A DNA stretch of 64,000 nt from Entoloma clypeatum (lineage: Eukaryota > Basidiomycota > Agaricomycetes > Agaricales > Entolomataceae): the NCBI GenBank assembly GCA_963565915.1, contig OY751496.1:2666001-2730000 (forward strand), given 5' to 3'. A program made the position numbers and the translations under genes. Every line of letters starts with the position of its first letter. Within the stretch, counting starts at the first letter, position 1. The notes under the pieces are model-generated. The model worked only from the letters and a program-made list of their open reading frames with translations. It was not told the origin of the DNA and did not search any database. Below, in pieces: positions 1 to 64,000 of the stretch.

Positions 1-859
1 TGATCTGATGACGGATTGGTACTTGGATCGGAGTTCCGCATTGGGTTCATCTTCGGACGCCATGGGTTTGTAGCCCGTAGGGAGTGGGGTATGGGTTGCA
101 TTGGATTCACTCATCCCCATGCGTGTGAGTATTTTCTCAAGGTAAGGTACTTGATCAATGAAGATCCTCTTCCCATGTTGCCTTATCTGGATCGAAAGAA
201 ACTCTTTTGGTTCCCCACCAGGCACGAGGTGCCCTAGGTCCCTACATTCCCATGTGGTCATGAAGGCCTTCTTTTTCTCTAGCGTATATTCCCGGTTTGT
301 GCCGAGAAAAGCAGAGTCGTCGACATAGATGACAGCGATTACAATTTCCCCGTTGGTACTTTTGTGAATGAAAACACCCGCATCGGAGTGAAGCCGGACA
401 AAGCCGAGCTTTTTCATGGAGGAATCAAGTTCTCTCCACCAGGCTAATGCGGCCTGCTTAAGTCCATATAGAGCTTTGTATAGTCGGTACACGAGGTGTT
501 CTTTCCCTTTTACTACGTAGCCCTCAGGCTGTCGCATGTAGATGACCTCACGGAGCGTTCCATAGAGGAAGGCTGATGAGACGTCCAAAAGTGTCATGAA
601 CCACCCTTCAAGGGCTGTCAATGCCAGTATTAATCGGACAGTTTCATATCTCACAACTGGTGAGAAGATCTGATCAAAGTCGATCCCTTCTATCTGTGAG
701 AAGCCTTTTGCGACGAGGCGTGCTTTCAGATGCCCATCGGACTTTTCATTGTAAACCCATTTGTTCCTTAGAGCTTTCCTCCCTTCAGGCAGGGGTACTA
801 GCTCCATGATCACCCCGCGGCGTTTGAGCATATCTAGCTCTTTTCGTTCAGCCGCATAC
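1..859 (-). pseudogene. Copia reverse transcriptase segment (window-truncated)
   Basis: Read on the minus strand from 854 down to 1, the frame stays open and gives a Copia-type RT. It opens with the region just before the RT palm, then the motif RLVAKGFSQ, a DVSSAFLYG block, KALYGLKQA, and a catalytic YVDD at 316-327. These are hallmark Copia RT blocks in the right order. The frame joins that of the integrase segment across the element 1 insertion with no base gained or lost once the duplication is collapsed. The C-terminal RT and RNase H continue beyond base 1. Confidence 0.88.
855..859. repeat. Target-site duplication CATAC (left)
   Basis: CATAC at 855-859 abuts the 5' LTR and recurs at 7485-7489 abutting the 3' LTR. 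Five-base duplication is usual for Ty3/Gypsy integration. Collapsing it restores the Copia frame. Confidence 0.95.
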
Positions 860-924
860 TGTTATGGACTTACCGGTTTGTATGTTACGCACTTTTCCCT
901 TGCATTGTACCTTCGTTATTTCTT

Positions 925-1106
925 TGACTCATCGGACCGCTTATTCATTTACCTTTACTCTACCATTCTCCTTTAGTATACTTCGCTCCCGCGCTGACTC
1001 GCACTCCGCAGTAGGGATTACTCAGTCTGCAGTCGTCTGACTCACTTCGCACTGCCTTTCCGCAGTTACTGACTCATCCGCACTGCCTTCCGCAGCTACT
1101 GACTCA
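925..1106 (+). promoter_or_regulatory. Four TGACTCA (Gcn4/AP-1-type) sites in U3
   Basis: TGACTCA occurs at 925-931, 1038-1044, 1070-1076 and 1100-1106, all upstream of the TATA box. This heptamer is the consensus for Gcn4/AP-1 bZIP factors, which activate fungal amino-acid starvation genes. The sites are present in all four LTRs of elements 1 and 2. Function is inferred from the motif alone. Confidence 0.55.
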
Positions 1107-1130
1107 CTCGCTACCGCTCGTAGCCAGTAC

Positions 1131-1137
1131 TATATAA
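1131..1137 (+). promoter_or_regulatory. TATA box of element 1
   Basis: TATATAA lies 34 bp upstream of base 1165, where the 11-nt self-primer sequence begins. The spacing fits TATA-directed initiation at the self-primer. Confidence 0.7.
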
Positions 1138-1164
1138 ACCCCATGTACCATAGCTACATTCCTT

Positions 1165-1175
1165 AGATTTAGCAA
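1165..1175 (+). other. Self-primer at predicted mRNA 5' end
   Basis: AGATTTAGCAA is exactly complementary to the primer site at 1251-1261. In Tf1 and related sushi elements the first 11 nt of the mRNA fold back to the primer site and are cleaved to prime minus-strand DNA. The same arrangement is seen here. Confidence 0.75.
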
Positions 1176-1250
1176 TCACATTGCTCTTCGCCTTTCCACT
1201 TTCCTGCATACTCTGCCCGAACCTTGGAACGGTTTGTTAAGCATAACAAG

Positions 1251-1261
1251 TTGCTAAATCT
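1251..1261 (+). other. Primer-binding site (self-primed)
   Basis: TTGCTAAATCT begins 2 nt after the 5' LTR and is the exact reverse complement of 1165-1175. No match to a usual tRNA 3' end was recognised. Confidence 0.75.
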
Positions 1262-1680
1262 CGTTAGGTTCGCCCAGAGCGAAGAGAGCAACTACCAGAC
1301 GAGTCAAGACATCGCGCTTCTTTGAAGACTTCACCAGTAACCCATTTGCCTCACCAGAAGCCCGACAGGAGGAGCTAAGTCCTCGAGACAGTATCGATTT
1401 TACACTCATCCAGCAGTACATCGAATCGGAGATCCGTCGCATCCTACAGCAGGTGCTTGACGAAGAACTAGACAACGACGAGCATCGCCCCCACGGCGAG
1501 ATAGCAGAGAGCATCCATCTTGCTCGACAACACCAGATCGCGCGTTACAACGCCCGACAGAACGAACTCGAAAGCTTTCGCGTTCAAGAAGGACCTCAGA
1601 CAGGTCGGATCACAGAGATCAGAGAGTTTATCGGTGTCCAGACAACCGTTATCAGAAGATTGATTAGGACGCTCACATAG
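1262..1680 (+). CDS. Leader reading frame upstream of gag
   Basis: An open frame without an early ATG runs from the primer site to the stop ending at 1680. It encodes a charged helical peptide rich in Glu, Arg and Gln (for example SPRDSIDFTLIQQYIESEIR). Its composition matches the N-terminal arm of sushi-type Gag rather than random sequence. The gag frame opens at about 1667, just after a TAG, and overlaps this one by a few bases, so the two may once have been one ORF that is now frameshifted. Both copies (elements 1 and 2) share this state. Confidence 0.45.
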
Positions 1681-2039
1681 AGACGTCCCAGAGCCGCATC
1701 ATCACGTCGTACTCGAAGCAACAGATCTATGCCCACTTTACAACCACCGAACAACAGACCAAGTACGGTCGTTGGGCACGAAACGAGAGACTTGACCCCT
1801 TCTCACAACCGACAGACACGCAGGAACAGAGATTCCTTAGAGATCTACAAAGGAAATACCCCGAACGTTTTGCCACCGATTCCGCCGACGAGTCCCCTGA
1901 CGAATTTGCTTTTGACTCCGCGCAGTCAGATATCGAACAGACGCCTAGAACAGGGACTCATTTTCAACCCTTACCTGTATCCCGAACCCCATCTTCATCC
2001 CAACAACCCGACCCCTCTCCTTCTCTGCAGACTCTAAAC

Positions 2040-2906
2040 ATGGCAGAAGCTCCGGCAGTACAAACGATGGACACATCCAAGATCATCAAGGATCCCGGGA
2101 TGTTCAAGGACAGACACACCTTTGACGAGTGGTGGAAAGCCACCAAACTATACATCAGGTTCCAAAAGAGCCTAACAGACGATCAGAAGATCCTTGCAGT
2201 ACTATCCTGCATGATGGAAGGGTCCGGCAGGCACTGGGCCAGTAACAAGTTAGACGCTCTTGCCGTTGACAACGAGAACATCACCTGGCTAGGATTCTCC
2301 GATGATATCGCTACACGATTCTCTATCGCCAACAAATCAGTCGCTGCCAAAGCAAGACTCGAAGTTCTGAGACAAGAGAAACACACCGTCGACGAATTCT
2401 TGGACGAATTCGAAGAGCTCTTGAAGCTGTCAAACCTTGGTGAAGAAACTGGGAAATACATCCTAGAAAAGAACGTCAACCGCAGAATCTCTGAACAAGT
2501 GGCTAGTGATGCCAAGACGTACTCCGAGTACGCAAAGGAGATCCGAAACAAGGGACGACAGATGGAAGGACATGCAATGGTCATCCGAGGTGGCGGCGAC
2601 ATGCGCACCGGATCGGGTACCACTTATGGTGGTCAAGGCAAGGCCATGGAGATCGACAAAGCAGGAGTGGCCCGTTGCTACAACTGTCAACGTTTCGGTC
2701 ACCTCGCTAAAGACTGCAGCGCTCCAAAGAAGAAAGATGGTCGCAAGTGTTTCAACTGCGATCAAGAAGGCCATATTGCGCGCAACTGCCGCAAGCCAAA
2801 GAAGAACTCCGGAAGGGTTAGGAAGGTGTCTGAGGAAGATGCCGAGAATGATGAAACCACAATCTTAGAAGCCAACGAGAAGGATTTTCCCGAAGGGTCC
2901 GATTAA
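2040..2906 (+). CDS. Gag of element 1
   Basis: 288 codons from the ATG at 2040. The upstream sequence is open in the same frame back to about 1667 (including FSQPTDTQEQRFLRDLQ), so translation may start earlier. The capsid region contains TFDEWWKATKLYIRFQKS. Two CCHC zinc knuckles follow (CYNCQRFGHLAKDC and CFNCDQEGHIARNC), the RNA-binding hallmark of nucleocapsid. The C-terminus has KDFPEG, encoded across a T TTT C run at 2885-2889 where a shift to the -1 frame would enter pol. Confidence 0.92.
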   Translation: MAEAPAVQTMDTSKIIKDPGMFKDRHTFDEWWKATKLYIRFQKSLTDDQKILAVLSCMMEGSGRHWASNKLDALAVDNENITWLGFSDDIATRFSIANKSVAAKARLEVLRQEKHTVDEFLDEFEELLKLSNLGEETGKYILEKNVNRRISEQVASDAKTYSEYAKEIRNKGRQMEGHAMVIRGGGDMRTGSGTTYGGQGKAMEIDKAGVARCYNCQRFGHLAKDCSAPKKKDGRKCFNCDQEGHIARNCRKPKKNSGRVRKVSEEDAENDETTILEANEKDFPEGSD

Positions 2907-5900
2907 ACGACGCTAAGTCGCGACCCTTATCTATTAAACGGACTTGCTTGCCTTGTATGACTGCAGACAATAGAACCTATGTCATCCCTGCCAAGCGAGC
3001 CGCTGCATCGACTAAGATTGTGAAGGGAGACAAACCTCCGAAACGACGAGAGATCAGGCTGTTAGCTCAGCTCAAAACACGACGAGGACCAAAGGTCATT
3101 CGACCTGAGGTTGATAGCGGATGTGAACGCACATGCATCCATCCCAGAATAGTACGCGAACAGAACCTCCCCACGCGAGGAATACCGTCCATAGCAATTC
3201 TAAATGCGGATGGATCACCAAATTGACAACAAAAAGCGAACCAACTTGCCAAAGTCAAGCTGGATTTGGGAACACATCAGGAAACCATGGAAGCGATGGT
3301 ACTGGACATTGGGAGAACCGACATGCTCTTGGGACATGACTGGCTGGTACACCACAATCCTACGATCAATTGGACAACCGGCGCTGTAACGTTCAACCGG
3401 TGCCCAACAACATGCTGAACCAAACATTCGGAATTCAGGGTTAACCTTGATGGTCGCAAACACCGGGTTCGCATGGTTGAAGTGCGCGACAAAGATGCAC
3501 CCAAGAAGTCGGATCAGAAATGGAAGCCTGGAGACCCTATATTGGAAGCTGTCACTCCCACACCACCTCCCACAACCAAACGACCCTCATATGTTGATTG
3601 GTTTACCCACCTCTTCGAGAAGGAGAACTTTGATAAGATCCCGAAGGAAAGGGAATGGGACCATGGTATTGAACTTACACTGGACGCACCAAAGGAACTA
3701 GGGGGAAACACATATCCCATGACACAAAAGGAACAAGAGGAATTGGACGCATTCATTGATGAGGGTCTAGCAACTGGAAAGATCCGCCCGTCCAAATCCC
3801 CTTATGCTTCCCCTTGCTTCTTCATCAACAAGAAGGATGGTTCCAAATGATTGGTACAAGACTACCACATGGTCAACAAATTCACGGTCAAAGACAAATT
3901 CCCACTCCCTCGCATCTCCGATCTCTTGGACGTGCTGAAAGATGCAGTCTACTTCAATAAGATGGACATCATGTGGGGTTACAACAATGTCCGGATTAAA
4001 GAAGGCGATGAATGGAAGGCTGCCTTCCTTACCAGTCGAGGATTGTTTGAACCATTGGTCATGTTTTTCGGCCTTTGCAACTCCCCGGGAACGTTCTCTC
4101 GGATGATGGCTAGTCTATTCCGGGACCAGATCCGCCGACGCATTTGCGTGATCTACATGGATGACATTGTGGTTATTGGTAAAACCAAGGAAGAACTCGC
4201 GCGAAACACCGAAGAAATTCTGCAGATCCTATCGGACAATGACTTGTTCCTGAAGGAGAAGAAGTGTTTCTGGGAAGTAACAAAATGCCCTATATTGGGA
4301 TATGTCGTTGGTGAAGGACGTGTCGAGATGGAAACCGAGAAGGTGGACACGATCCGAAACTGGCGAGCACCCACATCAAAAAAGGAAGTCCAGAAGTTCC
4401 TTGGGTTTGCTAACTTCTATCGGCGCTTCATTGAAGGATACTCAAACATCGCGAAACCACTTACCGCACTCACAGGCGGCACTGCGTTTACTTGGGGACC
4501 AACGGAACAAAAGGCATTTGAAGGTCTCATACAGGCGATCACATCGGCACCAGTCTTGGCATTACCAAAACCAGATGGACAGTTCAGGGTCGAAACCGAT
4601 GCATCGGGCTATGCAATTGGGGCTGTACTCTCTCAAAAACAGGACGACAAATGGCATCCTATCGCGTTCTTGTCGCGGACCATGTCCGCGGCCGAACAAA
4701 ATTACGAGATATATGACAAAGAGCTCTTGGCAGTCATGGAAGCACTGAAAGATTGGAGACACTATCTGCTTGAAGCCAGGGAACGCTTCGAGATCTTAAC
4801 TGATCACAAGAACCTGGAGTATTTCCGCCGTCCTCAGGACCTAAATCAACGACAAAGGCGCTGGAAGATGAAGTTACAAGACTATGACTTCGAACTACGG
4901 CATGTGCCTGGCAAGACAAATGCAAAAGCGGACATCCTGTCGCGCTTACCCTGGTATGAAACGGAACTCGAACCACAAGACAGTGACCAAATGCTCAAGG
5001 AGGGGCTATTCTTGAAACGATTGGAATCAGAAGATGTGGTACAAATGGAGATGTTCACAGAGGAACAATTCTTTGAAGGGGGTGAAACATCTGATTCCAT
5101 CAACATTGGAAACGTCACAACCATCGAAAATCCGTGGATCGCACGCATCAAGGGTTCAAACCGCATGGAGACAGAAGTAGCCCAGGGTCTAAAAAAGAAT
5201 CCTCATTGGTATCAACAGGAAAACGGCATCACATATGCAGGCGAACGAGTCTATGTTCCACCGGACCCACAACTGCGTCAAGAACTAATGTTTGAATCAC
5301 ACGATGCACCAGTCGCTGGACATCCAGGACAGTATCGAACACACGAACTCCTCACTCGCACCTACTGGTGGCCTACCATCCTGCATGATGTAAAGAAGTA
5401 CGTAAAGGGTTGCGACACCTGTCAGCGCAACAAGATCAACAGACAGAAACGACATGCTCCGCTACACCCCCATGCAGCACCAAGTCATCCATGGGAAGAC
5501 ATAGGGATTGACGTCGTGGGACCGATACCAGAGTCTGATGGAAAGAATGCGATCCTGGTCATCACGGATAGACATTCAAAGATGCTTCATCTCATTCCAA
5601 CAACCGTGGAATTATCGGCTGAAGGATTAGCCAAGATCTATCGGGATCAGATATGGAAGCTCCACGGAATCCCCAAGAAAATCATCAGTGACAGGGGACC
5701 ACAGTTCGCCGCGAAGTTCATGGAGATACTTTGCCGCATGTTAGGGATCAAAAGGAACCTGTCCACCGCATACCACCCACAAACGGATGGACAAGCCGAA
5801 CGATCGCATCAGGAAACAGAAGCGTTCTTACGAAACTTCGTCAACCATCTGCAAGATGATTGGGCTGAATGGATCGCAATTGCAGAATTCCAGTACAATG

Positions 5901-6556
5901 ACAAAGAACATCAGGCAACGAAGCACACCCCATTCTACCTCAACTACGGTTTACATCCGTGGAAGGGAGAACTCGTGTTAGAAGATACCAATCCGGCTGC
6001 CAACGACTTCTTGAAAAAACTCAAACAGGCACGAGAAGAAGCCAATGCTGCACTGAAACAAGCACAGGACCAGATGAAGAAGACAGTTGACACACGGCGA
6101 AGTCCGTCTCGGGACTACCGCATCGGAGACAAGGTGTGGCTGGAAGGGACTAACATCAGGACCGATCGACCCTCAAAGAAACTTGATGCACTCCGACATG
6201 GACCATTCAAAGTCCTAGAGAAGAAAGGAGCTAGCGCATACCTTCTTGATCTTCCGAGGACTTGGAAGATGATTCACCCTGTGTTTAACGAGACCCTGTT
6301 GTCACCATATGAAACTCCGAAGTACGCCATCCAGAAAAAGAAACCAGCCCCTGATCCGATCATCGTCGAAGGACGAGAAGAGTACCATGTGTCTACGATC
6401 CTGGACTCTCGAAAGTTCCGCGGAAAGATCCAGTACCTCGTTCAGTGGGAAGGATATGGCCCAGAAGAGAACACATGGGAACCTCGAGCTAATGTTCAAA
6501 ACGCTCAAGATTTGATCCGTGATTTCCATCGGCAAAACCCGTCTCGACCACAATAA
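2885..6556 (+). pseudogene. Pol of element 1 (-1 frame, three in-frame TGA)
   Basis: The frame is -1 relative to gag and stays open from 2885 to 6556 except for TGA at 3224, 3416 and 3848. Domain order: aspartic protease (VDSGCERTCI), RT (YMDD in CVIYMDDIVV, near 4153; FGLCNSPGTF), RNase H (ETDASGYAIGAVL), integrase zinc finger (H-H-C-C, with HPGQYRTHELL and CDTCQRNK), integrase core (DVVGPIPES; SDRGPQFAAKF; a Glu in GQAERSHQETEAF), and a chromodomain ending the protein (YLVQWEGYGPEENTWEP). The stop at 3224 is private to this copy: element 2 has CGA there. The other two are shared. Chromodomains direct integration to heterochromatin in related elements. Confidence 0.93.
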
Positions 6557-6689
6557 AAGACGAGTTCTCAAAACCCATGACAGTATCGACCTCATCAGTC
6601 AGACACACACCGAGTTCCCCGCTCTAGTCTTCTCCCTGCCCAATATAGCCACCCCATTCTTCTTTTATCTCTCAACCATCCTCACCGCC

Positions 6690-7061
6690 ATGTCAAACAC
6701 CATCGTCACCTCCACCTCCACCACCGACATCAACCCCGCCATCGCCGCCCTCATGAACGAGGCACTCTCCATGAGAGACCAAATCCACGCTCTCGAAACT
6801 TCCCTTGCCGACCTCCTCCATCGCCAGATGCATATCCGGCTCCACTCGCTGTCCAACCTACCCGTCGCCCCGAGTCCCGAGGAAAAACAAATTCTCGGAA
6901 ACTACACCAGCACCCTCGTGATCGAGAATCGACGTATTCGGCTGGCTATCAAAGGCCTTGAACTCGCCGTGGCCATCAATGAGGAATTGATATATGATTG
7001 GAGCCTCAAGGAAAGTCTGAACTGGTCTGATCCCGGCAACAATGAGGGATGGGGACAATGA
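6690..7061 (+). CDS. Third reading frame between pol and 3' LTR
   Basis: 124 codons from the ATG at 6690, in the sense direction and in a different frame from pol, ending 35 bp before the 3' LTR. The peptide is mostly helical with likely coiled coil (INPAIAALMNEALSMRDQIH and LVIENRRIRLAIKGLELAVA). It is conserved without change in element 2. No family recognised, no signal peptide, no transmembrane segment, so it is not envelope-like. It could be an accessory product, or a bipartite helper for Gag. The reading frame is also open upstream to 6519, overlapping the end of pol. Confidence 0.55.
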   Translation: MSNTIVTSTSTTDINPAIAALMNEALSMRDQIHALETSLADLLHRQMHIRLHSLSNLPVAPSPEEKQILGNYTSTLVIENRRIRLAIKGLELAVAINEELIYDWSLKESLNWSDPGNNEGWGQ

Positions 7062-7081
7062 CTCTGTGAGGACACAGAGCT

Positions 7082-7095
7082 TGAGGAGGGGAACA
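7082..7095 (+). other. Polypurine tract of element 1
   Basis: TGAGGAGGGGAACA abuts the 3' LTR and is nearly all purine, the expected primer for plus-strand DNA synthesis. Confidence 0.8.
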
Positions 7096-7484
7096 TGTTA
7101 CGGACTTACCGGTTTGTATGTTACGCACTTTTCCCTTGCATTGTACCTTCGTTATTTCTTTGACTCATCGGACCGCTTATTCATTTACCTTTACTCTACC
7201 ATTCTCCTTTAGTATACTTCGCTCCCGCGCTGACTCGCACTCCGCAGTAGGGATTACTCAGTCCGCAGTCGTCTGACTCACTTCGCACTGCCTTTCCGCA
7301 GTTACTGACTCATCCGCACTGCCTTCCGCAGCTACTGACTCACTCGCTACCGCTCGTAGCCAGTACTATATAAACCCCATGTACCATAGCTACATTCCTT
7401 AGATTTAGCAATCACATTGCTCTTCGCCTTTCCACTTTCCTGCATACTCTGCCCGAACCTTGGAACGGTTTGTTAAGCATAACA
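7096..7484 (+). repeat. Element 1 3' LTR
   Basis: 389 bp, matching 860-1248 with about two visible substitutions. Followed directly by the CATAC duplication (7485-7489). Confidence 0.96.
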
Positions 7485-9129
7485 CATACCAGTCTTCTTT
7501 ATTTGGAAGAGGGTATATGTCTTTGTGGGACATTTCAACGATGCCAACTTGGACTGATATTGCCTCCATCAGGAGGTCATTCATCCATGCTGTTTGACCG
7601 CCCAATCTCCGTCTTCGATCTAATTTTTCAAGATCAGACACTGGAGTGTCTTCCCCATAGATGCTTCCTGGCATCTTCCGAACTCGTTGTTCCCTGATCG
7701 GTCGATCTGGTACTTGCTCGGGTTCCGGAGTGGGTACTCGTGGTTCGTCATCAGGCTCACTGGCAGGCAGTTCGTTGTCTGATTCAGGTTGATCCTGTTC
7801 AATGGGAACTGGGTCATGAGGTATTTCATTGTGACTTTCGTCGTCGTTGCTGCCAGGAATGAGATCCTCAAACTCATCAGCCGGCTCTGGGTTTTCCATT
7901 TCTGGATGGTTTTCTGGCAAAGGGTCAATGTGGCATCTAGGGTACTTGCTTTCATCAAAGATAGCTTTCCCACCCATGAAAATTGTGTTGGTCTCAGGAT
8001 CCATGAAGCGGTATCCTTTGACCCCTGGTTTTGATCCGAGATAAATCATCAATCGAGATCTTGACTCCAGGGAGTTTCTGCGTTTTTCTTTTGGGATATA
8101 TATGTATGCTTGGCATCCGAAGACTCTGACGCTGGACATGTCGGGGATCTCATTGGTCACCCTGAAATAAGGGGTTTTCCATTCAAGACGCCGCATGGGG
8201 GTTCTGTTGTATAGAAATGCTGCATGCTCCAAACAGAATTCCCACCACATCGGCGGTAGACATGCGTCGAAACGCAATGCCTGAGATTTTTCCCACAGAG
8301 TTCGATTTATCCGTTCTGCTCTACCATTCTGCTGATGCTGATATGGGAGTGTGACGTCGATCAGAATTCCATGATCGGCAAGTACATCCTTGTATTCATC
8401 GAATTCTCCACCTCCATCAACCCGCCATTTTTTAGGGGTGGCGGCGAATTGATTCTGGATCATCACAAGGAATTGTTTCAGCGCCGTGATGGCGCCTGAC
8501 TTTTTCCTAAGCAAGACGACCCAGACATGGGAAGAAAAATCATCCAAAAAGGTAAGGAAATATTTGTACTTGTGGTACGATGCCGTGGATATCTGCTTCA
8601 AGTCCGAATGGATCAAATCAAAGGGTTTGACAGCCCTTGTCATCGAGTTAGGGTAAGACTGATTCGGCATTTTCCCTTTTAGATACCCCGTGCAGCTTTC
8701 CTGTGATTTCTCACGTACTAATGTTTTGGGTACTCCTTTGGTACTGGTGGGAATCTTATTGAGCGCCTGGTCATTTGGGTGGCCAAGGCGTTTGTGCCAG
8801 GTTTCAACAGTGATTTCGCTAGAGATCGCGTGGATTTGGTCTTGGCGTATTTCAGTGTCTAACCAATAAATGGTTTGTCCGAGAATGTGAGGTGAGAACT
8901 GTATTTTGTTCTGGCCTTTGGAGATGTTGATTTCTCCACGCATTCCGTCTACTTTGTAACCGTGATTAAGGAAGACGCCTAGGGACAATAGGCGTGTGTC
9001 CATGTCCGGAATGTAGAATACAGGTCGGAGAAGGTGGGTTTTTATTTCCCCATTTAGGGTATGCCGTACTGGAACGGCCCCAACTCCGAGAATTTCCAGT
9101 TTCTTTCCCTTTTCAGCTGTTTGGACAAA
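7485..9129 (-). pseudogene. Copia integrase and linker segment
   Basis: This follows the protease in the same frame after a TGA. It shows a Copia GAG-pre-integrase zinc region (TWHKRLGHPN followed by a degraded Cys pair, only SCTGYLKGK visible), then the integrase core with Asp in DLIHSDLK, Asp in VDGGGEF and Glu in QQNGRAERINRTL, so the D-D-E triad is recognisable. An acidic, proline-rich linker follows before RT. Element 1 is inserted in the codon at 7485. Reading past 7485 into the LTR gives an artificial tail. The frame is otherwise open for about 545 codons. Confidence 0.85.
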
Positions 9130-10719
9130 TCACTTAGCCTTGAGAGGCCTGTAGTACGCGAAGTCTTTAAACTCATGGGTAAAGTGTAATGATGCGCCGG
9201 AATCTAAGATCCACTGAGCGCGTTTTCTCTCTTTGCAGTGTGTGCAGGACGCGAAATGTTTGATATATTTTTTGTACAGATCATCACTAAAGAGATCTAT
9301 ACTATCTACATTGGTACTGGCTAATATATATTCAAACGTCTGTGCGTGATTATTAGTGTTTCCCATTTGGTCAAAGTTGAGAGAAGAATGTGACGAACCG
9401 TCAAGTTTGATCAGCCCATCTTTGAATTGTTCAGGCCCCATGCGCTCGCTCTGATGGTCAATGTCCATCATTCTGAGGGAGTGATCCAACGGTGGAGTAA
9501 CTCGACGCTGTTTGGATGGCCTTTCGTCAATGTCCGGGATGATGGTATCCAGGATGTGAAGATTTGACCCAGAAGGTCGGGCGCCAATTTCTCGGGCAAG
9601 TTTCCTAACCTTTTCGTTCTTTTTCCACGCAGACGTCATCCTAGGAGTCTGTCCGGTGTACTGTGACGGAGGCGGGTTCATCCGCTGCAGTAGAGATTGC
9701 ATCCTCTGGGAGTCGGGCTGGGCGGTACTCAAGGTTGTTCCGTGCCCAGTGATCGTCGTGAGGGTTGGAGTCGGCAGCGGGGGGAAGTGGATGGCGGGAG
9801 CAACAAACTCAACCGTTTCTTCCACATGGTCGGACGTGTTGTCCACAGTGTTGGCGCTTTTCTTCTGGTTGCGCCAGCGTCCTTTTCCCTTCTTCTTTTC
9901 AGAAGCGGTACTCGGGTCGGTCGAGTTAGGCTGCTCGTCAGCGTCATTCTGCGAGGTACTCGGCTTTTGCTGCTTTTCCCATTTGGGGTCCTGTCCCTTG
10001 TGCTTTGTCCCAGAAATTTTCTTGGCCTGCTCATTGGACGCACGAGTAGACCCGATTGAGTACTTGCGCCGGTATTCAGAGATGATGCTTTCGGCGACGG
10101 CTTTGTAGGTGAAATCATCGGTGTCGTAGACCTGGAAGAGAGCAGTAGAGAGTGACGACCAGGCGTCGGGAATCGCGTTGGCCAGGATCATTGCCTGCAT
10201 CAGATCGGGAACGACGAAGTTCGAATCGGCGAGCCGGGCGAAAAGGGATCCCAGGCGCTTGATTTCGGGCACGGGGTCGTGTCCAGACAGTTTGTATGTG
10301 GCGGCGGCCTTGAAGTCGCCGAAGATGATGGCCGGGGATACCTTGGAATAGGCATCTTTTAACGCTGCCCATGCTTCAAGGGCCGAGGTGCTGTCCTTGA
10401 TGTGGCGCCTGATCGGCTCGGAGACCTTCAGGCGTATCGCCCCGAGAGCTACATCGTCGTCCCTGATCCAGGCTTTCTCTTCTTTGTGGAAGCCGGGCTG
10501 GTCGACCATGGCAACCAGCACAGGGGGAGCAGCAGCAGTGGCTCCAGGGGTGGAGACCGTGGTGGTGAAATCGGCGATGACAGGGCGGACGATGTCGCCA
10601 GAAACAATGCGCCAAACTCCTTGGTGGAGGAGGTAGGACTTCATCCTTTCGGCCCAGCTTTGGTAGTCGATGCCGTCAAAGGTGGTGATGGTGTCCATGG
10701 CGGAGCGAGAGGTAGACAT
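9130..10719 (-). CDS. Copia gag with protease motif
   Basis: The ATG at 10719 starts a 529-codon frame. The N-terminal part resembles Copia Gag (FDGIDYQSWAERMKSYL and a following capsid-like helical region), with a basic Lys/Gln-rich middle. No CCHC knuckle is obvious. Near the C-terminus is the aspartic protease active-site motif WILDSGASLHFTH. The frame ends at a TGA directly after the protease motif, and integrase continues in frame beyond it. Either the TGA is a mutation (CGA to TGA is the simplest path) or it is read through. A mutation is more likely, because fungal Copia elements usually encode one polyprotein. Confidence 0.82.
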   Translation of the reverse strand: MSTSRSAMDTITTFDGIDYQSWAERMKSYLLHQGVWRIVSGDIVRPVIADFTTTVSTPGATAAAPPVLVAMVDQPGFHKEEKAWIRDDDVALGAIRLKVSEPIRRHIKDSTSALEAWAALKDAYSKVSPAIIFGDFKAAATYKLSGHDPVPEIKRLGSLFARLADSNFVVPDLMQAMILANAIPDAWSSLSTALFQVYDTDDFTYKAVAESIISEYRRKYSIGSTRASNEQAKKISGTKHKGQDPKWEKQQKPSTSQNDADEQPNSTDPSTASEKKKGKGRWRNQKKSANTVDNTSDHVEETVEFVAPAIHFPPLPTPTLTTITGHGTTLSTAQPDSQRMQSLLQRMNPPPSQYTGQTPRMTSAWKKNEKVRKLAREIGARPSGSNLHILDTIIPDIDERPSKQRRVTPPLDHSLRMMDIDHQSERMGPEQFKDGLIKLDGSSHSSLNFDQMGNTNNHAQTFEYILASTNVDSIDLFSDDLYKKYIKHFASCTHCKERKRAQWILDSGASLHFTHEFKDFAYYRPLKAK

Positions 10720-10756
10720 TGTGAATGAATCTAAAAAGGGTTCTCAATCAGTGATG

Positions 10757-11390
10757 TGTTATGAATATGATTCGAGAAAACAATTGAATGATTCCTTATG
10801 ACATATTCCCTTCAGGAATAGCGGTCATGGGAAAACCCTTTATATGTCAGAAACGTATAAGGTGCGATCAACGTTTCCACATGGAGTGTACTATGTCAAT
10901 CCCCTTAGGGACGCCTCATGACAGGTACTTGTCGTAATGACGTTCCCAGGTTCATATGTGAAGAAGTAAGACTCAGAACCTAGATCTTTCGATCGGTTCT
11001 TTGCCAACCAGGGTAGAGTGGGCAGGTACTCGCTGTTGCCAGCGTTTCCCAAGTCCCTCTGCTATCCGGGGCCCATAACCTGTTGAAGTTCCACCTGGGC
11101 GCTAGCCACAGGTGTACTGAGCAACATAGCTACAGTGGAAGTACTCTACAATACCGCTATGGTCACTTACATGGTTTGGAGGGGTAAGGCTGGTGAGAGC
11201 GGTTGAGGCTGGTAAGAGCGATGGAGCTGGTTAAGAGTCAAGAGACAACTTGTTGGTATTGACAGTTTCCTGGTCTTATATACCGTACTACTGTTTGTAC
11301 CAACCAAACAAGTATGTAAGAAAGATATGTAATGGTCACGTGATGTGATCTAATCTAAATCTAATCTACGTGATGGGAAAAGTTTCAACA
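10757..11390 (-). repeat. Candidate Copia 5' LTR
   Basis: On the minus strand a TG...CA segment begins TGTTGAAACTTTTCCC (right end 11390) and ends CATAACA (left end 10757), 37 bp before the gag ATG. A TATATAAG box lies near 11276 on the minus strand. The 3' LTR is outside the window, so the ends cannot be checked against a second copy and no target duplication can be tested. Confidence 0.42.
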
Positions 11391-12580
11391 CATTCTCCCT
11401 GTGTTCATGACTCGGACCTGCCTCGACTCTCTAGGGCATCGCACTCATCGGCGGAGGTGTCATCTTGCTTCTTCAGTCGATAGAAACATATATAGTGGAC
11501 ACCTTCACGCTACATGCCGCCTCTGGTTCGCCAGTTCTTCCCCCCCCCCAGTCATTAATGGATTAAAATGAGCTCCCCCGACTTTTGCTTCTTTCCAGCG
11601 CTGGCTGCGGTGTCATTTTTTCGCTCGATCGCAGGCTTTGGATTTCCCTTGTTTGCGCCATCGATGTTTCATGCCCTTGGGTACGGAAAGGGCTGTACGG
11701 TTTTGGCAGCAGTGTCAGTCGGCCTTGGATGTCCCGCGTGCGTTCCACTTTCATTGCTGTCCATAACGACTTCTGACATCTTGGGCCTTTTTTTTTTTTT
11801 TTGCGTCAAGACCGTGGATCTTCTGGCATTACGGGAAACGTATACGTATAAACAGCAAATATGCACGCCAAGATGAGTCGATGTGAGTGCTTGTAGGTTC
11901 CGCCGGCCATGCAGCGGTGTAAAGGATGGGAAAGACTACTTTCGTCCAAGAACCGTTTTCATTGCGCTAAAAGCACGGTGTGTTGAACCATATCCCCTTG
12001 CTCACGATGATTATTAGACACGCCGTTCCCTTCCGTTTGAACAATTGTCTTTAAGTTCTATGTAAATATGTGATGACCACAACAAACGAGAACTGTTTAT
12101 TTCACCTCAACCGTTCACTGACACCTTGTTCATTCCGTGTCCTGGGGTGTATTGTGAACGCACCGTCAAACTCATCCTGACGGAGTAGTATAGCATAGTA
12201 CCCAAGGACGAAAAGATTGAGGGATTTGTGGGCCGTACTTGCGGTCAATTTATTTGACCGCTGAGCGGCTATTTCGCAGAATTAGATATGGACAGGAAGA
12301 GGTTCGGAAACGGTAGGACTTTAGGGAAACCGCTCAGAAGCTGTCGAGAGTACATTCTAAGTTGAATATAATAAGTAGGGTACCATAAGTACTAACTAAG
12401 GTCGTTACAGGGAACCCCCTATGAACAATTACAGAAAAGTACGGGAAACGAAAAGACTGCAGCCAACAAGTACTGTACAGGGTATCGCATGTGTAGCGTG
12501 AAGGAGATGAACTGAAAGCGTCGTCGCGAATTGATATAAGATTCGGAGTGTTAGGGACACTTGGACTGAGGCTGGGCTGG
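11391..12580. other. Intergenic stretch, no gene recognised
   Basis: No convincing coding chain was found on either strand. The stretch contains a C run near 11541 and a T run of about 14 near 11789. Short open frames here lack codon structure or recognisable motifs. Confidence 0.5.
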
Positions 12581-13451
12581 CTAGGTCTTGTTAGCAGTGC
12601 CGGTGGGTACTCTTTTAAGCTCTCCCTGGCCGACCGCGGATGTCTCGGTCGTGTAAGACGAGACACGGCCGACGGTCGCAGCTACCTGGTCAGCAGCTTT
12701 CCACATGACGATCGCAGCGACAAATGTGAACAGGAGAGTGAACCAGGGAAGGATAGCGACGATTTTCACTGATAAACCATCGATTGAGTTGCCGCGCGAA
12801 ATCGCAGGGGAAAAGCAGGACTTACAGTAATGAATTTCGTTGTACCGTGTGTTGATTCCCGATACCTTCTCCACCTGGTCGATGATGGCTTGTGGCACAG
12901 GAACGCCGTTCACGTATGCGGTTATCTTGACGCTGTGCCTCGCGACGTAGTAGGTGAATGGGATAAGCGTTGCAAAAAGCCAGGAGCCGACGAAGAAGAG
13001 GAGGTAAGCGTGGAAGCGGAGGTACTTCCTCGCAATGGGGCGGGTACCAGGGATGAGGAAGCCTGACAGGAAGACGGTGAAGCCAAAGGCGAGGAGCGCG
13101 GTGATGGCGGTCAGGACGATGCCGGTGGTGCGGACATCTGGGAAGGGATTTCAGATCAGGATCTTTTAGAGAGGACATGTATGGTTGAAGTTTACATACC
13201 GTGAGTATTGAAGTGAACCTCAGCGGTAGACCCAATCTGCTGCTGTATCTGCACCTTCTGTTTGTTCGATTTGACAAGTGCATTGGCGCCTGATCATCAA
13301 TGTATTAGTAGGAGGGTCCGAAAACGGGTTTGTTGTAAAAAGACTTGCTGACGGCCCAAGCAATTTGACTCCAAGCCCAGGCCATCCCCAGCGCAGGGAG
13401 GAGAGTCCACTTCATGGGGATGACGTCGTCGTATTGACTGGAGGAAGGCAT
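12581..13451 (-). CDS. Multi-pass membrane protein, unassigned
   Basis: Four exons on the minus strand: 13451-13349, 13289-13200, 13137-12826, 12768-12581. Frames join without gaps. The product is about 230 residues with hydrophobic segments near the N-terminus (LLPALGMAWAWSQIAWAV), two in the middle (GIVLTAITALLAFGFTVFLS and YLLFFVGSWLFATLIPFTYY) and one near the C-terminus (ILPWFTLLFTFVAAIVMW), so four membrane helices. The first intron uses a GC donor (GCAAGT) with a strong TACTAAT branch site; this gives the only clean frame join. No family recognised. Likely a real host gene outside the giant element. Confidence 0.72.
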
Positions 13452-14823
13452 GATCGATTCTGTGGAGGGCTGAGAGACTGGACAGGGGGGAGGGAAGAAG
13501 GCTCTGAGCGGCAACAGGGAGCTTGTTCGAGAGCAATTTATAATCTAGTATTACATACGAGCATCCTGTCAAGCTTTCAAAATTTCAAGGTTTTCTAGCG
13601 CAGAAAAGGCGACCCGTACTTACCGTGGCCTCGGGTTGATCTTCCCACGTCTTGTTGACGGCATACAACAAGACCCATGAACCTTTGGGATGATGATCAG
13701 AGCGAGCGAATCGATGCCAGGGAGGGCGGCGGGAGCACATCAACGTTGTCAATAGTGATCTGCATTGCTTGAGCCAAAACCCAGGCGTCAGCGGTAAGTT
13801 TTTGTGAGGAGATATATTTACACTCGATAAGTCGAGATGAACTGTCAACAGTGTCAAATCATTATGCATCATGGCCCTGCAAGCGGATGATGAACCAGAT
13901 GACCTGAATAGAGTCTAATTTGGGGTTCCCTGACTCCATCTAGCATCATCGGGGGTAATGCGAAAGAAAGGGACCGACATACAGCGACATACTCGGTAGA
14001 GCACTTGAGCTCAAGCGTGAAGGATCCGAACATGAAGCGAAACTGTGCAACACCTCACTGAGCCCGGGACTTAAGCCTTAAGGTCAACGTTAGATAGCCT
14101 TGGAGAGAGAGCAGACAAGAACGACCTAAAACTACGTATTCAGTTTCAGGGAGACGATAAGGAGAGACAAGTGTTACTTGCGATGGGAGGATGATGTGTA
14201 TCCTGCAGTGCCTTATTTAAAGCCGACTGAGCCGATGAGTACACCATTTACAATCCTTGGTCATACTCCGTACTCTTGAGATGATGTTGGGTTAGAGCTA
14301 GATATCCCGTGACACGGGGAGATCTTGCAAGTTACAAATCCCATCCAGGTACTGGTGGTTTTCGTGGATCCCCTTTGCAGGCTATTACTGGTCCTGGACA
14401 GCACGAGAGGTCGTATAGGCTTGACAAGGTGGTAGCGGCAAAGGAGTTGACATACTAACCATGGACAGGTTCGTCACCAAGAAAATTGTTCCGCAGATGT
14501 CGGATCCACCGAATGAGCTGGATAACCATGGTATCCTGGGGGTCCGAAGAAAACGTCCAGAAAGATATGCCTTGGGCTCTCATTCCGGCCTTCTATCTGA
14601 TCAGGGTTTGGGTTCGTCTTGCTATGGCAGAATCTGCACAAATCAACCTTTCCTCGATTTGAGAGGTAAAGCGCAAAAAAATGTCATAGATTAATAGAAT
14701 TACACGAGCTAGACCTGAGAGTATTCCATGCGTGAGCTCCCGCACCATGATTAGAAAAAAAATCTCACCCAGCACAATGTTTACCGAATGCGCACACCAA
14801 AAAGAGACACAACATCCGAGATA
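13452..14823. other. Intergenic with possible membrane-gene remnants on minus strand
   Basis: Between about 14080 and 13590 the minus strand has short peptide stretches that look like pieces of a fungal membrane protein (GSFTLELKCSTEYVA, then DSIQVIWFIIRLQ, then SWVLLYAVNKTWEDQPEA followed by GTAAGT). They do not join into one intact frame, so this may be a decayed gene or one whose exons were missed. Nothing was seen in 14100-14823 apart from promoter-like AT-rich sequence. Confidence 0.3.
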
Positions 14824-15287
14824 CTAGACACCTCCAGGAGCACCAGGAGGACTCCACCATCTCCAGACCTTTGACACGATCCAGAACGTAATAAACGAAC
14901 AAACGACCAGCATTGCTATACGGAAAGTCTTCAGGCTTCCCTCACCAACTCCGAACGTCTTTGCCAGCCGGTCAGATGTTTGTGTCAGGGAGTGGCCAAA
15001 GGAAGAGAAGCGGTTGTCCTAGCACGATTTTGAGAATGGAAAGGCGGGGCATTTCGAATGGTGTGAGCTAACCGTCTCATCCAGCATGAGGTTTTGACGC
15101 TCCACGTCGTCATGAATGTCCGAAGTGATCTGATGGGTGGAAGACGTTCATGAGATGACCGGTTTTTTAGTGGTTTGAAAGAACTTACACCACGAAGTGT
15201 GCGGATTTTTGTATGAAGTTCGTCTAATCTTTGGTCATTCTGTTCTTCATAGGTATCTTCTATGCGAGATCCTCTTGATGTGGACAT
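14824..15287 (-). CDS. Bet1/Sft1-family Qc-SNARE
   Basis: Three exons on the minus strand: 15287-15189, 15129-15073, 15018-14824. GT-AG introns of about 55-60 bp keep the frame. The protein is about 115 residues. A short polar N-terminus is followed by a SNARE heptad region (LDELHTKIRTLRGITSDIHD, then RQNLMLDETDNRFSSFG) with Asp at the expected zero-layer position rather than a clear Gln. A C-terminal membrane anchor follows (IAMLVVCSFITFWIV), then a short lumenal tail. Size, heptads and tail anchor fit Bet1 or Sft1, v/Qc-SNAREs of ER-Golgi and intra-Golgi transport. Which of the two cannot be settled by eye. Confidence 0.8.
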
Positions 15288-15670
15288 GGCTGGCACTTAC
15301 AACGGTGACGACGGTGACGACGACCGTGAACGACGAGGGTATTGACAAACAAGGACGGTATTTTATCTAATCACCGACAAGAAATTGGATAATTTCACTT
15401 TGAGTTCAATTTCTCTCTCTGCGCAGTTAGTCGTCTCCTTCAGTTCATTTTCTGAACTCGGAATTACATTTTCCACATGTAGTGAGTTCCGTTTTCTTTG
15501 TCACTGAGGCAATCCATCAGGTGCTTTTGCCACAACACGCTGCTGGTGATTGACAGGAGCCTGATCACGACTCGGACGTCCTATTAAAATCCCCTTCGCA
15601 AGTCGAGGCTGATTCCAACTGTTGTCCTGTGGTCTTTCATGGATCCTGCAGTGCTCTCATTGTTGACAAC
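15288..15670. promoter_or_regulatory. Divergent promoter region
   Basis: 383 bp between the minus-strand SNARE gene and the plus-strand MYND gene, which start in opposite directions. It contains pyrimidine tracts typical of fungal promoters. No specific factor site is claimed. Confidence 0.45.
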
Positions 15671-15997
15671 ATGAAGGAATATAAAGAGTGTCAGAAAACC
15701 GGAGTTCCACTGATGTTCTGTGCTGCTTGCCGTCGCGTTCGTTGCTGTGTCAGTGCTTGCCTATGGTTCTTCCGCATTAGCGTGATGATTTGTTATCGAC
15801 TGCAGAGTAGAGACTGTCAGAGATCGGATTGGTTCGTCCACAAAAAGACCTGCCGCCATAGTCAAGATGTTATGAATAACTTAGATTGAAAGCTCGGGAT
15901 TCAATCAATATTGTTCCCGACCCAGTTTTGGATACGAGTAGAGCTGACGCAATGGTGATACTCGACGAGTGGGTCGAGGTAAATAGACCACCACTTA
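15671..15997 (+). pseudogene. MYND zinc-finger gene, 5' part, broken by giant element
   Basis: Exon 1 runs from the ATG at 15671 to 15748 and exon 2 starts at 15806 (donor GTCAGT, acceptor CTGCAG). The joined product has a MYND-type Cys/His array (CAACRRVRCCSRDCQRSDW then HKKTC). A TGA follows at the end of NNLD. One missing base there would restore a longer frame containing LDEWVEVNRPPL, which leads into the giant element at 15998. The gene resumes at 63657 in a frame one base off after collapse of the TTA duplication. Two frameshifts plus a 47.7-kb insertion argue for a dead gene, unless one shift is a sequencing error. Confidence 0.68.
15995..15997. repeat. Target duplication TTA of giant element (left)
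   Basis: TTA directly precedes the inverted repeat and recurs directly after it at 63654-63656. Three bases could match by chance, but they sit exactly at the alignment boundary of the inverted repeats. Confidence 0.7.
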
Positions 15998-16449
15998 CAC
16001 CACTGTCTGGGGACAGTACGAGGCTGACAAGCACCCTGCACTGGCACGTACAAATAAGCGCAAATTGATTGCGCTATAGAGGACGCGTTGGCATGGTAGC
16101 TCACTAAGTAACTGGGTTGTACATTTGTCTGCTGGGCCGTACTATAGTCAATGTCATAATCATATCATTTTTCTCATTTTTTGTTCTGATTACGAGATTG
16201 GTTATGGATGATGCAAGTAACAAAAAGAACAATTAGATTACTAGATTAGATACACACCAGCCCCACAAACAATATCGCAACTAGGTTACACAGCAGACAA
16301 GCAATCTGGGTACATAGAGAGCCTGTAACGAGAGTACACATGTGTCCCCTATTATGAATATTTGCTGGGTTACGCCGCCATCTCGCAAGAAATCCCGCAA
16401 TCAAACTGCGCACCTGCAATGTACCGAGTGGGCCACTAAGCGGCCGATT

Positions 16450-17670
16450 AGCGGCCACTTGCCGATACATTAGCGGGCCGTTTCATCGAAAAATTATCGC
16501 CCTTCAAAAAAGTAGCAAAAGTAGCACTCGTTGTGAGCGAGGTGATTCAACTTGTGATGCGGTTGACTGACCACAATCTCTGCTAGTAGAAAGTCCTGCT
16601 CCTTGCTCCCAAGTACGGCTTCTCCCTTGCCGTATGGAAGAGTTGGGACTTGGTCTTTCCATAGATGTGGAGGGTCCCCAGCGATGTTCCGTTGCGTCTG
16701 AGTGCGCAGATCGTATAGTGAGGTTGAGTGTCGCTGTTGGAATCATGGCATCCTGATCTAGATCAACCGCTGTGGTCAGCTCAAGTTGGTAGAACAACGA
16801 ACAAATAACTTACACAAGGATCCAGTCAAGGCCCTGGTAGCTAGTGTGAATCGCCGAATGAGCGTACAAGGCGCGACGAAAACCGCGTCGAACGATCTCC
16901 AGATCGAGAGGATGTTGTTCTGGGTAGTCTCCAAGGCTCCCCAACATGAAAAGGCGAGGGTGCATCATTGGTGAGAGTGGGGATGAGGTTCCTAAAAGAG
17001 TTCAAGACAGCGGGAAAAAAAGCTCATCACCAGTCAAACCAAACGAATAGATGCAGAACATTGCCACAGCACAGTAGTCTGGATAGTATCAAGGGGAACA
17101 TAAAATTCGATCTGACATCAATACTTCGAGGGATAATCATCTTCGGCGATGCAAAACGGCTCAGACCTAGATACAAGCGATTGGATGGGAGGACTTACCG
17201 AAAAGAAGACGGCGGTGGCTCCAAGGCGTCGTTTCTCCTCTATGTTGGGAATATCCATGGAGGAAAGGTCCCAAGAAATTAAATCAGCTTGTATGGAAGA
17301 AATCCACAAATTGAAATGTAAACCATGGCTTGTCGTAGTAGATGTGGATGCACTAACTACGGTCTGTAAGAGGTAATATAGATGTGAGATCCCCTTGACC
17401 AACTCAAGCGTAGCTTACCGCGTATGTCCTGCGCCTCTGCCTGTATGTCTCGCATCAATGTTCAATGGCAAAGCATGCAATCACTCACCGGACACCTTGA
17501 CGTCATCCACCCAAGAAATATCGCCGCATGTCAGGCCTTCAGGAGCTGACATGAAATCTGGGAGCTCCAGTATCACTACACAAAGGCCATTCGTATTTTT
17601 CCTTGTTATTCAGATATCTACTTTTTGTTCTATGTATTCGTTCTCAACAGATACCCTATTCTCGAACCTG
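16450..17670 (-). CDS. Possible multi-exon gene inside left TIR (mirror of 61.9-63.15 kb)
   Basis: Read outward from the element interior, several segments link across GT-AG junctions: a segment containing MDIPNIEEKRRLGATAVFF joins one with IEFYVPLDTIQTTVLWQC, then MMHPRLFMLGSLGDYPEQHP, then a C-terminal segment with HYTICALRRNGTSLGTLHIY. No family recognised. The opposite strand also has open frames and shows similarity to the gene at 59.2-59.5 kb, so strand is not settled. The region may be a decayed gene copy. Confidence 0.3.
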
Positions 17671-17770
17671 TTCTGAGAAAAAAATTGAACCTACTAAAGC
17701 TGACTTGGGGCGGGTGGTTCGACGTTGTTGGCAGCAAGAGGCGGGGAGCTGGTGCTTACCGATTATTCAA

Positions 17771-17963
17771 TTGTGACATGTGACGCTATCACCCTCATCC
17801 CACTTCGGTCCAGCACCTATGAACCATGGTTCAGAATGTAATCTAAATAATTTGTATACACCCCCATTGATACAAAAAGCATTATCTCTCTCTTGAATGA
17901 ACAGCCCCGAGTTCATCTTAGTTGTCATATAATTCGATCTTTGAGGGCGTGACGCCATCACAT
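17771..17963 (-). mobile_element. MITE-like repeat, copy 1 (in left TIR)
   Basis: About 193 bp with imperfect inverted ends (TTGTGACATGTGACGCTATC and, from the other side, GTGATGGCGTCACGCCCTC-like sequence). The core contains GATCGAATTATATGACAACT on the minus strand. Related copies lie at 53.02-53.21, 56.33-56.51 and 61.70-61.89 kb. No coding potential, so probably non-autonomous. Confidence 0.6.
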
Positions 17964-18555
17964 CACCCAAGTAACTTGTGATGGAAAACACGAATCACCA
18001 TCCAGCGCGTAAGGAAGGGGTACTCAGCTTCTGTATAAATGTTCTTGTTGAGCACCAGTAAGATTCTTTGGTTTAATCTCGCCTGCTTCCATCCCTTGCT
18101 GCAGGACGCAAAGCCGCAAAGCCCCACCAATACAGAAGAAAGTCGCTCGCCCTGTTGGTGGTGGAAGTAAGACAAGAGGAAAAGAAAATCACCGATCATG
18201 ATTGCTAACCTGATGTAGTGAACGATTTTGAGTTACGGCATGCAGATCAGTTCATGATATCTCGTGCACTTCAAACTCCGCTGCCGCCTCTCCCCTTGTC
18301 TCATACCATCATCATCCTCTGGCGCACGCATTCATTGCCTGTCTGAATTTCCTTGCTTTGTAAGATACCCGAGTTATATCAATTGTAGTGATAGTCTCAT
18401 TCGTATTATGTACAAGCACAGGATCACTGGAATGCAAACGGTGCGCAGTCACACCAATCAGGGGCATTTTGATCTTACCATTTAAAGCGCATGTTTGCAG
18501 ATTATTATAGGGAAGAATTTCCCCCCCAAACTCATGTGTCCCCCCAGAGTTTGCC

Positions 18556-19419
18556 ATGCCTGAAGATCCCGAAGTTGGAAAATTCCTCAAGAAACTCAAA
18601 GTGGATGAAGACTTGGGAGGACCTGATGTTGATGACGATGGTAACACAGCGCCAGCACCCACAACACATGGCAAGACTATTCCTCCGACCTCGCCGGCGA
18701 CATCCAATACTACATGTGAGATTTAAAACTTTTGATATTACATCATGCTCAAGAAGCGCAGACAGATTGGAGATTAGGCCCGCCATGTTTTCCACCGGAT
18801 CGGAAGAGAAGAAGTACACCTCGTTGACAGTAGATAGCAGCCGTTATTCCGGTTGCAAAGATATTCTTCCAGCTACGTATGACCGAGAGACACCCCATTC
18901 AATCTCAAGATCCGAAGGGAATGAATGGGCTTATCTGTTGAATAGAAACAAAGAAGGTCAAGAGAGGCAAACTTTTGACCATCGCAGCTGGCCATGTACG
19001 TCGCTCCCCTCTCAAATGCGATCTACCCTTATGGTTCTTATTTTGATAGCATGCCCTTGTTATACACTTCGGTTTGGAAGCACATCTTGTGCAGATGACA
19101 AGGGCATTATATGAAGAAATCATTGGCGCCGAGATTCCAGGGAATAACAAGGACAAAGATAAAGCTGAGGCATTGCGATCTTTCCTTGTTCCAGAACGGC
19201 TCACTGTTCTGGGTTCATCAATCGTGCGCCCGCGAACAATCAACATATTCGCCTCATTCGTATCAAGGCGAAAGGCTTGGTGTATAGTGGACTTTTCGAG
19301 GCTTGTTCGACTACATGTCATTAGCCGCGATGAGTGCTGGACATCATCTGATTTATTACCCTCTTTGCCAGTTTGTTGTTTTCTTTTCCATCAGCCATTT
19401 GTCAACCATTTTGAATTTC
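18556..19419 (+). pseudogene. Unassigned multi-exon gene, 5' part, cut by element 3
   Basis: From the ATG at 18556 (MPEDPEVGKFLKKLKVDEDL) an acidic exon runs to about 18711, with a GTGAG donor. A second exon after GCGCAG near 18750 encodes a polar segment up to about 18993. A third stretch from about 19052 (HALVIHFGLEAHLVQMTRAL, then EEIIGAEIPGNNKDKDKAEA) is open to about 19310. The junction between the second and third does not keep one frame, so the gene may be decayed. The first exon up to LKK is shared with the right repeat. The gene appears to continue at 32818 beyond element 3. Function unknown. Confidence 0.42.
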
Positions 19420-19952
19420 TGTCACGTAGCGTGTTTCTCAACGTCGGACGAGTCGGAGCGGAGTAGCGGAGGAGCGGAATGCGGTAAGTGCAATGTTGGC
19501 AGAAAGGACCTGGCTTCAACTTGTGCGTTGCGCCCCACTCTTTGATGTGGTCCTCGATTTCGGATTGGCGGATGTCGGATGAGCGGATGAGCGGATGAGC
19601 GGAGGTGACGGAGGGAATGCTCAAAGGCAAGTAGAGACGGATGCGAATGAGGTGTAACGTATGATATTTGAACTGAGGTTCTACGACAGGTTTGTACACT
19701 ATTTATAGTAGACTAGAATGATCAGCATTACTATAAGTGATGTGCAGATATTGGAGTTGACCATCGGAACATTCGGAGTACGGAGAGTAACAAATGAAAA
19801 GTGAACAACATATGTCTACTTGTAAGTATGGTTGAGATGTTACGTAGTAGAAGTATATTCAATATAAATAGAATGTTGTTGGAGCGGATGTCGGAGCGGA
19901 TGAAATGTCGGAGTCGTCGGATAAGTCGGATGTGAATCGTATGGTTATGACA
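19420..19952 (-). repeat. Element 3 3' LTR
   Basis: 533 bp, matching 32270-32802. It has dense CGGA motifs: about 12 occurrences in the ~185 bp from 19443. The ATTTC duplication precedes it at 19415-19419. A purine-rich tract (read on the minus strand) abuts it at 19953-19966. Confidence 0.95.
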
Positions 19953-20083
19953 GTATTTCCCTCTTAGGGCCGAACCCTGAGGCCCAGATGAGGTAATCCA
20001 CGTGACCGTTGGTTGAAAAGCTTTGTGCGTGATCTTTCTCTCTTGTCACCCAACCACAACATCTATCCCGACGCCTATCCGTT

Positions 20084-21102
20084 ATGTCCGCTGAAAACTC
20101 ACCCCTCGCCGCTCTTCGTGCTGAAAGGGAGCGCCAGAAGAAGGTCACCGAAGAGTTGGAGAGGAAACTGCAGGAGGCAGAGGAGCGGGCGAAGGAAGAT
20201 GCAGAGCGCGCGGAGGCGAAGAGGGCGGCGAAAGAGCGGAGACGAGCAGAGAGGAAGGCAGAGAAGGCGAAGGCGAAGGAACCGGTCGCGGGTGCAGGTG
20301 CGGATGCGGAGGCGGATGCGGATGCGGATGCGGCGAGTGCGGAGGTGAAGAAGGTCCGGCTGCAGGGGGTTTTCAAGAATATGCCTGCGAGTTACGAGCA
20401 GGGGAAGGAGGATTGCACCTCCTGCTTGAAAGCGGGGGACTTGTGTTTTTGGCCATCGGAGTGAGTTTTTCCTATTTCTTTATACGCTTCGTTATTAACT
20501 TGTTCTTTAGGAATGACAATGCTTCGTCGTGCTGGCGGTGCCAGCGTTTAAAACGAAGCTGCAGAACGGGAGCGGAAGCGGAGTCGGAGGTGAAGCGGAG
20601 GATGACCAAGGCGGTGAGGGTCGGAAAGGCTAAGGTGGCAGGTGGTGCGACGAAGAACGCGAAGGCGGGATCGTCCAAGGGAGAGGGGACCGCGGAGGGA
20701 TCGCGGATAGCCGCAGCGTCGGAGGAGCCGGAGTTCATGCCGGAGGGGTTTGGTCCGCCGGAGGTGGTCATAGGCACGGAGGTGGTGAGAGGGCTTAGGA
20801 GCATGATAAGGGAGATGCGGCTGATAAAGGCGGAGTTGAAGGAATTGTGGGAGATCAAGGAGCTTTTGACAGTTATCGCGTGGAGGGAGGATTCGGAGGC
20901 TTCGGAGGAGGGATCCGACGAGGACGAGGATGCGGAGGAGTATGATAGGGTATTGGAGGAGTTGGGAAGGGAGGTAGAAGAAGAAGCAGAAAAAGAAGAA
21001 GAAACGAAGAAGCGGAAGCGGATGGAGGAAGCGGAAGAGGAATCCGGATTGGAGTGGAACGAGGAGATGGAGGGGGTATCTAACAAAAAACAGCGAAAGT
21101 AG
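20084..21102 (+). CDS. Zn2Cys6 cluster protein encoded antisense within element 3
   Basis: Two exons, 20084-20460 and 20511-21102, separated by a 50-bp GT-AG intron; joined length is 323 codons including stop. The N-terminal third is a Lys/Glu/Ala-rich coiled coil (ELERKLQEAEERAKEDAER). The intron falls inside a cysteine array that, once spliced, reads Cys-x2-Cys-x6-Cys-x11-Cys-x2-Cys-x6-Cys (CTSCLKAGDLC, then CWRCQRLKRSC). This is the binuclear zinc-cluster spacing of Gal4-type fungal regulators, which bind CGG triplets. The C-terminus is acidic with basic patches (KKRKRMEEAEEE and NKKQRK at the end) that could be nuclear signals. The gene ends 44 bp from the convergent pol stop. Whether it binds the host element's CGGA sites is inference. 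Confidence 0.82.
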
Positions 21103-21146
21103 TTTTTTGTTAGTATAAAATTTTAATAGATTTTCTTTTCTTTTTG

Positions 21147-21618
21147 TTACAAGCGCGATAAGGGGCCTGGCTTAGTTGGTTGAGCGGAGTGGAAGTCCGC
21201 TACCGTATCCGCTGCGTGTTCAAGCTCGGATGTGGGTAACCAAGAAAACTCTTCACTGGTGTCTTCATAACCTAACCAGCGGACGAGGTAAAGGAGTTTG
21301 CAGCGTCGTCTTTTATCGATCTTTGAGTCGACGATTTCTGCAATTTCGTATTCGGTTTCTCCGTCCATCTCGAGCGGAGGCGGAGGAGATTGTATCCGAT
21401 TTGGAATCTCGTTAGGAGTTGCTGGTTCGAGCATGGATATGTGGAAGACGGGGTGTATAGCACGCATAGTGTCGGGTAGACGTAGTGTAAAGGAGTGCGT
21501 GCCGGGTTGGGCTATGATTTCAAATGGGCCAGCATATTTGTCGGATAACTTTTGGGTGGGTCGTGTGGTGCGGAAGAACTTAGCTTTAACAAAGACTTCT
21601 TGTCCGACGCGGAGCGGG
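21147..21618 (-). CDS. Element 3 pol, 3' part with chromodomain
   Basis: The minus-strand frame from 21618 to the stop at 21147 encodes the integrase C-terminal region (VFVKAKFFRTTRPTQKLSDK, AGPFEI) and a chromodomain (YEIAEIVDSKIDKRRRCKLL then RWLGYEDTSEEFSWLP). It is the continuation of the pol at 27719-30928: collapsing element 4 and one GCGGG duplication joins the two frames exactly. It cannot be translated as one protein in the present state. Confidence 0.9.
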
Positions 21619-22052
21619 TGTAAGGGCGACCTTACGATCCAAGACTCAAACTCAGATACTTGCAAGGGAGATCCGAAGTTTAGATTGAGCAGTCTAATAA
21701 GTAATACAACACATACCTTGCAAGGGAGATCCGAAGAGAAAGTTCTAAGGATTCCCCTGCAAGCTAGCTGCGATAAATAGTAAAATGAGATATGAAATAA
21801 GAGATAAAACGAGACACATGAATGATGAGCAATGATCGGGAGTAGCGATGAAGGATGAATGGAAACAAGATGAATGATAGTACCTGCGATCCGACGTGCG
21901 GAGTAGCAGATGGGGGCGGAGTCGTCAGATGCGGAGAGGCGGATAAGATGTCGGAGACAGCGGATACGATCGGAGGACGTCGGAGATGGTGGAATAGAAA
22001 GGAAAGGAGGAAAGTAAAGGAAAAGTGAAAAGTGAAAGTGGTTGCCCTTACA
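21619..22052 (-). repeat. Element 4 3' LTR
   Basis: 434 bp, nearly identical to 27285-27718 (one visible difference, AGCAGATGGGG versus AGCGGATGGGG). Contains a block of about ten CGGA/TCCG motifs in ~110 bp near 21890-21990. Confidence 0.95.
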
Positions 22053-22063
22053 TCACCTCCCCT

Positions 22064-25000
22064 TCAAGGCACGGCGTCTCGACGTGTCAGGCGAAACGAG
22101 TCGAATATCGCAGCGGAGATCCGACGCGGAGCTCCCGGATGACGTCGGTAGAAGTCGCGGACTAGGCACGGAGCGTGGACATTGTCTTCTGCTTCCCAGG
22201 AATTCTCTTCGTAGCCATATCCCTTCCATTTGACCAAGAATTGAAGCTTGCCTCGATGCAGTCGGCTGTCCAAGAGGTTTTCAACATCATACTCCAATTC
22301 TTCTCCCACTACCGTCGGAGGCGGAGGAGAGCGGACTTGGCGTCGGAAAGGGTCGTCGGGAACTAGTGAAAGTTTGACGACGTGGAATACTGGGTGAATG
22401 CGGGACATGGAAGGGGGAAGGCGAAGTTCGTAGGCATGTGTTCCGACAGGTCGGACCACTGGGAAAGGGCCTACGTACCGATGTGCAAGTTTTTTTGTGG
22501 GTCGGGTGGTTTTGAGGTCCGATGAGTCTAAAAAGACCTTGTCCCCCGGGCGGAATGTCGGAGTGGTGCTCCGATGCTGGTTGTAGTATCGCGCCATGTC
22601 GTCCTTTGCCTTTGTTAGTGCTGCGCGAGCCTCTTCCAGAGCGGACTTCATCCGCTCGCTGAAATCCGCTACCGCCTCGATTTCCGTCCGCTTCTCGCGA
22701 GGTTCGAATCCCATGCGCGGATGGCGGCCGGTGTCAATGTAGAACGGAGTTTGACGTGTCGATGCGTGAACATGGTTGTTGTATGCAAATTCAGCCATCG
22801 GAAGCCATTCGTCCCAATCATCTTGACGTTCATTGACGAATAGGCGAAGATATTGTTCCAATCCTTGATTGACCCGCTCCGTCTGTCCGTCCGACTGCGG
22901 ATGGTAGGCTGTCGAGGCAGCAATCTTAATGCCAAGTAGCCTATATAGTTCGCGCGTGAACTTGGCGACAAACTGTGGTCCGCGGTCGGAGACAATGGCC
23001 TCCGGTAGTCCGTGGAGTTTCCAGACGTTTTGAATATAGGAGCGTGCAGTCCCGAGTGCGGAGATGTCGGAGTGCGTCGGGATGAAGTGTCCCCGCTTCC
23101 CTACTGAGTCCACTACCACCATGATAGCGTCGTAGCCGTGGGCTTCTGGTAGTTCAGTAATGAAGTCAACACTGGTTACTTGCCACCGCTCCGTGGGGAC
23201 CGGTAGTGGATTGAGCTCTCCGGAGGGCGGAGTGCGTCGGACCTTGGTGCGGAGGCATGAGTCGCATGTCTTGCAATATTGACCTATTAAACGAGACATG
23301 TGTGGCCACCAGTAATTGCGCGACACCAGTTCCAAGGTTTTCCACCGTCCCGGATGTCCGGCCACTGGAGTGTCGTGGTGTTGTGTGAGGATCCGATGAC
23401 GCAGTTGGGGATTATTAGGAACATAGATACGATCCCTGAAGTAGAGCAAACCTTCCGCTTGCCTCCACTCCGCACTTCGGACGGACCCCGCTCCGACGGT
23501 CGGAAGGGATCTGACGACCTCCGCCACACTATCCTCCAGTAGCCCCTCTCGGATTCCCTGTCGGACCTGGCAGAGGACGTCGCGTTCTTCCCCTTGAACA
23601 GTTACCCCACGCATTGCTCGCACTGCAAACAATTCTGGTCGAAGAAGGATGATGTTTTCGTTGTCCCGCGATCCGTCTCCGTGGTCCGCTCGTCGGGACA
23701 AAGCGTCGGACTTGCCCATTGACTTTCCAGGTCGATGGTGCATTTTAAAATCGAAACGAGCGAGGTATAAGGACCATCTAGCTTGTCGTCGATTTAGTTT
23801 TTGAGCTGTCATGAAGTACTCAAGATTTTTGTGGTCCGTCCAAATCTCCACTGTCTTCTCCGCTCCTTCAAGGAAGTGCCTCCACTCCTCTAATGCGCGG
23901 ACCACTGCCAACATCTCCTTGTCATAGATCTCGTAGTTGCGTTCCACCGGACTGAGGCTTTTGGAATAGAATGCGACAGGGTGCCACTTACCGTCCTCTG
24001 TTGGTTGGGACAGTACTGCTCCGGTTGCAAAGTCCGAGCTATCCGCTTCTACCCGCCACTCCTTTCGATGATCAGCTAAGACCAGGATCGGAGCGGATGT
24101 AATCCTCCGCTTCAACTCCGCAAATGCGGACACTTCTCCTTCCTTCCAAGACCAGAGGTGCCCCTTCTTCGTGAGCTCGAAAAGAGGGCGCGCGATGTCC
24201 GAAAACCCTTCAATAAAACGGCGATAGAAGTTAGTGAACCCCAGAAAGGACTGTACTTCTCGGACGTTTGTCGGAGCAGGCCACTCCGCGACCCCCGCTA
24301 CTTTCACCGGATCCATCTCTACGCGTCCTTGTTCAATAATAAGGCCTAAGTATTCAATGCGCGTTTGCTCAAACTCGCATTTCTCTGGTTTTAGATAGAG
24401 TTTGTGTTCGTGAAGTCGTTCCAGTACAATCCGTGTGACCCTCCGATGTTCCGCAAGGGTCTCCGTGAAGATGAGTATATCGTCAAGGTAAACACAAACT
24501 ACACCTTCAGTGATAAGGTCCTGAAAGATCTCGTTCATCATAGTCTGGAATGTGGATGGACTATTAGTGAGGCCGAAGAACATCACCAATGGTTCATAGA
24601 GTCCGCGATTGGTCCGAAAAGCGGCCTTCCACTCGTCTCCGGGCTTTATCCGTACATTGTTGTAACCCCAGCGGATGTCGAGTTTGGTGAAGTATTGAGC
24701 GCGTTGAAGTTTATTGATCAGTTCGGATATGAGCGGAAGCGGATACTTGTTTTTGATAGTTTTGGAATTGAGTGACCGGTAGTCTTGTACAAGACGAAGG
24801 GAGCCATCCTTTTTCTTGATATAGAACACCGGAGATGCCATCGGAGACTTGGAAGGGCGGATCCGACCAGTTGCAAGGTTTTCCTCCAAAAACGCGTCGA
24901 GTTCTTTCTGTTCGTTCGGGGCGAGCGGATATACCTTACAACCCGCCGGAGAGGCGTCCGGAACAAGTTCAATGGCGTGGTCCCACGTCCGCTCTTCCGG

Positions 25001-26134
25001 TAAGGTGTCGAAAGAGGTCTTTGAGAATACGTCTTCGAAATCAAACAAGTGGTCTGGTACGGAATCGCGGAAAGATTTGGGTTTCTGGTTACTGAGGAAG
25101 GCCTCCGATAGACGTTGCGAGATATTGGATGAAGCGCGGATGAACTCCGCCTCCGCAGGTACTGTTCCGACAAAAAGGCGGTCTCCCTCCTCAAACTCAT
25201 CCTCTTCCTCATCGTCTTCCGCTAACTCCTCCGTTTCTTCTCCTTCTGTGACATCCTCCACCCATGGGCCGCGTGGAGCCTCCTCCTCTAGACCGGACGT
25301 CGGAGTGGAACCCATCCGACAGGCTCGGATGCGGACTTGTTCGAACTTCCGCTCCTTCCGCTCTTGGGCTGCCTCCTGTTGGCATGTCCGACATCGTGCA
25401 GGACACCGGCTCATCTTCACTTCCCCTGAAGTCCAATCTACCTCGGGGTTGTGTTCTTTGAGCCAAGTGAAGCCTAACACGATTTCTTGTTTTCCCAAAC
25501 TTGTGACTGCAAGCTGGGTCCGTTCCGAGTGATCCCGATAGCGGAGCACTACGTCCAACACCTCCGTTATTGCTCCGGCCTCATTCGGAGTTCCGTCGAT
25601 GTTGTATACCGGAATTGCGCGTTGTAGTTTTCGAGTAGAGAGTCGGTGTTTCTCGACCAGAGTACGTTCAATAAACGATCCTGTTGCCCCACTGTCGAGT
25701 AAGGCCTTTTGTGATAGTATGTCTTTAGTGTCGGTAGTTTCGAGAACTATGTCTAGTTCGAGGGAATTGTCGGAGCGAGCGGCTGCGGCGAGAACATATT
25801 GTTTTGGAAGCCGCCGCTCCCACTTAGAGAAGCGGATGCGGATAGGGTTTGCGGAGTTGGGTGCGACTATAGGATCGTTTGCAGGCTTAGAGATGGAGGG
25901 TATAGGATCATATTGTTCCATAAATAAGGCAGCATAACGATTTTTAGTAGACAACGAGGGCGCACTGTTCACTCGTTGTGAGGAGGAAAATCCTCCTGTC
26001 CTCCCTCCGACTCCGCAGACTCCGTGGGCGGAACGGAGTTGCCTTCCGCCGCGTCCTTGACCACGAGTTGTTCCATGATAAACTCGTCTTGTTCCTCCAT
26101 CGTCATGAATCGGACGTCGAAGCGAAGGGGGCAT
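22064..26134 (-). CDS. Pol of element 4
   Basis: The frame is open for 1,356 codons from 26134 to 22064 and overlaps gag by 166 nt. Entry is probably by -1 frameshift near the end of gag. Domain order: protease (LLDSGATGSFIERTLV), RT (CVYLDDILIF; FGLTNSPSTF), RNase H (EADSSDFATGAVLS), integrase zinc finger (HPGRWKTLELV; CDSCLRTK), integrase core (DFITELPEAHG; SDRGPQFVAKF; a Glu in GQTERVNQGLEQYL) and a C-terminal chromodomain (FLVKWKGYGYEENSWEAED). The stop at 22064 is 12 bp from the 3' LTR. No disabling stop was seen. Confidence 0.95.
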   Translation of the reverse strand: MPPSLRRPIHDDGGTRRVYHGTTRGQGRGGRQLRSAHGVCGVGGRTGGFSSSQRVNSAPSLSTKNRYAALFMEQYDPIPSISKPANDPIVAPNSANPIRIRFSKWERRLPKQYVLAAAARSDNSLELDIVLETTDTKDILSQKALLDSGATGSFIERTLVEKHRLSTRKLQRAIPVYNIDGTPNEAGAITEVLDVVLRYRDHSERTQLAVTSLGKQEIVLGFTWLKEHNPEVDWTSGEVKMSRCPARCRTCQQEAAQERKERKFEQVRIRACRMGSTPTSGLEEEAPRGPWVEDVTEGEETEELAEDDEEEDEFEEGDRLFVGTVPAEAEFIRASSNISQRLSEAFLSNQKPKSFRDSVPDHLFDFEDVFSKTSFDTLPEERTWDHAIELVPDASPAGCKVYPLAPNEQKELDAFLEENLATGRIRPSKSPMASPVFYIKKKDGSLRLVQDYRSLNSKTIKNKYPLPLISELINKLQRAQYFTKLDIRWGYNNVRIKPGDEWKAAFRTNRGLYEPLVMFFGLTNSPSTFQTMMNEIFQDLITEGVVCVYLDDILIFTETLAEHRRVTRIVLERLHEHKLYLKPEKCEFEQTRIEYLGLIIEQGRVEMDPVKVAGVAEWPAPTNVREVQSFLGFTNFYRRFIEGFSDIARPLFELTKKGHLWSWKEGEVSAFAELKRRITSAPILVLADHRKEWRVEADSSDFATGAVLSQPTEDGKWHPVAFYSKSLSPVERNYEIYDKEMLAVVRALEEWRHFLEGAEKTVEIWTDHKNLEYFMTAQKLNRRQARWSLYLARFDFKMHHRPGKSMGKSDALSRRADHGDGSRDNENIILLRPELFAVRAMRGVTVQGEERDVLCQVRQGIREGLLEDSVAEVVRSLPTVGAGSVRSAEWRQAEGLLYFRDRIYVPNNPQLRHRILTQHHDTPVAGHPGRWKTLELVSRNYWWPHMSRLIGQYCKTCDSCLRTKVRRTPPSGELNPLPVPTERWQVTSVDFITELPEAHGYDAIMVVVDSVGKRGHFIPTHSDISALGTARSYIQNVWKLHGLPEAIVSDRGPQFVAKFTRELYRLLGIKIAASTAYHPQSDGQTERVNQGLEQYLRLFVNERQDDWDEWLPMAEFAYNNHVHASTRQTPFYIDTGRHPRMGFEPREKRTEIEAVADFSERMKSALEEARAALTKAKDDMARYYNQHRSTTPTFRPGDKVFLDSSDLKTTRPTKKLAHRYVGPFPVVRPVGTHAYELRLPPSMSRIHPVFHVVKLSLVPDDPFRRQVRSPPPPTVVGEELEYDVENLLDSRLHRGKLQFLVKWKGYGYEENSWEAEDNVHAPCLVRDFYRRHPGAPRRISAAIFDSFRLTRRDAVP

Positions 26135-27123
26135 TCACGACTGAAGTGACCCGTTTTGTTACATCTGAAGCATGCATTGGCATTCTTGCCTTTGACGCGT
26201 GAAGTATCAATGTCCATTGCATTAGGGTCCCTTGTCGGCGGAGCGGTTGCGGATGCGAGCGGAGCTGGACGCGGAGTGAATGGAATGTAGGGGCGAGGGA
26301 ATACTGAGGTGCCAGGTACTCTTGGTCCGACGACGTTGCGGAAGGCAGATGTGCGGGTCGGAGCAGTGGCTTTGAAGGCTTTGTTGGCAATTCTATTGTC
26401 GTCGTTGACTCGTGCTGCAGAGTACCACTCATCGGGGTTGTCGTCCGCAGGCCGTCCGTGGGTCAGGGTGGCGATCTCGTTCTGAATGTCGGAACGGAGA
26501 CCATGGCGGAATTTGAGTACTATATTGGTATCCTCCTGATAGCCTGCTTTGTCAATGTAGTCTTTGAACTCGTCAATATAGGTCTCGACATCCCGTTGAC
26601 CTTGATAATAGGATTCTCCTTCGAGGATCAGTCTCGCGTCCTGTTCCTCATTCTTCGGAGTGAACTCCGTTGTAAAGACGGCGCGGAAGTCCACCCAAGT
26701 CCGATAAGGCGGAGCACCGGTCCTCCGCTCTTGTCGGATAATGCGATCCGCAAAGCGTGCTGCGCGTCCACTCTTCATGAAAGATAAGGCCCAATAAATT
26801 TTAGCGTGGTCGTCTGCGAACTGTTCCGGAGCCAGCCCCATAAACAATTCACAGGAGTTTAGAAAGGTCCAGCCATTTGCGCGCGATCCGTCGAAGTCTG
26901 ACGGATTGGCGGGTTTTGCTCGACGCACGCCCGGATTGGCCGGAGCGAGCGGAGCAGGTGGAGGTGCGGGTGCGGGAGCAGGTGGGATAGGTGGCGGAGC
27001 TGGGGCAGGAATTGCGTTGAAGGCGAGGAGGAGTTGGTCAAGTTGAGTCGAGATATCAGCGAGAGTTTGACGTTGTTCCTGGAACTCGTGCTCGAGCTGT
27101 TCAAGGCGATTGGGGTCGTCCAT
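25969..27123 (-). CDS. Gag of element 4
   Basis: 384 codons from the ATG at 27123. The N-terminus is a predicted coiled coil (MDDPNRLEQLEHEFQEQRQT), followed by a Pro/Ala-rich linker and a capsid-like region (DFDGSRANGWTFLNSCELFM). One CCHC knuckle (CFRCNKTGHFSREC) lies near the C-terminus. The last residues include EDFPP, encoded across a GGATTTTCC run also found at the gag end of element 1. Confidence 0.92.
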   Translation of the reverse strand: MDDPNRLEQLEHEFQEQRQTLADISTQLDQLLLAFNAIPAPAPPPIPPAPAPAPPPAPLAPANPGVRRAKPANPSDFDGSRANGWTFLNSCELFMGLAPEQFADDHAKIYWALSFMKSGRAARFADRIIRQERRTGAPPYRTWVDFRAVFTTEFTPKNEEQDARLILEGESYYQGQRDVETYIDEFKDYIDKAGYQEDTNIVLKFRHGLRSDIQNEIATLTHGRPADDNPDEWYSAARVNDDNRIANKAFKATAPTRTSAFRNVVGPRVPGTSVFPRPYIPFTPRPAPLASATAPPTRDPNAMDIDTSRVKGKNANACFRCNKTGHFSRECPLRFDVRFMTMEEQDEFIMEQLVVKDAAEGNSVPPTESAESEGGQEDFPPHNE

Positions 27124-27272
27124 TACTATGCGCGGAGCAGAATCACCGGTTACGGAGAGGTAATTAGAAGAACTGGAAGGGGTGTGAGATGTATCGGAGT
27201 CGGACGCGGACGAAGCTACTCCGAAGCGCGGAATCGTGACAACGATGCAATCGGACCCGGTCCAATTAGATG

Positions 27273-27282
27273 AGAACTTTCT
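27273..27282 (-). other. Primer-binding site of element 4 (self-primed)
   Basis: On the minus strand AGAAAGTTCT begins 2 nt after the 5' LTR. Its complement AGAACTTTCT lies at 27403-27412 in the LTR, 33 bp from the TATA-like TATTTATC (27438-27445). The spacing matches elements 1 and 3. Confidence 0.7.
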
Positions 27283-27284
27283 AC

Positions 27285-27718
27285 TGTAAGGGCGACCTTA
27301 CGATCCAAGACTCAAACTCAGATACTTGCAAGGGAGATCCGAAGTTTAGATTGAGCAGTCTAATAAGTAATACAACACATACCTTGCAAGGGAGATCCGA
27401 AGAGAAAGTTCTAAGGATTCCCCTGCAAGCTAGCTGCGATAAATAGTAAAATGAGATATGAAATAAGAGATAAAACGAGACACATGAATGATGAGCAATG
27501 ATCGGGAGTAGCGATGAAGGATGAATGGAAACAAGATGAATGATAGTACCTGCGATCCGACGTGCGGAGTAGCGGATGGGGGCGGAGTCGTCAGATGCGG
27601 AGAGGCGGATAAGATGTCGGAGACAGCGGATACGATCGGAGGACGTCGGAGATGGTGGAATAGAAAGGAAAGGAGGAAAGTAAAGGAAAAGTGAAAAGTG
27701 AAAGTGGTTGCCCTTACA
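27285..27718 (-). repeat. Element 4 5' LTR
   Basis: 434 bp, followed on the plus strand by the GCGGG duplication at 27719-27723. In the sense direction the CGGA/TCCG-rich block lies in U3 upstream of the TATA-like box. Confidence 0.95.
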
Positions 27719-30700
27719 GCGGGGGAGGCGGAGAACGTCGGACGTCCGCAGGGCCTTGATAACGTTGTTGTGCCTCTGCGACAGCAGTCTTTAGTTCTTG
27801 ATGTAATTCATCTAAGTCGACGATGTATTGTCGAGCTTTATCGGATGCTAGATCACGTTCCGGATGGAGTGTAATGTCGGGGTGATAACCTTTGTTGGCG
27901 AAGAATGGTGATACACCTGTGGTGGCACTCGGAGTGTTGTTGTAAGCGAACTCCGCAAGCGGAAGCAAAGCGGACCAGTTGTCTTGCTGGTAGTTGCAGA
28001 AAATGCGGAGGTATTGTTCGAGTGTCTGGTTGGTGCGTTCGGTTTGACCATCGCCTTCAGGGTGATATCCAGAAGTGAAGTGAAGTCTCATATCGAGGGC
28101 TTTTGCAAGAGAGCGGAAAAAACGGGAGACGAATTCAGGTCTGCGATCGGATGTGACGTTTTGCGGAACTCCGTGCTTGGAAAAGACGTGAAGCACGAAA
28201 AGGTTTGCTAGGTCTTCGGATGTGCAATTAATGGTGGTAGGGATGAATATGCCTTGTTTAGTGAGGCGGTCTACAATGACCAGAATCGCATCGGAGCCAG
28301 CGGATGTCGGAAGGGGTTCAATGAAATCCATGGAAATAGAATGCCAGGGACGTTCAGGAATAGGGAGTTGTTTAAGCAGACCGTAGGGTTTATGACGTTG
28401 GGGTTTGGCGCGCATACAAGTGGTACATGACTTGCAATACTTTTTGACGAAGTCGCGCATTCCAGGCCAAGTGTATTCTCGTTGGATAAGACTAATAGTC
28501 TTATTTTGACCAGGGTGTCCAGCGAGGATATGGTCGTGCTTATTGCGGAGGATGCGGAGACGGAGGTCGGATGAGTCGGGAACATAGATACGTCCATTGT
28601 GGAGTAGATAACCTGCTTCATTCACGATCCAGCGTGGATTAGGATTGTCGAGGAAAGAGGTATAAATGGGATCAGTCGGAAGAGCGGAGAGGATGTCGGA
28701 GCGGAGCTGATCTGTATCCATGATGATTGTGGCACGGAGGACGGGTGTATATAACTCTGTTGCGCGAAGTGAAGTGGTGAGCTGTTCTTGTGTGAAGATG
28801 GGTTTGAAGTTGCTTGGGTTGATGGACGAATAGTCGCTATTTCCCTCTTTAGGGTAGATGTCCCATCGTCTACTTAAAAGATCGGGCTTCGTACCTAAAC
28901 GGCCAGGGCGGAAGCGGATGACGAGATTGAACTGGCAGAGGTATTCGGACCAACGAGCTTGTCGACGTGATAAAATCTTGGTAGTAGAAAAGTACTCAAG
29001 ATTTTTGTGGTCCGTTATGACATCGATCGGAGCAGCGGAGCCTTCAAGGTAGTGACGCCAAACCTTGAATGCATCGTGGATCGCTAATAGTTCTTTGTTG
29101 TGGGTGTCATAGTTTAACTCGGGAGGTGTAAAGGTGCGGGAGTGGAAAGCGACCGGATGGATTTCGTCGTCGGAGGTGCGGATGGAGAGGATCGCACCCA
29201 AAGCGTAGTCGGAGGCATCGGTTTCGACGATAATAGGGCTGTCGGGAATCCAATGCATAAGAACAGGTGCCGTGGTAAAGGCTTTCTTCAAAGTTTTGAA
29301 AGATTCGCGAGCGGAGTCGGAGAAGTGCCATTGTGTGTTTTTGCGGGTGAGTCGAGTGAGCGGAACGGTGATTTCGGAGTAGTAAGGAATGAATCGTCGA
29401 TAAAAATTGGCAAAACCTAAGAAAGACTGAATGTCTTTGACCTTCCTTGGTTCAGGCCAATCTTGAATAATTTTGACTTTCTTATCCGACATGCGGAGGC
29501 CTGTCGGAGAGAGGATAAAGCCAAGGTATTCAACAGTATCCGTAGAAAACTCGCATTTGTCTGCGCGTGCGTATAAGCCGTGTTGTCGGAGACGTCGGAG
29601 GACTTCGCGGACATGCTTCCGATGCTCGGAGGGAGAGTCGGAGTAGATGAGGATGTCGTCGAGATATATGGTAACATACTTATCAAGCAGGTCGTGGAAG
29701 ATGTCGTTCATGAAGCGTTGAAAAACGGCTGGGGAGTTGGTGAGTCCAAATGGCATGACAAGCCATTCAAAAGACCCGTAGCGCGTGCGGAAGGCGGTTT
29801 TCCATTCATCTCCTTCCGCTATGCGGACGAGGTGATAGGCGTGTCGGAGGTCGAGAGCCGTATAAACACTGGCTTTTCCAGCGGTCTGGAGAAGGTCGGA
29901 TATGAGCGGAAGCGGATATCGGTCCTTCTTTGAGATTTTGTTAAGACCACGGAAATCGACGCAAAGACGAAGGGAGCCATCCTTTTTATGAACGAAAAGG
30001 ACGGGAGCACCGTGTGGGGAGGAAGAGGGTCGGATGAATCCAATGGTGAGGTGTTCGTCAATGAATTCACGGAGGGCATTGAGTTCGGTTTGTGAAAGGG
30101 AGTAGATCGGACCGAACGGAGGAGCGGAGCCCTCTTCAAGTTCGATTTTGAGGTCGTAGGTACGGTGGGGTGGAAGAGTGTCTGCTTTTCCTTTACTGAA
30201 GACGTCAGCATAGTCGTGGTATTCTTCGGGTACGTTTGTCAAGTTGGGGGTGTCGGAAGCGGATGCGGAGTGAGCGGAAACGGAGGGAGTCGAAAGGTGA
30301 AGTCGAAAGGATTGTGTACCAGGCAATTTGCATGCCCTCATAAATGCGGCTGCGTTAATGAGTGAAATCTGCGGAGCGGACTGCGGAGGTACGATCGGAG
30401 GTTCCGGAGGAGGAAGCGTAGCTGTCCTACCTTGGGAGGAGGTCGACGTCGATGTCGGAAACGGCTCTTTTTGCATCTGTGGACGGAAAGTGATACTGCC
30501 CAATACCCAGTCAATCATAGGATTGTGGCGGGTGAGCCAGTTGTATCCAAGAACCACGGAAGAAGCGGAGTCGAGCGGAGTAACATAAAAATCCTGTTCA
30601 AAGGATTCACCTGAAAGAAAACATATAGGTATTGTTACAACTTGAGTGATAAACGCGTTAGAAGAACCATCGAAAAGCTTTAGTTCTAAGGGTGGAATAG

Positions 30701-30928
30701 CGGAGGTCGGAAGATCATAGGCGGAGGAAAAGTTATTGTCAATAAAACAGTGAGTAGATCCTGAATCAATAAGTGCTGGGACAGAATCTGAGGGGAAAAA
30801 AGAAGATGAGATATTGATACGTAAAGAGTTCGGATCGGAGAGAGCGGACGCGTTAAGTCGGATGGGAGCGGAGGCACGGAGAGAGTCAACGCAGTCCTCA
30901 GACCGTGCTTCATGAGGACCACTGCCTA
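27719..30928 (-). CDS. Element 3 pol, main part (protease to integrase)
   Basis: The frame is entered by -1 shift on the A7 run at 30929-30935 and stays open to the element 4 insertion at 27719. Protease motif LIDSGSTHCFID; RT (VTIYLDDILIYS; FGLTNSPAVF); RNase H (ETDASDYALGAILS); integrase zinc finger (HPGQNKTISLIQ; CTTCMRAK); integrase core (DFIEPLPTS; SDRRPEFVSRF; a Glu in GQTERTNQTLEQYL). The second core Asp motif has Arg-Pro instead of the usual Gly-Pro. The C-terminus and chromodomain lie at 21618-21147. Confidence 0.93.
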
Positions 30929-30935
30929 TTTTTTT
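30926..30935 (-). promoter_or_regulatory. Proposed -1 frameshift heptamer A AAA AAA before gag stop
   Basis: On the minus strand the gag frame ends TCA AAA AAA TAG. Slippage one base back on the seven A residues (30929-30935) bypasses the TAG and opens the pol frame, which contains no stop up to the protease. A AAA AAA is a classic -1 slippery heptamer. No downstream pseudoknot was assessed. Confidence 0.68.
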
Positions 30936-32218
30936 GACTCGATCTCCTTACTTTTTTCCTTGGCTTGAGTGCCAACTTGGGCGGCTTTCCCTTTAGCCTT
31001 GGAAGCGGAGGAGGTGGACTTGGGACAGTCCTTGACAGCGTGTCCGACGCTACCGCAGAATAAGCAAAGGTTATTATCGAAACGACGTTTGCGTTCTTGA
31101 TACGTCAGTTTGCCGTCTTTGCCTAATTTACTGGAGAGGTCGGGTTTCGGAGCGGATGTGGAAGCGGAAGTGGTAGTGGGAGCAGAGGGTTTGGTTGATG
31201 ATGTTTGTGGAGTGGATTGGTTCAGAGCGGATTGTTTTTTGTCGGACTTGGGAGTGGGTTTATCAGTTCTGGATTTCTCTCGTTGACGTTCCCAGTAGCG
31301 AGCGTCAATAGTATGAGCCGCGGATCGTAGGTCTGGTAAAGACTTGATCTTGGGTTGTTGGGAGAGGATGTCCTTGATCCGATCCGGAAGTCCGACGTAG
31401 TAGCGGTGTCGGAGGGAGTTTTCATCCCAGTCAGTCTTGGTAGCAAGACGTTGGAATTCAACATTGTACTTCAATATCTTTTGATTTTCCTTCATCCGTA
31501 GGTTGTCCAACTGTTCTTCGGCTTCGCCCTGAGGGTCAATGGTACCAAACTCGGAGCGGAGAAGCCGGACGAACTCGGGGAAAGAACCCCGCCAATTGGG
31601 TTCATCATCATCTAGAATGAAGGGTTCAAAAAATTCGAGTGCTGTGCCTCGGAAGTAAGACATGGCAAAGTTGACTTTGGAATGTTCTGAGTCGAAGTTG
31701 TCGTTGTCGGAGAAGTAAAGTTTGCATTGTAAAATGAATGCGGAGAGTTTGCGCGGATCGGATCCGTCAAAGGTATCCGGTTCGTTGGCATACGACTTTT
31801 TCTTCTTTGTATCTCGATGTTTCAACTCTTTGGTCATGAGCAGAATGGCTTCAGCTAGATTGGGTTCCTGATCCGGATTGGAATCGGAGTCGTCCAAATC
31901 TCCATGTAAACTACCGTCGGAAGGAGGAGGAGATCCTCCTGGAGGTCCGCCGAATAAGCCAGAATTTAGAGGTGCGGAGGGTTCCGTTGGTGGGTTTAGT
32001 GGAGGACTGGCAGGAAGTGGTGGGAGCTGAGAGTCGGAAGAAGGCGGAGGAACGGATGGTCTGGGGGTAGGGGCGGATGATGATGCTGTGGCTCCTCGAG
32101 GGGTAATGGTTACATTGCGTGTTCCTCGAAGAAAAGCAGAGCGTGGTGTGGAAGATGAACGTTCTGCTGCTGCACGAGCAGTCCTAGTTGTTCGAACTGT
32201 ATTACGGGTTTGAGACAT
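30926..32218 (-). CDS. Gag of element 3
   Basis: 430 codons from the ATG at 32218 (52 bp from the 5' LTR) to the TAG at 30926-30928. The N-terminus is Arg/Thr/Ser-rich, then a Pro-rich linker with acidic tail, then a capsid-like domain (TFDGSDPRKLSAFILQCKLY). One CCHC knuckle (CLFCGSVGHAVKDC) and a basic C-terminus follow. An upstream in-frame ATG at 32275 would lie in the LTR and is less likely. Gag ends directly after a run of seven A, the proposed frameshift site. Confidence 0.92.
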   Translation of the reverse strand: MSQTRNTVRTTRTARAAAERSSSTPRSAFLRGTRNVTITPRGATASSSAPTPRPSVPPPSSDSQLPPLPASPPLNPPTEPSAPLNSGLFGGPPGGSPPPSDGSLHGDLDDSDSNPDQEPNLAEAILLMTKELKHRDTKKKKSYANEPDTFDGSDPRKLSAFILQCKLYFSDNDNFDSEHSKVNFAMSYFRGTALEFFEPFILDDDEPNWRGSFPEFVRLLRSEFGTIDPQGEAEEQLDNLRMKENQKILKYNVEFQRLATKTDWDENSLRHRYYVGLPDRIKDILSQQPKIKSLPDLRSAAHTIDARYWERQREKSRTDKPTPKSDKKQSALNQSTPQTSSTKPSAPTTTSASTSAPKPDLSSKLGKDGKLTYQERKRRFDNNLCLFCGSVGHAVKDCPKSTSSASKAKGKAAQVGTQAKEKSKEIESKK

Positions 32219-32256
32219 GTGGGTAGAGGTTGTTGGGTAAATCAAAGAATGGTGGT

Positions 32257-32267
32257 AGTTCAAATAT
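32257..32267 (-). other. Primer-binding site of element 3 (self-primed)
   Basis: Minus-strand ATATTTGAACT begins 2 nt after the 5' LTR and is the exact complement of AGTTCAAATAT (32514-32524, minus) in the LTR. The latter lies 33 bp from TATAAATA (32550-32557). Confidence 0.75.
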
Positions 32268-32269
32268 AC

Positions 32270-32802
32270 TGTCACGTAGCGTGTTTCTCAACGTCGGACG
32301 AGTCGGAGCGGAGTAGCGGAGGAGCGGAATGCGGTAAGTGCAACGTTGGCAGAAAGGACCTGGCTTCAACTTGTGCGTTGCGCCCCACTCTTTGATGTGG
32401 TCCTCGATTTCGGATTGGCGGATGTCGGATGAGCGGATGAGCGGATGAGCGGAGGTGACGGAGGGAATGCTCAAAGGCAAGTAGAGACGGATGCGAATGA
32501 GGTGTAACGTATGATATTTGAACTGAGGTTCTACGACAGGTTTGTACACTATTTATAGTAGACTAGAATGATCAGCATTACTATAAGTGATGTGCAGATA
32601 TTGGAGTTGACCATCGGAACATTCGGAGTACGGAGAGTAACAAATGAAAAGTGAACAACATATGTCTACTTGTAAGTATGGTTGAGATGTTACGTAGTAG
32701 AAGTATATTCAATATAAATAGAATGTTGTTGGAGCGGATGTCGGAGCGGATGAAATGTCGGAGTCGTCGGATAAGTCGGATGTGAATCGTATGGTTATGA
32801 CA
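32270..32802 (-). repeat. Element 3 5' LTR
   Basis: 533 bp, followed by ATTTC (32803-32807). CGGA/TCCG motifs lie on both sides of the TATA box: one cluster in U3 near 32735-32780 and one downstream near 32295-32465. Confidence 0.95.
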
Positions 32803-32817
32803 ATTTCTTCGAACTAG

Positions 32818-34512
32818 TTCTGGCCCATTTATTGGAAGCCATACAACGGAGGTCCTGATTGGTTCCTGGAGCGCTCACTGGCAGAGCAGCATCTTGATCA
32901 ATGGAAGAATTCTGTCATTACTGAATATGAAATATGGCAGACACGCCTGAAAGATTGGGACAATAAAGCGGACCCCTACAAGTTCCAGCGACCACTGACT
33001 GACTTTCTCATTCCCGGGTACGTGCGTCCGGGTTATGCCAACCGCTTAACAACTACAAAAATTCATTGTAGGACCAAGCTGATCCCGCCAGTACTACCGG
33101 ATCCTGGTCCAAAGCCAAAGGCTCCATCAAGGTTCCTCATCAACGATATCCGCCGGAACTCACATCTAGCTTTCAGCGGATTTGGACGCCACACCGCTAA
33201 CGATTTTCTTTTTATGCAAGTCCTTTTCCCGGGGATGCCATGCCACATTTTGTGCTCGGATGAAGACGCCTATCAGGACTTCAAAAAGTCAATTGGTGAC
33301 TACTTTGCCCAATTTACAACGGAAGAATTTTTTCACCTTGTGGGTTCCACGCCACCCATTCGCATTCAATGACACATCCAATACCCGGTATACGAGTGCG
33401 CATGTACACATTTTCCGAAGGATTACGGTGAAAAACACATCAACCGTATCTCTTACACTTCTATTCATCATGACTATTCCTAGGCCCATGTGAAAACAGA
33501 TCTCTTGAACTGATATCGCAAGCAGGGGTTACTTGACAAAAGCCATACCATAGGTATCTCCGGAAAAGCACCTCACCTGTAAAACTGACAGCCTCTCGTT
33601 CATTTCAGGACAACCGTACCTACAAGAGGAATACAAACCTTGTCAGAACGCGAGTTATGCGAAAGTTGCTGTCTATTTCTACGGGCGGCCACTGAAAGCA
33701 TACTCACTTATTGTTGCGAAAGTTCCGGAAGACTGGAAAACCGGGGAATGCGTAAGTGGTGAACTGTCCCTTTGGAAATAAATATCATGCTACTGCTAGA
33801 TCGAAGTTAAACGGGATATTGCTACGTTCGGTTATTCAACGCCAATAGGTTGCGCTCAATTCAGGGAACACGTCCTCAATAGAATCAACCCTGATTCAGG
33901 AGAATTTGTATGGAAAGCTGGAAAGCCCAAGAAGGTGAGCTCATCGATATTTACTTTCCTGATAGACTTCTTTAATAAATAGGAGATTACTGGTCGGCGC
34001 GGCCAACCACGAAAGGCGAACCCTCGAAATAGGGATTTGAATGACATGCGGAACAAAGGTCGCCAGCCAATCCACAAGGACGAGGGAGAGACAGATGATG
34101 GGAGTGATTATGAGGATGAAGAGGCTGACAATGAAGCTGCACATGAAGCCCGCAGTGAAGAATCGGCCTCTATCATCTACAACCCCGATGTTGAAGACAT
34201 GCCGGTTCCCTCAAAGAATAACGATCACGTATGCAATTACTTCCTACCCTGTTGCAACCTATAACTGTGTTTTATTAGTCAAGCGATACTTTCTATGAAG
34301 CGGAATTAGCTTTCCAGCGTCTCATTCTCAATAGTCTTGATGAAGACTCGGCTACAAATGACCAAGATGCATCCGTGTTGCATGGCTGGCAATTGCAACT
34401 CCAGAAGGAAAGACAACAGATGCGGAGGCAGAAAGAAAGGGAGAAGCGGCCAGTTTGGACGAGTCCGTGTCCGTACACCCTTGCACGCATGAGTAGTAAC
34501 AAACGCCAGTGA
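32818..34512 (+). CDS. Unassigned multi-exon gene, 3' part after element 3
   Basis: The first exon after the insertion opens at 32818, right after a CTAG acceptor 10 bp past the ATTTC duplication, so element 3 probably sits in an intron. Linked segments: FWPIYWKPYNGGPDWFLERS to a GTACGT donor near 33019; GTKLIPPVLPDPGPKPKAPS and a compact domain up to about 33350; from about 33608 a segment containing SYAKVAVYFYGRPLKAYSLI; IEVKRDIATFGYSTPIGCAQ; then a basic (GRRGQPRKANPRN) and acidic tail; last exon ending at the TGA at 34510-34512. No family recognised. Possibly a transposon accessory protein of the giant element. Confidence 0.5.
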
Positions 34513-34692
34513 GATTGTAATATCAATGTGTCTTTGCGTTCAGAAAGAATACGGGCTTTGTTGGGGAAGCTGATTATGTGCTGCGAACTTGCTGATATCA
34601 TAAGTATGGGACCTGTCTGAAACCTTCTAGCAACACCACGGAAACCCCACTGAAGTGAGCAAGCAAGTATTTGATAATACGGGTGAGTACTA

Positions 34693-37338
34693 CTACTGCA
34701 AAGGAGATGTAATTCGACAAAGTTGAGAGAATGGATATGTAACCTTTCTATCATTGAAATTGACAACCGCCTCTAACTTCTTCTTCTTGCATACTTCAAC
34801 CATGCCTGATTTACCCTGATCCTCTCCAGAAAGTACTACAACCTGTTCACCCTTTGCCCTGGGTGGTGCGGGCTTCAGATGGAACAGTTGCGCTCTTTTG
34901 TGGATCGGCATGGCAGTACGATGATCGGTCCAATTCAAACAGACTTCCTCGTCACCACACTTTCCCTCTTTGTCCCAAAACCTGTCGGGTACCGAAGTGC
35001 AGGCATTTCTTTTTGTAAAAGTCCCTCTTTCATAAGAGGCATTGAAGCCGACCCAAATATGTAATCCTTCAAGGTTGGCACATATACTCAGGTCCCGCAA
35101 AAAGGCGCCTGAGCCTTCTAATGGTCAGAATAGATGATAACAATTTTCTTAACACATGGCGCATACCAGGTCATACAGGTGTTTCTGGTCGGTTCATCTC
35201 AGTATTCTCGGTGAATTCTTGAAGTATCGGCAGGGGGTGGGTGTGCGGGAGCGCTCAAGGCGGGTCAAGTTCCTTCCTATATATGGCTTATTCAACTTGA
35301 CTCCTGCGAGATTGTGGGTAGGCTCATCCCTGTACAGCTTGAGGGAAAATGGATGCAGGAGCAATGTTGAAGGTGACTTACAGGAGTACAAGACACTTCA
35401 ATGGTATCATGACAAAAGGCGGATTCCTACCCGGACATTCCATTTTGGCAAAGTTGCGATTGATTGCCACCAGATCACCCCTCCATCCCTTCATTTGTCC
35501 TGCATATACTGCAGCCTCCCGTCCAATCTTATCGTGGCAAGAATGCCCTTGATGGTCATCTCCCGAAATGTCGGAGGGTCCAGTCATGGACAAGGCGAGC
35601 GGGTGAGGTGTTCTTGCAAACGTAGGATCTGGGATGTAAGAATCTAGATAGCTTGAGAAGGCCTCGAACTAACAATTTCATGAACATCTGGAGTACATTT
35701 CAAGGAAGGAACGAATAACCTCATGAACCCGTTCAGCATTCTCCATCGCATGACCCTTCCATCCTCGGAATTTCCTTTCATAGAGTTCCTCCATCTTTCG
35801 AGCTGGATATAACTCATGGCGTTGGGGCTAAAACATTGCCATGAGATCCTAAGTATAATTGAAGACAAGCTAAAGACACACTGTGCCAAGTTCCTTGTTG
35901 ATAGGAAGGGGGGATATTTCAATAAGAGTGACAAGGTCTCCCGCAACCGAGATTATGCTACCCATTCTACCTTTGTCGATGCCTACCGCGATGCGAACCC
36001 GGTCGCCAGGTTGGAAGTGCCGCTCTAGGTCTTCAACCTTGACATCAAGGCAGAAGAGGTTCAGCTAGCTAGGCTCTGGGATGGAAAGAACAGCCGATTG
36101 GGTCTGCCAATCAATTTCGCACAGTTTATCTGACATGTTCTTGAAATTGCCATCTTTAATTCGCATCCGGTCTCTGTTTCGCCACAACCATCTTGTGATG
36201 TCACCATATGCACCTTTGACAGAAAACTGAACACGCCGGCGAATCTTGCATAGCTGGTCTGGCTCCTTAAGCCAATGGGAGTTCTCAAACAACCGAAGCT
36301 CGGTCTCGTGAGGTGAGAGTTCAACTTTGAGTCCAGGATGCGCACAAGGCATCAATAGGAACTCGAAGCCAGTGGGGTGAAACCGCCGAGACCCACATGC
36401 ATGGAGACCAGCTTGGATAGGAAACTGCCTCAAAGTATCGGGAAGGAGGAGAGCCGGTCCGATTGGACCGATCTTCCTCTTTCTGTTTTGGGTGACAGAG
36501 AAACGTGGAACAACAGCAACAGTGACAACATCCCCACTGCTAGGGCTAAGAACAACAAGACCAAGATCATGACGATACAGCCCACGCTGCATGATTCGGA
36601 CCCATGTGCCAGCCGAGATGACCGGTGAACAACTTTGGCGTCCACACCGCAAAAATGAGCGATCTTCATCATCTGATATGCGCACTGCATGGGATATAAG
36701 ACGGTTGTAGGAGGAAAATTTCATGCAATTCTGGATTTCCCGAATGCCCCGAGCTTCAATGTAAATACGGCGAGGCAGGGAAGGGATATGGTGGATATGG
36801 AACGAATCGGTGTCCGTGATGATATCTCTATTCTGGGAAGCCTCTTGTAAGGTGTTGACGATGAAAGTTTCAAGACCTGGCTATCAAAATGTCCCGAGCA
36901 CATTCTTGCAAAAGTATTGAAAGGACTCACCGGCACTGGAAGCATCCACAACTGAAGGGAGAACGATTGTATCTCGGTTACGACAAGATGTGGAACTGTC
37001 CGTTGCTGAGTTCTTCTCTTGAGGGCTTGAACATAAGTCTCGATCTCTGCCATGTCGTCATTAGGTCCCGAAAGCCTCCGCGGCGAAGTAACCTCAGGAG
37101 AATCAACACCAGAATCGCCATTGTGAATAAGAAAACCACCTTCCAGTCCAGTCTCAGCAGGTATTTATTTAGAGAACGGAGTGATGACACACCCAAACCC
37201 TCGTCATCTTCCTCCTCCTCTTCCTCCTCTGGGTCGCCCTCTTGGGCTTCAATATCAAGGTATCTGAGCTATAAGGAATGAATATATATTGGACAGGGGA
37301 CAGGGATTACTCACGTATGCTGCACCTTTCGACGACAT
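34693..37338 (-). CDS. Spt5-like protein (NGN plus KOW repeats), multi-exon
   Basis: Starts at the ATG at 37338 (MSSKGAAY then a GTGAGT donor). Exon 2 has an acidic stretch with about a dozen Glu/Asp in a row, as in Spt5 N-termini. An NGN-like domain follows (GLETFIVNTLQEASQ; RRIYIEARGIREIQNCM near 36760-36720). Then come KOW-type segments: GTWVRIMQRGLYRHDLGLVV; RHFQPGDRVRIAVGIDKGRM with GSIISVAGDLVTLI; and GEQVVVLSGEDQGKSGMVEV near the C-terminus. This is the Spt5/NusG layout used by RNA polymerase elongation factors. Exons are short and some boundaries are uncertain. The gene lies inside the giant element, divergent from the transposase, so it is likely element cargo rather than the essential host SPT5. 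It may be decayed in places. Confidence 0.7.
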
Positions 37339-37789
37339 GAGGGAGAAAGAAAACCTGCCAAACTCCGTTGACGATCTAGATATAGTGAATCCAATTTTGG
37401 AAGTTCGCGTGGTAATATCGGTTACTCAAATCAAAAGTATGAACTGGTGGTCCTTATGCGTCCTAGTGATGAATGAGGCTCTGCTCTTGTACCGGTGCAT
37501 CATTTTTACGACTTTAACAGCGCCTATTTGGCGCCTATTTAATTACAAGGTTTCCAAGCTCATCGGTCCCAAGTAGAAAAAGTATATGGCACTTAAGCGA
37601 GAAACAAGAGTTGCCTTTAAAAGGCGTTAAAATGAGTTCACTATATAATAGTTCGACGAAGACAACGCTCCTTCACAAGGACGAATGGGCCCACTATGAA
37701 AGTCAAGGATCCAAGCCCAAGCAGAGCTGTGAGTACCGATCTTGTCTCGACATGGCAAACAGACGGATGTATAGGTGGTTTGTATCTAG
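37339..37789. promoter_or_regulatory. Divergent region between Spt5-like and transposase genes
   Basis: The Spt5-like gene runs left and the transposase right. A plus-strand ATG at 37632 (MSSLYNSSTKTTLLHKDEWA) may belong to a 5' transposase exon ending near 37728, but the splice phase to the next exon was not clean. Promoters for both genes are presumably here. Confidence 0.4.
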
Positions 37790-38987
37790 AATGAAGAAGA
37801 TATCATGCTCGCTCTAGAGGGCATGGTGTTAGAGGCTGCCCTATGCAACGGTACATCCCATACGCAGTCAAAGGCAGGTGATGCTATGTGGGAATGGTCA
37901 GATTGTACCTCAGGCGATTATTCGGTTGACATGCCAAAGGAAGGGCGTCCCCGGCATCCTCTAGGTTGGACAGGGACAAGACAAGCTGGCGTGTCTTATA
38001 ATGACTTGTCCTGCCTAGAACACAAACTTGAACAACTGGTAGAGGCGACCGCAGGGTCACTTGATGACTTGCATTCCACGGATGCAAATTCTGAAACAAG
38101 AGCACTGTTTCAATTAGACAAAGGTATAAAACAGGTCACCAGGAACTTAAAGGACATACACGCTTTTTCCTGTCAGACAAATGGGGAAGTAGAACTGCAA
38201 AGTGTCATGGTCAAGCGCTATGAAGGTGTCTTGAAGGGGATGAAGGAGGCTGCAAAGACCATCCAAGAAAGAGAAGCTCCAAAATCTGCTCCACGCCCGT
38301 ATTCCAACCGTACGTAGCTCCTTCTCCCACATGCCATAGTCCACTCACGATACTCGGTACAGGAGATTCTTTTGAGTCAAGCCTGGACGAGAAAGACCCA
38401 CTGAGTCTCTTTGCGGCTTTCGTTATCATAATCTTGAATGTGTTCGGATCGCTCGTGCGCGAATGGGCCAACACAGGACTCAAACTACAAATGCAACTGC
38501 TGACGCTGTTTTTCAAAAACAGAAACGGGGATGTAACCGGGTTCGATCAGGATCTGCTAGACGGGTTTCCATGGGACATGCGCAGTGCGAGGAAATTATT
38601 CAACTTGGAAGCTGTCACCAAGACCTATGCCGCTTGCCCAAAGTGCTCAGCAACCTACCCTGATGACGGCACCATGCAGCTCCCAGCAAAGTGTGGGGGG
38701 AAACGATTCCCTAAGAGTGAACCTTGTGGCGCAAAGTTGACTAAACTTGGTGTTAACGTAAGGGATGGAGAGCGAATTAACTCGCGTGTTCCAATCCGGC
38801 CGTTCCTGATCCAGGATTTCGACGCTTTCAAAGCGTCCCTCCTCAATCGTCCGGGAATGGAGGCAATACTAGATCACGGGACTCTTTACAATGACACAGA
38901 AGATCTGTGGGATATCAAGGATGGAACAGTTATCAAGGAGTTGCAGGGGCCGGATGGGAAACCATTTTTGGATGGCTTGAAAAGAAG
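37790..38987 (+). pseudogene. Tnp2/CACTA-type transposase, 5' part
   Basis: Two linked exons: 37790-38309 (beginning NEEDIMLALEGMVLEAALCN, with a helical, charged region) and 38363 to the element 2 insertion at 38988. The second begins NRDSFESSLDEKDPLSLFAA over the junction and contains a hydrophobic stretch, then the Tnp2-family Cys pattern (YAACPKCSATYPDD; CGGKRFPKSEPC). Agaric CACTA transposases have this same order. The reading frame continues exactly at 45613 once element 2 and one AGAAG are removed. The 5' start is uncertain. Confidence 0.82.
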
Positions 38988-39376
38988 TGTTATGCTTAAC
39001 AAACCGTTCCAAGGTTCGGGCAGAGTATGCAGGAAAGTGGAAAGGCGAAGAGCAATGTGATTGCTAAATCTAAGGAATGTAGCTATGGTACATGGGGTTT
39101 ATATAGTACTGGCTACGAGCGGTAGCGAGTGAGTCAGTAGCTGCGGAAGGCAGTGCGGATGAGTCAGTAACTGCGGAAAGGCAGTGCGAAGTGAGTCAGA
39201 CGACTGCGGACTGAGTAATCCCTACTGCGGAGTGCGAGTCAGCGCGGGAGCGAAGTATACTAAAGGAGAATGGTAGAGTAAAGGTAAATGAATAAGCGGT
39301 CCGATGAGTCAAAGAAATAACGAAGGTACAATGCAAGGGAAAAGTGCGTAACATACAAACCGGTAAGTCCGTAACA
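38988..39376 (-). repeat. Element 2 3' LTR
   Basis: 389 bp, identical by eye to 45224-45612. Preceded by AGAAG at 38983-38987. Confidence 0.95.
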
Positions 39377-39410
39377 TGTTCCCCTCCTCAAGCTCTGTGT
39401 CCTCACAGAG

Positions 39411-39782
39411 TCATTGTCCCCATCCCTCATTGTTGCCGGGATCAGACCAGTTCAGACTTTCCTTGAGGCTCCAATCATATATCAATTCCTCATTGATGGC
39501 CACGGCGAGTTCAAGGCCTTTGATAGCCAGCCGAATACGTCGATTCTCGATCACGAGGGTGCTGGTGTAGTTTCCGAGAATTTGTTTTTCCTCGGGACTC
39601 GGGGCGACGGGTAGGTTGGACAGCGAGTGGAGCCGGATATGCATCTGGCGATGGAGGAGGTCGGCAAGGGAAGTTTCGAGAGCGTGGATTTGGTCTCTCA
39701 TGGAGAGTGCCTCGTTCATGAGGGCGGCGATGGCGGGGTTGATGTCGGTGGTGGAGGTGGAGGTGACGATGGTGTTTGACAT
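39411..39782 (-). CDS. Third reading frame of element 2
   Basis: 124 codons from the ATG at 39782, the same peptide as 6690-7061 in element 1. Its retention without a stop in both copies, while pol has collected stops, makes it a candidate real product. Recent common origin alone could also explain this. Confidence 0.55.
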   Translation of the reverse strand: MSNTIVTSTSTTDINPAIAALMNEALSMRDQIHALETSLADLLHRQMHIRLHSLSNLPVAPSPEEKQILGNYTSTLVIENRRIRLAIKGLELAVAINEELIYDWSLKESLNWSDPGNNEGWGQ

Positions 39783-39915
39783 GGCGGTGAGGATGGTTGA
39801 GAGATAAAAGAAGAATGGGGTGGCTATATTGGGCAGGGAGAAGACTAGAGCGGGGAACTCGGTGTGTGTCTGACTGATGAGGTCGATACTGTCATGGGTT
39901 TTGAGAACTCGTCTT

Positions 39916-42900
39916 TTATTGTGGTCGAGACGGGTTTTGCCGATGGAAATCACGGATCAAATCTTGAGCGTTTTGAACATTAGCTCGAGGTTCCCATGTG
40001 TTCTCTTCTGGGCCATATCCTTCCCACTGAACGAGGTACTGGATCTTTCCGCGGAACTTTCGAGAGTCCAGGATCGTAGACACATGGTACTCTTCTCGTC
40101 CTTCGACGATGATCGGATCAGGGGCTGGTTTCTTTTTCTGGATGGCGTACTTCGGAGTTTCATATGGTGACAACAGGGTCTCGTTAAACACAGGGTGAAT
40201 CATCTTCCAAGTCCTCGGAAGATCAAGAAGGTATGCGCTAGCTCCTTTCTTCTCTAGGACTTTGAATGGTCCATGTCGGAGTGCATCAAGTTTCTTTGAG
40301 GGTCGATCGGTCCTGATGTTAGTCCCTTCCAGCCACACCTTGTCTCCGATGCGGTAGTCCCGAGACGGACTTCGCCGTGTGTCAACTGTCTTCTTCATCT
40401 GGTCCTGTGCTTGTTTCAGTGCAGCATTGGCTTCTTCTCGTGCCTGTTTGAGTTTTTTCAAGAAGTCGTTGGCAGCCGGATTGGTATCTTCTAACACGAG
40501 TTCTCCCTTCCACGGATGTAAACCGTAGTTGAGGTAGAATGGGGTGTGCTTCGTTGCCTGATGTTCTTTGTCATTGTACTGGAATTCTGCAATTGCGATC
40601 CATTCAGCCCAATCATCTTGCAGATGGTTGACGAAGTTTCGTAAGAACGCTTCTGTTTCCTGATGCGATCGTTCGGCTTGTCCATCCGTTTGTGGGTGGT
40701 ATGCGGTGGACAGGTTCCTTTTGATCCCTAACATGCGGCAAAGTATCTCCATGAACTTCGCGGCGAACTGTGGTCCCCTGTCACTGATGATTTTCTTGGG
40801 GATTCCGTGGAGCTTCCATATCTGATCCCGATAGATCTTGGCTAATCCTTCAGCCGATAATTCCACGGTTGTTGGAATGAGATGAAGCATCTTTGAATGT
40901 CTATCCGTGATGACCAGGATCGCATTCTTTCCATCAGACTCTGGTATCGGTCCCACGACGTCAATCCCTATGTCTTCCCATGGATGACTTGGTGCTGCAT
41001 GGGGGTGTAGCGGAGCATGTCGTTTCTGTCTGTTGATCTTGTTGCGCTGACAGGTGTCGCAACCCTTTACGTACTTCTTTACATCATGCAGGATGGTAGG
41101 CCACCAGTAGGTGCGAGTGAGGAGTTCGTGTGTTCGATACTGTCCTGGATGTCCAGCGACTGGTGCATCGTGTGATTCAAACATTAGTTCTTGACGCAGT
41201 TGTGGGTCCGGTGGAACATAGACTCGTTCGCCTGCATATGTGATGCCGTTTTCCTGTTGATACCAATGAGGATTCTTTTTTAGACCCTGGGCTACTTCTG
41301 TCTCCATGCGGTTTGAACCCTTGATGCGTGCGATCCACGGATTTTCGATGGTTGTGACGTTTCCAATGTTGATGGAATCAGATGTTTCACCCCCTTCAAA
41401 GAATTGTTCCTCTGTGAACATCTCCATTTGTACCACATCTTCTGATTCCAATCGTTTCAAGAATAGCCCCTCCTTGAGCATTTGGTCACTGTCTTGTGGT
41501 TCGAGTTCCGTTTCATACCAGGGTAAGCGCGACAGGATGTCCGCTTTTGCATTTGTCTTGCCAGGCACATGCCGTAGTTCGAAGTCATAGTCTTGTAACT
41601 TCATCTTCCAGCGCCTTTGTCGTTGATTTAGGTCCTGAGGACGGCGGAAATACTCCAGGTTCTTGTGATCAGTTAAGATCTCGAAGCGTTCCCTGGCTTC
41701 AAGCAGATAGTGTCTCCAATCTTTCAGTGCTTCCATGACTGCCAAGAGCTCTTTGTCATATATCTCGTAATTTTGTTCGGCCGCGGACATGGTCCGCGAC
41801 AAGAACGCGATAGGATGCCATTTGTCGTCCTGTTTTTGAGAGAGTACAGCCCCAATTGCATAGCCCGATGCATCGGTTTCGACCCTGAACTGTCCATCTG
41901 GTTTTGGTAATGCCAAGACTGGTGCCGATGTGATCGCCTGTATGAGACCTTCAAATGCCTTTTGTTCCGTTGGTCCCCAAGTAAACGCAGTGCCGCCTGT
42001 GAGTGCGGTAAGTGGTTTCGCGATGTTTGAGTATCCTTCAATGAAGCGCCGATAGAAGTTAGCAAACCCAAGGAACTTCTGGACTTCCTTTTTTGATGTG
42101 GGTGCTCGCCAGTTTCGGATCGTGTCCACCTTCTCGGTTTCCATCTCGACACGTCCTTCACCAACGACATATCCCAATATAGGGCATTTTGTTACTTCCC
42201 AGAAACACTTCTTCTCCTTCAGGAACAAGTCATTGTCCGATAGGATCTGCAGAATTTCTTCGGTGTTTCGCGCGAGTTCTTCCTTGGTTTTACCAATAAC
42301 CACAATGTCATCCATGTAGATCACGCAAATGCGTCGGCGGATCTGGTCCCGGAATAGACTAGCCATCATCCGAGAGAACGTTCCCGGGGAGTTGCAAAGG
42401 CCGAAAAACATGACCAATGGTTCAAACAATCCTCGACTGGTAAGGAAGGCAGCCTTCCATTCATCGCCTTCTTTAATCCGGACATTGTTGTAACCCCACA
42501 TGATGTCCATCTTATTGAAGTAGACTGCATCTTTCAGCACGTCCAAGAGATCGGAGATGCGAGGGAGTGGGAATTTGTCTTTGACCGTGAATTTGTTGAC
42601 CATGTGGTAGTCTTGTACCAATCATTTGGAACCATCCTTCTTGTTGATGAAGAAGCAAGGGGAAGCATAAGGGGATTTGGACGGGCGGATCTTTCCAGTT
42701 GCTAGACCCTCATCAATGAATGCGTCCAATTCCTCTTGTTCCTTTTGTGTCATGGGATATGTGTTTCCCCCTAGTTCCTTTGGTGCGTCCAGTGTAAGTT
42801 CAATACCATGGTCCCATTCCCTTTCCTTCGGGATCTTATCAAAGTTCTCCTTCTCGAAGAGGTGGGTAAACCAATCAACATATGAGGGTCGTTTGGTTGT

Positions 42901-43587
42901 GGGAGGTGGTGTGGGAGTGACAGCTTCCAATATAGGGTCTCCAGGCTTCCATTTCTGATCCGACTTCTTGGGTGCATCTTTGTCGCGCACTTCAACCATG
43001 CGAACCCGGTGTTTGCGACCATCAAGGTTAACCCTGAATTCCGAATGTTTGGTTCAGCATGTTGTTGGGCACCGGTTGAACGTTACAGCGCCGGTTGTCC
43101 AATTGATCGTAGGATTGTGGTGTACCAGCCAGTCATGTCCCAAGAGCATGTCGGTTCTCCCAATGTCCAGTACCATCGCTTCCATGGTTTTCTGATGTGT
43201 TCCCAAATCCAGCTTGACTTCGGCAAGTTGGTTCGGTTTCTGTTGTCGATTTGGTGATCCATCTGCATTTAGAATTGCTATGGGTGGTATCCCTCATGTG
43301 GGGAGGTTCTGTTCGCGTACTATTCTGGGATGGATGCATGTGCGTTCACATCCGCTATCAACCTCAGGTCGAATGACCTTTGGTCCTCGTCGTGTTTTGA
43401 GCTGAGCTAACAGCCTGATCTCTCGTCGTTTCGGAGGTTTGTCTCCCTTCACAATCTTAGTCGATGCAGCGGCTCGCTTGGCAGGGATGACATAGGTTCT
43501 ATTGTCTGCAGTCATACAAGGCAAGCAAGTCCGTTTAATAGATAAGGGTCGCGACTTAGCGTCGTTTAATCGGACCCTTCGGGAAAA
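39916..43587 (-). pseudogene. Pol of element 2 (-1 frame, three in-frame TGA)
   Basis: Same domains as in element 1: protease, RT, RNase H, integrase, chromodomain (ending at 39916). In-frame TGA codons lie at 43294-43296 (private: element 1 has CGA) and at the two positions shared with element 1, corresponding to 3416 and 3848 there. Where element 1 has its private TGA (3224), this copy has CGA. The region from 42621 down to 39916 is a 901-codon open stretch covering RT to chromodomain. Confidence 0.92.
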
Positions 43588-44432
43588 TCCTTCTCGTTGG
43601 CTTCTAAGATTGTGGTTTCATCATTCTCGGCATCTTCCTCAGACACCTTCCTAACCCTTCCGGAGTTCTTCTTTGGCTTGCGGCAGTTGCGCGCAATATG
43701 GCCTTCTTGATCGCAGTTGAAACACTTGCGACCATCTTTCTTCTTTGGAGCGCTGCAGTCTTTAGCGAGGTGACCGAAACGTTGACAGTTGTAGCAACGG
43801 GCCACTCCTGCTTTGTCGATCTCCATGGCCTTGCCTTGACCACCATAAGTGGTACCCGATCCGGTGCGCATGTCGCCGCCACCTCGGATGACCATTGCAT
43901 GTCCTTCCATCTGTCGTCCCTTGTTTCGGATCTCCTTTGCGTACTCGGAGTACGTCTTGGCATCACTAGCCACTTGTTCAGAGATTCTGCGGTTGACGTT
44001 CTTTTCTAGGATGTATTTCCCAGTTTCTTCACCAAGGTTTGACAGCTTCAAGAGCTCTTCGAATTCGTCCAAGAATTCGTCGACGGTGTGTTTCTCTTGT
44101 CTCAGAACTTCGAGTCTTGCTTTGGCAGCGACTGATTTGTTGGCGATAGAGAATCGTGTAGCGATATCATCGGAGAATCCTAGCCAGGTGATGTTCTCGT
44201 TGTCAACGGCAAGAGCGTCTAACTTGTTACTGGCCCAGTGCCTGCCGGACCCTTCCATCATGCAGGATAGTACTGCAAGGATCTTCTGATCGTCTGTTAG
44301 GCTCTTTTGGAACCTGATGTATAGTTTGGTGGCTTTCCACCACTCGTCAAAGGTGTGTCTGTCCTTGAACATCCCGGGATCCTTGATGATCTTGGATGTG
44401 TCCATCGTTTGTACTGCCGGAGCTTCTGCCAT
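43566..44432 (-). CDS. Gag of element 2
   Basis: 288 codons from the ATG at 44432, the same protein as element 1 Gag (two CCHC knuckles near the C-terminus). It is open upstream of the ATG in the same frame, as in element 1. Confidence 0.92.
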   Translation of the reverse strand: MAEAPAVQTMDTSKIIKDPGMFKDRHTFDEWWKATKLYIRFQKSLTDDQKILAVLSCMMEGSGRHWASNKLDALAVDNENITWLGFSDDIATRFSIANKSVAAKARLEVLRQEKHTVDEFLDEFEELLKLSNLGEETGKYILEKNVNRRISEQVASDAKTYSEYAKEIRNKGRQMEGHAMVIRGGGDMRTGSGTTYGGQGKAMEIDKAGVARCYNCQRFGHLAKDCSAPKKKDGRKCFNCDQEGHIARNCRKPKKNSGRVRKVSEEDAENDETTILEANEKDFPEGSD

Positions 44433-44791
44433 GTTTAGAGTCTGCGGAGAAGGAGAGGGGTCGGGTTGTTGGGATGAAGATGGGGTTCGGGATACAGGTA
44501 AGGGTTGAAAATGAGTCCCTGTTCTAGGCGTCTGTTCGATATCTGACTGCGCGGAGTCAAAAGCAAATTCGTCAGGGGACTCGTCGGCGGAATCGGTGGC
44601 AAAACGTTCGGGGTATTTCCTTTGTAGATCTCTAAGGAATCTCTGTTCCTGCGTGTCTGTCGGTTGTGAGAAGGGGTCAAGTCTCTCGTTTCGTGCCCAA
44701 CGACCGTACTCGGTCTGTTGTTCGGTGGTTGTAAAGTGGGCATAGATCTGTTGCTTCGAGTACGACGTGATGATGCGGCTCTGGGACGTCT

Positions 44792-45210
44792 CTATGTGAG
44801 CGTCCTAATCAATCTTCTGATAACGGTTGTCTGGACACCGATAAACTCTCTGATCTCTGTGATCCGACCTGTCTGAGGTCCTTCTTGAACGCGAAAGCTT
44901 TCGAGTTCGTTCTGTCGGGCGTTGTAACGCGCGATCTGGTGTTGTCGAGCAAGATGGATGCTCTCTGCTATCTCGCCGTGGGGGCGATGCTCGTCGTTGT
45001 CTAGTTCTTCGTCAAGCACCTGCTGTAGGATGCGACGGATCTCCGATTCGATGTACTGCTGGATGAGTGTAAAATCGATACTGTCTCGAGGACTTAGCTC
45101 CTCCTGTCGGGCTTCTGGTGAGGCAAATGGGTTACTGGTGAAGTCTTCAAAGAAGCGCGATGTCTTGACTCGTCTGGTAGTTGCTCTCTTCGCTCTGGGC
45201 GAACCTAACG
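44792..45210 (-). CDS. Leader reading frame of element 2
   Basis: Counterpart of 1262-1680: an open, Glu/Arg/Gln-rich frame between the primer site and gag without an early ATG. It has the same frame break relative to gag. Confidence 0.42.
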
Positions 45211-45221
45211 AGATTTAGCAA
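45211..45221 (-). other. Primer-binding site of element 2 (self-primed)
   Basis: Plus-strand AGATTTAGCAA, that is TTGCTAAATCT on the element strand, 2 nt from the 5' LTR. It is complementary to the LTR self-primer, as in element 1. Confidence 0.75.
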
Positions 45222-45223
45222 CT

Positions 45224-45612
45224 TGTTATGCTTAACAAACCGTTCCAAGGTTCGGGCAGAGTATGCAGGAAAGTGGAAAGGCGAAGAGCAATGTGATTGC
45301 TAAATCTAAGGAATGTAGCTATGGTACATGGGGTTTATATAGTACTGGCTACGAGCGGTAGCGAGTGAGTCAGTAGCTGCGGAAGGCAGTGCGGATGAGT
45401 CAGTAACTGCGGAAAGGCAGTGCGAAGTGAGTCAGACGACTGCGGACTGAGTAATCCCTACTGCGGAGTGCGAGTCAGCGCGGGAGCGAAGTATACTAAA
45501 GGAGAATGGTAGAGTAAAGGTAAATGAATAAGCGGTCCGATGAGTCAAAGAAATAACGAAGGTACAATGCAAGGGAAAAGTGCGTAACATACAAACCGGT
45601 AAGTCCGTAACA
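45224..45612 (-). repeat. Element 2 5' LTR
   Basis: 389 bp with the same TGACTCA sites and TATATAA box as element 1, on the minus strand. Followed by AGAAG at 45613-45617. Confidence 0.95.
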
Positions 45613-47966
45613 AGAAGCGAGTTGCGGCTCTTGTGGAGCTTGTCCATCGACTGGTTCAACCCTTTCTTGAACAAGGCAGCAGGAAAGGCTGCCTCCACTG
45701 GGTCCATTGTCATGGCGTGCCTGAATCTTCCACCCAGCCTGCGCTACAAACCAGAGAACCTCTTCCTTGTCGGGGTGATTCCTGGCCCAAGGGAACCCTC
45801 CGTCGAGGAGGTTGAATATTTCATTGACCTGATCGTGGAGATGTTGGAGAGGTTGTGGAGGGAGGGTACGACATTCCAGTGTACTGAAAGCTCCCGTCAT
45901 GGTCGAACGGAACGCTCCATGCTTGCATCCATCATGACGGACCTGGTTGCGAGTCGAAAGGTTACCGGAGTTGCCTCGCACAGTTCTAGAGACTTCTTCT
46001 GCTCCCTGTGTGGGCTAAGCAAAGAGGATATAAACAAGCTTTACAGGACGACTTGGCCGGCGAAGACTCGAGAGGCACAAAAAGCCGCTGCTGAGAAATG
46101 GAGGGATGCAACCACGAAGGCCGAGCAAAAGCGCTTGTTTAAACAAACTGGTATCAGGTGGTCACCTCTTTGGAAACTGAAATACTACGATCCTACCAAG
46201 ATGGTCATCGTGGACACCATGCACAATCTCTTCCTCGGTCTTGTTCAGTTTCATGTCCGGGAGGTCCTGGGAATTGAGGAAGCACAAGGTGACCAGTGCC
46301 ATCCAGTGACAGATACGGAGATGGACTGTGCGAGAAAGGCTCTAAAAGCTCTCAGTTTGAAAGGGCTCAATCGCGCGCGTGTTCACACTTTGAGAAAGTT
46401 GTGTGCCGAGAAGGAGGTTGACCTTGGGTCAGAAACGAGGCTGAAAAAAAAGTATATTATTCAAAAGCTCGTTGTGAGTCATCCTTGTCGTTGTCAAGCT
46501 GTGACCACTCACTGTGGTCTAGGTGCGTCCAGATGATAATGATACGCCGTCGGTCTCATCCAGAAAGGCAGTCAAGCAAACCAATATCGCGGACCTGATT
46601 GGGGAGGATTATTTCGAAGGAACCTCGAATAGGGCCGATGGAATAGACGTCTTTGTAGACAAGGTAACGAAAGAGGAGTTGCAGAACCTGCAGAGAGATA
46701 TCGCAAGCGTTACTCGCCCACACTATCGTCAAGGACCGCCTTCAACCTTGGGAAGCCCTGGCCATGGAAAATTGAAGGCCGACCAATGGAAGACGTGCAT
46801 CGAGTTTGACATACCTGTATCGGTCGCACAACTCTGGTCAAGAGAAACAAGTCATGGAGAGCGAGATCCGGACGTTATTGCACGTTGAGACAAAGTTTTT
46901 CAAAGTGTAATGCACCTGGCTGTCGCTTTGCGATGGGGTACATCCTACCGAACATCAGAAAAACATTTGCAAATGTATGAAGAAAATATGAAGGCCTACT
47001 TGCAGCACCTTCTTGACCTGTACCCTGATATCAAATTTCGTCCAAATCACCATGCGGCTCTCCATGTGGGGCAATTACTAGCACAGTTCGGTCCTGTGCA
47101 TGGTTGGTGGATGTTCCCGTTCGAGAGAGTTATTGGCATCCTTCAACAGATCAATACAAACAATAAAATTGGTAAGTGGTATGTATATACCTAGTTTTGA
47201 AGTGTCACTCACATAGGGCTATATCATAGGTGAACTTGAAGGGACGATGATGAAGACCTTTTGTGCGGGAGGGAACCTGAAAGCGCTCTTACAAGGAAAG
47301 AAGTGCCCCCGTGCCCTCAAAGCAGCGGTACCTTTGCTTGAAAAAAAATGGAAACAAGACAGCCGCCAAATGGATACCATAGGCGAGGTTAACAATCTGG
47401 GGAATTCTGCAGCAGCACAATCATTGCAGCCTGATAGATATAGATACCTGCTGGGAGAAGACTACGAGATTGTGTTCAAGGCTGGGTTCGAGAGCGTTGG
47501 CAGAGTCCTGAGCAATCCTCCTACTGAGGGAAAGTACCCGTATCGAAGGGCAGACACTCACAAGCGAATAAGGATCAGAGGCAGGACATATACACCAGCT
47601 GACAAGAAACAAAAGGCACGCCATGATGGGGACTCGGAAATATTTTTTCAACCGCTTGGGAGCGATAGGCTTGTACCAGGCGTGATACGCCAAATCTTCA
47701 GTATCAGGGAAGGAGATGCTGAGATATTTGTGCTATGCATACATCCTAGAAAGCCGCCGCCACCGGGCCCTATCGCCAATCCCTTTGCCCGGTATCCAGA
47801 CTTCGGTGCTGAACTTTGGTCGACTGAAATCGATAACAATGCTATGATATGTATCCCAACGACACAACCATTATGTCACTGTCAAAGCCGGCCATGGACA
47901 AATGGAGTTTTGGTGTGTAAACCAGTCATGCGGGTAAATTCTCAGTACAAATTCATCATTGGGTAG
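45613..47966 (+). pseudogene. Tnp2/CACTA-type transposase, 3' part
   Basis: Continues the frame broken at 38987. Exons: 45613-46473, 46523-47171, 47230-47966, with GT-AG introns. Motifs in family order: VMACLNLPPSLRYKPENLFL; VGVIPGPREPSVEE; a Cys-x2-Cys (CSLCGLSKED); the catalytic-region DTMHNLFLGLVQFH; and FRPNHHAALHVGQLL with GPVHGWWMFPFERVIG. These match the CACTA Tnp2-like transposases of mushroom fungi. An in-frame TGA at 46886-46888 breaks exon 2 between DVIAR and DKVFQ. With this stop and the element 2 insertion the gene is inactive here. Confidence 0.85.
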
Positions 47967-48082
47967 TGAAGCTTACTGTGCGCATGCAGATCATCTGATG
48001 ACGAAACTTCTGAGGGAACGCGGTTCTTGAGTTTGTAATAATGAAGGTGCAGTATGTATGTCCCTATGTAGAGTCACAGGGT

Positions 48083-48337
48083 CTAGATATAAATGACCGA
48101 ATTAAAATCAGTGTCAACTTGACGAGTAGGGTTCACAGGTGTAAAAATGAAGCGTTCGAGGTTCTGGAGACTCCCCCCGCTAGCAAGATAGGGAGCAATG
48201 ATGTACTTGATCAGGAGATATAGAAGAAGTGTATTGACAAGAAATAAGATGAGGCCCATTAACGCTATCCAAGAGCCCCATTTCAGATATCGCAGTTTCG
48301 CTGGGTGAGGGCAAGGATCTGATGACTGTGAAGACAT
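48083..48337 (-). CDS. Small single-pass membrane protein
   Basis: 84 codons from the ATG at 48337. A short polar N-terminus (MSSQSSDPCPHPAKLRYLKW) is followed by one long hydrophobic segment (LMGLILFLVNTLLLYLLIKY) and a polar tail. It starts 12 bp from the end of the WD40 gene on the same strand. No family recognised. The length and single helix are also compatible with a chance ORF, but the start, helix and position look gene-like. Confidence 0.4.
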   Translation of the reverse strand: MSSQSSDPCPHPAKLRYLKWGSWIALMGLILFLVNTLLLYLLIKYIIAPYLASGGSLQNLERFIFTPVNPTRQVDTDFNSVIYI

Positions 48338-48349
48338 TCAGAAAGGTTT

Positions 48350-49742
48350 CTATTGTCCAGCAACATCTTCCAATAAGCCACTAACCTCAGCCGTGCTTGG
48401 GGGGCCTTTTAAGTGCCAAAGTTGAATCTTGGACTTCTTGCCAAGAGTAGATGACGCAGCAGCAATCAATTCTCTCTCCTGCGTGCTCAACGCCTATGTT
48501 TTGTTAGTTAGTCCCAGTGCGTGCAAACGGTTCAGTACTCACTTCGACAACTTGCACACGGCCTTTCACCTGGTGCTCTAGCGAACGTACAAGCTCGCCT
48601 GTGCTACGTTCATAGACACGCACGATACCATCAACGCCTCCCATAACCACCCAATCCAAAGCTTGTCTTGCAAGCACGATCTGATGTGGAATGTTTATTG
48701 TCACGGCATAATTGTAGTGCCTGATCAGCTGCATTGTACGCATGGAATACAGGTCAATCCCATTCGACAGATTTGAGATGAAAATATTGTCTCCATCAAG
48801 TAAGGAGAATCCACTGCGAATTTCTTTCAGATCTTTTTCTGACAAATGTATACACATACACAACTTACATTCTCGTTTGCACGAGCCGGTTTGATTTCAG
48901 TAGCCACGGGTCAATATTGTACTTCATTCTGATCAAGACATTAAGCATGGGAAATATAACAAAAAAGGAGAGACTGACATTGTATGACACTCAGTGTAAG
49001 TGACGACGAGGCTTTCACCCCTATCAGAAAAATGTACATTTTTACAGATGTAGGGTTGCAGCCCTAAGGCTGGTGGGCATACTCGAGTCAGCATGTCCGT
49101 TAGACCTAGCGGATATTAAAGATTAGGTATATGTCGCTGTACACAACGCCCTACCGAGGCTCCAGACTTGAGGGTAACCACCCCCGCTGCTGGCGAGTCT
49201 CAAGAAATATTTGTCGAATGCGAGGTCTTCAATCGGTCCGTCATGGGCCTCGATGATCTTTGAAAACTCGAAGAGATCCTGTAGCAAGAGGGTTGAACAC
49301 AAGGCTGGAAGGGTGGTCAAGCAGCGCACACTGTCTGATGCCCATTTATAGACCGCAATCATGCCAGTCCCAAAACCGACGGCGAAAGCAGGGGTATCAT
49401 CCTCGTGAACGTTCTCATTGATGTGTATCCAGCAGACGGCAGTAACGGGGCCAGCGAAAGAGGCGTCGATGGTCTGGAACGGTCCCTGTTTTGCCAAGTC
49501 CCACACAATGAGGCAACCGGAATGATCTGAATGAGTAGTCATTAGAATGAAAACGAAGGAGAAAGACGTGAGGAACCTCCACTAATGAGCATCCGCAGAT
49601 CTGTGTTAAAATGCATTGTATTAACGCCATCACTATGTCCTTCCAGGATGATATCGGGAGCCCCTACCTGTAAGGTAACGGGGATCAGTGTTCGACGTCT
49701 GGATAAACAAGAGAGATCGGCACTCACAGACTTGGAAGGCAT
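48350..49742 (-). CDS. WD40-repeat protein, multi-exon
   Basis: Exon 1 is tiny (ATG at 49742, MPSKS, then GTGAGT). Exon 2 has GAPDIILEGHSDGVNTMHFN then RMLISGG, a WD40 repeat. Later exons give DHSGCLIVWDLAKQGPFQTI, IEDLAFDKYFLRLASSGGGY with PQVWSL, then VLARQALDWVVMGGVDGIVR with VYERSTGELVRSL. The last exon ends at the TAG 48350-48352. At least four blades are visible, so it is a short beta-propeller, probably a scaffold or interaction module. It lies in the cargo block of the giant element. Some exon edges around 48870-49120 were not resolved. Confidence 0.68.
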
Positions 49743-50368
49743 GGTAAATTGTTCTGGATATAGATGTTCTGAGCTTTGTTGCAGAAACTGATTCGCAGCA
49801 ATGATCTTATATTCGTATGAGACAATTACGATGGTGTCCGATGAGAGTTATTGTCTGTCTTGGAGTTGAGATTGCATTCGAGTAACTTGGATACAGTTTC
49901 TTGGCGGTTTCTATGATACTTCTGATAGTCTAAAGCTCATACAAGGGATTGGATGGACAATACACATCGTGGTATCGGAAAAGTGGAGAAAGCCCCAGCG
50001 GAATTTGAAATGAAACTAATGTAGTGAACTGATGGTGCCGGTAATCCAATGGAAGCCGTTCACTATATCTGGTAATCATCGGCATCACATGTTGTCTTTC
50101 CCTCTTGTCCTCCTACCCCCATGTTTGCGGCTATTGTTCCATCTTCCGTATCGACAACAAGAGGTGGGGATTCAGGTTCTGCGATCCGCTTATAATCAAG
50201 GTGTGATGTATGATCTGTCATCTCTCATCTTTTGTCCCCATGTCTCAGTCCCAAGTCCCCAGATACCCACGCCGCTTTCATCCTTATGTTCGTCCCCTTA
50301 CCCTGCACTCCATCTTTCTGCGTGAGAAGCAAGTCTGCCCTCCTCATGCACTCCACACCATCCATCCC
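49743..50368. other. Intergenic, no gene recognised
   Basis: 626 bp between the divergent WD40 gene (minus) and the gene at 50369 (plus). Pyrimidine-rich near 50090-50330, probably promoter. No motif is claimed. Confidence 0.45.
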
Positions 50369-50895
50369 ATGGACGCGGATCGAACAGCTTTCATTCCTCC
50401 ACAGGCTCTGGTGTATGTGGACATGGGGTTACCTGCGGCAGCCTACTTTGCATCCACGGCACTGAAGACCGGTTCGCAAAAAATCCCAAAACCAGCCGGC
50501 GAAGTAGGGCGCACTGGGACTGGCCGCGCCGGATATACGCTTCTAACTGCCCTTGCGTGGCCCCCAGAGGTGTATAAAGAGGTTCAAGTGAGTGGTTACT
50601 CTATTTTAGTACCCCGCCCGGAGGTTTACAGCCTTGTGATGTAGGCAACCATTCATAGCCTCGCCAACAAAGACCTCCCTCTACAGACCTTCCCCAAACA
50701 ACCTCTGGAAGGCCTGAATGCTTTCTTCGAGAAGGTATAGTTTCGTCGTCTTCCTGTCTTCATTCTAATAAACTCACCCAGATCAACGAGCAATACCCGT
50801 ATCTTACCATCTACAATGATAACTGGGCTACTGCGGACTTTCTAAGAATGTACCTCAAGAATAGAGTACAAGCTGCAAGGAAGCCTGGGCCGTAG
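50369..50895 (+). CDS. Unassigned small protein, three exons
   Basis: Exon 1 is 50369-50587 (MDADRTAFIPPQALVYVDMG; donor GTGAGT). Exon 2 starts ATIHSLANKDLPLQTFPKQP after a TAG acceptor near 50645. Exon 3 starts INEQYPYLTIYNDNWATADF near 50783 and ends at TAG 50893-50895. Frames join cleanly, giving about 140 residues, without signal peptide or membrane helix. No family recognised. It lies in the cargo block and its clean splicing argues it is a real gene. Confidence 0.55.
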
Positions 50896-51179
50896 AATCT
50901 ATTGTTTAATGTAGGCGCAGGACTGTTGTCTAAAGTCTAAATGTCTAAATGAAAACACACGCTGTTCAAAGACTTGATTTGAATTGCTGGGAGCATGGTT
51001 ATTGTATGTATCGTTGCTACCGATACCTCTAAAAGGTCTGCCCTCCCGAATTTGAAGCCAGTTCACATTAATAACTGTCTACCTCACAGACTTTCGTTGC
51101 TCATCATGGCCGGAAGAAATGTCTGTTGACTGTTCTCTGTTCTCTACCTCTCATGCCGTCTCATCTATTCCTTCTCTAG

Positions 51180-53010
51180 ATGTTTAGTCTTGCTCGAAAA
51201 GGTGCCGATCTGCTGTCAACTCCCGAACCTACCCTCAATCATGACCGCCATCAAGCTGCTGGACAAGCAAGTGGCGATCCCTATCCCAGCCCGGTGAGTA
51301 ACCAATGTCTTCTCTGGTGACTCAGACTCGTTTTAAATTGACGCTTGCTGTTAGTCGTTGCAATCAGGATGCGTTTCAGGCGGTAGCGACGGTGATGATA
51401 TGCCAGTGGATTCGGAGACCGGAGCTCCCTCGACTGGAAGAACATCACCGTTCCCCGGAAATGGTCCCCCTCTCGGTGACCCTCCTTCCGATTTATCTCC
51501 ACACATTCACAGAATTCAGGCCTATCTCGGCGAGCTGTGTGCTCAACATGCTCAAGAAGGCCAGGCCACTCTTGAGGCTCATGTGCGGTCATCTCTTCCA
51601 AGCATCGTAACCCAAGAAGTTGGCAAAATGTGTGACGACATCATAACGAAGCTCCAAGCCGAAATTTCTGACCTCAGAGGAAAACTTCTTGGTAATGAAA
51701 GCCCTTTTCATATGCCACTCCAGGATCAGGATTCGCACATGTACCCGCCAGGAAATGAGGGTGATCCAAACGATGGGGATGATGAGGAAGGAGGAATTGG
51801 TACAGCGGAGGGAGGGCGACGGGCGAAGCCCGAAGTTCTCACTGTAAGTGTTATACCAAGCGATGTTTGGACTTGTGCTGAGCCGCTGTTCGGATGACAG
51901 TATGCTCTTAGGAAGTGGCTTCAAGACAAGGGTGTGATGGTGAAAGAGGAAGCTGGCCTTCCTGCCGGACCTCTTCCCCCCTGCGCTGATCTAAACGACG
52001 TTGCTCTCTATGTCCAGGGGAGGACCCGATTTGGCCCAGACGTCCGCCAGGTAGAATATAATTGGCAGGGCGGTTTGAAAACATGCAAGTGGAACCGACA
52101 GGCTACGGCTTTCCTCGCCCAGGAATATATTGATTATGTGAAGACGGGGAATGCCAGATATAAGGGAAGGACCCTGGCATACGATCCGGAAGTTGTCAAT
52201 ATATCGACGCTTCGGCATTTGATACCGAATAGACTGGCACGCACACGCTCTCACTGGCAGGATGCAAACTCGGACATGTCCACCAGCGCGGGGAGCGAGG
52301 ACCATAACGATATCGTGCTTACAAGGGAGGAGAAAGCCCTTCGACAGCAGGCATTCCTCAGGCGTCGTGCTCATGCGGGGAAGGTATGAAGAATCCTGCG
52401 CACCTGATGTAATGCTAATCCAAATCGTGCATAGGTGCTCAAAGCCCGAAAGCAATGCGTTGAGAAGTATTTCACAGGAGATCTCAGGGATAAACTTCTT
52501 TCTATGCTTCATCGCCTTCACAACAACGGCATGAATTACGCGGTAACAGATTCAGAGTCACAGTCACCAACAAAAGCTCTCAAACCTTGTGTTCACTACT
52601 GGATCGCTCCTGAGATATTGGACATCCTTAAGGAGCTAGATTCCGGTAAACAACAGGCCAGGGCAAGGCCACTCATCACAAGACGAGGCAATAGGCCCTT
52701 AGAGCGGTCAACTGGCGAAAGGGTCATTATGGACTCGGAACCCACGCTACATCTGCCAAAGAACTGGTATTGTCAGGCATGGTATGATTCTCTTAATGGC
52801 TGGAGGAGATTGGATCTCCAAAGTGCCGAAGATGAAGCTATCCCAAACATTGTAAGGCCTCTGGCCACTTTTGAGGACTCTGTTACTCATGTTCTTGAAC
52901 TAGGACGACGTTCACAACACTTTCTCGGTATTACTCGGGGTCCCTTAAAGTGTTCTTTATTCCCTTTACTAATGAGTACATTGCCCCATAAACAAGGCGT
53001 GAACGAGTAG
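51180..53010 (+). CDS. Unassigned protein with conserved-looking C-terminal domain
   Basis: Exons: from the ATG at 51180 (MFSLARKGADLLSTPEPTLN; GTGAGT donor near 51294), a second from about 51355, a third from about 51904 (YALRKWLQDKGVMVKEEAGL), and a fourth from about 52436 (VLKARKQCVEKYFTGDLRDK) to the TAG at 53008-53010. About 520 residues. The N-terminal half is low complexity with an acidic patch (DPNDGDDEEGG). The C-terminal half has conserved-looking blocks rich in Trp (WNRQATAFLAQEYIDYVKTG; LPKNWYCQAWYDSLNGWRRL). Family not recognised. Probably a transposon-associated protein of unknown role. Confidence 0.55.
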
Positions 53011-53586
53011 GTCTGTGACTGATGCGTGATCAAAGATCGAATTATATGACACCTAAGATGTCCCTAAAACTGTTCAGCCATGAGAGAGAAAATATTCTTT
53101 GGATTGATGGCGATGGATCTAAATCATTGGGATGAATTTTTGGGCCATGGTCAATGGTCTTGGACATGAAGTTCGATGAGGGCGATGTCATGTCACAGCT
53201 GTCACACCCGAGACATAATCGCTTTAAATTACTTACTTGCTGTCATTTAATACCCCTGTCCTTTTTTTTTCGATCACTATTCTGAGGGCCTTTTACAGTT
53301 CCAGAGTCCTCGTAATCTTCTGCTTGTGCATTGTGTCGCAAGAAATATGCATGGAGCGCGTCCAGCATTACGCGTGTCCAGCAAGCTCAAGGTTTACATG
53401 TAAATCATAATCTACAACAATCCTATCTTGCGTCAGAAAGTGTACCGAGAACAGTCAACACATCACATTTTGTCGGATACATACATACATACAAACATAA
53501 AGGAGGAAGTTATGAATGGTGAAGATAAGTACATACGAGGAGCGCGATGTTGAGCCCAGAATGCCAAGGCCGCCCAAACCTGTCGT
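53011..53586. other. Intergenic with MITE-like copy
   Basis: Contains the diverged MITE-like sequence (about 53016-53212) and AT-rich sequence with a short CATA repeat near 53482. No gene seen. Confidence 0.5.
53016..53212 (+). mobile_element. MITE-like repeat, copy 3 (diverged)
   Basis: Shares the core GATCGAATTATATGACA, the CTGTTCA segment, the CATGGTC segment and the terminal GATGAGGGCGATGTCATGTC with the other copies, but is more diverged. It lies in the gap after the gene ending at 53010. Ends are approximate. Confidence 0.5.
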
Positions 53587-56140
53587 CTATGCATCATATT
53601 CCTTCCAGTCCGCCAGTTCCTTTAGATGAGTAGGACGAGGAAGGCGTTCAACCTTGCCAGATTCTCCCCGGAGCAGCTTGTATGGATATCTTCCAGGATC
53701 AATGGTACTCCGCTGGCGCTTCTCCGATGACCAGACAACGGCATAGTTTTCCAATGACTCCGGAAGCTGTGCATTAAAATATTCGAGGGCGTCTCCAAGG
53801 ATTTCCTTGTAGGCATCATAATTGGCCTTGCTGTCTTGATCTATGTCCCTTGAGGGCCATGTGGTGTCAACGAGACGACGGAGAAAGGGGGAAAAAGGCT
53901 TCCAGTATTCGGGAAGATGTCCCGCAATTTCTTTATCAAAACGGAACAAATCGATAGCCTTGTCCTTGGACAATTGCTCACGGTCATGTTCGTTGTACCA
54001 GCGTGCAATCGGAATGTGCTTGTTCCAGTCTTGTGTCTGGCCGCAGGGCCCCACAGTGAAGGTGACGATGCCAATGGTAGTGTGCAGTAGTGCCTCGAGA
54101 TCTTCGCCAGGACCATACTTGTAGTTGCCACGGCGGCCGGGGTCCAATGAAGTCAGCGGCATGAAAGGAAGGGTTCCCTGAAGCAAGGTCAGAATGAGGA
54201 TCAAAGAGAAAGGAAGATCATGGCTCACGGAACACCTATCCAGCACGGTGTCAAGGTCCCGGGCACAATCGTAGTCGATAACATTACCCACAGTGGGTAT
54301 GGGTTCACTCAACCCTTGTCGGGGAGCGGGTCTGGGGAAGGCTTCTGGTGCACGATAGATCATCACATTGTTGATACTGATGTCTCCATGAATTATCTTG
54401 CACTTGTCATGCATCCAGTGAAGCCCTGTGAAGCGATTGAATGAGTCTTGAGTTAACATTACAGGAAAGGTACTTACATTCGACGGCATCGTAGAGAACC
54501 TGGATGAGCTCGGCCCTTGAGCGAAAGGTGGTAATAGGGTCGCCGACAGGACCAGTGACAACGCGACGATGCACACGCTCAGAAGAAGACTTCTTCCGTA
54601 GCTTTCCTCGTCGATGGTGTGTAGAGTCTCCGAGTTCTTGTCCCGCAATAAACCGGGGATGCATGTCTTTATACTTTGCGGCATCAGGGTCGATCTCCAT
54701 CTCTCGAGCAATACGTTGGAGAACTTTGATCTCGGACGTTCCGAATGCAGCAAGGACCCATGAGTCCTTGAGAATATGAAACCCTCCCCTCTCGTCTGTC
54801 ACAAGAAATACTTGAGTACCACGGCTGAAGAGTAGCAGAGATGAATGTATCTCCTTCACAACTTGGAAAACTTCGTCATTAACCATGATCTTCATGACGT
54901 CACCAGTGAGGGGGTTGACGATCATGGACGTGTCAACGCCAATAACCTCCGGTTTGGCATAGGCAAGGGCAAAGATAATTCACGCGAGAGCGACAGCATT
55001 GTAGCCATCATTGGCATACCAATCCGTCCGTACAACACCTGCCCGGTCGACGAGCATTAAACAAAACTTCATCGCCTGCCTGGGCCCATGAAAGCTAAGT
55101 GAGACGAGGAAACGGCGGAAGGGTTGAGCTTGGAACACGAGGGAGGACTTCTCCATGATCTGCCCAAGCATGTTCTTCTTTTTATAAGAGGTTGAAGAGC
55201 GGGAAGTCTCGATAAGTGCCTGAATGTGCTGCCATCGTGGTCGACGGCCTCCTTGCGCAAGAAAGTGTCTGACAGTTCGATCTAACAGGATGGTGTCGGG
55301 CTTGCGATACTTAAAGCCACCGCTGAGTCCTTTGTTGTGTGCCACCGTGCTGAACGAACAATCCGATGCCCTATCGATAACAAAGGCCTGCTTGGCAGCC
55401 CTTGAGTGGCCATCTTGGTTGGCTTTCTCCTGATCCTCGTCCTCAACACTAGTCATTTCGATGCTACCCTCGCTGTCGCCCTCATCCTCGCTGCCACTCC
55501 TGCCACTCTCCCCCTCCCCGTCACTCTCGCCATCAATCTTGCTCCCTTCAGGGCGGATAAGGCCGTGGCTGAGACCGAGAGATTGTGTCATATGGTTCAG
55601 CCAGTTCTGGATGCCTTGTTCTGACATGCTCAAAGGTGCGTTGCGAAGTTTGGATTCGGCTTCATCCCAGTACCCGTTAACATCCTCGTTGAATGGGACG
55701 GGTAGAACATCGTCCGGGAACAAGGCCTTGGAAACCCACGACAAATCACCTTTGATGGTGGGTATCTTAAGAGGGTCGGAGAGGAGTGAGTTGGGAACAG
55801 TGGCGTTGATGTCTTGGCGGAGTGGCTCGCCGGAGGAAAGAGTAGTCTCAGCAGCTTGAGAAGACTGGGTAGTTGAGATTGGGCTCAAGCATGGTGCAGG
55901 AAATTCGTTCTCAATGTACTCTGGGAACCGTTCCTTCTGTGTTAAAGTAGTCCAGAACACCGGATTCGGAAAGGTAGGATGATTATAGCGGGCCTTGTTA
56001 TCGGTGGTGGCATTGGAATTCCTGGTGATGTTCTTTTTATCCAGTTCCATGGAGGAGAAATGGAATTCAGAGGTAGTTTCAGATTCGTCAAAGTCATTGA
56101 AGCAGGCCCTGTCAACGACAGATTCCGTTGGATGAGGCAT
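53587..56140 (-). CDS. FunK1-type fungal protein kinase, with in-frame TGA
   Basis: Starts at the ATG at 56140 (MPHPTESVVDRACF). A long N-terminal half is followed by the kinase part: DKCKIIHGDISINNVMIY (catalytic loop with His-Gly-Asp), VGNVIDYDCARDLD (in place of DFG), and GRRGNYKYGPGEDLEALLHT (substrate-side region). These match the FunK1/Pkinase_fungal family expanded in mushrooms. Introns lie near 54475-54430 and 54220-54180. At 54981-54983 an in-frame TGA interrupts VALA and IIFALAYAKPEVIG, where the family normally reads on. Either the gene is dead or a CGA-to-TGA change is present. It ends at 53587. It is in the giant element's cargo block. Confidence 0.78.
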
Positions 56141-56328
56141 GCTGATGATGGCCGATAAGAAACAATTACAGATTACATAAGGGCAATGCTGTGAATAAAT
56201 AGTGAACAGAAATGAAAATGAACCCGCGCGTACACAACGCTCTCCGGACAGTATCCCCTTCTCCCAGTACTTACTCTGAACGAGGACTACCATTTTTCAA
56301 GTTCTCTCTAGAAGTGTGACTGCTGCGA

Positions 56329-56514
56329 TTGTGACGCGCTCACCCTCGTCCCCACTTCGTCCAACACCCATGGACCATGGCTCAGAATGTAATCCCAATG
56401 ATTTGGATACATCCCAATTCATACAAAGAGCATTTTCCCTCCCATGAATGAACAGTTCTAAGGCCATTTTAGTTGTCATATAATTCGATCTTTGAAGCGT
56501 GATGGTTGTCACAA
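56329..56514 (-). mobile_element. MITE-like repeat, copy 4
   Basis: Begins TTGTGACGCGCTCACCCTCG and ends GTGATGGTTGTCACAA, so the ends are inverted repeats. The core matches copies 1 and 2 over most of its length. It lies between the kinase and F-box genes. Confidence 0.58.
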
Positions 56515-56556
56515 ATACCATGACACAGTACCCCAAGCAGTACAACATGAGTCTGG

Positions 56557-58593
56557 TTATATAAGATGCCAACTCCAATCAAATCCACCCAAGTCGAATG
56601 CTAGCTGATTCTCTAGCAAATCTACTCCCCGACGAACAGACACCCCAAGGAGTGGAAATTTGTCACAGCACCTCTTAAAAAGGTTAGTACGATCCTCCCA
56701 TGACGCCTGGTTCAACTGAAGGTACTTGATTGTGGGAAGATGTTGATACCATTCTGTCCACATAGCCTGGACGTATTTTAGCATGACATAAATAGACGAT
56801 AATTTACATACCAGTATATCGTCGTCCAAAATGCGTGTAAACAGACATAATTCAGTGAAGGAGATCCTAAACGTCTTGATGTTTAGTGTTGTGAAATCAG
56901 AGCCCTGAAAGGTGGGCTTATTTTTTGCATCCAGTGCGGCCCGGAAATCTTGTTGCGGCATAGCGACGTCAAGAGCTTCGACAGCCTCGCAAGCAACGAG
57001 ACATCGGAAGACCTCAGAGAATACGGAGGAAGTAGGAATATGACTAGCAAGCAGCGTTAACCTCAAAAGCAATGGTCGGGTGAAGGCGCTGCGCAAAATG
57101 GCCAAGACGTAGGACGGCGGACCGGAAATGGTAGTTAAGGACTGGGCGTCAAATGACTCACCAATATCATCTGGAGTCCTATTGTTTTGACCTTCTATTC
57201 CAACAACAGAAACGTTAGGATGGCGTGATAGGAAGTTGACCAGGAGGGCTAGAGGAGCGTCTTCGCTCAATTTGAGGGATTGCAACTGGGGAAAGTTCTT
57301 TCCCAGGAAAGAGTTCCAGAACTCTTTCGGAAGAGCAGAGGAAGACTGTATCAGCGCAAGTTTTACCAGAGACTTTGATGTATTGATAAGTAGAGGCCTG
57401 AATAGTGGGTGATTTAGGTTGCCATCCAGCGTCAGGTGTGTCAACGGCCAAGTCACGGAAGTCCAGGCGATAATGGGGACGTACATGTTCATGATAGCTG
57501 ACTTCTCCTCGTGAACCAAGCATCTGATGAGAACACTGGAACATTGTGTATGTGCCAGGGCAGCAAGCAGATCAGCAAATGACTTCGTGTCAATGCTGCT
57601 GTATCGGGAGAATTTGAGACTGATGGTCTTGAACATTCCCACTGGGAGGTGAGACAGAGCAAAAGTGAGCGACGATGTCTCGGTGTTGGTATCTACTTCT
57701 TCCCCTTCCTCCCCTTGACAGAATATGGCTGAGAGGTGCCGGCCAGCGTTCCCCAACAAATTCGGGAGGCGATGAAAGGATCGGAAGGCGTTGAAAGAAT
57801 TATGAGAGTTGAGGGTGATATAGCCTTGGTGAAGACGGAAACCATGCCGGGTGAGGTAGGCAGGGAGGAATATGTCCTGAAAAAGGCGACAAACTGAAGT
57901 AAGAGTTTTGACATCCCGACTGTCAAGGTTGTCGCCTATTAGGCACAGGAGTTCGTTGGGTAGGCACTCCAGTATTGAGCACTTCTTGTATAATTAGTTG
58001 GCTTGTATTTTCTCAGCAGAGAAAGGACGTACATGTGATGGCACGACGGACAAGATGGGCGATGATCGAGATCCATGGGTGTTTCTCGGCAAATTCTGCT
58101 AAGATGTTTTGGAAAATCAAACTAGATGATGAACGGGAAAAGCTGACATGTCGTAAAAGGTAAACACGTTCTGGTGACGTCAATTCCTATGCAAGGGTCA
58201 GTGGAAGGTAGAAGTCAAGGGGAAGATCGCACCGTAATGGAGCTATCTCGCCACGAAACTAACGACCTCTTTGGGAAAGGCTCGCCTTCGAAAGTAGTGG
58301 CTTTCCTCTTCTCTTTCTGCATTGGTTGGAATGTCACGTTGATAGTATTGCTCTACCAAAACACGCACCTCGGGGCAATTTATCGAGTCATCCGTCCGTT
58401 GCAATGATGCCTGACGAATGGAAAGCTGAGGCAAATTTGAAGGTAGTGGCAGGGCAGGCCCCAGCGGATTGTGCTCTTGAGTCAAAGACCTAGCATAAAC
58501 CTGGAAGTCTGCGGTGATACGTTGAAGACCAGAGAGTAGGGCTACTGTGGAGGAGGGCCTCTTGGAAGAAGTTCTTCGGGAAATTGTACGCAT
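56557..58593 (-). CDS. F-box protein with leucine-rich C-terminal region
   Basis: The ATG is at 58593 (MRTISRRTSSKRPSSTVALL). Exon 1 ends near 58262 (FPKEV, donor GTTAGT). Exon 2 after GCATAG near 58186 contains ELTSPERVYLLRHVSFS and IFQNILAEFAEKHPWISIIA. Exon 3 opens near 57984 with an F-box-like motif (LECLPNELLCLIGDNLDSRD), then leucine-rich segments over about 400 residues. A further short intron near 56815-56770 precedes the last exon, which ends at 56557. F-box proteins recruit targets to SCF ubiquitin ligases. F-box plus variable LRR proteins are numerous in agarics. Confidence 0.68.
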
Positions 58594-59152
58594 GTGCAAT
58601 GAATCAAGGTAGGGTGAAGACGTGAAGACGAGATTGCACTAATCATTTAAACCTATAGAAACAGATAGAAACGCACCGTATTATTGTCTTCCATGTCTTC
58701 CCACCTAAGTTGAACACAATTATTATCCACAAATCCTATTCTGATGGTGCATTTTTGTATCTATAGTTTAATAGTTTAATAGTTTAATTCAAATATGCAC
58801 ACCACTTACACTCATGAACACGACGGAATTCCCATCCCCCGCTTCTTCTATTGTCTCTATCTGACAACGATTTTCCCCCCATCCTGCTCAGGTACCCAGT
58901 CAGACAGTCATTACACTATTCTACAATACCTGTATTGTTCTTCTACAGCCCATCAAAGTGAACGGGCATACGGCAACTATGATGGTATCAGTCGAAGTGG
59001 GAAGGGCAGCACGGACTTTGAATTAGGGGAGATAGCGTGAACAGCTTTTCTCCACACCCACCGCCAACCGTCAAAGACGACCTTAGTAAATTTGCTTCAT
59101 CCAATGGAGAGCAGAGTATAGTATACACATAGATAGTTGAATCAACAAGGAA
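58594..59152. other. Intergenic, no gene recognised
   Basis: 559 bp, AT-rich. A three-fold repeat of TAGTTTAA occurs near 58765-58792. No gene seen. Confidence 0.45.
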
Positions 59153-60448
59153 CTAAGATCTCGCTACTCCTTCTTTTGAATAGTCCTTGTTAAAAGTAAC
59201 CCATAAATTCCCATACAGATCCTGGAACTCCTCAATTTCATGCCAACTCACGACATGCGGAGATGTTGGCTCATATGGATAGTGATTGCTTGGGTGGATG
59301 ACCTGGAGGTGAATGGTGAGTGATTGCATCCTTCTAATTCCAACAAAGAGGTTTGTTCATGTACTCGGAGCCTTCCCTTCAATCGCAATCTCGTAGCGAC
59401 GTAGTCAACAGCTAAACCGCCATTGGAATCCAGTTTCATCTCAGCTTCTGCAATATGCTGTTCGTCCCCGCGCTTCACATAGGCCCTTATCACGACTGTT
59501 CCTTTGCTATCACTGCCTCCTTTAGCGGTCTTCCTCCTTTTTGCATTGTGCTTGCCAGTTGATGATTTGTCGGCGCTGTGGCATTAAGTCACTTCTTTGT
59601 AGTCTACTTGGGGGGGGGGCCTCTTTGCTCTCACCTTTCGTCTCGTTTTCTTTTAGATGCCTGAGATCCTGGGACTGGAAAGAAGTCCTTCGCTTTCACT
59701 GTATCAATATCTGCCGCGTGGGGAAATCTCATTGACTGACTTGTCCAATGTTTGTGCCCCTAGATGTGATCGCTTCTTCCAATGGCTGTAAGGACAATTC
59801 TGCCCACTGTGGGACAGGGAAGCGTTCATCCTGTTCAACGTCCATCACCACATCGCCATTTGTCATGTTCTCTGGTGCACCACGGGACGGTTCCTTCTTT
59901 AGCTTCTAGGAGAGAACATCAATTGATGCAAGTACATACAGGCATAGGACGTACAAGTCTCAGCTTCGGCGAAAGTGATATTATGATAGTGTCGCCGGTG
60001 TGTTTTATACGCGGTATTATCCTTTGAAATCTCATCAGCCAAGGACAATAATTGACCACTTACACTTAACCTCACCTTTTTCTAAGAGCTGACTTGACCC
60101 GTCGCCTTTGAGTCCCTTCTTCTGCCTCGTCCATTTGGGAATCCCCCCCCCTGGCCTTCGGAGCAACCTTCTGTGTACATAGAAATACAGAGCATCAGCA
60201 TTCAGCACCGCTGTTCTGTTGCATCTGAAACGTATGACAGCAAGCAGGGCTTGTACATAGTCTTCTTTTAATGGCTGCCGTTTTCCTTTCGTTGGCACGT
60301 TTACGGAAATGGTCTGGCATAATTGCTCCAATTGAGCGTTGCGAAACTTATGCAACTTGTGGGCTGTTAGAGATGGTAGTCTGAACGCTTCTTCGAGGGC
60401 GGTGTACGACATGGAGTGTTTCTGCAAATGGTCACAGCGTCCGACCAT
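59153..60448 (-). CDS. Unassigned multi-exon protein, SAP-like N-terminus
   Basis: Starts at the ATG at 60448, or at 60412 (MSYTALEEAFRLPSLTAHKL). The N-terminus resembles a SAP-type DNA-binding helix pair (RNAQLEQLCQTISV then LKEDYVQALLAVIR). Later segments follow across likely introns: GDVVMDVEQDERFPVPQWAE, then GTVVIRAYVKRGDEQHIAEA, then VIHPSNHYPYEPTSPHVVSW and EEFQDLYGNLWVTFNKDYSK, ending at the TAG at 59153-59155. A diverged, shortened copy of the last part lies in both terminal repeats. The SAP call is weak. It may bind DNA for the giant element. Confidence 0.52.
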
Positions 60449-60659
60449 TCTTTAATCTATTTCTTTCCTAAATAGGCAGCTGATAGACCATTGCCGCTTG
60501 ACCAATGGAGAACAAAAAAGGTGTTGGTACATGAGAACACGGATATTGTATTTAGTGTTGCTCCAGACACTTGGTTCAAGAAAGAGTGGTGACACAGAAT
60601 GTTTTTTTCTGCATACCCCCTTCAAGCTGCCTGTTCACGCTTCCCTTTCATCCCCTCCA

Positions 60660-61166
60660 AGTCAGCGCTTTGTGAACATGAGCTCTTGATCAACAAATAG
60701 GGATTTGAAGTCAAACCTTTCATCCATATTCTTACCAGCTGCTTCCAACTTGTTTCTCTCCTTTGTGTCAGGCTCGAATTTGGAGAAATTTAGAAAGCTG
60801 GCGAGAAAGCTGGAAGTCAAGTCAGACAATCCATGACGATTCACTGGAAAGAAATGACTATCAACTCACAGATCCTTTGGGCTCCTTGGCCCCGGTATAA
60901 CTCCGGGAAGAAGGATGTTCTGTTTCTTGAAGCGTGCTTTCATGGGGAGGTCATTGAGAACAATTGCGGACATTGTGGACTGGTAGTGGAGTGGAGCAGC
61001 AGCGGAGTTTGAAATACATGACATATCGTGAACTGATCTGCATGCCGTAACTCACTTTGAGTTTCTTGAGGAATTTTCCAACTTCGGGATCTTCAGGCAT
61101 GGCAAACTCTGGGGGGACACATGAGTTTGGGGGGGGAAATTCTTCCCTATAATAATCTGCAAACAT
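60660..61166 (-). pseudogene. Fragment of a second transposase type beside right TIR
   Basis: From about 61166 (MFADYYREEFPPPNSCVPPE) the minus strand reads to GKFLKKLK at the TIR edge, then a likely intron, then SAIVLNDLPMKARFKKQNIL with LPGVIPGPRSPKDL, then SFLASFLNFSKFEPDTKERN. The VLNDLP...GVIPGP block is homologous in pattern to VMACLNLPPSLRYKPENLFL...GVIPGP of the main transposase, but clearly from a different family (Plavaka-like by memory). It stops near 60660 without the catalytic region, so it is a fragment. Confidence 0.55.
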
Positions 61167-61694
61167 GCGCTTTAAATGGTAAGATCAAAATGCCCCTGAT
61201 TGGTATGACTGCGCACCGTTTGCATTCCAGTGATCCTGTGCTTGTACATAATACGAATGAGACTATCACTACAATTGATATAACTCGGGTATCTTACAAA
61301 GCAAGGAAATTCAGACAGGCAATGAATGTGTGCGCCAGAGGATGATGATGGTATGAGACAAGGGGAGAGGCGGCAGCAGAGTTTGAAGTGCACGAGATAT
61401 CGTGAACTGATCTGCATGCCGTAACTCAAAATCGTTCACTACATCAGGTTAGCAATCATGATCGGTGATTTTCTTTTCCTCTTGTCTTACTTCCACCACC
61501 AACAGGGTGAGCGACTTTCTTCTGTATTGGTGGGGCTTTGCGGCTTTGCGTCCTGCAGCAAGGGATGGAAGCAGGCGAGATTAAACCAAAGAATCTTACT
61601 GGTGCTCAACAAGAACATTTATACAGAAGCTGAGTACCCCTTCCTTACGCGCTGGATGGTGATTCGTGTTTTCCGTCACAAGTTACTTGGGTGA

Positions 61695-61887
61695 TGTGAC
61701 GGCGTCACACCCTCAAAGATCGAATTATATGACAACTAAGATGAACTCGGGGCTGTTCATTCAAGAGAGAGATAATGCTTTTTGTATCAATGGGGGTGTA
61801 TACAAATTATTTAGATTACATTCTGAACCATGGTTCATAGGTGCTGGACCGAAGTGGGATGAGGGTGATAGCGTCACATGTCACAAT
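61695..61887 (+). mobile_element. MITE-like repeat, copy 2 (in right TIR)
   Basis: Mirror of copy 1, beginning TGTGACGGCGTCACACCCTC and ending near GCGTCACATGTCACAATT. Present because the TIR was duplicated with it. Confidence 0.6.
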
Positions 61888-61979
61888 TGAATAATCGGTA
61901 AGCACCAGCTCCCCGCCTCTTGCTGCCAACAACGTCGAACCACCCGCCCCAAGTCAGCTTTAGTAGGTTCAATTTTTTT

Positions 61980-63153
61980 CTCAGAACAGGTTCGAGAATA
62001 GGGTATCTGTTGAGAACGAATACATAGAACAAAAAGTAGATATCTGAATAACAAGGAAAAATACGAATGGCCTTTGTGTAGTGATACTGGAGCTCCCAGA
62101 TTTCATGTCAGCTCCTGAAGGCCTGACATGCGGCGATATTTCTTGGGTGGATGACGTCAAGGTGTCCGGTGAGTGATTGCATGCTTTGCCATTGAACATT
62201 GATGCGAGACATACAGGCAGAGGCGCAGGACATACGCGGTAAGCTACGCTTGAGTTGGTCAAGGGGATCTCACATCTATATTACCTCTTACAGACCGTAG
62301 TTAGTGCATCCACATCTACTACGACAAGCCATGGTTTACATTTCAATTTGTGGATTTCTTCCATACAAGCTGATTTAATTTCTTGGGACCTTTCCTCCAT
62401 GGATATTCCCAACATAGAGGAGAAACGACGCCTTGGAGCCACCGCCGTCTTCTTTTCGGTAAGTCCTCCCATCCAATCGCTTGTATCTAGGTCTGAGCCG
62501 TTTTGCATCGCCGAAGATGATTATCCCTCGAAGTATTGATGTCAGATCGAATTTTATGTTCCCCTTGATACTATCCAGACTACTGTGCTGTGGCAATGTT
62601 CTGCATCTATTCGTTTGGTTTGACTGGTGATGAGCTTTTTTTCCCGCTGTCTTGAACTCTTTTAGGAACCTCATCCCCACTCTCACCAATGATGCACCCT
62701 CGCCTTTTCATGTTGGGGAGCCTTGGAGACTACCCAGAACAACATCCTCTCGATCTGGAGATCGTTCGACGCGGTTTTCGTCGCGCCTTGTACGCTCATT
62801 CGGCGATTCACACTAGCTACCAGGGCCTTGACTGGATCCTTGTGTAAGTTATTTGTTCGTTGTTCTACCAACTTGAGCTGACCACAGCGGTTGATCTAGA
62901 TCAGGATGCCATGATTCCAACAGCGACACTCAACCTCACTATACGATCTGCGCACTCAGACGCAACGGAACATCGCTGGGGACCCTCCACATCTATGGAA
63001 AGACCAAGTCCCAACTCTTCCATACGGCAAGGGAGAAGCCGTACTTGGGAGCAAGGAGCAGGACTTTCTACTAGCAGAGATTGTGGTCAGTCAACCGCAT
63101 CACAAGTTGAATCACCTTGCTCACAACGAGTGCTACTTTTGCTACTTTTTTGA
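61980..63153 (+). CDS. Possible multi-exon gene inside right TIR (mirror copy)
   Basis: Same segments as in the left repeat, on the plus strand. The clearest parts are 62390-62460 (ending with a GTAAGT donor), an exon after TGATGTCAG near 62547, and MMHPRLFMLGSLGDYPEQHP from about 62691. The two copies have the same coding content, so neither is obviously better preserved. Strand remains uncertain for the reason given for the left copy. Confidence 0.3.
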
Positions 63154-63653
63154 AGGGCGATAATTTTTCGATGAAACGGCCCGCTAATGTATCGGCAAGT
63201 GGCTGCTAATCGGCCGCTTAGTGGCCCACTCGGTACATTGCAGGTGCGCAGTTTGATTGCGGGATTTCTTGCGAGATGGCGGCGTAACCCAGCAAATATT
63301 CATAATAGGGGACACATGTGTACTCTCGTTACAGGCTCTCTATGTACCCAGATTGCTTGTCTGCTGTGTAACCTAGTTGCGATATTGTTTGTGGGGCTGG
63401 TGTGTATCTAATCTAGTAATCTAATTGTTCTTTTTGTTACTTGCATCATCCATAACCAATCTCGTAATCAGAACAAAAAATGAGAAAAATGATATGATTA
63501 TGACATTGACTATAGTACGGCCCAGCAGACAAATGTACAACCCAGTTACTTAGTGAGCTACCATGCCAACGCGTCCTCTATAGCGCAATCAATTTGCGCT
63601 TATTTGTACGTGCAGGGTGCTTGTCAGCCTCGTACTGTCCCCAGACAGTGGTG

Positions 63654-63656
63654 TTA
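63654..63656. repeat. Target duplication TTA of giant element (right)
   Basis: TTA directly after the right inverted repeat, matching 15995-15997. Confidence 0.7.
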
Positions 63657-64000
63657 GCAGGCAATAAGTCACTGCGCCGTGTATTCTGACGTCTGGTCCC
63701 AGCTGCATAAACCAGTATTACATTCGACCGTCTTCAATGCTCTGACACTCGACCTTACCCAGAAACGATGCCGAACTCACTTCCTGAAGATAGTCCTTGC
63801 TCCTTCTCAGAAGTTTTCCGAGAGGACATACCGCGCAGTTTCGTGCTTCCGAGTCAGGACGTGCATGTTTACAATATCGACAACGCTATCAAACAAACGG
63901 ACTTTCCCCGTGAGGATGGATTCTCTCCCGCTGTGGAGTATAGGAAGACATTGGATCGTATTGCAGAGAAATCAAAAATCCTCGCAGACAGTGGAGGTGT
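63657..64000 (+). pseudogene. MYND-gene continuation, 3' part (window-truncated)
   Basis: Just past the duplication a frame opens with QAISHCAVYSDVWSQLHKPV, then ALTLDLTQKRCRTHFLKIVL. In pattern it continues the LDEWVEVNRPPL block left of the giant element. Joining at the TTA leaves the frame one base off. A second frame starting at the ATG at 63767 (MPNSLPEDSPCSFSEVFRED) is also open to the window end and looks coding. Whether that is a new gene or the real continuation after a missed intron was not resolved. Confidence 0.5.

Follow-up and report, generated by a model that had tools for sequence, protein, structure and literature searches.

Introduction

CACTA/EnSpm transposons usually have short terminal inverted repeats, a trait that is common to the group rather than strictly defining. 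Giant gene-carrying transposons of fungi are known mainly as Starships, which are built on a tyrosine recombinase. Passages of the published work also record these giant elements from a basidiomycete, Tremella (PMC13066641). EnSpm and Plavaka (PF18759) are treated as related CMCT transposases, the published ends of Plavaka being TGT..ACA or CATCA..TGATG (passages of PMC12730594). Enlarged EnSpm elements are described from algae, with 16-20 kb and 4-5 ORFs in Chondrus (passages of PMC6431247) and up to 15.2 kb with nested insertions in Ectocarpus (passages of PMC12477816). Teratorn is a giant element with long inverted repeats (passages of PMC6431247).

Here we analyzed a window of 64,000 nucleotides from Entoloma clypeatum (contig OY751496.1, positions 2,666,001 to 2,730,000), together with related loci in the same genome. 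The element in the window and its relatives resemble CACTA/EnSpm transposons, including the fungal EnSpm families as described in passages of PMC12730594, in their tnp2 transposase, CAC..GTG ends, 3-bp duplications and miniature derivatives, but differ from them in having arms of 2.6-8.2 kb, a net length of 27-35 kb, about six conserved accessory genes, and an upstream module shared among genes. They share an enlarged size and several ORFs with the algal giant EnSpm elements (and nested insertions with those of Ectocarpus), which are smaller and for which the passages cited do not mention kilobase arms, an Spt5-like gene, or a common module. Their ends differ from both types of Plavaka end. 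Whereas Starships have a tyrosine-recombinase captain, the elements described here have a tnp2 transposase, presumably of the DDE type, inverted arms, and a mostly conserved gene set, and no Pfam match to such a captain was found among the native ORFs and models scanned.

Results

A single DNA transposon inserted in the window

Positions 15998-63653 of the window are a single inserted DNA transposon, which we call the C15 element (Table 1). The long inverted repeats claimed in the initial annotation were recovered as two arms of about 2.6 kb. Its claim of matching ends with TTA repeated outside also held: the termini are CACCACTG...CAGTGGTG, each end reads CACCACTGTCTGGGGACAGT, and TTA flanks both sides. 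An alignment of the arms over 2598 sites shows 10 transitions, 0 transversions, and 2 gaps between them, indicating that each was assembled as a copy of its own. A local inverted duplication or inversion, or an assembly artefact, can also produce long inverted repeats that are nearly identical. We rejected these explanations, which are scarcely credible given the exact CAC...GTG ends, the TTA at either end, the 10 sites at which the arms differ, and the existence of four such elements, one of which (C2, below) has the same architecture with different flanks.

The 20-mer CACCACTGTCTGGGGACAGT occurs without mismatch at three places in the 60-Mb genome, the two C15 ends and C6:372140-372159; allowing up to 3 mismatches gave 12 places, compared with one for the reversed control. 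The subterminal motif ACAAATAAGCGCAAATTGA had 22 matches genome-wide with up to 2 mismatches and none for its reversed control.

Table 1. Features of the C15 element and its flanks (window coordinates)
Feature	Position	Strand	Remarks
Host flank with MYND-finger remnant	15600-15997	+	start approximate
Left target-site duplication TTA	15995-15997	.	
Left inverted arm	15998-18603	+	starts with CACCACTGTCTGGGGACAGT
Subterminal motif ACAAATAAGCGCAAATTGA, left	16050-16068	+	19 bp
Arm gene, left copy	16583-17552	-	163-aa model; conserved part 16583-16991; no Pfam match
Module A repeat	17779-17952	+	further copies 53030-53189, 56330-56502, 61706-61878
Module B, weaker copy, left arm	18156-18317	+	mirror copy 61340-61502
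Later LTR retrotransposon, outer	19420-32802	-	TSD ATTTC; second element inside
Nested LTR retrotransposon	21619-27718	-	TSD GCGGG
Predicted gene C	33214-34658	+	unsupported model; no homologue in C2 element
Gene X, Spt5-like with KOW domains	34696-37425	-	
tnp2-type transposase gene	37696-47963	+	interrupted by LTR element 38988-45612
Later LTR retrotransposon	38988-45612	-	TSD AGAAG; within transposase gene
Gene D, WD40-repeat protein	48086-49847	-	C2 homologue passes PF00400
Module B between genes D and E	49968-50126	.	inverted TAGTGAAC motif at 50022
Gene E	50240-52851	+	no Pfam match, no database homologue
Fungal protein kinase	53587-56296	-	PF17667; possibly captured
F-box-like gene	56560-57993	-	PF12937, just under cut-off
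Gene H	59156-60451	-	no assigned function
Right inverted arm	61053-63653	-	99.3% identity to left arm
Arm gene, right copy	62105-63074	+	
Subterminal motif, right	63589-63607	-	
Right target-site duplication TTA	63654-63656	.	

The element had been described as cutting a host gene in two, which is borne out in part. A MYND-finger remnant (PF01753, E 0.021, below the cut-off) does lie in the left flank, and joining the flanks leaves a plausible 63-bp GT...AG intron containing the insertion point; a search of the same genome returned two matches, both the locus itself, and thus no paralogue as confirmation. The insertion therefore probably fell within an intron of a MYND gene.

Three LTR retrotransposons landed in the element later, each bordered by a 5-bp duplication, and a copy of the element on C6 (C6a, below) has empty sites for two of them, 19420-32802 and 38988-45612. 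This agrees with the earlier proposal that the block was one unit before these landings, and the net length without them, about 27.6 kb, reproduces the original size estimated then.

Giant relatives and a miniature element

Three further giant elements are present in the same genome. C6a is a copy of C15 on C6, 96-98% identical, that has lost one arm; C2 is a complete relative of 41.6 kb with 8.2-kb arms 99.87% identical to each other and TTA on both sides; and C6b is a decayed relative of about 60 kb on C6. The initial annotation had proposed looking for other copies, and both a close copy and a separate complete element with its own TTA were thus found. Both arms are present in three of the four giant elements. 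C15 and C6a end in CACCACTG, and C2, the left end of C6b, and miniature elements in CACAGCTG. One miniature element (C6:3158963-3159365, 403 bp) has the family ends and TTA on both sides. C6a and C6b each lack one end, and their remaining flanks read AGT and AGA, not TTA.

We considered 33022-38342, which C6a lacks, as an extra insertion in C15 and rejected this: the two sides of the C6a junction overlap by 2 bp ('AC'), and genes of the stretch are present in C2, which makes a deletion in C6a most likely.

With respect to CACTA/EnSpm traits, the family has CAC...GTG termini, although not literal CACTA, and 3-bp target-site duplications, which are TTA/TTA at C15, C2, and the miniature element, all the two-ended members checked (n = 3). 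Short terminal inverted repeats are absent, the arms being 2.6 kb in C15 and 8.2 kb in C2. Among titles, abstract beginnings, and passages from the PMC literature, which does not include most subscription papers or any bioRxiv-held preprints, we found no description of kilobase arms or an Spt5-like gene in a CACTA element. The family is a giant, multi-gene, long-armed lineage, new within CACTA/EnSpm.

The transposase

The Tnp2-type transposase noted previously was borne out by a match of the C15 gene to PF02992 (E 2.4e-10, 40.4 bits; cut-off 28.6), with 40.0 bits for C2 against the same cut-off; a weak match of C15 to PF18759 (Plavaka) was below cut-off. FCSxC, VDSMHN, and PNHHxxLH are kept across an alignment of eight transposase sequences, and may correspond to the motifs of the CACTA/EnSpm family, DDE with C(2)C and H(3-4)H. 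A PDB sequence search with the transposase gave no matches.

No uninterrupted transposase gene was seen among the four giant elements, C6b being covered by search match only. An LTR element sits in an exon in C15 and in or beside a predicted intron in C2, C6a has lost the 5' part, and the search of C6b gave a fragment only. No candidate for a TnpA-like second protein was recognized in the element. These two observations, the count of only three two-ended members, and the AGT and AGA flanks of C6a and C6b weigh against the reading of the family as cut-and-paste CACTA/EnSpm-type transposons.

A conserved gene set

The initial annotation had counted about eight non-transposase genes as cargo. Six of them, including the two-copy arm gene, have a C2 homologue and a seventh is the protein kinase, while the model at 33214-34658 is unsupported. 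Seven gene groups are common to the C15 and C2 elements with pN/pS of 0.30-0.50, a comparison of coding sequences that showed shared ancestry and purifying selection. The predicted fold of a relative of the Spt5-like protein resembles Spt5 in Pol II complexes. For gene E, a search with its model found no homologue among 7993 scored candidates, and the fold of one of its exons predicted from a single sequence had a mean pLDDT of 39.8.

CACTA elements are known to capture genes, and the kinase has no C2 match and an 83% relative at C5; on these grounds it may be a captured exception in the set. The same two features would fit a single capture of a block of host genes by an ordinary CACTA element with C6a as its only sister. 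Such a history is unlikely, however, given that the seven gene groups are common to the far-diverged C2 element and are under purifying selection. Moreover, genome-wide matches to gene X (3/3), the F-box-like gene (9/9), and a gene E exon (4/4) were confined to giant elements, so that no host donor is seen. Judged by these comparisons, the 'gene cargo' is mostly the element's own conserved set with little captured host DNA, and the label may suit the kinase.

The element also recalls virus-like giant elements such as Teratorn (as described in passages of PMC6431247) in its size, its long inverted repeats, and its conserved set of several genes, and a Polinton/Maverick- or Teratorn-like element could have acquired a tnp2 transposase. 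We consider this highly unlikely: the native ORFs and models scanned (small ORFs in part) contained no DNA polymerase, capsid or viral structural, packaging, or piggyBac domain, and the reverse transcriptase, integrase, and gag domains are located inside the LTR retrotransposons. Teratorn differs in having a piggyBac transposase and herpesvirus genes, neither of which was found here. A scan of IMG/VR with a transposase relative (P0009) gave seven pattern matches, none confirmed.

Concerted evolution of the arms

A four-way comparison of the C2 and C6b arms found 107 sites that group within an element and none that group across elements, showing, for this pair and at the level of aligned sites, that the arms evolve in concert. 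We did not accept as proof a three-way comparison (67 sites) of both C15 arms and the single C6a arm, because C6a has decayed at CpG: across the four stretches compared, 213 CpG of C15 read TpG/CpA in C6a, against 33 in the reverse direction. The C2/C6b comparison was used instead.

A module upstream of the genes

Module B, about 165 bp long, contains an inverted TAGTGAACG motif and usually lies just 5' of a predicted gene. All 11 of its genome matches are within giant elements. Five of six unique copies lie within 400 bp upstream of a predicted start, the sixth being 604 bp off, and only 1 of 20,000 random placements was equally good. Starts were predicted with a simple in-house finder, which merged three neighbouring C15 genes (kinase, F-box, and H) into a single model; the list of starts is thus incomplete. 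The placement suggests that module B may act as a common promoter-like upstream element. Of the three unique places of module A in C15, just one is within 400 bp upstream of a listed start, and that start belongs to a doubtful model; we therefore make no promoter claim for it.

Discussion

The matching ends and TTA duplications, the four giant elements, the PF02992 matches, the shared genes, the gene and module matches confined to elements, and the 107:0 arm sites are very probably best explained by a family of giant cut-and-paste CACTA/EnSpm-type DNA transposons with their own gene set and homogenized arms. The tnp2-type transposase would act on the CAC...GTG ends and leave the 3-bp duplication. 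Around it the element retains its own genes, namely the Spt5-like elongation-factor paralogue, the WD40 and F-box-like genes, the arm gene, and genes E and H, and this set may aid expression of the element against host silencing through the common upstream module with its putative promoter role. The arms would be kept alike most likely by arm-to-arm gene conversion while transposase-cut ends are repaired.

More tentatively, and with the balance somewhat against it, the lineage may have a transcription programme of its own, in which the Spt5 paralogue, the WD40 and F-box-like proteins, and the TET/JBP-like proteins present in the C2 subfamily act through the palindromic module before the genes. 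The whole set would be switched on against host CpG-methylation silencing, and the gene-bearing arms would be duplicated and homogenized in the life cycle.

The family places a tnp2 transposase in a 27-35-kb unit with conserved genes, concerted arms, and a shared cis-module. It makes it possible to test how elements of this size deal with silencing, why a transposon carries a paralogue of an elongation factor, and how one kilobase inverted arm is copied onto the other.

The C15 element is one member of a family

The C15 element (15998-63653, unprefixed coordinates being positions in the window, which spans C15:2666001-2730000) is a true giant CACTA/EnSpm-type transposon and one member of a family, other members of which we found by searching the genome (60 Mb in 20 contigs). 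The long inverted repeats described in the initial annotation are genuine and its borders were exact. Both arms terminate in CACCACTGTCTGGGGACAGT, TTA flanks the element on either side, and over 2598 aligned sites the arms show 10 transitions, no transversions and 2 gaps. Without later LTR insertions the net length is ~27.6 kb, about the original size proposed at that stage.

Coordinates of the C15 element's parts and of its relatives on contigs C2 and C6
Feature	Position	Details
C15 inverted arms	15998-18603 and 61053-63653	99.3% identity
Outer LTR retrotransposon	19420-32802	TSD ATTTC
Nested LTR retrotransposon	21619-27718, inside 19420-32802	TSD GCGGG
Third LTR retrotransposon	38988-45612	TSD AGAAG
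C6a, one-armed near-copy	C6:342617-372159	left arm only; main pieces 96-98% identical to C15
C2 element, complete relative	C2:1507200-1548807	41,608 bp; TTA both sides
C6b, decayed relative	C6:465019 to about 525578	right terminus missing
Miniature element	C6:3158963-3159365	403 bp; TTA both sides

Other copies, for which the initial annotation had suggested looking, are present as C6a and the separate C2 element, which is flanked by its own TTA. C6a contains the empty sites of the outer and third LTR elements, carries LTR insertions of its own, and has lost 5.3 kb in a deletion whose junction shows a 2-bp overlap. Its right side ends at a poly-G tract followed by different, LTR-like sequence, and whole-genome searches did not find a second C6a arm on C6. 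The C2 element is about 35.5 kb long once one LTR element is subtracted and has 8.2-kb arms (99.87% identity) with termini CACAGCTGGCAGGGG. The C6b arms are 96-98% identical across matched stretches; both sides of this element were read, and C6:477001-509000 is known from search matches alone. The flanks of the one-ended copies differ from TTA (AGT in C6a, AGA in C6b). Three additional two-ended miniature loci have less clear ends, and two of the three lie within a host duplication. A 19-bp motif ~50 bp inside the ends gave 22 genome matches with at most 2 mismatches, against 0 for the reversed control. Because long arms and TTA duplications also occur at other members, they are family traits rather than an accident of one locus.

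Fragments of C2-type arms are scattered at C8:703887-710338 and C2:5639064-5642986 and are probably relics of further giant elements. Single ends of a second kind, CACCACTGGCTG(G/A)GGAC(A/T)GT, were seen at L063, L064, L066, L067 and L069 (on C5, C10, C2, C10 and C8), with an interior common among themselves and unlike that of the C15 element. Two end pairs on C2 also have identical flanks, L056 (C2:263953) with L057 (C2:5697903) and L050 (C2:981404) with L051 (C2:1111106), which points to duplicated host segments.

Insertion site and neighboring retrotransposons

The claim that the element cut a host MYND gene in two was borne out in part. The joined flanks form a 63-bp intron-like stretch (GTAAAT...CCCAG) with TTA within, but the coding-looking frames around the join require additional frame changes, so the putative host gene may be decayed, or its reading wrong. 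The third LTR element and 860-7484, which lies outside the giant element, are near-identical Ty3-like copies in opposite orientation. Copia-type ORFs (gag, integrase and SH3-like domains) occupy 7405-10743, left of the C15 element.

A conserved gene set

Comparing every window ORF of at least 40 aa from native parts (391 in total) with the C2 element by tblastn, we found seven gene groups with homologues: the transposase, gene X (Spt5-like), gene D (WD40), gene E, an F-box-like gene, gene H and the arm gene carried in each inverted arm, with 38-78% protein identity per matched exon. An eighth group, the kinase, had no match in the C2 element. Nei-Gojobori counts gave pN/pS values between C15 and C2 of 0.30 (transposase), 0.35 (X), 0.34 (D), 0.41 (E), 0.50 (F-box-like), 0.48 (H) and 0.42 (arm gene), dS being saturated in five of the seven groups. 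Between C15 and C6a, from which gene X is absent by deletion, the values were 0.32-0.69 over seven matched groups; they may be biased by CpG decay in C6a, and the intervals include 1 for gene H, the arm gene and the kinase. Genome-wide, all matches to gene X (3/3), the F-box-like gene (9/9) and one gene E exon (4/4) lie inside giant elements, as do six of nine transposase exon matches, the other three lying elsewhere (all counts are lower bounds). The C15 kinase region has an 83% relative at L009 (C5:4288654-4291652), where no arm was found nearby, and this locus also matches module A, a short repeat of the C15 element.

Of 7994 scored candidates, 135 were related to the 937-aa C2 transposase model at E <= 0.001. 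In the list of 120, the six top relatives were of metagenome or unnamed origin and shared 56-60% identity across roughly half the query; those with names belong to fungi including Gymnopilus, Ganoderma, Pleurotus, Phlebia and Tulasnella. This range suggests, without proving, an agaricomycete host. An LTR element breaks a transposase exon in C15 and another lies in or beside a predicted intron in C2; C6a has lost the 5' part, and in C6b the search found a 34-residue fragment alone.

The database search gave ten relatives for gene X, of which seven are close, at 38-47% identity, and derive from metagenomes. Three relatives exceed the KOW cut-off, C15's own KOW matches are weak and below it, and distant matches are named NGN-domain elongation factors. 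We searched PDB chains with an AlphaFold model of the relative P0121 (mean pLDDT 64.6, last quarter poor). The best match had E 3.1e-14, and ranks 1-24 were, by title, Pol II elongation complexes or assemblies based on these, two being influenza cap-snatching complexes; the matched chains we take to be Spt5, partly from chain naming. Isolated Spt5 KOW domains match likewise, and whole-chain TM-scores are low (<=0.34 by query). Gene X thus encodes an Spt5-like protein, not one proven to act like Spt5.

Gene D passes the PF00400 cut-off in its C2 homologue and falls below it in the C15 model. The F-box match is just under its cut-off, kinase ORFs pass PF17667, and a Pfam scan of genes E, H and the arm gene gave nothing above cut-off. 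In each C2 arm there is also a gene whose matches to 2OG-Fe(II) oxygenase and Tet_JBP both fall below cut-off (L032, C2:1512997-1514495, and its mirror copy); passages of PMC12730594 describe TET/JBP genes in fungal transposons.

A short repeat upstream of predicted element genes

Module B, about 165-180 bp long, occurs at six places in C2 (four unique, plus one weak) and at one strong and two weaker places in C15 (plus one marginal); C6a and C6b likewise contain copies. All 11 genome matches to a 202-bp C2 copy lie inside giant elements (6 in C2, 4 in C6b, 1 in C15). The module contains TAGTGAACG...CGTTCACTA, seen once in the C15 window and six times in a 50-kb C2 stretch (at most one mismatch per half) and 0 times in 20 letter shuffles of native parts. 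At five of six unique places the module precedes a predicted start by no more than 400 bp (215, 356, 200, 206 and 114 bp; the sixth at 604 bp), and one in 20,000 random placements reached five. The starts come from our own gene finder, in which some C15 genes were fused, so the position of module B upstream of element genes should be taken as a strong lead, short of proof.

Arms evolve in concert

Over ~3.4 kb of C2 and C6b arm, 107 sites (94 transitions, 13 transversions) split the elements with both arms agreeing, against 0 sites pairing left-left or left-right across elements, and the arms therefore evolve in concert within each of these elements. In the same stretch the two arms differ at 1 site in C2 and 112 in C6b. 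We do not extend this claim to C15 and C6a. There, CpG transitions make up most substitutions: 87 of 106 transitions in one 4.2-kb stretch (7 transversions), and 52 of 73 (12 transversions) and 63 of 76 (3 transversions) in two others; in three LTR-retrotransposon comparisons the CpG share was 26-31% of transitions. CpG loss runs toward C6a (213 vs 33 over four stretches), and this old copy is naturally read as having been CpG-methylated.

Giant algal EnSpm elements of 15-20 kb are already known, according to passages of PMC6431247 and PMC12477816. What makes the C15 element more interesting than first noted is its membership of a family that conserves a set of genes and whose arms evolve in concert.
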